From the NCBI GenBank assembly GCA_037043015.1, contig CM073325.1, positions 2,110,501-2,174,500 of the forward strand: DNA of 64,000 nucleotides, given 5' to 3'. Both the position numbers and the translations under genes were made by a program. Positions 1 through 64,000 of the stretch are shown here, piece by piece. Below the pieces are notes generated by a model that worked only from the letters and a program-made list of their open reading frames with translations, ran no database searches and was not told where the DNA came from. The stretch is from Bryum argenteum. Lineage: Eukaryota; Streptophyta; Bryopsida; Bryales; Bryaceae. Within the stretch, counting starts at the first letter, position 1. The number at the start of each line of letters is the position of its first letter.

Positions 1-2973
1 TGGCAAAGGTTAGCTGAGCCTGCAGCCCTTCAAAGCTTCGGAGCAGGGGACCTTACTTTGATTACTTGGGCGATAATTATCGCATCCGTTTTCGTGGTCT
101 TCGGGCTGTGCCTCTCTTCCTATCTTTTATTTGAGCATCTATCGGGCTACAATGAACCCAAGGTGAGGTTTTGAAGCTTGACGAGTTGATGTGTTCAATG
201 CACTCCACTGAAGTCCATGAATGTGTCTCAGCAAGGTCAATGTTTTTAAAATACGATAATATTCATAAGCCATTCAGAGTCTCAGAGTATGCTTTATTCT
301 GTCTTTAGATATCTCTCATGCGATGAATATATCTTCCATAATGGTCAGCCGGGAGTGTTCCTTAAACTCAGCGAGATGTTAATGTGGCTCCTGTGGCTCT
401 GTTGCAGGAGCAGAAGTGGCTGATAGGCATTATTCTCATGGTTCCTGTCTATACAATTACATCGGTAATTGTCTTACCTTATTAGATATCATGCGGGCTG
501 ATTATGTACACAAGCATCGATTGAAATGTTCATGTGGAGACTTCATGTTTTTTTATATTTTGATATTGACACTGCGCCCTTCTGCATAGGTCTCAGTTTT
601 TATCATTGAGTTTTACTTCAATTTCGATCTACTTCAAAATCGTAGGCGACTGCTACGAGGCGTTCGCATTATACTCCTTCGGGCAATATCTCATTGCTTG
701 CTTGGGTGTGTAAAACCTCCGACCTTCGCCTTTTTTAGAATGCATTTCTCTTCTGCCTTTCTGTTGCGCTTATTTCATTGTAATCAATCCAGGTACAGAG
801 CTCCAGTAAAAGTGCGATCTGGACTGATTCGTATATGTTACTGCAGGAGGAGACGAAATGGCTGTCGAGAAATTGGCTCAACGAGGAGCGGGGGGAACAA
901 AAGAACCTTTGTTGGATAAGGAGACAGGAACTGAGGAAATCGTTCATCCATTCCCTGTGCGATATATCACGAACAATTGGACACTTGGTCGCTCCTTTTA
1001 CGACTCTGCAAAGTTCGGCATTGTTCAATATGTAAGTTTCATACTAAATTGGTTGGTCAAATCTTTCGTCTCGTTACGTAGTCAGGTCAAGTAAAGTGAA
1101 TTGAAGTCGTTGCATTCCACTCCGAGCAGTCGTGATTTTTATTTACAGTTATTATGGCTGTTGGATGATATACAGACGATATCTGGCCACTATGTGGAGC
1201 TGGTTTTTGGGAACACTTGTCTTGTATAAGTGATGTAGCAACAAGAGTCTTTGCAGGGCAATTTTCTTGATTGTGATGACTGGGATGTTTTATCTGATTG
1301 GACGCCATGTATGTCTTTTTGTGTCAGATAATAATCAAGGTAAGTTGCTCGTGGGCAGCCTTCATTCTGAACTTATTTGACATATATGGCGAAGGGGAGT
1401 TTGACTTTTCCAAGGGGTGAGTTATCTCGTTCTTTATTACCATCTTACTTACATCAGATATTATCATCTTCTTTGTCTCAGATTCTTCGGTGTTTCATCT
1501 TCATGAGCTAATCAAGTTCCTACCCCTCACTTGAGTGCAGCTACCCCTACGTAACACTAGCCCAGAATTTCAGTCAGATGTGGGCTCTGTACTGCCTCGT
1601 TCAGTTCTACTACGTCACCAAGCACGAGCTTCATGAGATCAATCCCCTCGCCAAGTTTCTCTGTTTCAAGGCCGTAGTCTTCGTGACTTGGTGGCAAGGT
1701 GTCGTCATCGCCTTACTTTTTGCAACAGGAGTTGCACAGAAGTGGATACCTGGCCACCCATCAGCTGTGAAACTTAACATGCTTCAGACCAATTTGCAGG
1801 ACTTCATTATTTGTATCGAGGTAAACCTCATTTAGACCGTGACGTTTGAATCATATGAAACAGTTCGATTGTGTTGTTTAGCCCGCTACTTTCCACAGAT
1901 CTATCCAGTGCCATTCAGCAGCTATTTCACTCGTTCACTGTTTCAGAGACAGAGTTCTGACAACACTCGTTTGTTCAGATGGCTATTGCAGCAGTGGCGC
2001 ACATTTATGTATATCCAGCGACTCCTTACCGGCGAGAAGCCGGTCGCAACTTGAACACGATTGACAGTGTTGCCGATGAGTTGGAAGATAACATCGAAGT
2101 TGCCGCTACTAGTGTGAAGGAAAGTGTGAAGGACGTCATCCTTGGTGGCGGTGAAGATGTGAGTGCTCCCGGTTATATACTCTTGTGATGAAACTTCTTC
2201 TCATTTAAATCTCAAGCTTGTGTGCTTGGGCTCACCACTGATCAACCTCGTTGTTTGGATGGGGGCAGATTGTGGAGGATGTCAAACTAACTGTGACTCA
2301 AGCAATCGAGCCTGTTGAATCTGGTATCTCAGACGCCAACGAAATTTTCCAGGACAATATCACAAAAATGACTGACAAGTTCCAAGACAACGTCCAGAAA
2401 CTCAACGAAAACTTTCAAGAAAAAGTTGAAAAGTGGGGCGGCAAGAAGAGCGAAGATCTCAAGAAAGATGGCGAGTATCTTGTGGAGCATGACGACAGCG
2501 AGGACGATGAGATTGTGCAATCAGAGGAACACATTCGAGTTGAGCGTGACGCCAGTGACGACGAACAACCCAGTGACGAACCCGGAGTTTTCAAGAAGGA
2601 AGTCTCAGGCAAATTAATCGCTAAAAGTGCAAATGAGAGTGGGCGAGAGGAAGCGACCAGCTTCAGGCAGAAGAAAGAGGTAACAGACAGATCAGAAAAG
2701 AAAGAGTCTACCAGCCAGACCACAGAGAAGGATGAGCAAGGAAGACTCAAAAAGGATGAGAGCGTGGATGTGCGTGAGAAGTACAGGTACAACAGCAAAG
2801 GTGATGTGGCTAGGAAGGACCTTATAGCACATTTGGTGGAAAAAGATGGAGAAGGCCAGGTTTTGAAAGATGAAATATCCGAGGAGCAAGAAGAACAGGA
2901 CGAAAATGGCAATCTCGTGAAGAGGGTAAAGAGAGATGGCGAAGACGACGATAATAACCAATTTACAAGGTAA
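1..2973 (+). CDS. LAZ1-like: LAZ1 / TMEM184-family (DUF300) membrane protein, 5' partial
   Basis: Spliced gene whose start lies before the window. Exons by frame and GT-AG borders: 1-162, 408-464, 597-705, 847-1031, 1328-1416, 1541-1820, 1979-2158, 2269-2973. All junctions keep frame. Family landmarks in order are a first hydrophobic segment (ITWAIIIASVFVVFGLCLSS), the block GDCYEAFALYSFGQYL, then WALYCLVQFYY and TNLQDFIICIE. In known plant LAZ1 proteins these belong to a multi-pass membrane protein related to the Ost-alpha transporter fold, placed at tonoplast and plasma membrane and linked to cell death and brassinosteroid signalling. The last exon encodes about 235 residues of highly charged, Lys/Glu-rich tail. 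The stop follows a possible donor (AAG|GTAATG at 2969), so a further small exon cannot be excluded. Identity is confident; transport activity is unproven. Confidence 0.88.
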
Positions 2974-3777
2974 TGCTCAAATTGTTGAAAATACAGTAGC
3001 AAGGGTGTTCCTCAGCTTATTGTTTATGTAAGTTTCTTTCTGTTATACTAGTTATGTAGAGCTTCAGCAGGTTCTCCTTACAACCGGAGGGATTAGTGTA
3101 TAGTCTAGGCATTACTTTACTGAGGCTTCCTGTGAACGGCATTTCCAGCTTCGTGGTAGTCGAAAGAAGATCCAATCAGTAGCAGTAATGCAGATGATGC
3201 AGGTCGTATTGTGATACTACTCATTTGTGATAGTATTTTAAGTTTGTAGAATCGAAATTCTTCTTGTACATGCTTATTACTAGTCTTACTGTTACTGTTA
3301 CTGTTCTTACTGTTGATGCATTATAAAAGGGCTCGTTGTAATTTATGCTTATTCCTAGTTCTTTCTGTAAATTCATTATAGAGAAGTTATTTGTAATTTT
3401 TTGGTCTCGTTGAACTCCCTTACCGTTATAATCCGGTCATTTTATTGCAATTCAAAGTGGATCTCAGTCTGGAAGTTGTGCAGTACAGTGTATTGGATGA
3501 TAATCTGGAAAAGTACATGTAATTAGCATTGAATGTACAGTACATCTTTGTAATAAACATTCCAGTAATAGGAATCGGGGTTTCTTGAATCTTCTCAGGG
3601 TGAAGGCAGGCTTATGGTAAGGTGTCCTATAATGGCGCAATTTTCAGCACAGAAAATCTACTGGAATGTTGCGAGTGCACGCAATTTTGGTGCATGGGGA
3701 AAATTAGTAGAAAACTAGAGCAAGTGGAATCATCATTTTTCGACTCTTCTACAGTGAGTAATGAATTTTTAAAGATG

Positions 3778-3935
3778 GAAATATAGGTGTTCCTAAAATG
3801 GTGCCCTAAAGTGACGCCCTACAATCTTTGCAGAGTGTACATGGTACAAATGTAAGGAGAAGCTATTATGTACGTGACAGTGAAGATTACTAGGGCTCCA
3901 TTTTCGGCACTGCGCCATTTTTGGCTGCTCTACCA
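3778..3935 (+). repeat. Dispersed repeat R, uninterrupted copy
   Basis: Begins near GGTGTTCCTAAAATGGTGCC and ends near a motif like TTTTCGGCACTGCGCCATTT. A second copy lies at about 8871-8974 plus 10387-10440, split by a TTAA element. The two copies together give a filled and an empty version of the same site. The origin of R itself is unknown. Confidence 0.6.
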
Positions 3936-4185
3936 TAACTTGGAAGCTTTTGTGATTACAAAACAGAATTGCTGACAGAATGTGCTAGCCATGATATCCA
4001 GTTGTGAGATTTATTCAGGAACAAGAACAAGTACAGTAGCCATTGTACACTCATAATTTATTAGCATTCAAGCTATTCAATTAGTTCTTGGTGAGGTTCA
4101 AGTTGACTTTACTTTTACATTATTTGCCTTTGGCCAAGTGAAGCCAAGTACATTTGGCAAGGTGAGTCTTTTACTATATTTTTTT

Positions 4186-4247
4186 ATTTCCTAAGTAAGT
4201 GGGACTTTTATATTGTATTTCCTAAGTACGTGGGACTTTTACATTGT
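4186..4247 (+). repeat. 31-bp tandem duplication
   Basis: Two adjacent units (4186-4216 and 4217-4247) starting ATTTCCTAAGTA and ending ACATTGT or ATATTGT, with two differences. No function is apparent. Confidence 0.85.
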
Positions 4248-4399
4248 ATTTTTGCATTTTGTCTTGTCACTCTAGTATATAAGAACACCTTGTGTTATTG
4301 TTTTTATCTTAATTATTTTTCCTTTAAGTCAATACTATATGTGAATATCTTTTCTTTGTAAATTGTGTGGCATAGATTTTACTAGATTTAGACTCCAAT

Positions 4400-5267
4400 A
4401 TGGCTTTACTTGCCAACCCCTCTCCTTTCATTACCAAAGGTCCTTTACGCACGTATTATAAACAAGGTCAACTCCTTGGGTGCATTTGGTGCTACATATT
4501 TGTGCACAAACAACGCGTCTAACAAGAAGTATGCATGCAAAAATATCCCAGTACTTTGAAGTAATATACGAGAGCAAGTAAGAGTCAAATGCGAAGTAGA
4601 TATTCTTTCATCCATTAAGTGCATCAACCATCCAAATTTAATCTCCCCAGAAGAAGTCTTCGAAGATGAATCTCATGTGTACATCATGATGGAGCTCTGC
4701 AATGGGGGATTGTTATCAGATCGTCTACGATACGAAGGTTCGCTTACAGAGAAAGAAGCTGCATTAGCCATTAAGGATATTATGATGGCCATTGAAGCAT
4801 GTCACAAGGTTGGCATTGTTCATAGAGATTTGGAGCTTAACAATGTGATGTATCATGAAAACTCTACATTAAAACTCATTGACTTCGGAGTATCTGCTTA
4901 TTACGATAGAATAGATCCACTTTGTGGTGCTTATGGCAATGCAAAATACATGGCTCCGGAAATGTTGTATGGTTCCTATGGATCAAAGGTGGACATATGG
5001 AGCGGAGGAGTTGTGCTATGTAAACTTCTAACTGGATATTATCCTTATAATGTCGAGGAAATTGCAGAAATGGACAAGTTTCAATTGTTCCAAACATTGT
5101 ACTTGAGACCATTTCAATGACCATTGTTCTTCACAAAATTCCCATGGCCAACAAACTCAGAAGGGGCAAAAGATCTAGTTAAGAGCATGCTTGAAATAGA
5201 TGTTGGTAAACGTTTAAGTGCATCACAAGTGTTGGAACACTCTTGGATCAAACAAATGACAGAGTAA
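4400..5267 (+). pseudogene. CDPK-like protein kinase retrocopy, broken
   Basis: Intronless kinase-domain sequence. The C-terminal half of the kinase domain is open at 4677-5120. It has VYIMMELCNGG in the hinge, HRDLELNN where the catalytic loop should read HRDLKxxN, IDFG in place of DFG, and an APE-type YMAPEM. Upstream, the glycine loop and the ATP-binding Lys (YACK) are recognisable, but they lie in different frames and are followed by in-frame stops near 4557. A stop at 5118-5120 is followed by more kinase sequence (LVKSMLEIDVGKRLSA, then HSWIKQMTE) to 5267. There are no EF-hands. The missing catalytic-loop Lys, the disrupted N-lobe, the lack of introns and an A16 run at 5627-5642 point to an old retrotransposed copy. 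The parent was probably a calcium-dependent or related kinase; the subfamily is not certain. Confidence 0.75.
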
Positions 5268-6036
5268 ATGCAAACAAAATAGAAAATCTTGTTCACCAAG
5301 TACGCCAAGTACTTCAGGATGGATGTTTCTAAGCATACACAGTCGTTTCTAAAATTAAAGAATAAAATTCAGCATCAGTAAAGTATAATTCCCAAAATTT
5401 ATGCTTTGAACTTCAAACTATGTTTTTACATTCAATCATGATAGTAGAATGTGGAACACTTATTTGAATTTTGACATAATACTCATTGGTTTTCATATCC
5501 AACTTGAAAGAAACATATATGTTATATGCACATGTGTAACCTGATTCTGAAGATGGCACACATGATATCATCCTCAGTAACTGTTTGACCATGTACATTG
5601 GTTGCTTATTTAGAACATAGCCCTACAAAAAAAAAAAAAAAAGTTGGCATATGCGTCTACTTAGGATGTTTTCAAGTCATTACTGAAAGCAAAAAGTAGT
5701 AAATCAAAAAAATATGCCCTCTATGTCCCACATACAGTGAGAAACAATGCCTACATAGAATGGTTATTTTGAGACAAAGGTACTCAGATTTGAGATTTAT
5801 GAAATTTGATTATTGAAATTTTACCATAGTAAAGGATCAGCTCTCACTAACTCATGCATGTTGAGCTTGCTGATTACCCCTAATTTGAATTGACACCTCT
5901 CCAACGATTGTATCATGTTTACGTCCTAATTTATCGAGTAATTCATTTTGTGATCCGGCTGCAATAATCTGAATAAAATCTGTATCAAAACGGGTCTCAA
6001 ATATTTTAATTAAATGCACAAAACAACAAAATTGCA
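5268..6036. other. Possible retrocopy 3' UTR, poly(A) run and intergenic DNA
   Basis: AT-rich. It contains an A16 run at 5627-5642 that may be the fossil poly(A) tail of the kinase retrocopy. The rest to 6036 overlaps the 3' UTR of the minus-strand gene downstream. I did not find a flanking target duplication. Confidence 0.4.
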
Positions 6037-8384
6037 CTATGCGGTGGTGACGAATGTGGCAATTTCCGGAAGCCCAGCCTCAGTGTAAAAGCTGGCCAAC
6101 TGCTCACGGACATCATCCCATGTACACTCTACTGCAGCCAAGTCCAACAAAAATGCTGCCTGGTCTACACACACCTGCAAGAAAAAGAAAAGCCCCAACC
6201 CCATTAATCTCTTTACAGACATTTGTATAAGACGTCATTGCATGTCCGACGCAACAAAGTATCCATCATTCGGATACTGCATGCAAGAGTTATTAAGTTC
6301 AGAATAAGTAGCTCCTAAGGTTTAGACTGCTGAGAACTTCCGCACAGATTGCTCAAAAGCATAAAAACTATGCAGCTATCTGTCCAATTGTGAGAGAGGA
6401 TCACGTGATGTGCAATATTGAGACTACATAGCCTTTGCAGATAATGAAAGTTCTCACAAAGATTGTTCCAAACCACATAACAATGCAGTCATATTTTTGT
6501 GAAGGAGGAACTAGTGATGTGCAATTCCATGATGAGAAAAGAACTATATGATCTCTGCAGCATATAATGATTTCAGCACAACGCACTAAAAAATGCAATT
6601 AAGTTACTATGGAACAAGTAATGCGCGATTTCACAATAGTGATGTGCAATTCCACGATGGAATAATGATCTCTGCAGAATATGAAAGTATGACGGTTGTA
6701 GTGAGATGGTTAGAATATGCGTGGTGAGGAGATGGACGAACCTGGGCTAAGTCTTTGCCTTTAAGAAGATCTTCTCGGCGACCTTCGTCGGAGACGCGCT
6801 CTCGCATGAACTCAATCTGCTCCTCGCCCCAGCCCGCAATGGTGGCCACATCTGCGTAACTGGCTCCCAATGTCCACCACGGCGACCGCAAAGCACACCG
6901 AGCTGCGTCTTTCGCCTCTAGCTTGCGACCCACCTGCACCCCCATTCAATCCCCACTTATTCTTTGCACTGGCATTGCATTCAATAATGAAGCTTATCAT
7001 GCAGCTCTTTCTGTAGAATGAGCAAGTGCTGTGAAACAATATAAATCTCTGCGGGAAAACGAAGTTTTTTGCACAGCTTGTTCAACTGGTTGTCCAGATT
7101 GTTCACGCACTGGCATGCACTGACACACGCATTCAAGGTTGAAGAGCACAGCCCTCCCTTGTGAAACAATAGAATTGTCGAAAGTAGGATACGCAAGTAT
7201 TGCTGCAGTAAAATTGAACCTACGTTTTGAATTCCACTGAGATATTTCGATTGAATATCCTAACAATGCAAATAAGTCTCTCTTGAGAATCGCCAGATTC
7301 ACAGCGATATAAAGGGTCCATGTTCGCTGCTGCAGTGAAGATGCAACTAAATTCCGAATTGCCAAGAGGTATTCATTGTTCAAAAGCGTCAAATTCACAG
7401 CGATTCAACAGAATTTTGAAAATGATCGTATATAGGATTCGTTCTGATTGCTGCGACAAAAATCAACCTACGTTTCGAATTTCACTAAGATATTTCACTG
7501 TATTCCCTATCATTGCAGATAAATCTCTCCTGAATTATCATATAAAGGATCCACAGCCAATGCTGCAGTGAAGATGCACCTGAAACCCGAATTGCAATGA
7601 GGCATTCTTTCTTGAGAACCGTCAAATTCACAACCCTAATTCTGGATCACAACAAGGAAAAGGAAGACAATTTCGAACGCACCTTCAGCATGAGCTCGGC
7701 ATTGAAAACAAAAGGTCGTCCAAACCCCGGGAAATGCTTCTTACTAGCATAATACTCCCCAGTAACAAGCGCCGAGATGTGATCGCCCTTCTCATAATGC
7801 CGCATCGCCAATCGCTCAAAAACATCGGGAAACAAACCGACATTCTTCATCAAGTACACATCAACACTAGTCGCTTTCGAATTTTCAAAATCTCCCGCCC
7901 GATACAACTCCCGCCCACTCTCCCCCGCGCTTTCTATCACTCTCCCCGAGCTACCCGCGTCAACATCGTCTTCCACGAGCGCACGGTGGATGAATTCCTC
8001 GGGGGATTTCGCGAGCAATGTGACTCCGTAGCTGCGGACGCGCACCACGGGCACGTCCATGCCTTGCGCAGGAGTGGGCCAGCGCAACAGAGCTGTAACC
8101 TCGCCATTACTGGATTCGGTGAGCGGGATGGCGAGCGGGAGGATGCCCTTGCGATTGTAAGGCGAGATTAGGCTCTCTCCCTTCGCTTGGAGTACGTTGA
8201 GGAGGGGCGTGAGGGAGGTGGGAGGCTCTAAAGAGGCGATTTCTTTGAGGAATGTGGCGTGCTCTGTGGTTGTGGAGGACAGTGTGCATTGGACCATGCT
8301 GCGACGGCTGATTAGCTTTGTGGGTTGCGGAGAAATTGTGAATGCGAGTGTGCTGGTGCGATGCACCAAGCTCATCGCCTTCAT
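6037..8384 (-). CDS. Conserved plant protein, predicted chloroplast-targeted, function not assigned
   Basis: Three exons on the minus strand: 8384-7683, 6933-6742 and 6174-6037 (stop TAG), in frame, giving about 343 residues. The ATG at 8384 is the first in frame. The first 35 residues (MKAMSLVHRTSTLAF...) are rich in Ser/Thr/Arg without acids, like a plastid transit peptide. The body has conserved-looking blocks such as SPEEFIHRALVEDDVD, GLFPDVFERLAMRHYEKGDH, KKHFPGFGRPFVFNAELM, CALRSPWWTLG and EQLASFYTEAGLPEIA. No enzyme motif is evident. The layout reminds me of the plant protein PAB (chloroplast ATP synthase assembly), but I cannot verify this and do not assign the symbol. Both introns contain local duplications. 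Confidence 0.75.
6405..6665. repeat. Short repeated motif in intron 2 of the plastid-protein gene
   Basis: A motif like GTGATGTGCAATTCCAYGATG occurs about three times (near 6407, 6513 and 6639), each followed by related ATGATCTCTGCAG-type sequence. It looks like a decayed local duplication inside the intron. Confidence 0.5.
7207..7640. repeat. Diverged tandem duplication in intron 1 of the plastid-protein gene
   Basis: Segment 7207-7400 (AAATTGAACCTACGTTTTGA ... CGTCAAATTCACAGC) is repeated with many changes at 7457-7640 (AAAAATCAACCTACGTTTCG ... CGTCAAATTCACAAC), about 250 bp apart. Both contain CTGCAGTGAAGATGCA. Confidence 0.65.
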
Positions 8385-8974
8385 GGCTGGATTGATTCGG
8401 AGGAATGCGAGTGCGAGAGAAGCGCGGTGGGTTGTTCTCGTTTTGTTGGTTGAGCTATCCAGTTCGTATGAGGTCGGGAATTGCTAATCCCTTTTCACAC
8501 TTTCGTGCTTCTCCGCTTCAGTCAATCCTTTCTAGTATAACTTTATTAACTATCAACCTTTCCTAAGAGTTTGATTTCTTATACTCCCACATCTTGCACA
8601 CTAAAAATTTGAAAATTTTTAATTGTTAACTAAGTGATACCTTCCTATTCGTCCATTCGAATTTATACTTTACAAATGTGATTTGTGAGATACATTGATC
8701 ACTACCGTATACATTCACAATATTATTGAATAGAAGCTAAGTAACATCTTTTCAATGTCAAAATAGCACTCTATAGGTTTGATTTCATCTTACACCATCT
8801 CGTCCTCACATTTTGAATTGAGAAAATATTCTTACTACAAGAATTGTATTCAAATTGGAACTTTAAAGGTGAATGTATAGGTGTTCCTAAAATGGTGCCC
8901 TAATTTGATACCCTATATTTTTTAGAATGGGTACATGGTAATATTAAAATGTGAAGTTGTTATGTACCTATGAG
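8385..8974. other. Upstream region of the minus-strand plastid gene plus part of repeat R
   Basis: 8385-8500 is probably 5' UTR/promoter of the plastid-protein gene. The rest is AT-rich. 8871-8974 matches dispersed repeat R (3778-3935). No other gene was seen. Confidence 0.5.
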
Positions 8975-9001
8975 TTAACCCTTGTACATCCTTAGGGTAG
9001 T

Positions 9002-9371
9002 TTAACCCTTAAACGCCCAAGAAAGCCCAAGGAGCTCTTTTCCAACACAATCTGTTCTATAGCTCTCATTGTAATGAATTTTTCACTTACATTTTGATGT
9101 CAAACTGGTCACCTTCTTGTGATGTATTCAAAAAGTGAAATTTTACAGTTTAAATCACAAACTGTATGAGTGATTTTGTGCTTTGAAAGGATTGTGGTAG
9201 GTAGGTTGGGGTTGTACATAACCTTGTAGGAGGCTGCAAGCTTATCATTGATTGGTTAACTCATGATGCCTAAGTTCAAAAAGCGCACTATTCATGATGT
9301 CCAAGTCCAAAAGATGTTGTGATTCAATTTTGGGCTGCCCATTTCAAACCCCATGGGCGTTTAAGGATTAA
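9002..9371 (+). mobile_element. TTAA-flanked piggyBac-like MITE, short class (copy A1)
   Basis: 370 bp between TTAA at 9002-9005 and 9368-9371. Termini are CCCTTAAACGCCCA on the left and its near complement on the right. It is inserted in B1, splitting the sequence that reads TTTTTAGCCAAAAA in other B copies. It contains a duplicated CATGATG(C/T)C(C/T)AAGT(C/T)CAAAA motif. Non-coding. Confidence 0.85.
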
Positions 9372-10021
9372 GCCAAAAATCCATTTTGAAGAAAGTGACA
9401 TAGATTAAAAATAAGGATAAGCTATTCAGATATGAATCGTACAAACTTATAATAGACTTGTTGTAGATCATGTCGACTAAAACTTAACTCATGAGATCTT
9501 ATAGATTGCGAGATTATAACGTTTTAGTGTGCATAACAAGTTACAAAAAACCATCATTTTCACTTTGAAGTGAAAATATTACCAACATGAAATTTGCAAT
9601 AAGACAATCACCCGCTAGAAATTTTTCCATCTTCATATCAAAGAAACTTTTGTACCAAAAAATTTGTCAAAAAATATTTGGGCTCAAATAGTAGTCTTGC
9701 AATGGTGTACACCACCAAACATTTTACAAAGGAATCATAGCTCAAAACTTGACCCTTTGCACTCAAATTCATGCCTTATGTTCAATACATCTTCAATTGA
9801 GTCAAGGTTTCTATTACTTAAACAAGACTATAATTTGAACCAATCCCAAAAAGTAAAGTCAAATCTAACAATGAGTAAAGGAGATATAGCTCATCAAAAT
9901 TCATCCACTTTTTCACTTTTCTCAACATAAAAACATCATTGCAGATCCAATACCAAGTTATTCGGATCAAAAATCTTCCAACTACAAAGTAGTTGGAATG
10001 CATTCAAAGATCACCCTTATG

Positions 10022-10120
10022 TGAAAAATATTTGTGAAAAGATATTTATGAAAATATATATATGAAAATATATATATGAAAAAATATATATGAAAAAATA
10101 TTTATGAAAAAATATTTTTG
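10022..10120 (+). repeat. AT-rich tandem repeat inside B1
   Basis: Repeats of a unit like GAAAAAATATTTAT / GAAAATATATATAT. Other long-class copies have only one or two units at the equivalent place, so this is a local expansion. Confidence 0.75.
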
Positions 10121-10501
10121 ATCTTACATAATTGGCTTAAATGCTAAAACTTACCAAATATTTGTAAACCCAAAAACAAAAGTTGCCTTCAATAAAATGC
10201 ATGCCATTTATTCACACTTTACTACATGGATTTGAAATTTTTACCACACAAACTAAACAAAATCTGTGACCCAACGCAAGTGATTTCGTCTAAAGCAGAG
10301 TGTGGATGAAGATGTTATAGCTCTTCAAAGTTTATGCCCTTCATCCAAAATGTCGTTTTTCGACACTATGAACGTTTAGGGATTAAGAAGCTTAGTGCTT
10401 CATTATTGGTACTGCTCCATTTTGAGCACTCTCCCTCAAAAAAACTACCTTCTTAAGAATGCATGCTATGAATTTCATACTATCTTGTATATATTTACAA
10501 T

Positions 10502-10877
10502 GAGGAGGTCGTGGGTTCCATTCCCCATGCCGGCGTGGTGCTCACCACTATAGTCCACCCAACTATTGTGGGGGGTCTTCCCCATGCCGGCGTGGTGCTC
10601 ACCACTATAGTCCACCCAACTATTATGGGGGGTCTTTAGACCTTGTTGTATGGGTACCTCAAAGCCCTTTGGGGGGATACTATGTCAAGTATCTTCAAGG
10701 CATTAGTAACTAGGCTAGAAACTAGCGTAGTTATAGTGTCCACCCTCGAGAGGGGGAAGTAGTATTGTTCCAATTTCCCCTTGTCCGGTGGCCATCGGGA
10801 TATTAGCATCACGAACAGACACTTCATTCACACCGGCCTCTTAGAAAGGCACCGGAGTTTCTATCTATCTATCTATC
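10502..10877 (+). mobile_element. tRNA-derived SINE, 5' truncated, with internal duplication (copy S1)
   Basis: Flanked by a 14-bp target duplication TATATATTTACAAT (10488-10501 and 10878-10891). It starts just upstream of the B box (GGTTCCATTCC), so the A box is lost. A roughly 60-bp block beginning CCCCATGCCGGCGTGG is present twice. The 3' end is GGAGTTTCTATC followed by (TATC)n. Confidence 0.88.
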
Positions 10878-10891
10878 TATATATTTACAAT

Positions 10892-12641
10892 CTTTACCAA
10901 ACAAACTAAACTTGATTTTAGATGTTAGTTGTTATTTTAAGGGTGTTATATGTAGATTTTCAAGATCTAACATTGACGGGAGTGGGAAGTTTCTATCATT
11001 CACTCGTCTTGGGAAGATCAACTTCAGTGGTCGAGAAGGACGGTTAATGATAAATCACAACCTTCAATCGAGTGTGCTAATCGGATAAAATAGTCATTTG
11101 ATGTAGTAGAGCAAAAATATAGATTTACCACTATTGAAGATCCTCAAATCTAGACAATCCGAGCCACTTCTGAACATAAATTTTGAGTTGACATACGTCC
11201 AGACAAGGGGTTAGCAATAGTTGAGCAAGAAACAAAATACATGGGAGAGGCGATCGCTTTTGGAGAGAGAACAACTCTAAACATGATGAAAAGCAACAGT
11301 TCTATCAACTGGAAAAGGAGTACATTTAGGGCTAGGTCTGACATGGTATCAAGCCTAGTTGGCTCAGTTGGTTTGGTTGACTAGTCAAGTGACCTACCTG
11401 AGTTGGGTAGGTATCTATTTGCTGCTACTAAATCTATAGACTGTCTTTATTTCGTCTAACTCATACCGGTCTTTACATCCGATTATATATTGAATACCGA
11501 CCGGGTATCGACTAGTTCGGACCTAGCCTAAGGGAACTTCCGAAGAATATTTGGTTAACAAAGGGCTTCATAGGCGGGAGAAGTGTCCCAACAACTAATC
11601 ATGTAAGAAAGTATACCCTTGTGAGAAACAATAAGTTCATTAAACAAAGAGACGAAAACATGTAAATAGCCTTGAGCATACCAAGCAAAATGAAGGGGTG
11701 GTGTCCAACATGTTCCCGAGTGGAAAGTGAAGGAGTGAACACAAAAAAACACATGACCCAGATGAGCACACAGTTAAACCTTTAAAGTTTAAAGTTTCAA
11801 GGGGCTTGTTTGGGCCAATTTAGCTTTGATCAGCTCTCTAAATTAGTATTTTTAGCTAAAGTGCTTGACGATGAAACCTCATGCAGGTTGTAGAGTTTTT
11901 TCATACCTTTTCGAGAAGATATCTCATGCTTCAAAATTCCTCATATACTAGGTAATATCCACAGTCCAAATTTGAAAACGTTATTTGAAATTTGCCCAAG
12001 GTCGCCCAAGTTGCAATATATGGTCATTTATCCTCAAAATTTGCCCAAAATTGATTAAAACGCATAAAACTTCAAAGAATTCAATAAGAACTCAGATTTT
12101 ACTATTTTTCAAGTTTTGATTTTTTTTGTGCATGTACAAAAGGTAATACAACATGATCTTACCGTTTAGATTTTCAATCCAATGATTTTTTACATGTCTT
12201 TTTAATTGTCAAAACTCAGCCTTTGTATTTGAATCTCAGCATACCATCATGTAGAAGATCAAGCATTTCTTTGGAATTTATAGGTTGCATGATAATAATA
12301 GTTGCATGAACATATTCCTAAGTAACTCACCCAAGAAGAGGAATGTGAAGAGCCTCAATTCATATTTGCATCTAAAAAATGGCCCTCGAAACATACTTTT
12401 CCCTTTTCGCAACAAGGAAGAAAAACTTTCATAAACTTTGAACACTACAACTCCCATACGAGGAGGAATCTGAGTCTAGTAAGATTTGGTGTCGATGATC
12501 TTGTAGAAGTTAGGTACAAGATCGTATGGTTACAAACTTCAAAATTTACCATAAAATGAAAAATCTGACCTTGCAATGAAAGAAAATCTCACCTTGTGTT
12601 GAGGGTAATGCATGCAATTAGTGCCTTGAAAACTTTAAAGA
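10892..12641. other. Intergenic DNA without recognised genes
   Basis: AT-rich with only short chance ORFs. I recognise no gene, RNA or complete repeat here. Confidence 0.5.
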
Positions 12642-13010
12642 TTAACCCTTGAAGGTCCTTGCAAGCCCGAGGGGCTTTTTTCCAAGAGAATATGCCTTGT
12701 AGCTCTCATTGTACTCAACTTTTCACTTATATTTTGATGTCAAACTGGTCACCTTCTTGTGATGCATTCAAAGAGTGAAATTTTACAAATCAAAGCACAA
12801 CTTGTATGAGTGATTTTGTGCTTTAAAAGGATTGTGGTAGGTAGGTTGGGTTGTACATAAACATGTAGAAGGTTGCAAGCTCATCATTGATTGGTCCATT
12901 CATGGTGCCCAAGTTCAAAAAGTGCACTATTCATGATGCCCAAGTCCAAAAGATGTTGTGATCCAATTTCAGGCTGCCCGTTTTAGACCCCAAGGACCTT
13001 TAAGGGTTAA
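12642..13010 (+). mobile_element. TTAA-flanked piggyBac-like MITE, short class (copy A2)
   Basis: 369 bp with TTAA at 12642-12645 and 13007-13010. Termini are TTAACCCTTGAAGGTCC and GGACCTTTAAGGGTTAA. The interior matches A1 throughout (e.g. TTTTGATGTCAAACTGGTCA), with scattered differences. Confidence 0.85.
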
Positions 13011-13127
13011 CATAATGCAGGGAAAATGCAAATCACGTGTATTTGGTGCATGATGTCAATACGGACTATTCCATGGATCACCATGATCAGCTCCGCATAC
13101 TCCCAGGAAAGAGAATATTTGCTGGAA

Positions 13128-13227
13128 GATAGATAGAAACTCCGGTCCCTTTCTAAGGGGCCGGCGTGAATGAAGTGTCCGTTCGTAGGTGGACACTATA
13201 ACTATGCTAGTTTCTAGCCTAGTTACC
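13128..13227 (-). mobile_element. SINE fragment, minus orientation (S2)
   Basis: Starts with GATAGATAGAAACTCCGGTC, the complement of the SINE tail. It continues through the GGCGTGAATGAAGTGTCCG block and then jumps to GTGGACACTATAACTATGC, so an internal segment is missing. The 5' half of the SINE is absent. Confidence 0.75.
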
Positions 13228-15333
13228 ATTACTATTGCTGGAACATATAAAGAGCGATTGCAAGTGAAAGGCCTCTTCATCTTCACAAAATTGGTTATTC
13301 TCTCACCGGGAAGAGCTTTCAAACAAGGATTCTTGGTTTGATGCTTCGGTTACTTGGGATCGCCATGAATGCTGCCTCACGTTCAAACGGTCGGTATCTT
13401 CATCACGAGATCGGTTGCTACTTCTTCACGGTCGATCAGCTTCTTTCCGTGTTCAGTTTCAATGATTTCACATGCCCTCTCTTACTAATGAGCATGTGAA
13501 GGAGTTCACGGCAACCACTTGATGGTAATTATAGATAGTTTGCCAATTCATAACGGTCACGATTGTAAAATTTCGACGACGTGGGTTCGGAGCATCGTGA
13601 TTAGTAACCATGATGCACACCTTCATATCGTTAAGCACTTAGTGGCACAACACAAAAGCAAATTTGCACCAGATTGACACTTGGATTGTTGATTATCGTC
13701 TCAATTTCCACTTTTTGGCTCGTTATGAATCATAATGTTCATCGAGTCTGCCATTAGGATGAGTAATTGAGCGGATATTGTCGTGTTGCTCAAGCAACTC
13801 GACTAAGTCAATCATAAACCATAATGACCAGAATAGCAGACTCTGTGAACATTATCTACTTGTTTATAATTGATTGATGAAGTTTGTCGGTTTTTGGAAA
13901 GGAGATCAAAAGTGTATATAATATTTTTTGGCATCTATTAATCAAAGCATGTAGTTTCTTTTATTGTTTTTGTCGACTTGAGATATTGAATTTTAGAGTA
14001 ATTATGACTTGAGATATTGAATTTTAGAGTAATTGCGGCGACATGCTTGATTTTTAAAAAAAGTTTTGATGAACTTTTTGACGTCGTCATGTGGCAAAAC
14101 CTACCCATCTGCTCATAGATAATAGAAAGTAGAAAGTATTATTTAGTGAAAATAATCATCCCATATTTTGATGATGGGTTAGATGTAAGAGTAAGAAGTA
14201 TAATATCAATGAGATATTTCCAAAAATAATATGAACTACAACTTAAGTGTGTGCTTTCTTTGAATCTCTAGTTGTAGGTGGGAGATACATCAATTGTAGT
14301 TGTGTATGAAATACATCAATTGACAGTTGTAAGACATGTAGAAGTGAATGTTGGCCCCACTAAGAGATGTAGTACTTTGTGTTAAAAAACTATAGTCTAC
14401 TTGGAATGGATGCATCTTGTAGCTATTCTTTGTTCCATTATGTATAGAGACTTGGTTAACCTCTAAAGGTCCATTGTAAGCGCTTTTATAGGAGGAGAAT
14501 GTTAGAGCAACAGTCATGAAGTCTGCCTTTGCTCAAAGTAGACTATGTCTCTCGGACAATGCCCAAAAAAATGTTTGCGCCAATCATCATGTAGATTACT
14601 AAGTTGAAAATGCGCATGCAAAATTTAAGAGACCCATTCCCCTTTTTCAACCTTCATGCGGTTTTTTTCCCATAAGAAGGTACTAAAACGACGATTTGGG
14701 AAAACAAGCATAACGCATATTGTATTTTCTCTGTAAAAAAAGTAAACAGTGAGTAGGTACCTTTATGAGTTCATGACTTTTAAGCAATTTGTTTTCGCAA
14801 AATTTCAAAATAATGAAATTTTGAATGAAATAATTGGAAAATTACCAAAAAATTTAAAGATTGTATTTGTTTTTTTGGAGGTAGCCCTTGTAAAATCAGT
14901 AAATTTTTTGACTTTAGTTACTCTAGAACTTGAGCAGTCATTTAGTAGTAAACTTAATCCTTAGAAACTAATTTTGAAAAAACTAATTTTAGACTGCCCT
15001 TTTTTGGACTTGAAACCTAAAATCTTTAAATGAAGGTTTTAAAACTGGAATTTGACTTTGCAAATTTTACCACATGTACATTGATGTGTAAGGAGTACCA
15101 AAAAAAAATCATTACAAAATCTTTCATCCCCTTCATCTGAATTGCCCAAAATCGCAAGATTTTTATGGACCTTAAGAATACATAAATTTAAAAATTTTAG
15201 ACCTTCTAAATCAAATACAATTATCTTTTTGTTGTTGCTCAAAAGTTGGTGGAAACCTTCAAAGCACCATAATTCCTAAACTACAAGTTTTTTGTTGGGC
15301 TTGGAGGTGCTCATCCAAAAAGGAATTTAACTC
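13228..15333. other. Intergenic DNA with minor duplications
   Basis: No gene recognised. It contains a 31-bp tandem duplication (13975-14035, unit starting GACTTGAGATATTG). A segment at about 15015-15240 shares sequence with 16275-16440 (GGAATT(T/C)GACTTTGCA, then TTTTACCACAT). Confidence 0.5.
13975..14035 (+). repeat. 31-bp tandem duplication
   Basis: Two nearly identical units beginning GACTTGAGATATTGAATTTT at 13975 and 14006. Confidence 0.85.
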
Positions 15334-16445
15334 TTAACCCCTAAATGTCCTTGGGGTATTTTTAGCCAAAAACTCATTTTCAAAAAAAGTGATATAGATG
15401 AAAATAAAGATAAGCTATTGAGATCTCAACCGTAGAAACTTGTAATAGACTTGTAGTAGATCATGTGGACCAAAACTTGACTCATGGGACCTCATAGATT
15501 GCGAGATCATAACATATTAGTGCGCAAAACAGGCTACAAAATACCATCATTTCCACTTTGATGTGAAAATACTACCAACATGAAATTTGCAATCAGAAAA
15601 TCCGCAACTAGAAAGTTTTTCATCTTCATCTCAAAGACACTCTTGTACCAAAAAAATTCATCAAAAAAAAAATTTAGCTCAAATAGTAGCCTTCTAGTCG
15701 TGAAAACTGCCAAAAAATTTACAGAGGAAAAATAGTCCAAAACTAGACCCCTCGCACTCAAATCCATGCCTTTTCTTCAATATATCCTCGATTGGGTCAA
15801 GGTTTCTAACACTAAAAGTAGACTATAATTGGAATCCATCCCAAAAAATAAAGTCAAAATCTATCGGTGGATGAAGGAGCTCTTCAAAAATCATCCATTT
15901 TTTCACTATTTTCATCGTAGAAACATCATTGCAAAGCCAATACCAAAGTTATCTAGATCAAAAAACTTCCAACTACAAAGTTGTTGGGATGCATCTAAAT
16001 ATCAAACCTATGAAAAAAAATTCATGAAAAACTATTTTAGATTTCACATAATTGGCTTGCAATGGTAAAACATGCCAAATGTTTGAAAACCCAAAAACAA
16101 AAGCTGCCTTCACTAAAATCCATGCCATTTACTCATACTTTATTTTATGAGTGTGCAATTTTTACCACATAAACTAGACTTGATTTGTGACCTAACCCAA
16201 GTGATTTCGTTAAAAACAGAGTTTGGATGAAGAAGTTATGGCTCTTCACTCGGCTCGCAACCCAAGGATCGTCCTAGAAGACTCAAAAATTGGAATTCGA
16301 CTTTGCAGATTTTACCACATACACTTTGCAGTATAAGGAGGACTCGATAAAATTCTTAGGCAAAAATATCACTTCTAACCCCTTCATCTAGGCTGCCCGG
16401 AATTGCAAAAACTCATTTCGGGCTTCAAGGAAAGTTAGGGGTTAA
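15334..16445 (+). mobile_element. TTAA-flanked piggyBac-like element, long class (copy B2), chimeric right side
   Basis: The left end TTAACCCCTAAATGTCC is at 15334. The body matches B1, B3 and B5 until about 16250. The right part (16260-16440) instead resembles the repeat at 15015-15240, yet the end is still GGGGTTAA at 16438-16445. It is non-coding; the apparent ORFs are short. Confidence 0.65.
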
Positions 16446-16567
16446 TCTAAGTATCAATTAGAAAATCTAAGCGTAGAATCCTAAAATGAACTTGGCTTAT
16501 TACTTGCATGTACAATTTGAACCATTGATTCTTTTTCATTTGTGAGATTATAATGGTAAAAGTTGGC

Positions 16568-16936
16568 GAGGCACCACAAGCCTTGGCTTGGTGGTTAGGG
16601 CTTCGGCCCCCAATGAGGAGGTCGTGGGTTCCATTCCCCATGCCGGCGTGGTGCTTACCACTATAGTCGACCCAACTATTGTGGGGGGTCTTTGGACCTT
16701 GTTGTATGGGTACCTCAAAGCCCTTTGGGGGGATACTATGTCAAGTATCTTCAAGGCATTAGTAACTAGGCTAGAAACTAGCGTAGTTATAGTGTCCACC
16801 CTCGAGAGGGGGAAGTAGTATTGTTCCAATTTCCCCTTGTCCGGTGGCCATCGGGATATTAGCATTACGAACGGACACTTCATTCACGCCGGCCCCTTAG
16901 AAAGGGACCGGAGTTTCTATCTATCATCTATCTATC
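16568..16936 (+). mobile_element. tRNA-derived SINE, full length (copy S3)
   Basis: 369 bp flanked by an 11-bp target duplication TAAAAGTTGGC (16557-16567 and 16937-16947). The head is tRNA-like: A box around TGGCTTGGTGGTTAGG (16584-16599) and B box GGTTCCATTCC (16627-16637). The body is unrelated to tRNA. The tail is GGAGTTTCTATC with TATC/ATCT repeats. It would be transcribed by RNA polymerase III and mobilised by a LINE in trans (known for SINEs in general). The partner LINE is not identified. Confidence 0.92.
16579..16637 (+). promoter_or_regulatory. Internal pol III promoter (A and B boxes) of SINE S3
   Basis: A-box-like TGGCTTGGTGGTTAGG and B-box-like GGTTCCATTCC lie about 30 bp apart, as in tRNA genes. 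The B box differs from the usual GGTTCRANNCC at the R position. Confidence 0.7.
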
Positions 16937-17000
16937 TAAAAGTTGGCTGATTTCACTCCCTCCGAAAACCCCAAAAAGTCACTTCGACTTTCTTGGATCT

Positions 17001-17981
17001 TTAACCCCTAAACGCCCAAGCCTATTTTTAGCAAAAAAACACATTTCCATAGAAATTGTCATAGATGAAAATCAAGAGAAGCTATTAAAATCTTAACCGT
17101 ACAAACTTGTAATAGACTTATCGAAGATCATGTGGACCAAAATTTGAGTCATGAGGCCTTATAGATCGGGAGATCGTAACATATTAATATCAAAAACAAA
17201 CTGCAAAATTTCATCATTTCACTTTGAGGTGGAAATGCTACCAATATACCTATTGCAATGAAAAAATCACCAACTAGAAAGATGTTCACCTTCATCTTAA
17301 TAAGTCCTTTACCCAACAAAAATTCATCAAAAAAAATTCTTGGCTCAAATATAAGCCATGCAATGGTAAAAACTACCGAACATTTTACAAAGGAAAAATA
17401 GTCCAAAACTAGACCCTTTGCATTCAATTTCATGCTTTATCTTCAAAACATCTTCGATCTTGTTAAGGTTTCTACCACTTAGACTAGACTCTAATTGGAG
17501 ACCATCCCAAAAAATCAAGTTGAAATCCAACGGTGGATGAGGGAGATATAGCTCCTCAAATATCATCCATTTTCTCACTTTTTCTCATTGACAAAACATC
17601 ATTGCAAATCCAATAGCAAAATCATTTGGATCAAAAACTCCTCACTACGAAGTTGTTAAGAATCACCTTAAGATCATGACCATGAAAAAAAAAATCATGA
17701 AAAACTATTTTTAATTTCACATAATTGGCTTGCAATGGTAATACATGCCCCATGCTTGGAATCCCAAAAACAAGAGCTGTCTTCACTAAAGTGCATTCCA
17801 TTAATTCATACTTTATTGTATGGGCTTGCAAATTTTACAACACAAACTAGACTTGATTTGGAACCTAACCCAAGTGATTTCATCCAAAACGGACCTTGGA
17901 TGAGGAAGATATGGCTCTTCAAAGTTTCTGGATGTACATCCGCAATGTCGTTTTTCGACATCGTGGGCGTTTAAGGGTTAA
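17001..17981 (+). mobile_element. TTAA-flanked piggyBac-like element, long class (copy B3)
   Basis: 981 bp from TTAACCCCTAAACGCCC (17001) to GGGCGTTTAAGGGTTAA (17981). An extra GGGTTAA follows to 17988. It is the clearest uninterrupted plus-orientation long copy. The length equals copy B4 (981 bp). There is no transposase. Confidence 0.85.
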
Positions 17982-17988
17982 GGGTTAA

Positions 17989-18553
17989 ACAATACTGATG
18001 ATAGAGCAAGAGGTGACCTCCCGCAGTGGTAAAATCTTCAGGTGATCAAAATGGGCATGGGTTACATATTGTTTGCACGTACTCCCATCACATGATGGGA
18101 TGGGTACATCCACCACCATCATCATGACCATCACATTGAAGTAGGTACCGAGTACTGGTACAGTACAGGCATGGGGGTAGGTAGTGCCCACCCTACCAGC
18201 CCCCTACCATTCCAGCCCTTGACTCAGTCTGTTCACTTGACTAATATACGCCCTTACTAATTTTTTGAGGAAATAATTAAAGCAATTCACACATGTTTAG
18301 ATATGATTGTCAACAAGAAAAATAAATTTTCCTTATATCATTAAATGAACTCAAACAAAATAATCTTAAAAGTATGTTTAGGTACTCTTGTACCAAATAT
18401 GAGTATATAATGCTAGATCATGAAGGAATATTCTAATCTCATCAGTCTTAAATAGGTCCAAAGTTCTCTTTCATATGTAAGACTAAAAATATATGAAAAT
18501 GAACACCAGACTCATAGGGGTTGGCGTGAACAAAGTGTCTGTTCAACCCACCC
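17989..18553. other. Intergenic DNA
   Basis: No gene recognised. A degenerate piece of the SINE 3' end (minus orientation) lies near 18515-18546 (GGGGTTGGCGTGAACAAAGT). Confidence 0.5.
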
Positions 18554-18632
18554 TTGAATGCATATTATGTAATTAAGACTACATGTGTAGATTATCAAAA
18601 ATGGATGTTGGGTTGGGATGTATATTATGTAA

Positions 18633-19002
18633 TTAACCCTTAAACGCCCATGGGGTCTGAAATGGGCAGCCCAAAATTGGATTACAGCATCTTTTGGACT
18701 TGGGCATCATGAATAGTGCACTTTTTGAACTTGGGCATCATGAATAGGCCAATCAATGATGAGCTTGCAACCTCCTACAAGGTTATGTACCACCCCAACC
18801 TACCTACCACAATCCTTTCAAAGCACAAAATCATTCATACAAATTGTGATTTGAATTGTGAAATTTCACTTTTTGAATGCATCAGAAGAAGGTGACCAGT
18901 TTGACATCAAAATATGAGTGAAATGTTGAGTACAGTGAGAGCTACAGGGAAGATTCTGTTGGAATCATGCCCCTCGGGCTTGCTTGGGCGTTTAAGGGTT
19001 AA
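18633..19002 (-). mobile_element. TTAA-flanked piggyBac-like MITE, short class (copy A3)
   Basis: 370 bp, inverted relative to A1. Termini are TTAACCCTTAAACGCCC and GGGCGTTTAAGGGTTAA. It shares its right TTAA (18999-19002) with the neighbouring element. Confidence 0.9.
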
Positions 19003-19241
19003 CCCTTAAACGTCATATGCTGTCCTGATACCACACCCAAAATCTCTTTTAGAACTCCACTTTTAGCATTATTCTATTTTTAATTTGCGTGAGCTCTATT
19101 CTAAGAAAGTATAGATCTCTTTAAGGTGCTCACTTTGGAATTTTAAAAATTCCATTTGGTATAATGGAGTGTAAGTTATGAGCAAGATTCTCTCAAAAAA
19201 AAACCCAACCCCTCGGGCTGGGTCTGACGTTTAAGGGTTAA
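18999..19241 (+). mobile_element. TTAA-flanked piggyBac-like MITE, third class (copy C1)
   Basis: About 243 bp with ends TTAACCCTTAAACGTC and GACGTTTAAGGGTTAA. The interior differs from the A and B classes. It abuts A3 through one shared TTAA, as expected if one element landed in the terminal TTAA of the other. Confidence 0.8.
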
Positions 19242-19290
19242 GACTACATGTGTAGATTATCAAAAATGGATGTTGGGTTGGGGTTAATGT

Positions 19291-20335
19291 GAAATGTGAG
19301 CATGTAAAAATGGTTAAAAGGTATGAAACTTGACATCCGCACAAAGTAACTCAGAGTTGACAAGCTCATTGTGTTCAAGGTGATCCATTAGAATTTGCAA
19401 AAAGTAGATGAAAGACTTGTCATGACCAGTTGGAATCATACATTTCAAACTTATTTTGGATGAATTTTGGATTTTAGCAGTGTAAGTAGTAGGTGTGTAC
19501 TGGAGTTGGAAGCTATAATGTACCTTCTACTCGAATGTCCTTAGTGTACAGTTGTGGTCTCGTGCAATTTCTGATCATCCTACCTTAGGAAACTCCATCT
19601 CAAGCAATTTGAAACTCCTCCAATGAAACTTGTCCATTGACTAATGATTAGAAAGTGACACATGATAACGACAGTTGCGCCACTTTCCCTTTTGAATGAT
19701 GAGAACCGTGCTCACATGCTAATTGGAACACTTTCGGGGCGTTCAACCGTGGCGCCGGAACAGTGCCCGCGAGCGGGAGCCAGCAAGAGCGCGGCGATGG
19801 ACAGACGGCCAACATTGCTCTTGGCATTCTTCGTCATCGAAAGGACCTTCTCCGTCGTCGTCGCTGTCAGTCCCTGTAGCCACTGCCGCTCCTCCTTTTG
19901 ATTTTAATGACATTACTTTTCGTTTCCAAATGGGCTTGACAAGTCGTCCGCTCACTCCGATCTTCCTTTCACTGTTCCCTTTTCTTGCTTGTTTCTGCCA
20001 CCTGGTGACGAGCCACGATTGTTCCAATTGACTGGAACCGAGTCGTGGGCCCATGAAGCTTCTACTTACGAATTCGGCCAATTTTGGGTCCTCGCACCTT
20101 TTCTTGGCAGTAATGTAGCTGCAATGTGATCCTGGTTTTGAGGGCTGGCTTGACGCCCAAATATGGCAATTCGCTCGGGGTTGAGGGTTTTTCGACTCCG
20201 AGCCTCCTCCGCCTTTCCCATTTTTGATTGGCGCGAATCTTCTTGAAAGTGATTGCGACACTTGAGCTAGAAGTTGGTCATGAACGATTGAATTTCCGGA
20301 GATGAAGCTCTCCGAGTGATTCTGGAGAGGAAAAG
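19291..20335. other. Upstream region of the XEG113-like gene
   Basis: AT-rich up to about 19650, then a GC-richer stretch to 20335 that is probably promoter/5' UTR. A 172-codon minus-strand frame (20261-19743) is open here but matches nothing I know. Its acidic patch TDSDDDGEGPFDDEE could be chance. Confidence 0.45.
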
Positions 20336-23300
20336 ATGAAGCCTTTGACGGTGTTTGTCCAAGTCAGTGCTGTGGTGGTGGTGCTGGCGCTCTCGTACTA
20401 CTTGGGGCGCCCCATTTACTTCGAATCGCTCGTGAAAGCGCAGGATGCTGCTTCTCAAGTCTCGCTCACAGGTCACTTACTTTGCCAGTGTCACTTCCGA
20501 TTCAGGGTAGAAGCCGCAGATCCGTATGCAATCTCGAATTATTTGCTCACACTGCTCGCATGAGCTTCAAACTTAGGGTTCACATTACACCAATCGTACA
20601 ATTTCTTTCGCTTAAATATCCGACGTAACGCAGAATCTGTCATCGTTCAATAATCGTCTTGATGCAAATTGTAAATCTTAAGGTGGTGTACACTCTCAGA
20701 CTACTCCAACCTCAACAGAGTCAAATTTCAGGGTGTCAATCATGCAATGAAAACGTAGCAGTGTTTCGAAGAAATTCATGATTCAAAGGGTCATTTTCAC
20801 ATGCGAAGTGCCTAGATTGTTTAATCTTGTTGTTGCTCCTTTTCGCAGATGCTCAGCTGGTTCCAAACGTCGATGGAGCTCCGAGTGGCGATGTCATAGC
20901 TGAGGTGCGTTATCAGATGATCCTTTCTAAGCAATTGTTGACTAAGCCACTCAGGTTAAGGTAGAAGATCTTATAACATGCTTCCATTGGAAGATCCAAC
21001 ATTGCATGGGTTTGAGTGCAGATGGGAGCAGGGGTGCCGAATGAGGGAGCTGCTAATTCAACAGAGGATGAGGGTGGACATGGGCGATCAAAGCCCGGTG
21101 AGAATGGCGAAGCTCATTTCGGACTATACCCTGTCTTGCAGCAGCCTATATGGACAGTGCCTCCTGCTGGTAGCAAGATGCCGCCACGGGAGGCTTTTGC
21201 CTTGACGAGAGAGATGATTGAGTTTCGGGCCAAGAAGAAGGTGATCGCCGTCACGTTCGCCAATTTTGCTTTCATGGATTTCGTCACCAATTGGGTCCGT
21301 CACCTCACCGACTACGAAGTCACCAACATCCTTGTCGGTACGTGCTTCCCATCAAAAGCGATGCTCGTCACTTTCATTAGGATGCACTAGTGTGCCTTCT
21401 TGTGAGGCCACTACGACATTTATTGAGATCAATTGCTTATGCAATCTTTGATTGGGGACTACATATACCAGTAAGCAAGTCCATTTGCATACAAGTGGCT
21501 GTGCATATTCTAGTTGTACCGAGTGTGAACTATATCTACTGGATTTATCCTCCTATTCATCAATCTCCATATCTGTTCGGCTTTTTGAATAATTTCAACT
21601 GATTGTTACTAGTAGTAATATAGAAAACAGAGATTCCTCGGTCAATATTGTAGTGCATGATGACCATAGGTACTTTTCGTGTATCTCAGCTGCTGTAGAT
21701 ATAAAAGCGGCCACTAGGAGTTAAACCACATTGATTCAAGTACCTGTATCTTAGCTTATTTGTCTGGAATCGTTACTCATTTGGTTCTAATAGAAGTACA
21801 TTCTTTTCCAAATAGTATCTGTAGTTACCAGAAAATGGTATTTTGACTTTTTAAGTAGTCGCTTGTGTTAAAATGAGATGTACTTCTAAAGGTCGTGAAC
21901 TCGAATCAGAAGGAAATTGATTGTGTTTTAGGCTAAAGTACAGAGCACAAATCTATCGGACAATAATCTAGCGCATGAATGCCAATGATTAGCTTTTCGA
22001 GTTGTGTACCTATTGATGAATTCTGGTTTGATCCATTCTGTGATCAGGCGCGATGGACACCAAGATACTGGAAGCTCTGTTCTGGAAAGGCGTGCCTGTC
22101 TTCGATATGCGCAGCGGCATGGAGACGATCGATGTTGGTTGGGGTACTCCCAAGTTCCACAAGATGGGCCGAGAGAAAGTCATCCTCATCAACGCTTTCC
22201 TTGCAGAAGGCTATGAAATATTAATGTGCGACACCGACGTTGTTTTCCTTCAGGCAAATTTCTCTCCTAAAAATCCTTACATTTCTCACCTTAGCTAGAA
22301 TTCTACTTCGTCACTGTATGCAAGATCAAAACCGTCCATATCAAAGAGGCTCAGAACTTTAACAGGTCAAAAAACTCAAGCTGAAACCTTCTCGTAAGTA
22401 TTACACAAGGCTCAAGTGTGACTATAATTTTGATCACAAAAGAAGGGAGTGGTCTCTGCACTAATCAATATCAATGCTATATCTTTGATGAGTGTATCGA
22501 GCACTATGATTCTCTTTATTATTGGCGAACAAATTCAACGATTTATAGCCAGTCCGAAATGTTAACACCATAGTGTGTGGGGTCTTACGACAGGATCCTT
22601 TTCCCTACTTTGAGCGGTACTCCGATGCCGACATTTTGACCTCCAGTGACGAGGTGGTGAACTCTGTCGATGACGACAAGCTTGAAAACTGGTTAAGATG
22701 TGAGTTTCCTTACTCAGATATCTCATCTATATTTACCTCTGCGATTTGCAAAGTCATTCTGCAAGTACTGATTTTATTTATTTATTTATTTATTTTTTTT
22801 CTCTGTGCGTTGGCAAGCATGGGGAGCTTTCAATATTGGCATATTCTTCTGGCGGCCGACAGCCGTTGCTAAAGAGCTTGCAAAGGAGTGGTTAGAGCTT
22901 CTGCTTTCAGATGACAGAATCTGGGATCAAAATGGGTTCAACGATCTTGTTCGTAACAAAACAGGCCCCTCCGTTGGAAACGATGGTCTTTTCTGGGCTT
23001 ATCATGGAAATCTAAAGCTGGGGATTCTACCTGTCAGTTTGTATTGCAGCGGCCACACATTCTTTATACAGGTACCCCTTTTCCTGCAATCTGTATTTCT
23101 CGAGTAATGATTTTCATTTGTTTCGATCTGTCCATATATTTCTAGTAGTTTTTCCATTCTACAGAAGCATAATCCTTAACCACTTGAAGATTTATAATAC
23201 TCAATAGCGATCCTCTAGTAACGATTTTTAAACTCTCTATGTTGTTTGGTTATTTGCAAACAGGAGCTGTATAAGAAGCTGGATCTGGTTCCATATGCGG

Positions 23301-25267
23301 TGCACACCACGTTTCAGTTTGGAGGGACGGAGGGAAAGCGGCACCGGCTTCGTGAAGCCAAGTTGTTCTATGACCCGCCTGAGTATTATGATACACCTGG
23401 TATGGACTAAATCGGTTATATCTTTTATTGGAATGTCATAAACATTGATATGATAGATCTATTGCTTCTATTCTGTATCGTATCATAAACAATACAATGA
23501 AGTTCATTCATTAATGATTGAAAACACCTTATTTACTGTTTGAATGTCGCTGATTTACCGTCTGTCGTTAACATCCAGTGTTTGCGATTATATCGGCTAA
23601 CTATCATGGTTTTATCTTGTTCAGGTGGTTACGTTTGGTTCAGAACGTCCATACCGGACTCACTCCTCTTTGAAGGAAAGCATACTGTTCAAAGCCACTT
23701 TGATCTAGTGAATTATCAGGTATGATCGCACAACCATCCCTTTTCTTTCGCTTTTGATTTTCATTTGAAGGATCTATTGATGGACGTATATTTGACAAGC
23801 AATTTTTGGTTTGCAGTTGATTCAGATTCGAACAGCACTTGCAGTTGCTTCTGCTCTGAATCGCACATTAGTAAGTTGGGCTCTGATTGAACTCAAAAAT
23901 GTATGAGGAAGGTATACCAATATGGTTGCATTTTTTGACACATTCTCTGTTCTCATTACAGATTATGCCTCCAGTGTGGGCTCGGTTTGATCGTATGTGG
24001 TACGGGCATCCTGGAAAATTAGACGGCACAAAAACAAACCAGCCACTTCTCGTTCCTCTTGACCATGTATTCGAGGTATGGTACTAAACCTTTGTTTTGA
24101 ATCCAGAGTACACTAAAATCTTCTTGATGTAACAATGCTGATACGTGAATGCTCTTACCGACCAGGTCTGCTAGGGTACGGTTTGCTCAAGAGTGTGACT
24201 GTCTTTGTTGGTGGTCCACGTGTTTACCTTGTGGAAAAGTACGCTACGTATTAATAAACATCATAGTCTATGTAGAGACGCTTTTGTGCTTTTGACCAGA
24301 CTACTTGCTTGTGGAAGAAGCTGGTTTCGAATGTCGAGGAAGAGTGAATAGTATCTAATGTAGCCTCAATCATCTTGGTGTCATGTTTCAGGTTAATCGA
24401 ATGGTGGCTAACCTCGAGGAGGAGGAGTTTGGTCCTCAAATAGGCATGCGGGAATACTCATTTTTGAATAATCCTCTCTTGGACAACAAGGTAAGCTTCG
24501 TCATGAGCCAGATGTTGTCATCAAATCTTATCTTTCTCGATGTCAGGCTCAAAGTGGCCTTTGAGTGGTGCAGGTGAGAAAGTCGGTGTTGAAGGTGAAG
24601 TTATGCGACCGAGACTCCTCTGATTGCTCACACACAAACAAGGCGTTCTCTGGGATTTTCAAGATTAAGAAAAACAGCACAGACAAGGAGGTTGATCTTA
24701 TGACATTTTCTTTTAAGTACAGCCATTGTTACGCATGGCCGCCTTTGGCTGACAATTTTAAATCGGTGTGCAGCTGTTGGCGAATCGTGAATTGTTCAGT
24801 AAATACAAAATTCTGCAGTTCGCATCTGCAATCGATGTCTTCGGAGGATTCTCAGACACCGTAAGTAGAACTTCGTCATTCACTCTCAGGTCTCAACACA
24901 GGATGTAAGTATGCTCTTATATCTGATTGAGAGGCCATCAACTACATGCAAAAGACATTTCGCATATGTATCGATCAATGACCTACTATGACTCCGTCAC
25001 CTTATGCACAGTGCATTCGTTAAAGAGGAGGCTTTAGGTTATTACTTTGTTGAATATTTTAAGCTATGTGTGATGTAGTGATTGATTTGGCCTGTGCAGG
25101 TGAGAAACGAAAAGTTCAGACGGAGGGTAAAGAGCTATACAGGAATATGGTGTTGTGTAATGGACAAAATTCCAGGGCACATCTGGTACGACATATACTG
25201 GGACGAGAAACCGGACTGGAAGCCCATTCCTCCACTGAAACCTGCTGACGACCATCAACCTGACTGA
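20336..25267 (+). CDS. XEG113: GT77 arabinosyltransferase, XEG113-like
   Basis: Complete 14-exon gene: 20336-20471, 20849-20904, 21022-21337, 22048-22253, 22594-22699, 22818-23071, 23264-23399, 23625-23719, 23817-23870, 23962-24075, 24392-24490, 24574-24690, 24774-24860, 25100-25267. Exon lengths sum to 1944 nt, giving 647 residues. Residues 5-24 form an N-terminal signal anchor, so a type II Golgi protein is expected. The GT77 block has VIAVTFANFAFMDFVTNW, TIDVGWG, the metal-binding DxD (CDTDVVF, D231-D233), GAFNIGIFFWRPT and WDQNGFNDLV. The C-terminal half (YAVHTTFQFGGTEGKRHRLR, then GHIWYDIYWDEKP) is characteristic of XEG113 rather than RRA or RGXT proteins. In Arabidopsis, XEG113 adds beta-arabinofuranose to extensin. 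Intron 4 has a GC donor (CAG|GCAAAT at 22254); the other introns are GT-AG. Confidence 0.93.
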
Positions 25268-25843
25268 TTCTTAAACCCTGAACCCTCCATTACACTGATC
25301 CTTTGATCCCTTAAACCCTGTGCCGTCCAATACATTGCGGGGGTTATTTGGAACATGAGGATAAATGTGTAAATCTTCAGATTCAACAAAAGCTTAAGAA
25401 GGAGAAGAGCTCTGTCTCTGAATCTGCAATATTGGGAACTGGGATTTGGGTGTAGGACTTTAGGACCTATGTGTAGGAGGTCATATCAATGCATTATACG
25501 CTTTTGAGATGGCCTGTTCTGAGAGGTGTACATTATATTACAGAATTACCAGATTGAGAGTTGTAGTCTGCAACGTGGATTATTTTTTAGCATAGTCAGT
25601 GGCCCACTTTGTGGGTTTGATAGAAATAGAGAATGGGTTCAGCAATGTACCCACCACATGGTAGTGGAGATTAAAAATGTACATTTATAGTTATCTTGAA
25701 CAATCACTTTTGCACATTGAAGTAGATGTGGATAAATTCGGAGTTTTTTGAAGCAATGTTACTACATTGGGGATCCAAGCACTTGTGTAACCTGAATTGG
25801 TATTGTGTAAGGAACATTGATCATGTCAATTATTGGTTGTGTA
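25268..25843. other. 3' UTR and flank of the XEG113-like gene
   Basis: Contains a partial repeat (TTAAACCCTGAACCCTCCATTACA, then TTAAACCCTGTGCCGTCCAATACA at 25273-25334). No gene follows before the SINE. Confidence 0.5.
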
Positions 25844-25855
25844 TTGTGTATGCAT

Positions 25856-26211
25856 GATGATAGAAACTCCAGTCCCTTTCTAAGGGGTCGGCGTGAATGA
25901 AGTGTCCGTTCGTAATGCTAATATCCCGATGGCCACCGGACAAGGGGAAATTGGAACAATACTACTTCCCCCTCTCGAGGGTGGACACTATAATTACGCT
26001 AGTGTCTAGCCTAGTTACTAATGCCTTGAAGATACTTGACATAGTATCCCCCCAAAGGGCTTTGAGGTACCCATACAACAAGGTCCAAAGACCCCCCACA
26101 ATAGTTGGGTGGACTATAGTGGTGAGCACCATGCCGGCATGGGGAATAGAACCCACGACCTCCTCATTGGGGGCCTAAGCCCTAACCACCAAGCCAAGGC
26201 TTGTGGTGCCT
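25856..26211 (-). mobile_element. tRNA-derived SINE, near full length, minus orientation (copy S4)
   Basis: Flanked by a 12-bp target duplication TTGTGTATGCAT (25844-25855 and 26212-26223). On the minus strand it begins GGCACCACAAGCCTTGGC, contains A- and B-box sequence like S3, and ends at a TCTATCATC-type tail. It is nearly identical to S3 along its length. The A box has GGCTTAGGCCCC in place of GGCTTCGGCCCC. Confidence 0.9.
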
Positions 26212-26223
26212 TTGTGTATGCAT

Positions 26224-27852
26224 CAATAAGGACAGAAAACTCCAAAGCTATTCGAGGCAGGCAAATAGAGTGTTCATTTGGCCTACATGCGTGGATGTCA
26301 ACACATCAATAGTTGGATTATTAATTGATTTCTTGAACAAATATGAACTTTAGTGCTTGCGAAAGTATTGATTTGGCAATTTGGATATTTATGTAACAAT
26401 CCAAGGTTCTTGCTATGTATGACGTTATTGTTAATTTTTGAACATCGATTTTGCAATATGGCAATGTATACTTGTGTATGATTTATTAAACATGATGAAC
26501 ATTTACACAACATAGTTTAGATTCTTAAGCCTTGTACATGCATCAACATAAACCATTGGCAATCAAACACACGCAACAAGAACTGCTGATATTAGTTGGG
26601 CAAACTCATAAATATTGCACTTTTCTTTCACCAAACATGTAAATGCACCAATATCATCACAATCGCAAAGGGGTGGGCACAAAGTAAATGTGCACATGAA
26701 CACATCAAATCAGTAGACCTTTTAACATTAGCTGATTGAAATAGTCTTGTTATGTTATTAGAAAGAAAAGAAAAACACTAAACACAAGGTTTTGGTTTTG
26801 TGAAGAATGCATATTTTTTTTGTCCCCGTCCCTATCACCAAAGTAAAGTAAAGATATTTTGTTTGTTATATGATTGTGATAGTAGTGTTGGACTACTTCG
26901 GACTAGTGTATTTCCTTTCCGCTTTCTTGCCGTGTGCGTTGCTCGCTCAATTGCAATTTCGAAACGGAGCTCAGGAGGCGGTGGCCGCAAAGCAGAATTA
27001 ATCGTCGTTCCCGTTACCACACCTCCAGTCTCCTTTTCGGTAAGCTTACAAATCTACAGCTCTCTCGCTACTGTTTCCGATCATCTGGTTGCGGCTTTCA
27101 CTTTGATTCCAAAGCAGGTTCAGTTCCGCGAAATTTGACAAAATCCATATTCAAAACAGTTCATTAGCGGTAAACCTGTCTCCGTCAGAGTATCAGCTGT
27201 TTGAATTTGACTAATTTGACTAATTTGACTAATTTGATTTCAGCACTTTCGATCGCTCACCATAAGCTTGTAGACCAGTGTTATGAAGAATTGGCTCAAT
27301 TGAATGGTCGGTGGGATTTGGATATTCGTATGGAACTTTTCTGAAGGGGAGGGTTTTGAGCAGTTCATTATTCAATTTCTTGTCTTTCGTTTGATTCGAG
27401 TAAGTTACTGGTAGCCATGTCGATGGTCCTGCCTAAATCGGAGGTTTAGGGTTTCGGCAGACACCCTTTCGGTCAACTACGGCATACACACCAATAAGAA
27501 CACACCAAACACCACCAGAATTTCGAAGGCTGTGAAACTTATTGGCACCTGAAGATAGAGGAATTTGCACAGAGTCTTTCATTGCTGTAAGATGGTAATA
27601 TATAGTCAATTGTCGGTGAAAATCTAGACAGACGGCTCGCTTCAGTAGTCAATTGCCACGAATTGCAAATGTTGTGCCAGTTTATGCGTGTTTGGTTCCA
27701 TCTTCGGAGATTTTTGAAGATGATTTGGATGGCTTATCAGCTGCTATTATCATGTCGACTTGATCGTTTCTCTTAGCTGATAGTGTCAATTTGTGTTCTT
27801 CTTTTTTCAGATGGAGAGAATATCGTAGAAAAATTCTACAAGATCTGTTACC
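26224..27852. other. Upstream region of the neutral ceramidase gene
   Basis: 26224-26880 is AT-rich without recognised content. 26890-27852 is more balanced and probably holds the promoter and an intron-containing 5' UTR (splice-like AG and GT sites, with short TTTGACTAA repeats near 27205-27238). No start codon before 27853 continues into the ceramidase frame. Confidence 0.5.
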
Positions 27853-30800
27853 ATGGAGAAAGGCTCGCTTCTATTGCGCGGCTTCTTCCTTGTGCTTCTC
27901 CTGGGAGCCACTACACGACAAATAGAAGCTTCGTCAGAATACTTGATAGGAATCGGCAGCTATGACATCACTGGACCTGCAGCCGACGTGAACATGATGG
28001 GGTATGCAAATCCTACACAAAATGCAGCTGGTATTCACATCCGGCAACGGGCACGCGTCTTCATCGTGGCCGAGCCGCCGTCTAGTAACATGGATGGCAA
28101 CAGAGTGGTGTTCGTCAACCTCGATGCGTGCATGGCTTCCATGGCTGTCACATTGCGAGTCCTTTCTCGCCTACAAGAAAGGTGCTAATCCTCCTCTTCC
28201 TAACTTCTCACATGCCTTTAGCATTCAATTGTGGTCAGTAATCATGTCAGCTTACATTTTCTGACTTTTGTTTTACGACAGATATGGAAGCCTATACACG
28301 GAGCAGAATGTGGCCATCAGCGGCACCCATACACATTCAGCTCCAGGCGGTTTTCTACAGTACGTGCTCTATCTAGTGACCTCCGTGGGTTTCGTTCGTC
28401 AGACGTTTGATGCTCTAGCAGACGGCATCGAGTTAGCCATCGTTCAAGCTCACGACAATCTGCGGCCTGGCTCTATCTACTTCAACAAAGGTTCGTGCAT
28501 GCACCTACCTTGATGTTTCGTTAGTCAAAGTGAGAAGAGATTATGATATGTATCTCTTGGAGCAGGTGAGGTTTTGGGAGCAAATATCAACCGGAGTCCG
28601 AGTGCGTACTTGAACAATCCTCCTGAAGAGCGTGCGAAATACAAATACGATGTCGACAAGGACTTGTCGTTGTTGAAGTTTGTCGATGCTGAGTGGGGTC
28701 CTGTTGGCGCCTTCAGTTGGTTTGCTGTTCATGGAACCTCCATGAATCGGACTAATGAGCTCATCAGCGGTGATAACAAGGGCGCTGCTGCTCGTTTTAT
28801 GGAAGATTGGTTTGAGAAGGAGACACCCAGTACGTTCGAATTTTCAAAGTATTATAGCGCTACTACAAAGCGATTTCTGCGTGGACGCTCCAGTATACTC
28901 GGTAAGACATTCTCAAGGTTCATCTTCTTGCTTAATTCTCGTCAGGATTGCTTCAAGATTGAACGTAATGTATGATGGTTAATGCACAAAGAAGGCTGTC
29001 GTTGAGCTTCTATTGTTCTTCAGACCATGTTGGGGTTTCTCATTTTGTGTTCAAGACCTGCTTCATTGTCTTTATCGTGTGGTTTCAAATGTTATTTCTA
29101 GGTGGTCTACGACAAGTAACAGGAGCAAAACTCAAGGATATAGCAGCTCGAATCAGATCATCAGGAGGGCATGCTACTACACGGCTTGGGAGTATCATGC
29201 GCAAAGTGAGAAAGCCTTTCGGTCCTCGTTTTGTAGCAGCATTTTGCCAAAGCAATGTTGGTGATACCTCCCCGAATACGCTGGGGGCGTTCTGCCTTGA
29301 CTCTGGCATTCCATGTGATTTTGACCACAGTACCTGCAATGGCAAGAACGAGCTTTGTGTTGGTCGAGGCCCAGCGTAAGTATATTCATATCGATTACGC
29401 CTTCACCATTAATACGTCCATTGTATTTATGGCATTCATTTTTATCTGTGCCTGTACTTTCACGGCCTGGGTTTGTACAAAAGTAACGAATAGAAATTCC
29501 ATCGACAAGAAGGCTTTGTGAGAGGTATTCTATTGGTGACTATCTTAGTTCACTGAATGGTTTTGAATCTACAGGTATCCTGAAGACCATTTTGAAAGCA
29601 CAAGAATCATAGGTGAAAAGCAATCGGACGTCGCTATCAACTTGTTTCAGAGTGCGAAAGAGCGGGTGCTTGGGAAGGTATCATTCAGGCAAACGTATGT
29701 GGACATGACGAAGCTTTCAGTAAAGTTGAGCTCTGGAGAGGTTGTGCATACATGCCCACCAGCGGTCGGGTTCAGCTTTGCAGCTGGAACTACAGATGGA
29801 CCAGGCGCTTTTGATTTCACGCAAGGTGACGATCAGGTAAATTGAATCCTTACTTGCTATCAATCTTTGATAAACTGTCTTCAATTCGAAAAGAGCAACT
29901 CAGAGCTTGGAGCACATTTTGTACTGAAGCTTGAAATTTTTAACGACGATTCTACAGGGCAATATGTTCTGGAGGCTTGTGGGTGGAGCTTTGCACAAAC
30001 CAGGCCAAGAGCAGATAGATTGCCAGCACCCGAAACCCGTGCTTATCGACACTGGCGAGATGAGCACTCCATATGACTGGGCGGTATGCTTTTCTTGCTA
30101 CTTCTTGAGATTTTTTCACATTCTTACCTTTTTTGTCAAAACGCTGAATGTTGATGTCTGTGTGCTCTTGTTTTTCAAACTACTGCATTGGAACTCTTCT
30201 CATTCCTATCTCAGATAACCGATTCTGTTAATTATGTTGATGCAGCCATCAGTGCTTCCAATTCAGATCCTTCGAGTTGGGCAGTTCGTCATCTTATCTG
30301 TACCTGGAGGTGTGTTTAATATTTCCATGTTATACATAGTTGGTTCTCGACATTTTGGTATTTTAAGCGTTTGTTCGGATACTGAGAATACGGCTTGCTA
30401 CAGAAATGACTACTATGGCTGGTCGACGTCTACGAGAAGCAGTGAAAGATACACTGGTGAGGAAAGGAAACGGGGAGTTCAATACCGACACGCGAGTTGT
30501 TATCGCAGGCTTGACTGGCGACTACTCTCAGTACATCGCCACCATTGAAGAGTATGAAATTCAAAGATACGAGGTTAGCGCATACCCTCCTGAAAGCTTT
30601 GCTTGATACCTCATGTAATATTCTCCTTTTAGTCCCATAAGAAAGATCATGGACTAATCTGTTTAAATCTGTATCTTCTCGATGCTATTGGTGCACTGTA
30701 ATTTGACATGATGTTCGGTCATGTAGGGTGCTTCGACTCTATTTGGTCCACACACGCTCGAGGGCTACATACAAGAGTTCAAGAAGCTAGCGGCAGCATT

Positions 30801-31278
30801 AGCACAAGGAATGGAAGTATCCCCAGGGCCATCACCTCCGAATCTGCTGGACAAGCAAGTGGGTTTCTTACCAGGCATCGTAACAGACGGGACGCCATTC
30901 GGAGTTTCATTCGGTGACTGCAAAGAGGATGTGCCAGCAAATGCTTCATATCGAGCTGGCGAAACCGTATCAGTAGTCTTTTACACAGGATGCCCACGGA
31001 ATGACCTGCACACTGAAGGAACGTTCGCTCTCGTTGAGTTGCTGGACTCGTCTGGCGTGTGGAAATCTGCATATGACGATGATGATTGGAGTGTGAAGTT
31101 TTCGTGGAGTCGGCCTATGAAGTTTAGTACCAACAGCTTTGCACAGATCGAATGGAAAGTTCCGGAGACTGCCACTCCTGGTGTCTACCGAATCCGACAC
31201 TTCGGTGCTTACAAACACTTCCTGGGATCTGTCAAGCACTTTACTGGCACATCAAGTGCCTTCGTAATCACCAAGTGA
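27853..31278 (+). CDS. NCER: Neutral ceramidase
   Basis: Nine exons with GT-AG borders: 27853-28181, 28282-28490, 28566-28901, 29102-29375, 29575-29836, 29958-30083, 30246-30309, 30404-30573, 30727-31278. They sum to 2322 nt, giving 773 residues, the usual size for plant neutral ceramidases. Residues 8-26 (LRGFFLVLLLGATTRQIEA) form a signal peptide. The start GIGSYDITGPAADVNMMGY is the family hallmark. Zinc-ligand histidines are in SGTHTHSAPGG (H126, H128). The nucleophile Ser lies in QSNVGDTSPN (S348), matching the NxGDxSPN motif. The C-terminal Ig-like domain ends FVITK. The enzyme hydrolyses ceramide to sphingosine and fatty acid in the secretory pathway or outside the cell. The gene faces an ABHD11-like gene tail to tail, about 700 bp apart. 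Confidence 0.95.
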
Positions 31279-31993
31279 GGTGAGGTCCTGGTTTGGTGTT
31301 CTTGCAATTGTACATAGATAAAGTAGATAGTTGTACTCTTGTGATGGGGAAATTTAAAGTGTCAGTTGTTCTTCATTGCTGTACTTTAAGTTGTTTATAT
31401 GAATTGAAATTATCTGTATGCTGTGGTTCATCGTTTGATCGACGAGGCTTGGTAACTCCTTTTGGAACTTTTTTTGAGATGTCGTTCATTAGGATTTTCG
31501 TATCTGGAAGGAAAAGGGAGACGAGGGAGTGGCTGTATTTATACTACATTGGCAGGAATATTGAGTACTGGAGGTGTAATTTGAATTCTTTCATAATCAC
31601 TCTGTAAAAGTGGAATCGTAAAAAGTTCTTGTTTTGCGAGGCAAGAGCAGTTCCAGTTATTTTATACGAGGCAAGAGCAGTGAGTTTTGTACAGTTTGTG
31701 TCTAAATTTGATGCACTGCAACCAGCTTCGATGATGGGCACTGTCAATTCTAGTGATGATGTTGAAATCGTCTCTTTTATTCCGAAGGACTCTTCATGAC
31801 TTCCGTGGGTACGAAGAGTACCTTTACTAGGATCTAGAGAATGTGATACGATACGCCAGATACCTTATCTAAGATCTTGAGAAACTGGTAGGATTTGGTA
31901 AAAGATGAGCGGAGAACTGCCAACCTCACAAACAAGAGACGACAGGTTTTCCGAAACAAATGACAACGTGAACCTTTCTGATGACTAGGAGCA
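31279..31993. other. Convergent 3' region between ceramidase and hydrolase genes
   Basis: 3' UTR-like sequence. A short direct repeat ACGAGGCAAGAGCAGT is at about 31638 and 31667. No further gene. Confidence 0.55.
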
Positions 31994-33661
31994 TCAAGAT
32001 ATCCTGGCTAGAATTGGGGCCATGATGGCAATCAATCCACTCGGGTTGTCAGTGTGAAGCCAATGCCCTGCATTCTCAAGGGTAGGGAATGACACATTGT
32101 CTGGTTTCTTTGCTTCCGCCTCTTTCAACCGGGACATTATGTCTGGAGTCCAGCGGTCACTCTTTGCAGCACGCACGAAGTGTATGTGCATTCCTTTCGG
32201 CGGTTGCTCCAACACCGACCAGTAATCAGTTTTCCTGTCAACCAGAACCACACAATGCTCCTCAGCTCAAAAAAAAACTTTAGCTCATCGTGTCTTCCTT
32301 TATATAAAAGCGTGACTTTCATATGATTCTCAATACTACTGGAACCTATTCTCAAATTGGATTCCTGTGGAGAAACACTTCCATGCTTGCTATTCTAGAT
32401 CACAGTTCATAAGTATCATGTTTGAAGAATTTCGTTGTCACTTTCAACATGAAGCAGCATCAGAACCGTACCTGTAAGAAGTGAACATCTCGTAGGCTCC
32501 ATCCACATTGAAGACCCAGTCCATTTCCTCAGTCGTAGAGCTGGCGCGCTTCAAGTTGCTTCCCAACCAATCTGCGAGTCCTTTCGAGAAGCCCTTTTCA
32601 ACAAAATAGTTCGCAAGCCATCTGCTCTTAAAAGGAAAGCAGAACAAAAGACAATCAGGAACGAGCTTGTCACCAGTCGCATGATCTTTCAATGAAAACT
32701 ATATATTCATAATTGACAATGTTTTTACAACTCGCAATATTTGAGCTGTGCACAGATTCTGAAAATACACGGGGATCGAAAGAGATTAATATTCATTTGA
32801 AGTGCATCGCATATATTGACGAGCTCACATGCAGAAGTTGATAGGACGAATTCTAGAGGAATTTGCGGATGCAGAGAGACTCAGTGTGTACCTGCGAGAG
32901 GGGATGGGCTTCGGCAAGCTCTTCAAGATGGCCAAAACACGCTCCACCTCACCATCTGAATTCTCCATAGGCACCTCGCCTGGCACCGAATCCAGAACCC
33001 ATAGCTGTTGACACGCTTCACTTCATTATACTCACCTTGGCAACTATCCATATGCAACCCTTTTCTTGACAATGATCGATAATCCATACCTGTTTGGGAG
33101 GTTTCAAAGCTCCATAAGCACCTGTGGCAGCCTTCTTCGCAAATTCAAGCACCACTTTGCCTCCGAGGGAATGAGCAATCATGGCATCAGGCGTAGACCA
33201 GCCCTCCCCTTCAATGAGATCCGCCACATCTTTCGCAGCAGCAAAAATGTCGTGCGGTGGCTTCAGATTCATCAAACTGGCAGAATTGCCGTGATTACGG
33301 AGATCGATCAACACCATGCGCCATCCTGCGATCCAAAGCCTTCTCACATCATCAAGGTCAGAATACTCGAATGTTAGAATTTAGGGTTTAGTGCTGATCG
33401 GGAGATTCTGTACGATTACTGACCAGGGGAGGTTGGAGCGGAATTGACAATGGCAGTAGCGAGGTTCTTCGAGACGGTGCGCCAGTTACGGCCCGAGCCC
33501 ATGAGGCCATGTACTACCATGGCTGTTTTGACCTCCCCCGTCCCCTTCCCCTTCACCACGAGTTCCTCGTAGGCCAATGTCGATTTTCCATGGCTCTGTT
33601 GGCTTAACAAGAGACGCCCTTGCAGTAGGAGTGCTCGTCCCCTCCCCATCGCCCGCTCCAT
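31994..33661 (-). CDS. Alpha/beta hydrolase, ABHD11-like
   Basis: Five exons on the minus strand: 33661-33424, 33325-33090, 33004-32892, 32621-32472, 32234-31994. They total 978 nt, giving 325 residues. The fold is recognisable: AMVVHGLMGSGRNW (oxyanion loop region), VLIDLRNHGNS, the nucleophile elbow AHSLGGK (S132, usual GxSxG with Ala first), VWVLDSVPG-type strand (here LWVLDSVPG) and the catalytic His in NAGHWLHTDNP near the C terminus. This order matches plant and animal ABHD11, esterase-like enzymes often found in mitochondria or plastids. The basic N terminus (MERAMGRGRALLLQGRLLLS) could be an organelle targeting sequence, and a longer 5' exon is possible. The substrate is unknown. Confidence 0.87.
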
Positions 33662-35035
33662 TGATCGAGCCCCGCTGCAACAAGATTGAACACTCTCACA
33701 GCACTGGCAAAACCCCTCATGCTCCCCCTTCGTTCGTTGCCTTGACGGATGACGCTCTTCGTCCTTGATTTATCGTCCAGCTCATCCCTTTCACTTTTGG
33801 ATCTATAAATATTCAACATAGACCAAATCGTAGACCATATTCTTCATGTGCGATCATGATAATCAAAGTCAGAAGAAAAAAGGAAAAAGAAAAATTCAAG
33901 TTCTATAAATAACCATACTTATCAGTCTTTTCACATTGATGGTTAATCTTCATGACCTAATGACAATAGCTCCAACAAACCAACCAGCAAGCACCGAAAT
34001 CATTTCCAACTGCAGTCAACTGCAGTTTTACGGATAAGAAGCGAAGGTCTGACAGTTTATAAATTAAACCCAATTCACATCTGGAACCCAACCTTTGTTC
34101 GTTTCTCCTGTATCGGGAGCTTGCATGAATGTTTCAGTTGCGACTGATCTCCAAGGCCACTCTTCGAGCTTGGGTACAGGCCATGGTATTGCTCGTTTGC
34201 TACATGAATGTCTTGTGAGCAACAGATTTCTTGGTTAAGACAAAGATTTTCTTTTGTTTTACGCTTACAGATTTTTTTTCGGTCTGTGTACACGACAGTC
34301 GAAGACAGGAGATCGTAAGATTGTTGGAGAATTAGGGTTTCATCGGTGGGACAGATCATCGGTAATGTGCGTTCATGCTATGGTCCTTGTTCTTTGATTC
34401 TGCTCTTAGCTTGTGCTACATCCGATTCGTAATGTGCTGCATCCGATTCGTAATGTGCTGCATCCGCTTCGTAATGTGCTGCATCCGCTTCGTAATGTGC
34501 TGCATCCGCTTCGTAATGTGCTGCATCCGCTTCGTAATGTGCTGCATCCAATTCTTAACGTGTAGGGCGTTTACTTTTCGATTTAAAATTCCTTCAGAGT
34601 AGGTTAGCAAAACTGTACATTGTCTCGTTAATTGCAAATTCGGTTGGCTTCGTGTTTTTCTTAATTACAATGCTACATGTTGGAGGCGCCAAGCAGTATA
34701 TTAGACTCGTTCTTTCTTTTTCATTTTATGATAGTGTTTCGTTTAGAGAATTATTGATAGTAATTTAGGGTGTTTAAGACTTAAAAATGATATCAATCGC
34801 TGTTGCTTTTAGCCTTCCACCTATTTTACGAGAGAGATGCCCTCGAGAACCTTTACTGATAGCAAGCTAGAGTTTTAAGCAGGATTCATCCATTTCGTTT
34901 ATCGGTTGAAGCATACGGAGTTATGAAGGCATGTGAATTTGGACCGACGTGGAGGTGTTGGTTGCTCGCGTTACTAATGTGTAGATCGTTGCTTGTGCTC
35001 ACAGGGCGTAGGGGTTTGCGGTCGATGAAAGACAG
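33662..35035. other. Shared upstream region between divergent hydrolase and TRF-like genes
   Basis: Probably holds both promoters and the 5' UTR or first exon(s) of the TRF-like gene. It includes a 21-bp tandem repeat (34411-34557). I could not fix the first coding exon of the TRF-like gene. Confidence 0.5.
34411..34557 (+). repeat. 21-bp tandem repeat, seven units
   Basis: Unit TTGTGCTACATCCGATTCGTA and variants (ATGTGCTGCATCCGCTTCGTA) repeated seven times head to tail. Because 21 is a multiple of 3, one frame reads as repeats of MCCIRFV. That is likely incidental, since no connection to the downstream coding exons is evident. Confidence 0.93.
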
Positions 35036-38000
35036 GTTCCACACAAAGCAGTCGGTGCCGAACTGGTCATTTTCTTGAAGCTTTGTATTGGCTCGATGGA
35101 GCCTGATGGAACTCCGGGGCTGGTGGTGAAGTGGCTTGTGGAGAAGTTTGCTGACCTTCCTGGGCCAGTGAACTTCACAAACGGTTCGTGTTACAGGCCC
35201 TTCTATCTGAATTACGAAGTTTCTCATGAAAACGCTAGTTGTGGAAATGTAACGAAGTCCGTAATACCTGTAAGGTAGTGGAAACTGTTTGGGTTTATTG
35301 TAAGCAATTCCACCAATTTGTAGGAGTTTGATTGTCGCAGATCAATGTGAGTGTAAGTGTCAAGCTCGTCTAGAGCAAATTGTTATCACTTATTGCAGGA
35401 CACTGAAAAGAACGTTCTATTCGTAGATCGCTGGCCGTAGGCATTTCTACCACTTGTTAGAGCAGATGAGACTTAAGGAGATGGAATTGTATGGCTTACA
35501 GATTTATTTACCTCCTTATTCATTGTTGTGAATGCAGCGTTGATTGCCAACAATATTCCAGACAAAGATGAGCCACATTGTCAGCCCCTTCTGGAAAGAG
35601 TGGCCTTGCGAAACCTGGAGGAAATAATTGAAAAGGATCCTATTTCCTCTGATGCAATTCCTCTCTTGAAGGAACTCGTTGAAAAACCGTCCGGTCCAGA
35701 AACAAGAGGCAAGCAAAGGTTCAAGAAAGAACTCGTTATTCGTGTTCAAACAGAGGTAAACGACCTCTCTTTCTCCTGGATAGAACCCTTGTTTGTGGGA
35801 AGATGGTTTGTGGTTCCAAGCGTGGCCACCAGTTGCGGCTTTTTTCGTAAACTGTCTGTCGAAGGGCACCATTGCTTCTTATGTATCAAATGTCCATATC
35901 ATGTGCCTATCGATGTCCGTGTCTATTCTATGGTACATTACAGTATGTGTACCATATACCGAAAGATGTCCTTTCATTATATATGTACCTATGCTGTTTC
36001 TGTTTACATGATCTAATTCTTCTAACTGTCCTCTTGACGCTGCCCTCCACAATCGTTCTGTTCACGCTGGTCAATGAGGACAGTGGTACTCATCTTCTTA
36101 TACTTTGCTTCGTGGATATCTCAAATTATTTTGCAGGTTGTTCTCTCTGTACTGAGAAACGATGTGGACGCGAGCGAGAAAGATTGGGCATTGTATGAGT
36201 CGGAACTGGAGAGAGTTTTTAATGATGTAGCAGAAGACAATTCCCTTCTGGATCGGAAAAGGGTGCTTAGTGCACTACTTCAGGCAAGTTGCTACTTCTT
36301 TATTGCAGTTCGTGCTTTTCGTTCTGGGATTAGCTTGATGTTACGTTATCTAATAGCGCGTTACGTTATCTGACTCTTCGTTTTTGTTATCAGCCAAAGA
36401 ACCAGACGAAGGCCAATGTCGATGCTTATCTTAAAAACTATTCACTTTACAAGTTACGAGCGGATTTGTACTCACTCATTCGCGAAAAAAGAGCGTCATT
36501 CAAGACCACGGTCTTAGACCAGGTCAAGATCCTCTCAGATGCTCACTAATTGCTATCCTATGAGTATCTCTTTTACTGCAATCTTACTTTTTCTGCCGCA
36601 CACTGTCGGTCTCCTCCTTTGTTTGAACAGAAAGCTTGTGTATAGAGATTTCGTCGTGTTCACTTTTGGAACAAGTATTGGTCATTGTGTTCTGGCTTAT
36701 CACATAATTGGCTATCATCTTCACTTCTTCGTCCTAAAAGGGGTTACTAAGTTGAACTTTTTTGCATGGTCCAGATGATTCATGACTTTCTTGCTACCGA
36801 TGGGAAGCCATTTCACGATGTGGAGACATCCAGGAGGGTAGAAGCAAATGGGGAGCGAGATCATGACGATACCATGAATGTCGAGAGCTTGCGAGAGCCT
36901 GGAGACTCTCGGGATAGTGGTGTTGACGAAGTGAGTCGGAATTCTAAGTTCACATCATCCGGAGATCACAATATCGTTTCTGGTACGAAAAGGCTGAGGC
37001 GGAAGCTCTCGCTGGGACATGATGATAATACTGACGATGGTGTACCGAAAGAAGCTGTAGGGGGCAGTACAGGGACGAAGAAATCAAGACAATCGCCTCC
37101 GGCATCCATCGTTAACCCTCTGGAGACATCGTTGCGTGAGGGTGTACCAGGCTCTGGTCCTCAGAGCAGCTTGGAGCAGGAACCTGAAATGTGCAAGCAG
37201 GGCCCGACATCGAATGGAGCAGAAGAGCCTCTGCCTTCTTCACAGGTGAAAAGAAGCTGCAGTCCAGCAGCGCACCAGAGTAGCAGCATGGACGAGGCGA
37301 ATGTCCCTCCAAGCACACCAAGGGAATATATCATTATCTCAGATGACGATTCAGATGCCGAGAGACAGGTATATACAATTGCATCTGTCTTGTTGCAGGC
37401 TGTCTTCTGTTTGTAATATGAATCTGCAATGAATGTGGTTCAAATAGTGTCCTGCATATCAACCGTGTGATACAAATCTCATTCTAATTCAGGAGAATAG
37501 GAGCGTGCACAGTGCTAAGGTAGTCTTTGGGCATCCAGTCTTTAGTGAAAAAGATAAAAAGATGAAATTACCATACAACATGAGCTAATTCTTAAAAGTA
37601 ACGTCGTATGACTCACCCCCATTCGTCTACCGAATGCCTATCTGATGTCTTACTTGAACATAGACGGTTCTCATTAATTCTTGATGTTATTCCAACTCAG
37701 TTATTATGGGAGAGAGGGAGTAAGACACGGGGATTCGATTGAGGTTGATGATGATGTTTCAAGTAGAGCTCTCTCATATATGTGGAATGCATGGAAAACT
37801 AACATGTTGCTGTACATGTGCTCATTGTTGGCATCAAGGCACCTGGCCCAAGATTGCCCAATGGTGAGGTGTTCTGGGAATGTCCTACGTGCTTGTTGTC
37901 GCTCAAAAAAGAAAGAGAAGCAGCACAGGCTAAAAAGGTGAGTGTGCTTACCATTCGGGCACATGCTGAAGTCATCATTCGAAAGCATGTTCAGTTATCA

Positions 38001-39564
38001 CTTGTAAGATACACTAAGTGTGGTTTTCAGATGACAATAGTTTCATGTAATATGATCTGTAGGGAAGTGTCTATCTCGCTTCCAAAGTTTTACTTTTCTT
38101 TTGTATAGACAATGGGCATTTTCTTCTCGACCCTTGTTATGTGAAAAGATTTCTTAATTGAAACTGATCTAACTACAGGCAGCAGCTGGGTCTAAGAAGG
38201 CTTCCGGGATGGGGGAGAAAAAGAAACAAAGCTCTACCAATGGCGATGAATTGCATCATAGTAGGCAGGAAGAGGCAGTTCAGCAATCAAGGCCGACTAT
38301 CATTTCGTTGCTGTCTGATGAGACCGATACAGCTGTAAAGTCACCGCAGCAACAAGATAACGAAGAGGTAACGCTCAGGAACACTGAGGGACGACAGGAT
38401 TCAGGTCCGAATCAAACATCCGTCATCGTTTTGAAGAATGGTTCAATTCAAGTGGAAGCTGGCGAACATGATTCTGCGAGAAGAATATCTCTAGACAATG
38501 GGGTTATAGTGATTGCAAGTCCCGGTAACGTAACTCTGAGTATCCGCGACGAATTTGCAAAACTTTCATCTCGTAACGAAGATGTGAGAGTACCTCACAC
38601 ACCTCAACTTCAAGAGATTCCGAGGAGGGATTTGTCCAGTGGGGTTGTAAAAAGAGAAAAAGAGCCAGTTGCATATTCCTCGAAGAAGGTAGGGTCCGAG
38701 GAACGGGCCGGAGCTGATGGGGTGGTAGATAGAGAGAACGAGCCTTTTGCACAGACAGGGTCCGAGGTCGTTCCAGAACCGGCCGGAGCTGGGGCTCCAG
38801 AACCAGGACCCGAAGCTGGTGGCTGTGAAGAAGTTGACAACCGTGATAAAGATGGCGATCGTGCCAAGAATCCCGAGGACGAAAATCACGGGTCTTTCCT
38901 TCGGTAAGACACTTTCTGCTGAAACTCTCTTGATTCTTTAAACGGTCAAACTGATGTTCTCATGTATCTTGCCCCACCTCTCCTGATTCGTTGTGCATAT
39001 TCTGGTTGGTAGCCGTTCTCGTCAATTTTTCATCAAGCTCTCTCATTATAATCATCTAGACGTAATTAGTAAAGACTCCTAACGAGTTGGAAGCAATGTA
39101 GTCCTTGCAGTGATCGTCTGAGATTACCTGGGCTTCGAAGGAAGCGCCTACCGTGGACAAAGCAGGAGGAGGACACCCTTAAGGTAGATTGCTACCTTTT
39201 GCTTCTCAAATTCTCGAGGTCTTAGTATCTCCTGCGACCAATCATCCAAATTGGGATTTGTCTTAAGCTACCTGTTCCCACATGGGACTTTTCTGGTCTC
39301 AGAATGATGAACATGTAGCCTTCAGCTCATTCCTACCAAGACCATGTATTAGGATTTCAACTGGTTTAACTGAGTGACATTGGATTTTTGTAGGAGGGTG
39401 TGAAACTATTCTCAGACAGTGGAATCAGCGGGTTCCAATGGAAACGTATTCTGGAGTTCGGGCACGGTACATTCGATGCTACTCGCACCGATGTGGATCT
39501 CAAGGACAAATGGCGGAATATGACCAAGGCCGTCGCAGTCTCAAGGACAAATGGTGGAATATGA
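35036..39564 (+). CDS. TRFL: TRF-like (telomere-repeat-binding-factor-like) MYB/SANT protein, 5' end unresolved
   Basis: Exons supported by frame: 35036-35183, 35538-35755, 36137-36283, 36394-36522, 36775-37368, possibly 37493-37519, an unresolved exon ending 37937, 38179-38903, 39111-39183, 39394-39564. The helical N terminus (GLVVKWLVEKFADL, ALRNLEEIIEKD, VVLSVLRNDV) matches plant TRFL proteins. A zinc-finger-like piece (EVFWECPTCLLSLKKE) follows, then a long acidic low-complexity region. The C-terminal MYB has LPWTKQEEDTLKEGVKLF, FQWKRILEF and the telobox hallmark VDLKDKWRN, which contacts TTTAGGG-type DNA in relatives. Intron after 36283 starts GC (CAG|GCAAGT). In the zinc-finger exon two frames (YMCSLLASRHLAQDCP and NGEVFWECPTC) do not join simply. 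A 41-bp duplication alters the C terminus. The product is probably nuclear. Confidence 0.8.
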
Positions 39565-39579
39565 CCAAGGCCGTCGCAT
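39498..39579 (+). repeat. 41-bp tandem duplication at the end of the TRF-like gene
   Basis: Unit TCTCAAGGACAAATGG... at 39498-39538 is repeated at 39539-39579 with one change (GGCGGAATA to GGTGGAATA). The second unit is read in another frame and stops at 39562-39564. Without it the protein would end at the GCATAA at 39576-39581. Confidence 0.9.
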
Positions 39580-40458
39580 AACCGGATCCTTTTTCGAGGT
39601 TTTCGCACATGTATGATCATTGAACCTCTACAGTGCAATGGGAAGCATGGCTTGCCAGGTTGAGTTTAGGTTTACGAGTTCCAGTTTTCGACTTTCAACA
39701 AGTGTACAGCAGATTCTTTTTATAGAGTGGTTGATACAGATACCTTGGATACATGAGACCTCGAAGGACAGACATGATGCCATTATCCTTCAAAAGTAGC
39801 GTAGAAAGTGTCTCTTTTGAGTGGAGATTCTGTACATTCAATGTCAAGATTTTGTATCCAACTTGTTGATGAGGTTTCACTTGTATCATTCCTTGCCAAA
39901 ACTGTGAGATTGCAATGGTGAAAGGTGCATGAATGCTGTTCTAATTGCCTTTGTCTTTTTAGGATTCAAAGTTCAATTATGTTTGATATTCCACAGAATT
40001 GCAAAATATCATCCCCTTGAGAATTAGTTGAAAGATTGAGTCCTGATTGATCTCTGTTTTCTACGAGGAGGCGTGGTGAAGAAAATCTCTCAGGGACTAT
40101 AAACCTTCAGAAAGATACTTATCTACAAATGTCAAACGAAACTCTAAAAATTCAATACATAGTTTAACCCTTAGAAGCAGAAGTTCTTCAGTGACCTCCT
40201 GAAATTTGTGAACATTATTATTTTATTTTTTAAAATGAAAAAAATCTAAAGTTGATATTGAGAAATTCAACTGTAGGATTTTGTTTATATTGTCTAATTA
40301 GTCTAACCACCAATATTTATCTTATTTCATCGTACTGATCTTGTGATGATTTTTTTAATCAAAGTTTGAGTTTTTGTAAAAACATCTCTATCATAAGCAG
40401 ATCGACCACAATGTGATGGATATCAGGTTCAAGGGTTTGGAAACTCTCTTGGTTTGAG
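39580..40458. other. 3' region of the TRF-like gene and intergenic DNA
   Basis: 3' UTR-like then AT-rich. No gene recognised. Confidence 0.5.
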
Positions 40459-40827
40459 TTAACCCTTAAACGTCTAAGGTGACCCGAGGGGTCCTTTTCC
40501 AACAGAATCTTCTCTGTAGCTCTCAATGTACTCAACTTTTCACTTATATTTTGATGTCAAACTGGTCACCTTCTTCTGATGCATTCAAAAAGTGAAATTT
40601 TAGAATTCAAGTCACAATTTGTATGAGTGATTTTGTGCTTTGAAAGGATTGTGGTATGCAGGTTGGCATTGTACAATACTTGTAGGAGGTTGCAAGCTCA
40701 TCATTGATTGGATCATTCATGATGCCCAAGTTCAAAAAGTGCACTATTCATGATGCCCGAGTCCAAAAGATGCTCTGATCCAATACTGGGCTGCCCAAAT
40801 CCGTATAGCCAGACGTTTAAGGGTTAA
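40459..40827 (+). mobile_element. TTAA-flanked piggyBac-like MITE, short class (copy A4)
   Basis: 369 bp with ends TTAACCCTTAAACGTC and GACGTTTAAGGGTTAA. The interior matches A1 to A3, including CAAACTGGTCACCTTCTTC and the duplicated CATGATGCCCAAGTTCAAAA motif. Confidence 0.9.
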
Positions 40828-42788
40828 GAAAATTCCTTCAAGATGTAGTTTTATGTCATACATTTCTTCTTATATTTAAACAAAGACTGTAAGTGCATGG
40901 CCAATTCAATGTATGAATGAAGTGTTGGATAATTAAGAAGTGCCAAAAAATTGAAGTTTTCTATATTTAGAAAATGACATTTGTAATCAAAAAACAAAAG
41001 TTGTAACAAAAGTGGGTTGACCGAATTCAAATACCCAACATTTGACCATTTGAAAAATGTTAAATTGACCATGCATGAACAATATTAAAAATCGATGTAG
41101 TATAAAGCTTGAAATTAAGATTTAATATCTTTTATTTGGAAATGTTGATAGTATGTTGATAGATGATTGTAAAAACCAATCTCTATCTAATGTGTAAATG
41201 ATCTGTAAAATTCAACACTTCCTAATCAATGATCTAAGTAATAAAAACAGCAGTAGCTTGTTTTTACTCTTGGAAGGGAAATCCCCTAGCCTATACATTT
41301 AAAAGTTTCGTATATGCACATTGTCAATGTAATGATTGACAACTTATATAGCAACTTAATTTGTCAAACACGAGGCGTTGGAATCATAGCGTCTCACTTC
41401 TCGAAGTATAGCTTGGCGATCAAGTCCATAGCCAGTCAAGCTTAGCGTGCAAGTTCTTTCGCACTCCTCGATTGTTGTTATATCTGTAACATCAAATTAT
41501 AGCGTAATGACTAAATATTCTAGAAAAAAATGGTATCATAAAAAATAAAATTAAAAAATAAATTGTAATAAACAACTTAAGACCATATTAAACCAACATA
41601 GATTCACAATTATTTTGAAGAGGCATTTGAGGCGAATTGGTGCTATACATAACTTAGGCTTTATTGTTTGTTCATATTTAAAAAGATTTTCTACGGTTCA
41701 CTTTGTTGCTTCAAGATGTTACATGGTATCAATGCTTACAACATGTGGTCAAGACTTTGAGAAAAAAGAATAATATTACACTTATATCTTTGTTTGACTA
41801 GATAACTTTCATAAATAACTAACAATCTTGAATTGTCACAATGAAACTAAACTAGGTCTTGATATATTTAAGGAAATTGAATATGTGAGATTTTTCAAAC
41901 TATATAAAACATTGAATAATTATTAATGAGTGATCTAACTTTTGATTTTTGATAATCACAATTGATATGAATTTATGTGAAATCAAGTATTATGAAACAA
42001 ATAGACATGGTATTGAGACTATTTATGGTACAATTCCAAAAAAATGTGGATGATATGAAGATATGAATCAACCAAGAACTTCAATCCTAAACCCTAAACC
42101 TTCACTTCTTAAAATTTGTGAGTGAAGAAGGTGACGTACTGAATTGATTTCGGAGGTCAGTCTTGAGCTGATTCAACTTGCGAGCCTTGATTCTAGGCAA
42201 TGAAGGGAAATAGATGTCCACGTGTCTCTACATCCACATTTGAAAATAATTTAATCAGTAACTTTGTGTGTTTCACATGAAAGTGGTTTTGGTAGCTCAA
42301 ATGAGTAACTTCACTCAAAATCAATAAAAATTACAACTGACACATTCATGTCATCATTAGTTGTAATTTTAATTATAGTTACTCATTAATTTCCAGCTGA
42401 ATTTTATTAAATTTCACCGTACATATATCGCAGGGTTGTCTTATCATACAAAAGTCCCATTATTTATCAAACACACTTAAGATGACATATACATCTAAGA
42501 CGTCATCAATGTATCAAATGTGCATCTTATCTGAAATGTGTTCCACAAATAAATAGGAATTTTGTTTACTAAGACAACGCTGACATACCCTGAGATATAT
42601 TGAGTCAAAATTAGAGTTTTTTTGTAACAACACATCTATTTAAAACAAATCGATCCGACTCGAGCTTCTCTTGCCCTTGGGGCTAGTCACGTCACATCAA
42701 AAAAGTCCCAACCATTGTGACTAAATACGCAATTTTGACTGAATTGTACCGACTGTTTGACCGAATATTTGGTAAAGCGAGAACTTAC
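40828..42788. other. AT-rich intergenic DNA
   Basis: Only short chance ORFs. No gene, RNA or complete transposon recognised. Confidence 0.5.
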
Positions 42789-42961
42789 GTGTTCATCGTT
42801 GGACTCAGGCTGTCGAGCTAGGTCGGCGGCATCGGCAGCATCGGTGTCGGAATCGTCGGATCCATTCCAATAGTTCCCCTGCACATGCATGCTCCGCATC
42901 ATCAGTATATAGACTCTACAGTAAAACTGCAACTTTGTGTCACAGGGTCAATTCACAGTAA

Positions 42962-43389
42962 GGGCGCAGTCACATGTGAGACCCGACCCCGTAAAATGGA
43001 TTGGGTCTCAGAAAAGTAAGCCACTCACATGCTTCCCAACCCAACATAATAATCACGGGCTCCCGTATTATAATTCGGGCTTGCCAAGGGAAGGTGGCAA
43101 GCCCTTGAAATTAATATAGAACCCGTATTATAAATTAGTGTGTTCTTTTGTGGCTTATTCTCTGACAATGTAAACTTAGCAGTTTACATGCTAAGTTTAC
43201 ATGCTAAGTTTACATGCCCATGCTAAGTTTACATTGTCAGGGAATAAGCCACAAAAGAACACACTAATTTATAACATCATGAATGAACATGGAAGTGACC
43301 CGTAATGTTCACCCTGAAAAGTGACCCTTCAAAAAATATGGGTAGCTACAGTGAAATTATGGGGTCGGGTCTCACATGTGAGTGCGCCC
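42962..43389. mobile_element. PIF/Harbinger-type MITE with long internal hairpin
   Basis: 428 bp flanked by TAA on both sides (42959-42961 and 43390-43392). The terminal inverted repeat begins GGGCGCAGTCACATGTGAG on the left and is the complement of CTCACATGTGAGTGCGCCC on the right, continuing into GACCCGACCCC. A three-base TAA duplication with GGGC-type ends fits the Harbinger superfamily. No transposase. Confidence 0.85.
43129..43274. repeat. Near-perfect 53-bp inverted repeat (hairpin)
   Basis: Left arm 43129-43181 (TTATAAATTAGTGTGTTCTT...) pairs with 43221-43274 with about one mismatch and one extra base. The 39-nt loop contains repeats of CATGCTAAGTTTA. A transcript would fold into a long stem. 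Confidence 0.92.
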
Positions 43390-43495
43390 TAAGTATCATG
43401 CAATGGGCCTAAATTATAACGAGGTCCGAGTTTGAATGAGTACCTGAGCCATGGTCGCAGCTTCTGGAACTGTCGGTAGCTCGTTGTTCGATAAC

Positions 43496-46452
43496 CTGGA
43501 TCCAAAGATCAACAATTATATATCAACAATTATATATCGTCAGTGTAGAACAAAGTTGGAGCATCAGTGACGATCGGAGGTACTCCAGCATATCGACATC
43601 GTCCGTAACTGTTCTCTCGATCCAAACGTCGATCGATCAGGAGCAATTCCCCTGCTCTGCTCTGACCAGACTACATTGCTATCCACCAAATTAATGCGCT
43701 ATCAAAGCATGACGGATGCGTAGCTGGTTCGTCTAGATCGATCACACAACTGTAAAGTAATCAACTTGCTCTATTCACGAGTTCACGTTGATTTCCTTAA
43801 ATGCTAGCTATCTGGTTGGCGTGGAACTCACGACGTAACAATTTCTGCCGGTACGCACCATACTGAGAAGCGCCGGACCATGGTTGCGAGGCCGTCATAA
43901 CAAGATTGACCCATTTAGAAAGCGCTGCAGCTCAAGATCGTTTTCTCCGATCCTTATCGTTAGAGAGGCCCGGTTCAGACACTTATTGTTCTCGTGATGT
44001 AGGTTCATGAGCTGAAGCAACCGAAAGTTTCTCTTCATTCCGCAGTCAGCACGAGGCGTGCTAGACCTAACATGGCGACGGATCACTAGGGATATTACAG
44101 AAGTACACTAGTGTCATAAATTTCGCCTTGAAATTCAAGATTCTAGGAATACTCTGTTCCAAGTCCATCGAGATGGGTGGAAGATCGACAGCCACTAGTG
44201 AACCCAGTCAAGCGAAAGGACAGTCACAGGGAAACTTCCTGTCGGTTACGTCGGTTAAGATGGTCAACGTCCACTGTTCTCGGTCAAAACTTAAGCTACT
44301 GTTCATCGTGTCGGTAACGGTATTCAGTTTATGTCAGTTAAATCGTACTGAATCGTACTGAATCTCACTGACAAAAAACAGACATTCTGACCTAGTATAG
44401 TACTGTCTATCGAAAGTACACAAGTTCTCGATCACATAGTTACCTCTTCTCTCGCAATTGAAGCTCGCGCTGTGCTACTGTAGCACATAAACAATGCAAT
44501 CGACAATGAACTAACACGAATGACCGGGAAAAACCGACGGCTCAATAGCTGGTTGATTCTTTAAACCACCAGCTAGAAACCGATGAAAATTTCAAGAAAT
44601 TATCTATCTCAGTATGTTCTCCACAGTAACATCTATGACCAACCATCTTCAGCACAATTAATCGATCACCCCAGCTCACCTGTTCCTGCGCTGGGCAAGC
44701 AGAAAATTAAAGCAGTCTAAAGTAATTGAACTTACTCATCCTAATAATGGAATCGGCAACTTGAAAACTCTGAATGTATCCACCATTACAACGAAAATGG
44801 CCAATCAACTACACTAAGTTCGATCAGCGTTCAGATCAGATTAGGACATTCGTGACTCAAGTGACACACAGGGAAGCATAAAGACAGTCGTACGATAAAC
44901 AGGAGTTGTACTAAAGCAACCCAGTCAGAAAGACGCCATTCGATGAAGGGGAGCTAGAAAAACTCACTTTGTCTTGTCCGATATGTCGCAGTCGAGGACC
45001 CGGAGCTAATGCTTGATAATCCATTCAGAGAAATCATGTTGATTTTATACTTAGCCTGAGTTGGAACAGATTCAAACCACGCTCCCATGTAGAATACGTT
45101 AGTCTAGGTACATGGGTTGAAAATCGATCAGGTGTTCGACCACAGCCAGGTGTTCGACCACAGTCATATTGTCGGCCAAGCGATCAGCACAACTACCGAG
45201 GCAGCCGCGCTCACAATTCCTTAACATAAGAAGGAATAATCGAATTGTTGTGCCGCATGAACCAAAAAATAATATATGGTTATACAGACTCTTTCACAAG
45301 TCAATACCGACTGCATGGTCACTCTAGTTTACTGTGCATGAGCCCTAGCTACTGCTCCGAAGTTTTTCGCACGAAAACCGTCACTCCTCGAGCGTTGTTA
45401 CCGAATACTATGACTGATATCGACACATGCGTATCAATTGACGTAGCTAATGCGTATCAACTGACGTAGCGAATTCACTAAAATTGCAGGCGTGGAGACT
45501 GAGATCTCGACTCTTCTGGAATAAATCTCTCCATATGTCGAATCTCTTGTGTCACTGTCTTACATCATTCATATGCGAAGCAAGACATCTGTCCATAACC
45601 AACTTACTCCAATTTGGTGGTATGTATATGCATCTTTGTTTTCAGACAAATTGTTGTGGTCGACTCTAAGGAAAAGCAGACAGACTAGTGTGGTGGCTCG
45701 TGGGGGCAATAGCGGTTACTCTTCTCAATTCCGTCGAGGATAGACACCTGTTTCCGTATGCTGCAAACTGGCTCAGTTGAAACCCAACTTGCACAGGACG
45801 AAAGATGACGATTTCCAGTTTTTTGATCCTAACTACTGGAAGGAATGTTACCATTGGAAAGATGGAATAATTGGGATGTTGTCACTTCGTCACTTGCGAA
45901 TTGGCGAATTTACGAAATTGTGATTCAGTGCGTTATCACCCAGTAACACTTACTTTAAATTTGCAATTAAATTCGATCGGGTATCAGCAATTCTAGTAAA
46001 GAATGTCTCAATTAAGCTGAGAGTAACAATTTGTGAGAGCTCAGAAGGTTCAAAATTGGACCGAATTAAGATTTGACTGACCGGGTCCGCAGATTCATCA
46101 GTTTGCTTTCGACTGCGAATGTTAAATTGTTCAGTGCACGCGGTGGAGAGCTCCAATCACATTCGCAGCATGCGAAGATCGGCTGCTTCTTAATTAAAGC
46201 TAGACTTTGACACTTCGTTGAGTCGCGGCGCGCAGTTAGAGGAAGCAGAGTGACTGCAGCACTCGCATGGGTTGATCGATTCAAGGGTATGCTACGGAAA
46301 AGATTAGCAGCGTATGTAATTAGCTCGCAAAGTAGCTAGGGTGGCAGGAATTGCGGCAGCGAAGAGATGGGAATATGAATTAACGGCGTAAAGTGGAAAG
46401 TTCGGGAAGGGGTTCCGAATGGGAGGGATGTACGGGAGTGTCTAAATATCCT
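43496..46452. other. Intergenic DNA, more balanced base composition
   Basis: No convincing coding exon. It may hold upstream exons or the promoter of the tentative minus-strand gene. Small duplications are at 45128-45165 (GGTGTTCGACCACAG twice) and near 44340 (AATCGTACTG twice). Confidence 0.4.
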
Positions 46453-46692
46453 CTACGAGCGTGGCTTGGATGCCAGGCTCGGGTGGGGGTGGGGAGGGTG
46501 GGGTAAAATCTGCCCCTATTTTTTAATTTGTTTAGGCCCCATTTGGACACAGAGGGGGCTTCCAAGGGTAATTTGGGGCTCCAGGCCCCAAATTTTGCAA
46601 AAAAAAATTCAAAAAATGGCCCCAAATGGGGGAAACGGGAAGGGCCAGAAAATTGATCCCCACCGAGCCTGGCATCCGAGCCACGCTCGTAG
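46453..46692. mobile_element. MITE with 30-bp terminal inverted repeats
   Basis: Left end CTACGAGCGTGGCTTGGATG... and right end ...CATCCGAGCCACGCTCGTAG match as inverted repeats over about 30 bp, with one difference. The interior is 180 bp with runs of G, C and A (TTTGGGGCTCCAGGCCCC). No clear target duplication was found, so the superfamily is open. Confidence 0.8.
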
Positions 46693-47171
46693 GGGAGAAA
46701 TAAAGAGACCCGGGATGTACGGCGTCGTCGGTCCGTGTTGACCGGCCACGGCGCATGACCGCTACGTCCGTTGACTACCGACAGTGTGCTTGCGACTGCG
46801 GACTTTTCAAGGAGGGGCAGAGGGGTGTGGCCGGTGGAAAAAAATTAACAGTTAAAGTAAGGGGTTGCCTAGGATTTCAGCTTTTGATCAAAAATTCTTC
46901 TAAAGAGTGTGTAACGTAATTTCTCAAAAGTTCATCAAAATCATAAGATTGGATGTTTTGGAGAGAGAGGCAATATTGAGAAATACTTTTGTTATAGAAG
47001 ATAAATTAGTTAAATCCATGTAATTTAGAGAAACTTAGAATGTGGTGATTGTGCTCCTTATACAAAAGTAAAAGAATGAACTAAAATGACGTATATAGAT
47101 GCATTCAGAAATTTATTGAATCAAATTCCACTTGGAGCTTCAAGTAAGCCTCAAATTTAAAGGGCCTCACA
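46693..47171. other. Intergenic DNA
   Basis: No gene or repeat recognised. Confidence 0.5.
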
Positions 47172-49304
47172 TTAACTCCGAAACGTCCCAACTTATTTTT
47201 AGGCAAAAAACACATTTTCAAAAAAAGTGCTATGGATGAAAATGAGGAGAAGCTATTAACCCCTAAACGTCCCCAATGTCGTTTTTCCACATTTTGGATG
47301 GAGGGCAGAAACTTTGAAGAGCCATAACGCCTTCATCCAAACTCCGTTTTGGATGAAATTACTTGTATTGGGTTCCAAATCAAGTCTAGTTTGTGTTGTA
47401 AATTTTGCAAGCCCATACAATAAAGTATGAATTAATGGAATGCACTTTAGTGAAGGCAGCTCTTGTTTTTGGGTTTCCAAGCATGGGGCATGTATTACCA
47501 TTGCAAGCCAATTATGTGAAATTTAAAATAGTTTTACATGATTTTTTTTTTCATGGTCATAATTTTAAGGTGATTCTTAACAACTTTGTAGTGAGAAGTT
47601 TTTTGATCCAAATGATTTTGCTATTGGATTTGCAATGATGTTTTGTCAACAGAAAAAGTGAGAAAATGGATGATATTTGAGGAGCTATATCTCCTTCATC
47701 CACCGTTGGATTTCAACTTAATTTTTTGGAATGGCCTCCAATTAGAGTCTAGTCTAAGTGGTAGAAACCTTAACAAGATCGAAGATGTTTTGAAGATAAG
47801 GCATGAAATTGAATGCAAAGGGTCTAGATTTGGACTATTTTTCCTTTGTAAATTTTTTGGCAGTTTTTACCATTGCATGGCTTTTATTTGAGCCAAGAAA
47901 TTTTTTTGATGAATTTTTTTTGGGTAAAGGACTTATTAAGATGAAGGTGAACATCTTTCTAGTTGGTGATTTTTTCATTGCAATAGGTATATTGGTAGCA
48001 TTTCCACCTCAAAGTGAAAATGATGAAATTTTGGAGTTTGTTTTTAGTATTAATATGTTATGATCTCCGGATTCATAAGACCTCATGACTCAAATTTTGG
48101 TCCACATGATCTTTGATAAGTCTATTACAAGTTTGTACGGTTGAGATCTTATTAGCTTCTCTTCATTTTCATCTATGACGATTTTTATGGAAATGTGCTT
48201 TTCTGCTAAAAATAGGCTGGGACGTTTAGGGGTTAAGATCTCAACCGTACAAACTTGTAGTAAACTTGTTGTAAATCATGTGGACCAAAATTTGAGGCAT
48301 GAGGTCTGTTAGATTGGGAGATCGTGACGGGTTAGTGCTAAAAACAAATTGCAAGATTTCATCAGTTTTTCTTTGGAGTGAAAACTTTACCAATAAACCA
48401 TTCACAAAAATATAACACTCACTACAAAGTTCATTTTTATCTTAATGGAACCTTTGTCTAAAAAAAAGTCATCAAAAAAAATTTCTTGGCTCACAATGTA
48501 GCCTTGCAATGGTGAGAATTGCCAAAAATATTATAACAGAAAATTAGTCCAAAACTAGACCCTTTGCACTCAAGTTCATGCCTTATCTTCAAAACATCTT
48601 CCATCTTGTTAAGATTTCTATCACTAAAACTAGACTCTAATTGAAAGCCATCTCAAAATACAAAGTTGAAATCCAACGACGCATGAAGGTGATATAGCTT
48701 TTCAAATATCATTCATATTTTCACTTTTTTTATTGAAAAATAAATAAACTGCAAATCCAATAGCAAAAGTATTTGGATCAATAATTTGAAGGTTTCTACC
48801 ATTAAAAATAGACTACAATTGGAATCCATCCCAAAAAATAAAGTCAAAATCTAACGGAGGATGAAGAAGATCTAGCTCTTCAAAAATCATCCATTTTTTC
48901 ACTTTTTTCATCGTAGAAACATCATTGCAAAGCCAATACCAAAGTTATCTAGATCAAAAAACTTCCAACTACAAAGTTGTTGGGATGCATCTAAATATAA
49001 AACCAATGGAAAAAAAAATCATGAAAAACTATTTTAGATTTCACATAATTGGCTTGCAATGGTAAAACATGCCAAATGTTTGAAAACCCAAAAACAAGAG
49101 ATGCCTTCACTAAAATCCATGCCATTTATTCATTCTTTATTTTATGAGTCTGCAATTTTTACCGCATAAACTAGACTTGATTTGTGACCTAACTCAAATG
49201 ATTTCGTCAAAAACGGAGTTTAGATGAAGAAGTTATGGCTCTTCAAAGTTTCTGCCCTTCATCCAAAATGTCGTTTTTTGACACTAGGGACGTTTAGGGG
49301 TTAA
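47172..49304 (+). mobile_element. TTAA-flanked piggyBac-like element, long class (copy B5), split by B4
   Basis: Starts TTAACTCCGAAACGTCC (47172) and ends GGGACGTTTAGGGGTTAA (49304). Removing B4 (47256-48236) leaves about 1.15 kb matching B2 and B3. The interruption falls at AGCTATTAA|GATCTCAACC, where other copies read AGCTATT(A/G)A... without insert. Confidence 0.85.
47256..48236 (-). mobile_element. TTAA-flanked piggyBac-like element, long class (copy B4), nested in B5
   Basis: 981 bp from TTAACCCCTAAACGTCC to GGGACGTTTAGGGGTTAA, in opposite orientation to B5, with TTAA on each side. The length is the same as B3. Short ORFs inside are shared with other copies but show no transposase motif. 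Confidence 0.88.
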
Positions 49305-51533
49305 GTAAATTGTATCAACCACGATTTTTTTAACATAATTTAAAAGAATATATATACATACAGTCATACACATACATTTAAATTTAAATTTAAAAGACAA
49401 TATTTACCATAGTTCAATGTTGACCGAACTAGTTTTTCAGTCCTTATTGCAAACCAAGATTTGGTTCAAACACTTGTCCAACTCGTTTTTACAGAGAATC
49501 TAAGATTTGATATTAACACTTAAACGCCCAAAATAAAGAATTGTAAAGTACCTTTTTCCAATAACGTTCCACAATTGAAATTCTAATGAGGTCTCGAGCA
49601 AAGTGAGTATGAACAAATTGAAAAGGCAGCATGCGACGATCTAGAATCAAGGAATGATTATTTGGAGGTAAGAAGCTTTAAAGGATCATCTAGAAGCATG
49701 ACAATGAGATATGAAATTGACATCAATGTAATCATTTTCTTAAGCATACTCGACCAAAGAATTTCATGCTCCTATATATGTAAACTAGTGCAATATTTTC
49801 ACCAGCCACACCTTCTTTCATACAAGTTCTTTCTTTGCATGATGAGTTTCATAAGGTTCCATACTTCTGCCCTTGCACAAGAATGCGCTTTTGTCTTCCC
49901 GTTTGAACGTCCAATCAGACTTAGATTCAAAACGGGTATATCAACTAGTCCCCTCATAATCAAGATATAGCATGTGATTTTGTTTTATATACACATCATA
50001 GTCCTCATTGAGAAAATTCTTCAGGTCTTACTCAAATGATTATAGGCTCAACAAATGACCTTAACGACTTTATGTTGTTTTCTTGAAATTTATATTAACA
50101 ATATAAGTCATTATCTCTTTGAACTCAAATGACATCATTTATGCATATACAAACAACATTTGTATAAAAAGACATTATTGATCTAATCAGAGCTTATAAA
50201 TTTTATGATTTTAAATTTGATGAGGTTTGAGTATATGGTATGTTTCACATTCTAAATGCTAAACAATTTAAATTTTGAAAATTCAATATTTAAATCTCCA
50301 TAACTATATACCGTATTTTAACAGCGAGTCGAGCACCAAGTAGCCAAATAATCATTTAAAGTAAAAAATTGCATTTCGCACAGTCAATAATGAACTTATT
50401 CTAAAATTGTAACTTTTGAAAAATAGATAAATTTAATTTTGACATTAGAGGAATACTATATAGCCAATTATCTTCATAAGGTGATGTATAGACTTATATT
50501 TTATTCCAAGAGCTACCAAACCACAGTGTCTTGGGCACAAGTCTCAATAAATCAATAGCTTACTAATAAGCGAGCTACTAGACAACACTATTCTCAATCA
50601 AAGACAAGCTTACTACTGTTGAAATTTTTTTTGGCAAACTTATCCGTGTGCTCCCTTAGAGATTGAAATGTATATTTTTTTGAGATAGGTTTTCATTTGG
50701 AATTTTTTACCTATAATTTGCTTACTTTTACACAATCCCGACAACCATCTTAGATGATTTCATAATTATTTTTACAATCTTTTTTTAAGTTGTTTTTTGT
50801 AGGACAACCCATTATGCTATGGTATTTAAATTCTAAAATTTATACTTCTAATCTCAAAATGTTAACAATTAAATTTTCAAACACAAAAAATTTGAATTTT
50901 CAAACATAGAGAGTTTGAATTGTTGAAAGTATATTTTGGATAGTAGACATTTAAGTCTTCATATTTAGACATTTTTAATTCTCAAAAACAGAAAAGTTGT
51001 TTTATCAATTTATTTGATTGATTATTAATCTTTTAAATTTATTTTGAATTTTGCTTGGTCAATGAGTGTCAAGCTCACAACATAGTTTGCATCAAGTAAT
51101 CCAACTCGATACAAAGTAGACACAATTGACAATTTGACATTACCAATGACATTATTAATATTTAAAATTTCACTTAGTACGTATATATTTTTAAGTTCTA
51201 AGAAACCTCATCTATTAAATTAAGTAATTTGAATCCTTAATAGCTTAAACTATCATTTAGTAGTTGTTTTTTATATAATTGTTTAAAAACTTCGAAGTGT
51301 TGCCACACCTAAACCCCAAAGAGTATTGAAATTATTTTTACATGAAGAAAAAATTTACTAAGTTGGCTATCAAATACTATTTGGAAATCTTCATTTGAGC
51401 TTGTACTTTAATTTTTATGAGCCTCCAAATTAAAACAAGGCAAGGTCTCCTTACAAGTAGTTTTGAAGCTTCTTACATGTTTAAGTGCTTTTAAAAATCC
51501 ATAGGAATGTGTAGAAGCATCAACACTAAGCTC
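49305..51533. other. AT-rich intergenic DNA
   Basis: No gene recognised. A single terminus-like TTAACACTTAAACGCCC occurs at 49513, suggesting a decayed TTAA element whose other end I could not find. Confidence 0.5.
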
Positions 51534-52286
51534 TTAACGTCCTTGATGTTAAAAATGGTGGAGCAAAAACTTTGAAAAGACATAAGTTCTTCATTCCGAG
51601 TTCCTTTTTGACAAAATCACATGCGTTGGGTCTAAATGCAAGTTGACTCCATGCGGTAAAACTAAGCCGACCCTTACAATGAAGCATAAATTCATGGCAT
51701 GCATTTTAGTCAACGTAACTTTTGTTTTTTGGTTTTTAAACATTGGGCGTGTTTAACCACTGCAAGCCAATTATGTGAAACTAAATGTAGATTCTTATGA
51801 ATACTTTTCCATAATTATGATCTTAAGAAAGTTATGATAGTTGAATTTTTTTTGGTTCAAGATACTTTTGGTATAAAGTTCACAATGATGTTTTTACAAT
51901 GAGAAAAGTAAAACATAGATAATTTCTGAGATGCTATATCCTCTTAAATCACTCTCAACTTTTTTCAAAAAATTCCAAGTAGAGTCTAGTTTTAGTGGTA
52001 GAAACCTTACTAAATGAATGATGTTTTGAAATTTAGGCACAACATTGAGTGCAAAGCGTCTAGTTTTGGACTACTTTCCTTTGAAGAAGTTTTGACAAAT
52101 TTCATCGTGACTATTATTTTAGACAAGAAAATTTTCTGATAAATTTTTGGGTACAAGGGTACTATTAAGATGAAGGTGATCATCTTCCTAGTTGAAGATT
52201 TTTTCATTCTATTAGCTTTGTTAGTAGAAATGGCAAAATCTTGTAGTTCGTTTTTAGTACTAATACGTTGTGATCTTGCAATCTAT
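51534..52286 (-). mobile_element. TTAA-flanked piggyBac-like element, long class (copy B6), old and interrupted
   Basis: Begins near TTAACGTCC and runs in the B4 orientation (GGAGCAAAAACTTTGAAAAG, then TTGGGTCTAAATGCAAG). It is cut at 52286 by the CACTA left end, in the part that reads TAGATTGCGAGATCATAAC in other copies. More diverged than B1 to B5, so probably older. Confidence 0.7.
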
Positions 52287-52304
52287 CACTACTAGAATAC
52301 TGCC

Positions 52305-52415
52305 CCCGTAGCTACGTTTTTTCAGCTACGTTTCCGGTTTTCTCTACGTTACGGATGCTGTGGGCTACGTTTGCCAAAATGTTGAAAACCCGCTGTCTGG
52401 CGCTACGTTTGCACT
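52305..52415. repeat. CACTA subterminal repeats
   Basis: About six copies of (G/C/A)CTACGTT(T) within 110 bp, all in the same direction. In known CACTA elements such arrays bind the TnpA-type protein. Confidence 0.75.
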
Positions 52416-53522
52416 ACGTTCGTGGGGAACTGCTCAATTTCCTGAGAACGCGACGTTCCCTCCGACGGGATTCCCTTAGTGCGCGGCTTTAGTACTGTAA
52501 GCGCCATCCTTACATGAACTGTAAATACACGTGTCCACTAAGGGACGGGCTGCAACCTGAGCCGGTGCAATGATACAGTTACTGGAGCCTTTTAAACTGA
52601 GTAAACTTTGTGTGACCTATCTGCTTATCTGGAAAGCGGGTTCTTATAGTAATTTTCTCCTGGATCTTTGACAACAGGTGGAAAAAATATAATCCCTCCT
52701 TGTATATAGATGCCTATTTCAGTGAGTGGTTTAATTAGAGGATTGCGTAATACTCGGGAGATGTAAATGAAAATATTTGAGTTTGAAATCAATACCCTTC
52801 TATTCATGTACATATAGGAGATATCATATGGTAACACTTTGTATAATTTGTGCGAAATTTCAGCACATCCATAATGTACATTGCTGATAATAAGTTTCAG
52901 GATTAAAGGTGGTACATAAGTTTTACTGGCAAACGTAACAACACAGGGATTACGGATCCATCCTAAGAACAAGGTTTGCCCATCGCATCCGTAAATACTT
53001 ACATATGGGAAGTTAATTTTTTCTTGCGTTTAATATACGCTGAGAATAGTTTTGCCGTTCCATATTTAACCTGCGGCCGTATTTCAGGGTAGATGTTTGG
53101 TTCTCTGTTATTGTGTTATATTACAATCCGTATAAAAAACTCCGAATTCCTTTTATTGTAAGTAATGTCCCAAAAATCTGCCAAAATTACGGATGTGAGG
53201 AAACATTCGGTTTGAGCCGCACTAATTCTTAGAAATCCGGATAATTCATATTAATTGTAAGAAACCAAATATCAGTATCAGATAGTATCACGAATGCCCC
53301 ACACAGGTAGAAAACCATCGCTTGAATCACCAATTCTGGTAAGTAGATTGTGTAAGACCTTGGATGAACACTGGGTTATTCCTACTGCACCAATTACTGC
53401 CTTCCTGAGAACGAGCCCTCTCCGATCATGGCTTGTACCTATTCGGAAAAGATTCCAACTTGCATCATGGACTGGCATTCAGGAGGCTAATGCATCATGA
53501 CGAAGGAAGACAGCATTCTACA

Positions 53523-53951
53523 CTACTCTAAGAGTCGTGCAAAAATCAAAAACCTGCCTGGAGCATATTTATATCTCCACGGACCAACCGCATTATACTT
53601 GGAAATTTGATGGCGGTCCATGAGCTCCGTATTATCAATGAATGCGCACCAAAACTTAGAGACTAATCTCATTTTGAACATGTTCTGTATCTGACTAGCA
53701 TGGTTACCTCCGCGGATCTTGGGCCACACTTCCTCAGCCACTATGACATTAGGGATTTTTGGAAGGAGTTCATTTCCTTCAAATCCATGGTCTGGAAGAA
53801 AGTCCACGTCTCCACTCGCTTGCTTCAGTGTCTGCTCCACGGTTACTGTCTTGCTGCCACCATGAATTTGGTACTCTGTTCCTAAGTGACGGACTGTCGT
53901 TCTGCAAGTAGTCGCTGCATGATGCATACCAGATTTCCTACGTGCCGCCAT
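53523..53951 (-). CDS. F-box-like open frame inside the CACTA element
   Basis: A 142-codon frame on the minus strand. Residues about 66-112 (IPNVIVAEEVWPKI, then MRLVSKFWCAFIDNTE) resemble an F-box, with the typical spaced hydrophobics and the RLVSKxW signature that binds SKP1. The N-terminal part is not recognised. It lies between the CACTA left end and the transposase, so it may be a captured host fragment or part of the element's second gene. Neighbouring minus-strand frames (54503-54147, 53478-53278) could be linked exons. Function unproven. Confidence 0.45.
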   Translation of the reverse strand: MAARRKSGMHHAATTCRTTVRHLGTEYQIHGGSKTVTVEQTLKQASGDVDFLPDHGFEGNELLPKIPNVIVAEEVWPKIRGGNHASQIQNMFKMRLVSKFWCAFIDNTELMDRHQISKYNAVGPWRYKYAPGRFLIFARLLE

Positions 53952-54815
53952 ATGTCGAGATCTCCCTATACGACAGAGTACACGTTAGTACCCATCGTAT
54001 TCATGTTCGACTCAAGGCTCTGAACTCATGCAGTGTACATTTCAAGGCAATCTGATTGCCGTAAGAGAATCCTACAGAAACATGTTTTCAAAAACTCCAA
54101 CACACACTGTTTCCATTCCCTGTGTGTATGTATTTAACGAGCACAACTACAAAACGGAATTCCAATCCATCAGGAATCGTACCGTACAGTTTCTCACAAT
54201 AAATCGAATCACATTTGCCGATAGACAGTCCAGATAACTGTACAAATTCGAATTACAGCAGTAGAGGTGTGATTGAGTAATACCTGCAAATCTCTGTATG
54301 CGGCCAGCTAATATGCGGTTCTCCTGACAGAGTCTTTGGCTACTCTCCGACTCCTTCCACTTCTGGTTCTGAAAGCAAGAAGTCAAATCCCTGCAACGGG
54401 GACTACCAAGTACCAACTCCCTATCCTGCGCGTATGGCTCAGCAACCACCTTGCTGTTTCTAGAGAGAGACAAGCCAAGATGCCGAATGCCCGAATGTGG
54501 CAAACGACGGTGCTACTTAGTAACTCGAAAGATTACCTCATTTCGGCTTACATGAGTATTTTCTGGAAGAACCTCATTGGAGGATGGATATTCCCAATTA
54601 CGTTCTCACACCCTTTTCGGCAACATGTGGAGGTTTCCGTGATGTTAATTAGCCCCATGAGTGGTCCCGCTCCTTGACTGCACGTCGATTGCCGACAAAC
54701 AGGGGCCTCCATGAGAACACGCCGCCACCATAGCTGAGTAAGATAATGTGTACCTGGTGCCTGAATGTTCTCACTATTCGCCGCCCTAATTTACAGAAGA
54801 ATGAAAACGTAGAAA

Positions 54816-57800
54816 TTAAACATTTCCGTAGAGACTAGAAGCCGATGGAATTTTTGTGAGTTTCTGATAGTGTACCTGAGTCGACACGGAAGCTGCAGTA
54901 CCCATACGATGCAGTGGTGTGTCATTCTTCATTTCACCATCACTTTCGATGTCTAGTAACTCATCTTCGCTAGCAAATTGCTCGAAGTCCTCTGGGTCAT
55001 CTAAGAAGGCAGCCGGTGTTTCTTCGTTATCGGAGTAATATTCCTCTGCAGTAATGTCCTCAGGGACAATGTTCCTTTCGTCATCTTCTTCGTCGACGCC
55101 CACTCCTTCGCCGGCATCATCATCAGCTTCAATAGTCAACAACTCCGATAATGTTGCATCCGGAAGAAACAATTCTGCACCTCCTTCGCCAGGGATCGGT
55201 CCTGGTAAATTGCCTTGAAAAGGTAAAGTGTTTACTGTCTCTGTTTCCGATGCTGTCGGCAACAACTCTGGCCTTTTGTATACTATGAGATTTGATCTCG
55301 GTTTCACTTTAATAGCTAACTTCCAGCCTTGGTTTATAGGGTCATCTACGTAAAACAACTGATTGACGTCCTTTGGAAAAATGAAGGGATCATCTTCAAC
55401 ACCTGATGACCTTAAAAATTCCCCTGCCTTAACGCGGTCGAAACCACATTCATCTTCTAATACTGTGGCATTTGAGCCATGTTGCCTAATGATAGAATCC
55501 CAGAATTGGCACCGGAACAAAACTGATTCAAAGCTATCAAAGTTTAACTTCACAATGTTGTCTATGTAGCCATAAAACTCTATTTTCCCCCCTCCAATGT
55601 CGTATAGAACCGAAACCCCACTGTCAAACGTAGTTTTTTTGGTTAAATCCCTTGCCATTATGCGATAGTGACTTCCGTACGCCCAACACATACTGTAGAA
55701 ATGGCCCTTGTCTCCTGGCCCAAGTATAATATCTAAGACCATTTGGGACACTGCCTTATTTTTAGATATGTCATCCCGAACCGTACCTTGGACCCAATCC
55801 TTGAATGAAGGTTTGTGTACCAAGTCCCCATAGTCTAAGTCATATCTCTCCCTCCAAGGTTCCATGCAGGGAGCATTAAGTAATAAAAACCTATGGGCTT
55901 GTTCCCTGAAAATGGGATCCAAAGGTTTAGGAGATGATAACTTTGGCAATACTATCCCTTTTGATTGTATATCCTCCTCCGTTGGTTTTTGTAAACGGGT
56001 TGCAAACCTATCCAACATTTGAGTATATTCATTTACATGGAACATAGATTCTGCACATATATATCCTTCGGCGATCGACCCTTCTGGTCGTGCTCGCTGT
56101 CTGACAAAGTCTTTTAATACTTTAAGGTAGCGCTCAATGTGATACATCCATCTTATAGAAACTGGGCCTGCAAGTTCTACTTCTTCTACTATATGCAAGA
56201 TATTGTAAACTTGTATGTCAAAAATAGAAATAGGTAAATGTATTTCCATTTCACACAATATCTCTGCCGTTTCCTTCTTCATCTTCGGACAATCCGATAT
56301 CTTAATTTCTTTCGAGCACACCCAACGGAAAAGGGCCGATAACCGGTATACAATACTTCGAATACCGGGCATTAGAGTACCTCTAACGGCAATAGGTAGT
56401 AAATCATGGAGCAAATTGTGATAATCATGGGTTTTGAAACCTACAAGCTTACGATTGTTGAACTTGTGGCGGAAGCTTGATCCATAGCCAAAAGGAGTAC
56501 GGGTTGATGATATCATGTGGATGATATTATCGTACTCTTGAGCCTTCCAAATCCAATCGGCTGGCGTATATGTCCACCTTGTTAGGCCCTTCTCATCCAC
56601 TCCATCTTCTACCGGGTGAAATCGTTGCAGTACATTGAATTGTTGTAAAGATTTGCGTAATGCAAGTGAATCGGACTTTGTCCCCTTACAATTCGAGAAT
56701 GTTTTCAGTAATGAAGCTGAAACGTTCTTCTCCGTATGCATCACATCTAGCAGATGAGGTACGAGCAGGTGCTGATAGAGGAAAGAAAAAACCAATGTAA
56801 AACTATGTCAAAACAAGAATTATGGTTTCATGCATATTCTACATTATTTATGGTCACTATATGAGTACGAAAAGTGAAGCATACATTACCTATTGAATTC
56901 CATCAATTTTATGTATTTTAATCTTATTTTATAAACTACAAATGTCTTAACTAATTCAACTTCAACATGAATGTACAAAATCTAATAATTTATTCTTAGA
57001 ACTCAACTAATATACTACTTCGGGTGAAAAATGATAAATTACATATAGGAGTGTTACATGGAATACTATAAACGTTGCTCGCTTTTATACACACTTTTTA
57101 CATATCTACGTATCATATGGTAAATGGTTATGTCTTCGATGTAATGACACCTTTTTCTTCCTGTAAATATTACATGTACAATTGATTTTCTTAAGATTGT
57201 GTATTGTTTTGGTGAGGTATTTCTTCATCTTGTATGCCTATTACCACGGTATTAAAAAATTTATATCATCTCTCATTAGTAATTCTCTATCGGTTTAACT
57301 ATCTAATCAACACTTTATATTACAATTAGTCAAGATGTTAAAGAACTACAAAGGTTGCATTCAAATATATATTGGACATCAGATCGTACCTTTTTTATAG
57401 ATTCCAAATCTCACTAGTACTTTTGTCATTTATTTGCTACTGATATATTTTCCTCATATTTTGATTAGTACTACTCCTTTATTTGAGGAAATTTGTACTA
57501 TAAATTATAGCATTGCAAGTAAGCGATAAATATGGGAAAAGTAGAGAACTCCATGATACTAACCTTGTAGTAAGGAAGACGGAATAGGATCGACTTATCC
57601 TTCATGCCTGAGTCTTTGAGGAGAACTTTATTTCTTTCGACATTCCTCCATTGTTTGAGCCAAAATTTTGCTGTTGTTCTCTCCGGCTTAGGAACTTTAT
57701 TATATGAAGAACCATCAAATTTGTGTCGGTTTCTAATTGCCCGGTACTTGTGCTTCATAGGGAGGTATTTCCTATGCCCTATATATACTACCTTTCTTAG

Positions 57801-58545
57801 GAACGTACAATATTTTGACTCTATCACATTTGGGCCACATGGGGGGCAAGCTTTTAATCCTTGAGTTTGTAAAGAGGAAAATTCTCCATACCCTGGGAAG
57901 TCATGCAATGACCATAGCATCATTGCATAAAGTTTGAAATTTTGTTTAGTGTTGGCATCATATGCGTCAACTCCGTCCACCCACAACCTCAGAAGCTCAT
58001 CTATCAACGGCTCCATGTATGTGTTAAAATTTTTAAATTTTCTTTTCCCTGCACAAAGGTCACATTCAATTAGTCTATAAATCCTTATTGAACTGAAGTT
58101 TGGCTCTCTCTAAATGTTGGCCCTTATTATAAGTACCTTTATTCTCTGTACCCTTACTAGGTTTACAAAGCTAGTATTGACTTATGCCACGTCATGGAGG
58201 TGTAGTTCAATTCGGTACACGATGACTATAGTCACAACTGATTCACATTTAATAGTGACTAACAAATATCATGAAGAAAAAATATTGATTACCAAAATGA
58301 AAGGTAATGGACAAAAGATTAAGGTTGGGAGTAATACCTGGTACGATAGTGGACAATAGAATGTGTCCTTTATGCATTCCAAGCTTAGGGTTCAAATTAA
58401 GCAAAGTGCATGTAATAGGCCATAGCGAATTGCTTGTTGAATTCAACCCAGCAGGGTTGATACCATCCGTACTAATTTGTAGCATAACGGAGTCTCACTT
58501 CCTCGGCCCAATGAGCCATGTCAGCTTGCGAAATTTTCAGAGTTA
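54816..58545 (-). pseudogene. CACTA tnp2-type transposase with DUF4218 and DUF4216 regions
   Basis: Exons on the minus strand: from about 58545 (cut by the LINE) to 58338, then 58048-57564, then 56771-54816. The first junction gives VPG|KRKFKNF...MEPLIDELLRLW and the second gives FRLPYYK|HLLVPHLLDVMHTEKNV, both standard tnp2 blocks. Also seen are VDAYDANTKQNFKLYAMMLW, the CPPCG zinc-ligand-like motif, the DUF4218 hallmark KTHDYHNLLHDLLPIAVRG, DUF4216-like WVQGTVRDDISKN and an acidic C-terminal tail. A possible donor (CAG|GTACAC near 54875) may splice to downstream exons. The 5' part is missing, and near 58475 the frame breaks between AEEVRLRYA and ISTDGINPAG, so this copy is inactive as it stands. 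Confidence 0.88.
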
Positions 58546-59905
58546 ATGGAGCCCCATGGAGCTCCGGGCGCTCTGGAGGCAAGCCCTAGCCGCCGCCACT
58601 CCATCGCTTCGACACCGCTGCGCCCATGCTTGCATCCTTCGGGCCCTGTGTATCCTCGCTCACCTCGCGTCCAGCAACAACGCGCATACCTTCCTACGAC
58701 ACGAAGCATCTGAAGACAATGACGCCAACGAAAGAATCGATGAAATTGAAGCAGTCGCCACCTTTCTACAACCCGCGCGCAACACCAGCTTAGCAGTGTC
58801 ATGTGACACTTCGCGAGCCGCTCTACCTCTCGCTCAACGCAGCGGTTACCATGACCAGCACAAGACTCCACAGCGAAGCAGGCGCTACAAGTGGCAACGC
58901 CCACTACTCACAAGACCAGGGCAACAACCAAAGTCACATGGCAGGACAACACAGCGCAGGCTTCTCGAGGCTACACGGCCATATCTCCAAGTGCTTTCCT
59001 CAACTATTTACTCTTCGTTCTCTTACCAGTTCATTAGTTATGTAACCGGGTGCAACCCCAACAACACACCTCCCACACACCGAGAACACAACAACCACAC
59101 ACCAGCACACAAATGCATCCTTGTATCACATACACAAACGCACAAACAGAATCACACCCAACCATACTTTTCAGATTCACACAAACACCAAGTGGTATCC
59201 ATTGCATTAGTCAAGTTTGCAGCATTTCACCGCAAAACCAAACGCACAAAACTTACACATAACGCTGACCCCCATAATCCCAACTATCTAACGCACACCT
59301 CACGCAACTCACTACCCCCACACTACACTACCGAAACCTTCCTTCATGAGCAGCCTCGAATACAGCCGAGGCCACCGAAACCGCCTTTCATCACACCGCA
59401 CCACAAAGAATCCACTCCACCTGCTCCTGCACAAACACAATACGTTCAAACCTTACCCTCTCGCATCAAAAACTCAACACACTCCTGCAATTCACACGCA
59501 CACCATCAACTGACCTACCACCAATGCTCAAAAAACCTAAACCACCACCCACTAGCTAATTTGCTAGCCCCAGCCCATCAAACCAACTTGACCATTGAAC
59601 CTGACCTCCGAATTACCGCTTACAAACACGCCCTAGAAAACAGGCCACAATCTACATCCTATCCGCTCCCCTACGAAACGTCACCACGTCACCTACAATG
59701 CCGAAGTAACACCTATCTGTTCACAGCAACACGCCACAAAATCCAAACAGCCACTAGCGCATCTACACACCAAGCAATTCCCGCTCCACCACTCTTCCAG
59801 CATCTGAAAAAACTCTCCTACCACTCCAAACAGCATAAATTACACCTATCGCAAACACTAAAACCATTCTATCGCACCTCCCCTCTCTTTTCTCCCCACC
59901 GCACC

Positions 59906-61922
59906 ATGGCAGAGGCTTCGTCCCCTCTTGTCAAGAAACCTCGCACTCTCAAATCTCTCTCTCAGAAATCCTCTTCTCCCTCTACAAGCTCTAGTAAGCG
60001 GAAAGACACTAACGGTGGCGAACCTGCAAGAACTGAAGTCGCCACCACTTCACCAAAAGCTGCTCCTGCAAGGATGGACCACCGCCCCGCCCCACCCCAA
60101 CTGTCGTTGTCGCCGTCTGCAGTGCCCGCCCAGCCTCCTTCGGCGTCGAAGAGACCCCGCCTGCACCATCAACAGGAAGACAGCAAGACCCACACTTCCG
60201 CGTCACAAAGGCACAGCCAATTCGCCAACTCTCAGAGGGACACGGCCTCCAGCCAATACTTGAGCGCCCCGGTGAGCTCCATTGCCGCACTCAAGCTCTC
60301 AGCGACCCCCAGGGAGTTGAGTTCACCGCTTATGGCCACACGCGAAACGCCCTTACCGGCAGCTGCACCCACAGGCAACATTCCCCCCCTAAACTCAGTA
60401 CTCTTACCTGCAGAATGTATCCAGCATCTTTGGCACTCCTTTAGTGTACATGAGTTCTTGAACATCCAAGCAAACCTCTCTGAAATAAGAGACTTAGCAC
60501 CTGAAGCATTGATAGAAGGTGTGATGCCACACGTAGAGATGGTAGAATATCATTCATGTCGCCATGCATTCCCCCATGTAGCGCAGAAATTGTATCCATT
60601 TTCTAGACTTGATGGCGTACCCGGACAATACTTACATTTGACTCAAATACCCCTAGACACAGAAATTAACCCATCCACAGGCCTTGCTAGAAGCTATCAG
60701 ATTATAATTCGCTTTGACAGGGACTACCACCACATGTCAAAGCAACAAGTCCAAGAGGCAGCAACGGCGCGCTTCGCCATGATGCAGATTCCATCAGCGA
60801 GCCGCTTTCGTGAACTCACAATTGCAATCGTGAACAAGAAGACCCACGGGTGGCTAGGTTTCCTACGTGCGGACTTCATCAATCCCGAGAGAGACGCCAT
60901 CGCATCAAGCACGAGGCCATCGAGTCTTCACTCTCCAACTGCAAAACTCCGACTTTGTCATTGGCAAGGTGGAGAAAGGATATGAATTCCTTTCCACTGC
61001 CAATAACAGGAGACTTCAAATCTCCAGCTCCACCCTGTCTACATACAACTCACGACAATTACAAGCAGATCTTACTAAGATATGCTATACGAACTCGGGT
61101 TTTGCGGAAGTGGTAGGAGTAGCCAAAAAACTCACTAACACTACTACGGCTGAGATTACTGTGACAGGGTTTCTCACCAAGGAATTCTTCCTCAAATCGC
61201 CACCACCGTTGCACGAGTTACCAACGCACATTTCGGAAGCACCTGCCTCAACTGGAGCGCCTCGCACCACTGCCGCGAATGCCCTAAGCACCACCATACT
61301 GGTACGGGGACTCAACCAGCTGACCTCTCAAAAAGAATGCTCGATAGCCCTGCACAAGCTCTTAGGACCTCAGAATATCATCAGCATTACGTTTAACCGA
61401 GCACAAGACGACAAAGAAGGAAGGCACGACGGTATAGCAACCATTCGTTGCCTCAACAGTGCGGTATACACGAGATGGTGCTCAGAGCGTACCGTTCCGC
61501 TACTGGGGAAGCTTGTTGACTTCTCCCCGCACTACCGAAGCGCCTCAGGTGCTGCGCCCATTCAGCACAAGTCGGCACCAACACGGGAACTCCTACAAGA
61601 TGCAATCACGGCGCTAAGAAATGAAACACCAAGCGGCCCCTCTTTAGCACAGATTAGAGACACCATCTCCGAAGGCGTCGAATGTCTGCAACAACGGCTT
61701 CAAACGCTTAGCACGGAGGTGAACCAACACACCACATCGATGGTCGAGGCAGCCGCTCAACAGACACAACATCAGCACCTTCTTCACCAACTAATACTTC
61801 TGACGACGGCATCAAGTGACAACTCGAAACATATGTCCGGTATTTCCAGCGCCCTCTTGGCAGGGCCCCTGCAATTGCCTCCCTCTCGCCCCCCAGGATT
61901 TTCACATCCACCAAACGCATGA
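59906..61922 (+). pseudogene. LINE-like ORF1 (RRM-like RNA-binding protein), interrupted
   Basis: Likely start ACCATGG at 59906 (MAEASSPLVKK), although the same frame is open from 58556. The N-terminal third is Ser/Pro-rich. The frame reading GWLGFLRADFINPERDAI stops at 60985, and the protein continues in another frame (LQNSDFVIGKVEKGYEFL) from about 60930, so this copy has a break near 60.9 kb. At about 61290-61545 there is an RRM-like fold: ILVRGLNQL (RNP2-like) and DGIATIRCLN (RNP1-like). A Gln/His-rich probable coiled coil follows (61660-61815). ORF1 proteins of many LINEs combine an RRM with a coiled coil and bind the element RNA. The stop overlaps the ORF2 start as ATGA. Confidence 0.6.
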
Positions 61923-64000
61923 TTAGGAAAACTCTGAGATTGATATTTAGCCTCACAGCTCTTCTATGTACCGCTTTCAGAGGGGTGACCTCTCACAATG
62001 CAACGTGTCTCTTTCCTTCACAAGCAATCGTCACCTATTACACAACCGCACATCCTATGTATGCACATCGTTCTGAACAGACAATTCCTAAGCACCAACA
62101 CACAATCGGAGGCACTCTCTTTTGCTCCTATCGCAACCTTCACCTCACACCAACACAACGCACCCAGCACACAAATAAATACAGCACAACTATCGACAGG
62201 CTCCCTTGTACCACCAACGCACCTGATCAACTTCGGACAGGAGCGCCCGACAGCCGCTGCAGCGCCTGTATCTGCCGATCGCACACCACTCGATCCTTCC
62301 GCTGCTGCGGAGCTCCCACCGTACCCAACAAAAAGCTCCGAACCCACCACCGTACCTCTGCACCGTTCCCCTTCTGGCCGGACCGCCTTGCTGATGCACA
62401 TACGACAACCCAGCAACAAAACTCACATTCACACCGCCCACTTGACCCCCAAAACCCAGCGCGGTCGTCCCCGACAAGTAAAACAGCCAGCGCTCACCCT
62501 AAAGCGACGCCTGCACACACCGCCGGCACCCAACACCTGAACCCGGAGCTATACAGCCCAAAACCCAGCCCACACAACAACCCCGATACCCGGCTCCAAC
62601 AACACAGTAACCCATACCCGGATAAAAGAAGGGTATACCCTCACGGGCCATACCCGGGATACACCCGACCAGGAGGCGGCTGCGTGCAGTACAAGAACAT
62701 GCGGGGTATCACGGGCCGGAAAAGAAAACGCATGGCTCGAAGGGAAGACCCTGGTGCTAGCTCAGGCACGGGCCATAAGGTGGGAAGAAAAAATGAGATT
62801 GGGGGAGACCGCTACCGTAAGCTTGACGTAAGAAACAAGAAGCCCTCGCATGTAAATGCGAAAGTCAAATGGAACGTTTTGAAACAGCGAGAGCTGTGTA
62901 AAGGGACTGAAAGCACACCGCACTCATGCAACCCAAACGGCAGCCCAGAAATACACCCCCAAAATGACGCACTATCCACCCGTTGTAAACTAAACCCTTC
63001 ACACTTCCATCAACAATCCCTAAACCAAAATCCCAACACCTCTTCAAACTCTCCCACATACCATATGAATAGAGTGCTCATTCGACCTATTATTATCCAA
63101 ACTCATAAACACATATCCATATCCAAAACATCCAACCCGCAACCCAAACAAGCACACTCCTTCACACATAAAATAGCCAACCACGTAATCGTCCCTACCA
63201 CACACCCTTCTCTGGAAAATATAGCCGCCCCTGATTTTCTTCAAACCCCTAGTGGGCCTCGGGACACTAGCATTACGAACGGGCACTTCATTCACGCCGG
63301 CCCTTTAAAAAGGAACCGGAGTTTCTATCTATCTCTTCAAACCCCTTATCAACATAAATTATCCACTCAACCTACTCCCCTAAAACACCATTATACACAA
63401 CCAAATATCACACCCTTAATATCTTCAAGACTAACCCCCATACATACACAATACCCGCCTAATTGCACCACTCCGCCAACACTAAACGCTCACACATTAC
63501 TTAAAAAGAACCTACACTCACACATTTTCACCCCGCACAATAAATACACACCCTTTCTTGAAACAAACACAACAAAGACACCAAAATTCCCACACACGCA
63601 CCATCACAGCAAACCTTATACTAACAAAACCTTACCACCATTGCCAAACCTCAACTCACACTTCATCACATACATAAAATACTACACATATATTCACCTA
63701 GCAAAACCAAAAGAAAAAACCATCAAAGGACAATTTATACCCAATCACATCCTCCTACTATTAGGAGGTGACATTGAACCCAACACAGGCCCTATGCCAA
63801 ATATACTACACGCACACCCAGCCCTACACCGACAGCACAACAAAACATATTTCATCTCCAATTCAATAAAACTCTACCCAAAATATAAACATCTCGCATC
63901 CACATTTTCCTCCACCATCCAAACATCCCATCCCAACCACCAAACAAGTCAAAATACATACCCATGCTTAACACGTTACATTCAAAATCACCCACAATTC
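61919..64000 (+). CDS. LINE-like ORF2, N-terminal part with 2A-like motif, open to the window end
   Basis: Starts ATG at 61919, overlapping the ORF1 stop by four bases (ATGA). The frame has no stop for 694 codons to the window edge. The N terminus (MIRKTLRLIFSLTALLCTAF) is basic then hydrophobic. Residues 114-122 form a Cys cluster (CSACICRSH), and 266-275 are strongly basic (GRKRKRMARR). The long middle is low-complexity and rich in His, Pro, Thr and Asn. At residues 610-625 LLLLGGDIEPNTGP resembles the DxExNPGP signature of 2A/StopGo peptides found near the start of the RT protein in several LINE clades, but with Thr for the Pro before Gly. A SINE fragment (63251-63333 plus duplicated site, 96 bp) sits inside without breaking the frame. 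The endonuclease and RT lie beyond the window. Confidence 0.55.
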   Translation, partial: MIRKTLRLIFSLTALLCTAFRGVTSHNATCLFPSQAIVTYYTTAHPMYAHRSEQTIPKHQHTIGGTLFCSYRNLHLTPTQRTQHTNKYSTTIDRLPCTTNAPDQLRTGAPDSRCSACICRSHTTRSFRCCGAPTVPNKKLRTHHRTSAPFPFWPDRLADAHTTTQQQNSHSHRPLDPQNPARSSPTSKTASAHPKATPAHTAGTQHLNPELYSPKPSPHNNPDTRLQQHSNPYPDKRRVYPHGPYPGYTRPGGGCVQYKNMRGITGRKRKRMARREDPGASSGTGHKVGRKNEIGGDRYRKLDVRNKKPSHVNAKVKWNVLKQRELCKGTESTPHSCNPNGSPEIHPQNDALSTRCKLNPSHFHQQSLNQNPNTSSNSPTYHMNRVLIRPIIIQTHKHISISKTSNPQPKQAHSFTHKIANHVIVPTTHPSLENIAAPDFLQTPSGPRDTSITNGHFIHAGPLKRNRSFYLSLQTPYQHKLSTQPTPLKHHYTQPNITPLISSRLTPIHTQYPPNCTTPPTLNAHTLLKKNLHSHIFTPHNKYTPFLETNTTKTPKFPHTHHHSKPYTNKTLPPLPNLNSHFITYIKYYTYIHLAKPKEKTIKGQFIPNHILLLLGGDIEPNTGPMPNILHAHPALHRQHNKTYFISNSIKLYPKYKHLASTFSSTIQTSHPNHQTSQNTYPCLTRYIQNHPQF
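63251..63333 (+). mobile_element. SINE fragment (3' end only) inserted in the LINE-like element (S5)
   Basis: Matches the last 80 bp of the SINE (CATTACGAACGGGCACTTCA, then CCGGAGTTTCTATCTATC). Flanked by a 13-bp target duplication TCTTCAAACCCCT (63238-63250 and 63334-63346). 5' truncation with a clean target duplication is typical of LINE-driven insertion. Confidence 0.88.

What the first reader, a model, noticed from the sequence alone, without database searches (positions are those of the whole stretch)
8975..49304. A family of TTAA-bounded, CCC...GGG-ended elements that look like piggyBac-type transposons in a plant
At least ten copies in three classes (A about 370 bp, C 243 bp, B 981-1150 bp) start TTAACC(C)CTAAACG and end CGTTTAGGG(G)TTAA. 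TTAA target sites with CCY...RGG ends are the hallmark of piggyBac (established for animals and fungi). piggyBac elements are, to my knowledge, rarely if ever described in land plants. No transposase is in the window, so an autonomous partner must lie elsewhere or be lost.
Basis: partly seen in the sequence, partly recalled or inferred. Interest (0 to 1): 0.78.

Follow-up and report, generated by a model that had tools for sequence, protein, structure and literature searches.

The report
piggyBac jumping genes in a moss
The short repeated elements in this stretch of moss DNA look like small passenger copies of piggyBac, a jumping gene known mainly from animals, and the same genome holds full-length piggyBac elements, some copied so recently that they are almost identical.

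Summary
The window has four class A elements (about 370 bp), one class C (243 bp), five class B (about 0.98-1.16 kb) and a B fragment, with TTAA-bounded CCCYTAAACG-type ends. The host is a moss by its LEAFY gene. The missing partner exists: 116 scored piggyBac (DDE_Tnp_1_7) matches in the genome. In 11 of 20 loci read, the transposase lies between TTAA-flanked inverted ends; one subfamily shares class A's ends. Genome-wide, 1285 class A-length elements have exact 10-bp ends, 1147 of them with TTAA on both sides, control 0. Ungapped empty sites show the 4-bp duplication. One transposase lineage has 40 of 40 scored matches (the query's own included) at a rounded 100%; 20 of 20 sampled copies have TTAA on both sides. 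New detail: left ends of class A and of autonomous elements keep a palindrome of varying letters centred at bp 25, where the T. ni Cys-rich-domain dimer binds (PMC7351741, passages). Recent copying is shown; movement today is inferred.

The parts
9002..9371 (+). class A element A1 (with both TTAA), inserted in a class B copy
   Evidence: 89% to A3, 86% to A2 over 370 bp; joined flanks match the start of the B copy at 15334 (80% over 87 bp, 2 gaps)
8975..10386 (+). class B copy, interrupted by A1 (pieces 8975-9005 and 9372-10386)
   Evidence: blastn to B 17001-17981; left piece found by joining A1's flanks
12642..13010 (+). class A element A2; left palindrome AAGCCCGAGGGGCTT
15334..16445 (+). 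class B copy; B homology ends at 16248, a TTAA-bounded end of another type lies at 16445, so the 3' boundary is unsure
   Evidence: 80% to B over 15334-16248; TIR pair 12 of 14
17001..17981 (+). class B element, 981 bp, TTAA both sides
   Evidence: two copies elsewhere in the genome at 99%
18633..19002 (-). class A element A3, shares one TTAA with C1
   Evidence: 14 of 14 TIR match; 99.4% identical to the copy in L039
18999..19241 (+). class C element, 243 bp, inserted next to A3
   Evidence: TIR 13 of 14; 307 elements of this length genome-wide with exact TTAACCCTTAAACGTC...GACGTTTAAGGGTTAA ends, control 0
18558..18617 (+). natural empty site: repeat unit with a single TTAA where A3+C1 sit in the next unit
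   Evidence: joined flanks of A3+C1 match at 98.3% over 60 bp without gaps
40459..40827 (+). class A element A4; left palindrome GACCCGAGGGGTC
47172..49304 (+). class B copy interrupted by another B (pieces 47172-47259 and 48237-49304)
47256..48236 (-). class B element, 981 bp, nested in the B copy 47172-49304
   Evidence: TIR 14 of 14; joined flanks match without gaps in the B copies at 15334 and 17001, in L022 and in the inserted element itself, and with 2 gaps in the B copy 8975-10386
51555..52276 (-). old B-related fragment without ends
   Evidence: about 70% over 780 aligned bp

Best explanation
The A, B and C elements are non-autonomous (MITE-like) members of the piggyBac superfamily in a moss. 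A piggyBac transposase encoded by full-length elements elsewhere in the genome recognises the CCCYTAAA-type inverted ends and, on class A left ends at least, a palindrome centred at bp 25. It cuts the element out through TTAA hairpins and inserts it at another TTAA. Shown: the ends, the target duplication, the empty sites, full-length elements with conserved DDD residues and matching ends, and very recent copying of one transposase lineage. Inferred: cross-mobilisation of class A by the L013/L014 subfamily, binding of the bp-25 palindrome by the C-terminal cysteine-rich domain dimer, seamless excision, and movement today.
For: Transposase: PF13843 has 116 scored matches of 776 candidates, best E 7.4e-82, 93 of 116 rows without an in-frame stop by my count. 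Full-length elements: 11 of 20 loci read have TTAA-bounded ends matching at 14 or more of 16; the same loci give 0 or 1 with five other tetramers in inverted orientation and 0 with TTAA in direct orientation. Residues: Asps align with D268, D346, D447 of T. ni piggyBac (6x67, E 2e-29), and D561, D640, D753 are invariant in the 8 divergent proteins aligned. Link to class A: A3 matches the L013/L014 ends over 36 bp (92%) and 42-45 bp (84-86%). Target: 1147 of 1285 class A elements have TTAA on both sides; 20 of 20 sampled copies of the recent lineage have TTAA/TTAA with different flanks; one near-identical copy sits between ATAA and ATAA (L032), so the 4 bp is a duplication. Empty sites: ungapped for A3+C1, for the nested B 47256-48236, for class A copies M_L037 and M_L051, and for a 5.76-kb autonomous element (L023) inside a B copy (3 of 5 full-span matches ungapped). 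Recency: 40 of 40 scored matches to the L029 ORF, its own place included, round to 100% over 2730 bp; L030 and L031 have 0 mismatches and 7 gap positions in 5706 aligned positions.
Against: For B and C no autonomous element matching at both ends was found among 20 loci. In 6 of 20 loci no clear end pair was found (L015, L017, L019, L021, L025, L027), and L022 and L028 reach only 12 and 13 of 16. A simple motif search found all three Asp motifs in 12 of 20 loci; 4 of the other 8 are in the alignment and have the Asps. Many near-identical copies carry frameshifts: of 8 further ORF copies read, 0 have the full 909-aa frame (longest 880 aa), L030-L032 are shorter too, and the last part of L029's own frame rests on a single-base variant present in 2 of 11 aligned copies; some may be assembly errors. 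138 of 1285 class A elements lack TTAA on one or both sides. A's interior has no match in the autonomous elements read, so A is not a simple deletion derivative of those. Only 10 of 40 joined-flank queries gave a spanning match, as expected where no paralogue of the site was held.
Confidence: 0.96

Rival explanations
1. The A, B and C elements are MITEs of another cut-and-paste superfamily that happen to sit at TTAA (for example PIF/Harbinger with a 3-bp, or Tc1/mariner with a TA duplication; these sizes are recalled).
For: A central TA in TTAA could in principle be read as a TA duplication. For B and C no two-ended match to an autonomous piggyBac element was found.
Against: The class A ends bracket a piggyBac DDD transposase. 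Empty sites keep a single TTAA. One near-identical autonomous copy has ATAA on both sides, which fits a 4-bp duplication.
Confidence: 0.02
2. The transposases are contamination (insect, fungus) and the window elements are unrelated plant repeats.
For: piggyBac is best known from animals and fungi (recalled).
Against: Contig C5 carries both the window and the moss-like LEAFY gene. A 5.76-kb piggyBac element is inserted inside a class B copy of the window's family. The near-identical copies lie on contigs C1-C11, and the 20 whose ends were read have different flanks.
Confidence: 0.01
3. The family is an extinct relic: the transposase no longer works and nothing has moved for long.
For: The class A copies read differ by a median of about 13%; the recent ORF copies read are largely frame-broken.
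Against: 40 of 40 scored matches to the L029 ORF round to 100% identity; A3 and the L039 copy are 99.4% identical; the window B 17001-17981 has two 99% relatives.
Confidence: 0.1

Closest known systems
piggyBac (IFP2) of Trichoplusia ni; structures 6x67, 6x68
   Same: TTAA target and duplication, CCC...GGG ends (recalled), DDD catalytic domain with aligned D268/D346/D447, a left-end palindrome around bp 25 (PMC7351741, passages read)
   Different: Moss elements are about 4.95-6.46 kb against 2472 bp (PMC10140906, passage); long moss ORFs are about 870-1190 aa with about 390 or more residues before the domain, against 594 aa; similarity only about 105 bits
piggyBat of bats (9c0f)
   Same: DDD domain and C-terminal Cys-rich region align
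   Different: Low similarity; animal element
piggyBac-related MITEs of insects (recalled; a Helicoverpa MITE paper, PMC9033116, was seen in a search listing only)
   Same: Short, TTAA-flanked, share ends with autonomous elements (recalled)
   Different: Here in a moss, over a thousand class A copies, and a palindrome kept through paired changes
PiggyBac line in the Ceratopteris fern repeat table (PMC6890710, passage read)
   Same: PiggyBac-labelled repeats reported in a land plant (1230 copies, 122,417 bp)
   Different: A label on pieces of about 100 bp on average; the passage shows no full-length elements, ends or target sites

Membership tests
piggyBac superfamily | 4-bp TTAA target-site duplication | tested here: met
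   1147 of 1285 class A; 20 of 20 sampled recent copies
piggyBac superfamily | empty sites with a single TTAA | tested here: met
   ungapped joined-flank matches for A3+C1, B 47256-48236, M_L037, M_L051 and, in 3 of 5 full-span matches, L023's element; 10 of 40 queries had any spanning match
piggyBac superfamily | inverted ends beginning CCY and ending RGG | tested here: met
piggyBac superfamily | DDE_Tnp_1_7 transposase between matching ends | tested here: met
   11 of 20 loci with ends at 14 or more of 16
piggyBac superfamily | catalytic Asp triad D268/D346/D447 (identity as catalytic recalled) | tested here: met
   alignment; invariant in 8 of 8 aligned proteins; motif search alone found all three in 12 of 20 loci
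piggyBac superfamily | C-terminal cysteine-rich domain | tested here: met
   alignment with piggyBat nearly to its C-terminal end; C855, C858, C874 invariant in the 8 proteins aligned; several near-identical copies lose it by frameshift
piggyBac superfamily | hairpin intermediate and seamless excision | not testable with these tools
   needs an assay
piggyBac MITE (class A) | no coding capacity, ends shared with an autonomous element | tested here: met
   36 bp at 92% and 42-45 bp at 84-86% to L013/L014; about 370 bp long; no ORF of 130 aa or more there
piggyBac MITE (classes B and C) | ends shared with an autonomous element beyond the first 10-14 bp | tested here: inconclusive
   B: 27 bp at 89% to the 3' end of L029; C: one end, 33 bp at 82%, to the left end of L013/L014; no two-ended match seen
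Tc1/mariner, PIF/Harbinger, hAT | TA, 3-bp or 8-bp target duplication (recalled) | tested here: not met
   4-bp duplication

The most novel reading that the evidence does not exclude
A moss carries several piggyBac subfamilies that are or were very recently moving, and the palindrome at bp 25 of the left end is an address read by the C-terminal cysteine-rich domain dimer. Arms change in step on both sides between subfamilies and MITE groups, so that transposase and passenger elements co-evolve; this would make mosses a natural plant home of active piggyBac.
Probability: 0.4. Interest if true: 0.75.

Novelty: new member of a known kind. Interest (0 to 1): 0.62.

Why it matters
piggyBac is a main gene-transfer tool, also tried in plants, and is usually treated as an animal and fungal element (recalled). 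A land plant with over a thousand piggyBac MITEs and a burst of near-identical full-length copies gives a native plant system in which TTAA targeting, silencing and MITE amplification can be studied. It also warns that plant transposon annotation, whose usual superfamily lists leave piggyBac out (recalled), may miss it. The palindrome at the position of the T. ni Cys-rich-domain site gives a direct test of how passenger elements are recognised.

Tried and rejected
Contamination, a non-piggyBac superfamily and an extinct relic were considered and rejected or marked down (see rivals). A viral-contig scan with an alignment of 8 transposases found 48 pattern hits, none a relative, and plasmids gave no match: no hint of a vector. 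Rfam found nothing in the window at the gathering threshold. The first automatic pairing for L013 (16 of 16, 7.3 kb) was rejected because its outer end belongs to a neighbouring class A element; the 4.95-kb pair (14 of 16) was used. The palindrome is not significant in every single end (shuffle p from 0 to 1) and is absent or weak at bp 25 in L018, L026, L020, L022, A1, C1 and most B ends; the claim rests on the pooled profile (a first run with two ends turned the wrong way gave 0.759 instead of 0.797 for class A). On the class A right ends no centre passes the same test (189 of 2000 permutations reach the top value); the autonomous right ends peak at 18.5 (19 of 2000), which was not followed. 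Structure prediction was not run because its stated rule covers window proteins and loci of certain tools only, and sequence similarity was decisive. Literature: ten searches. In these listings, some of them capped, I saw no paper describing intact piggyBac elements in a moss; the Niphotrichum moss hit was the word 'piggybacking'. Animal papers say in passing that piggyBac occurs in plants (PMC10140906, PMC10813416, passages), without an example that I saw. The library lacks most subscription journals, so this does not show absence from print.
Full report
Observation. By blastn and by pairing of TTAA-bounded ends there are four class A elements, one class C, five class B elements (two of them split by other insertions) and one B fragment. 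No transposase was found in the window (tblastn best E 0.54).

Host. The window lies on contig C5 of a 258.8-Mb genome in 25 contigs. The best LEAFY match lies on the same contig; its DNA-binding domain, joined from two exons, matches PDB 4bhk (recalled to be from Physcomitrium) over 165 residues with 4 differences by my count (385.7 bits), ahead of 294.9 bits for the next entry and 273.3 for 2vy1 (recalled to be Arabidopsis LEAFY). The host is therefore a moss; the species was not identified.

The autonomous partner. A search with the piggyBac domain PF13843 gave 116 scored matches from 776 first-look candidates, best E 7.4e-82; 93 of 116 rows show no in-frame stop by my count. I read about 9 kb around 20 of the 116: the 16 best-scoring and 4 from a group of equal score. 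In 11 of 20 a TTAA-bounded inverted end pair matches at 14 or more of 16 bases, giving elements of about 4.95 to 6.46 kb. The same loci reach 14 of 16 in 1, 0, 1, 0 and 1 cases with AATT, ATAT, TATA, GATC and CATG in inverted orientation, and in 0 with TTAA in direct orientation. L028 and L022 reach 13 and 12; L032 has ATAA instead of TTAA on both sides; six loci show no clear pair. The ends fall into subfamilies: CCCTTAAACGCCC (L013, L014), CCCCTAAAGATCC (L018, L026; L016 has it at its left end), CCCCTCAAGGCCC (L020), CCCCTAACTGCCC/CCCCTAAGTGCCC (L023, L024), CCCCTAAAGGCCC (L029-L032).

Transposase. The ORFs in L014 (897 aa) and L029 (909 aa) match PF13843 with E 1.4e-82 and 1.3e-75, T. ni piggyBac 6x67 with E 2e-29 and 4e-25, and piggyBat 9c0f with E 8e-24 and 3e-27. 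In the alignment the Asps at 268, 346 and 447 of the 594-aa chain are matched; that these three are the catalytic ones is recalled (the paper's passages name a conserved DDD motif; PMC7351741). In an alignment of 8 divergent moss proteins D561, D640, D753 and C855, C858, C874 are invariant. A cruder motif search found all three Asp motifs in 12 of 20 loci.

Link to the window. The class A element A3 matches the L013/L014 left end over 36 bp at 92% and the right end over 42-45 bp at 84-86%, better than the other subfamilies among the 20 loci. Its interior has no match at E below 0.5 inside those elements; whole class A copies lie in L013, L021 and L022 as separate insertions (the middle of that output was cut, but the A3 rows down to that E-value were seen). 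For B the best end match that I saw is 27 bp at 89% to the 3' end of L029; for C one end matches the L013/L014 left end over 33 bp at 82%.

Numbers and target sites. The pattern CCCTTAAACG-N(322-352)-CGTTTAAGGG occurs 1285 times in the genome, reversed control 0 (each element reads the same on both strands and is counted once here). With TTAA added on both sides it occurs 1147 times (89%). Of 20 of these read with flanks (chosen from the first listed places, so not a random sample), 14 have TTAA/TTAA, 4 share the same flanks and are copies of one larger repeat with one changed side, and 2 have one base changed on one side. Class C: 307 elements with exact ends and TTAA. Class B: 41 full or near-full matches at 93-100%, the query's own place included, with 40 candidates scored of 6118, a lower bound.

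Empty sites. A3 and C1 sit side by side in the second of two similar units; the first unit, 18558-18617, is the empty site, 98.3% over 60 bp without gaps. The joined flanks of the nested B 47256-48236 match without gaps at 15365-15475 (88%), 17034-17144 (85%), L022 (85%) and the homologous stretch of the inserted element itself (48202-48093, 85%), and with 2 gaps at 9369-9482 (79%). A 5758-bp autonomous element (L023) is inserted in a B copy, and its joined flanks match B copies over the full span in 5 places at 72-83%, 3 of them ungapped. M_L037 matches L019 at 86% over 116 bp, ungapped, and M_L051 matches B copies ungapped at 75-89%. In all 10 of 40 joined queries had a spanning match; besides those named here A1 (2 gaps), M_L043, M_L045, M_L052 (its own repeated flank, ungapped over 59 bp) and P_L024, which I do not lean on.

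Recent activity. The L029 ORF as a DNA query gave 40 full-length matches among 40 scored of 209 candidates, its own place included, all rounded to 100%, on contigs C1-C11. L030 and L031 show 0 mismatches and 7 gap positions over 5706 aligned positions. Ends of 20 of these 40, none of them L029-L032, were fetched: 20 of 20 have TTAA on both sides, identical 22-bp ends and different flanks, so they are independent insertions. Against this, of 8 further ORF copies read none keeps the full 909-aa frame (longest open stretch 880 aa); single-base indels, some shared between copies, break them, and the last part of L029's own frame depends on a variant seen in 2 of 11 aligned copies. L030, L031 and L032 are also shorter (515, 831, 831 aa). 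So recent copying is shown, but which copy supplied the enzyme is not, and assembly errors are possible.

The palindrome. At left ends a palindrome with different letters is centred at transposon bp 25: ATGCCCCAGGGGCAT in L013, AAGCCGAATCGGCTT in L016 and L024, AAGCCCGAGGGGCTT in A2, GACCCGAGGGGTC in A4. Pooled over 19 distinct class A left ends (from 27 elements, 3 of 4 copies of one larger repeat dropped) complementarity is 0.797 at centre 25.0, and over 8 distinct autonomous left ends (from 9 elements) 0.786; column permutations reach this at centre 25 in 0 of 2000 each, and at any centre in 3 and 1 of 2000. Right ends do not show it (0.238 and 0.159 at 25). In class A, positions 20/30 are G-C in 10, A-T in 5, C-G in 1 and unpaired in 3 of 19; 19/31 are A-T in 9, G-C in 6 and unpaired in 4; farther out (17/33) the pairing fades. 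Several single ends lack it. The T. ni paper says that the Cys-rich domain dimer binds a palindrome within bp 17-33 of one left end, with the minor groove narrowed at about bp 25 (passages). My inference is that the moss palindrome is the same kind of site. The permutation test does not remove relatedness of the sequences, so the covariation is suggestive.

Mechanism. By homology: a transposase dimer binds both ends, cuts with a 4-nt TTAA hairpin, and inserts at another TTAA (PMC7351741, passages). Shown here are the marks that this leaves; excision and binding were not tested.

Novelty. By each feature tested the autonomous and class A elements are piggyBac, so they are new members of a known kind; B and C are assigned by ends and target. 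In ten searches I saw no description of intact piggyBac elements in a moss; a fern table lists a small amount labelled PiggyBac. The library is limited, and Repbase entries could not be checked.

Noticed in passing
10498-10870, 13125-13230, 16569-16928, 25859-26211: Another dispersed repeat, up to about 350 bp, pieces 89-98% identical between copies, lying among the piggyBac elements; not classified.
   Followed up: no
43128-43274: Near-perfect 54-nt inverted repeat (98%) with a 39-nt spacer, possibly a small MITE or hairpin.
   Followed up: no
34391-34579: Array of 21-bp units (TGTGCTGCATCCGCTTCGTAA).
   Followed up: no
54816-56795: Protein with DUF4218 and DUF4216, domains of CACTA-type plant transposons (recalled).
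   Followed up: partly
28574-31278: Exons of a neutral/alkaline ceramidase gene between the element clusters.
   Followed up: partly
L033, L035, L036, L038: Four class A copies with the same flanks on C1: an A element carried inside a larger dispersed repeat, one side TTTT or ATTT instead of TTAA.
   Followed up: partly
L032: Near-identical copy of the recent lineage inserted at ATAA with ATAA on both sides.
   Followed up: partly
right ends of A elements and L013/L014, about bp 27-37: Shared GGGCAGCCC motif, palindromic about bp 32.
   Followed up: partly
L093-L100: Near-identical transposase copies differ largely by single-base indels, some shared by two or three copies, with few substitutions.
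   Followed up: partly
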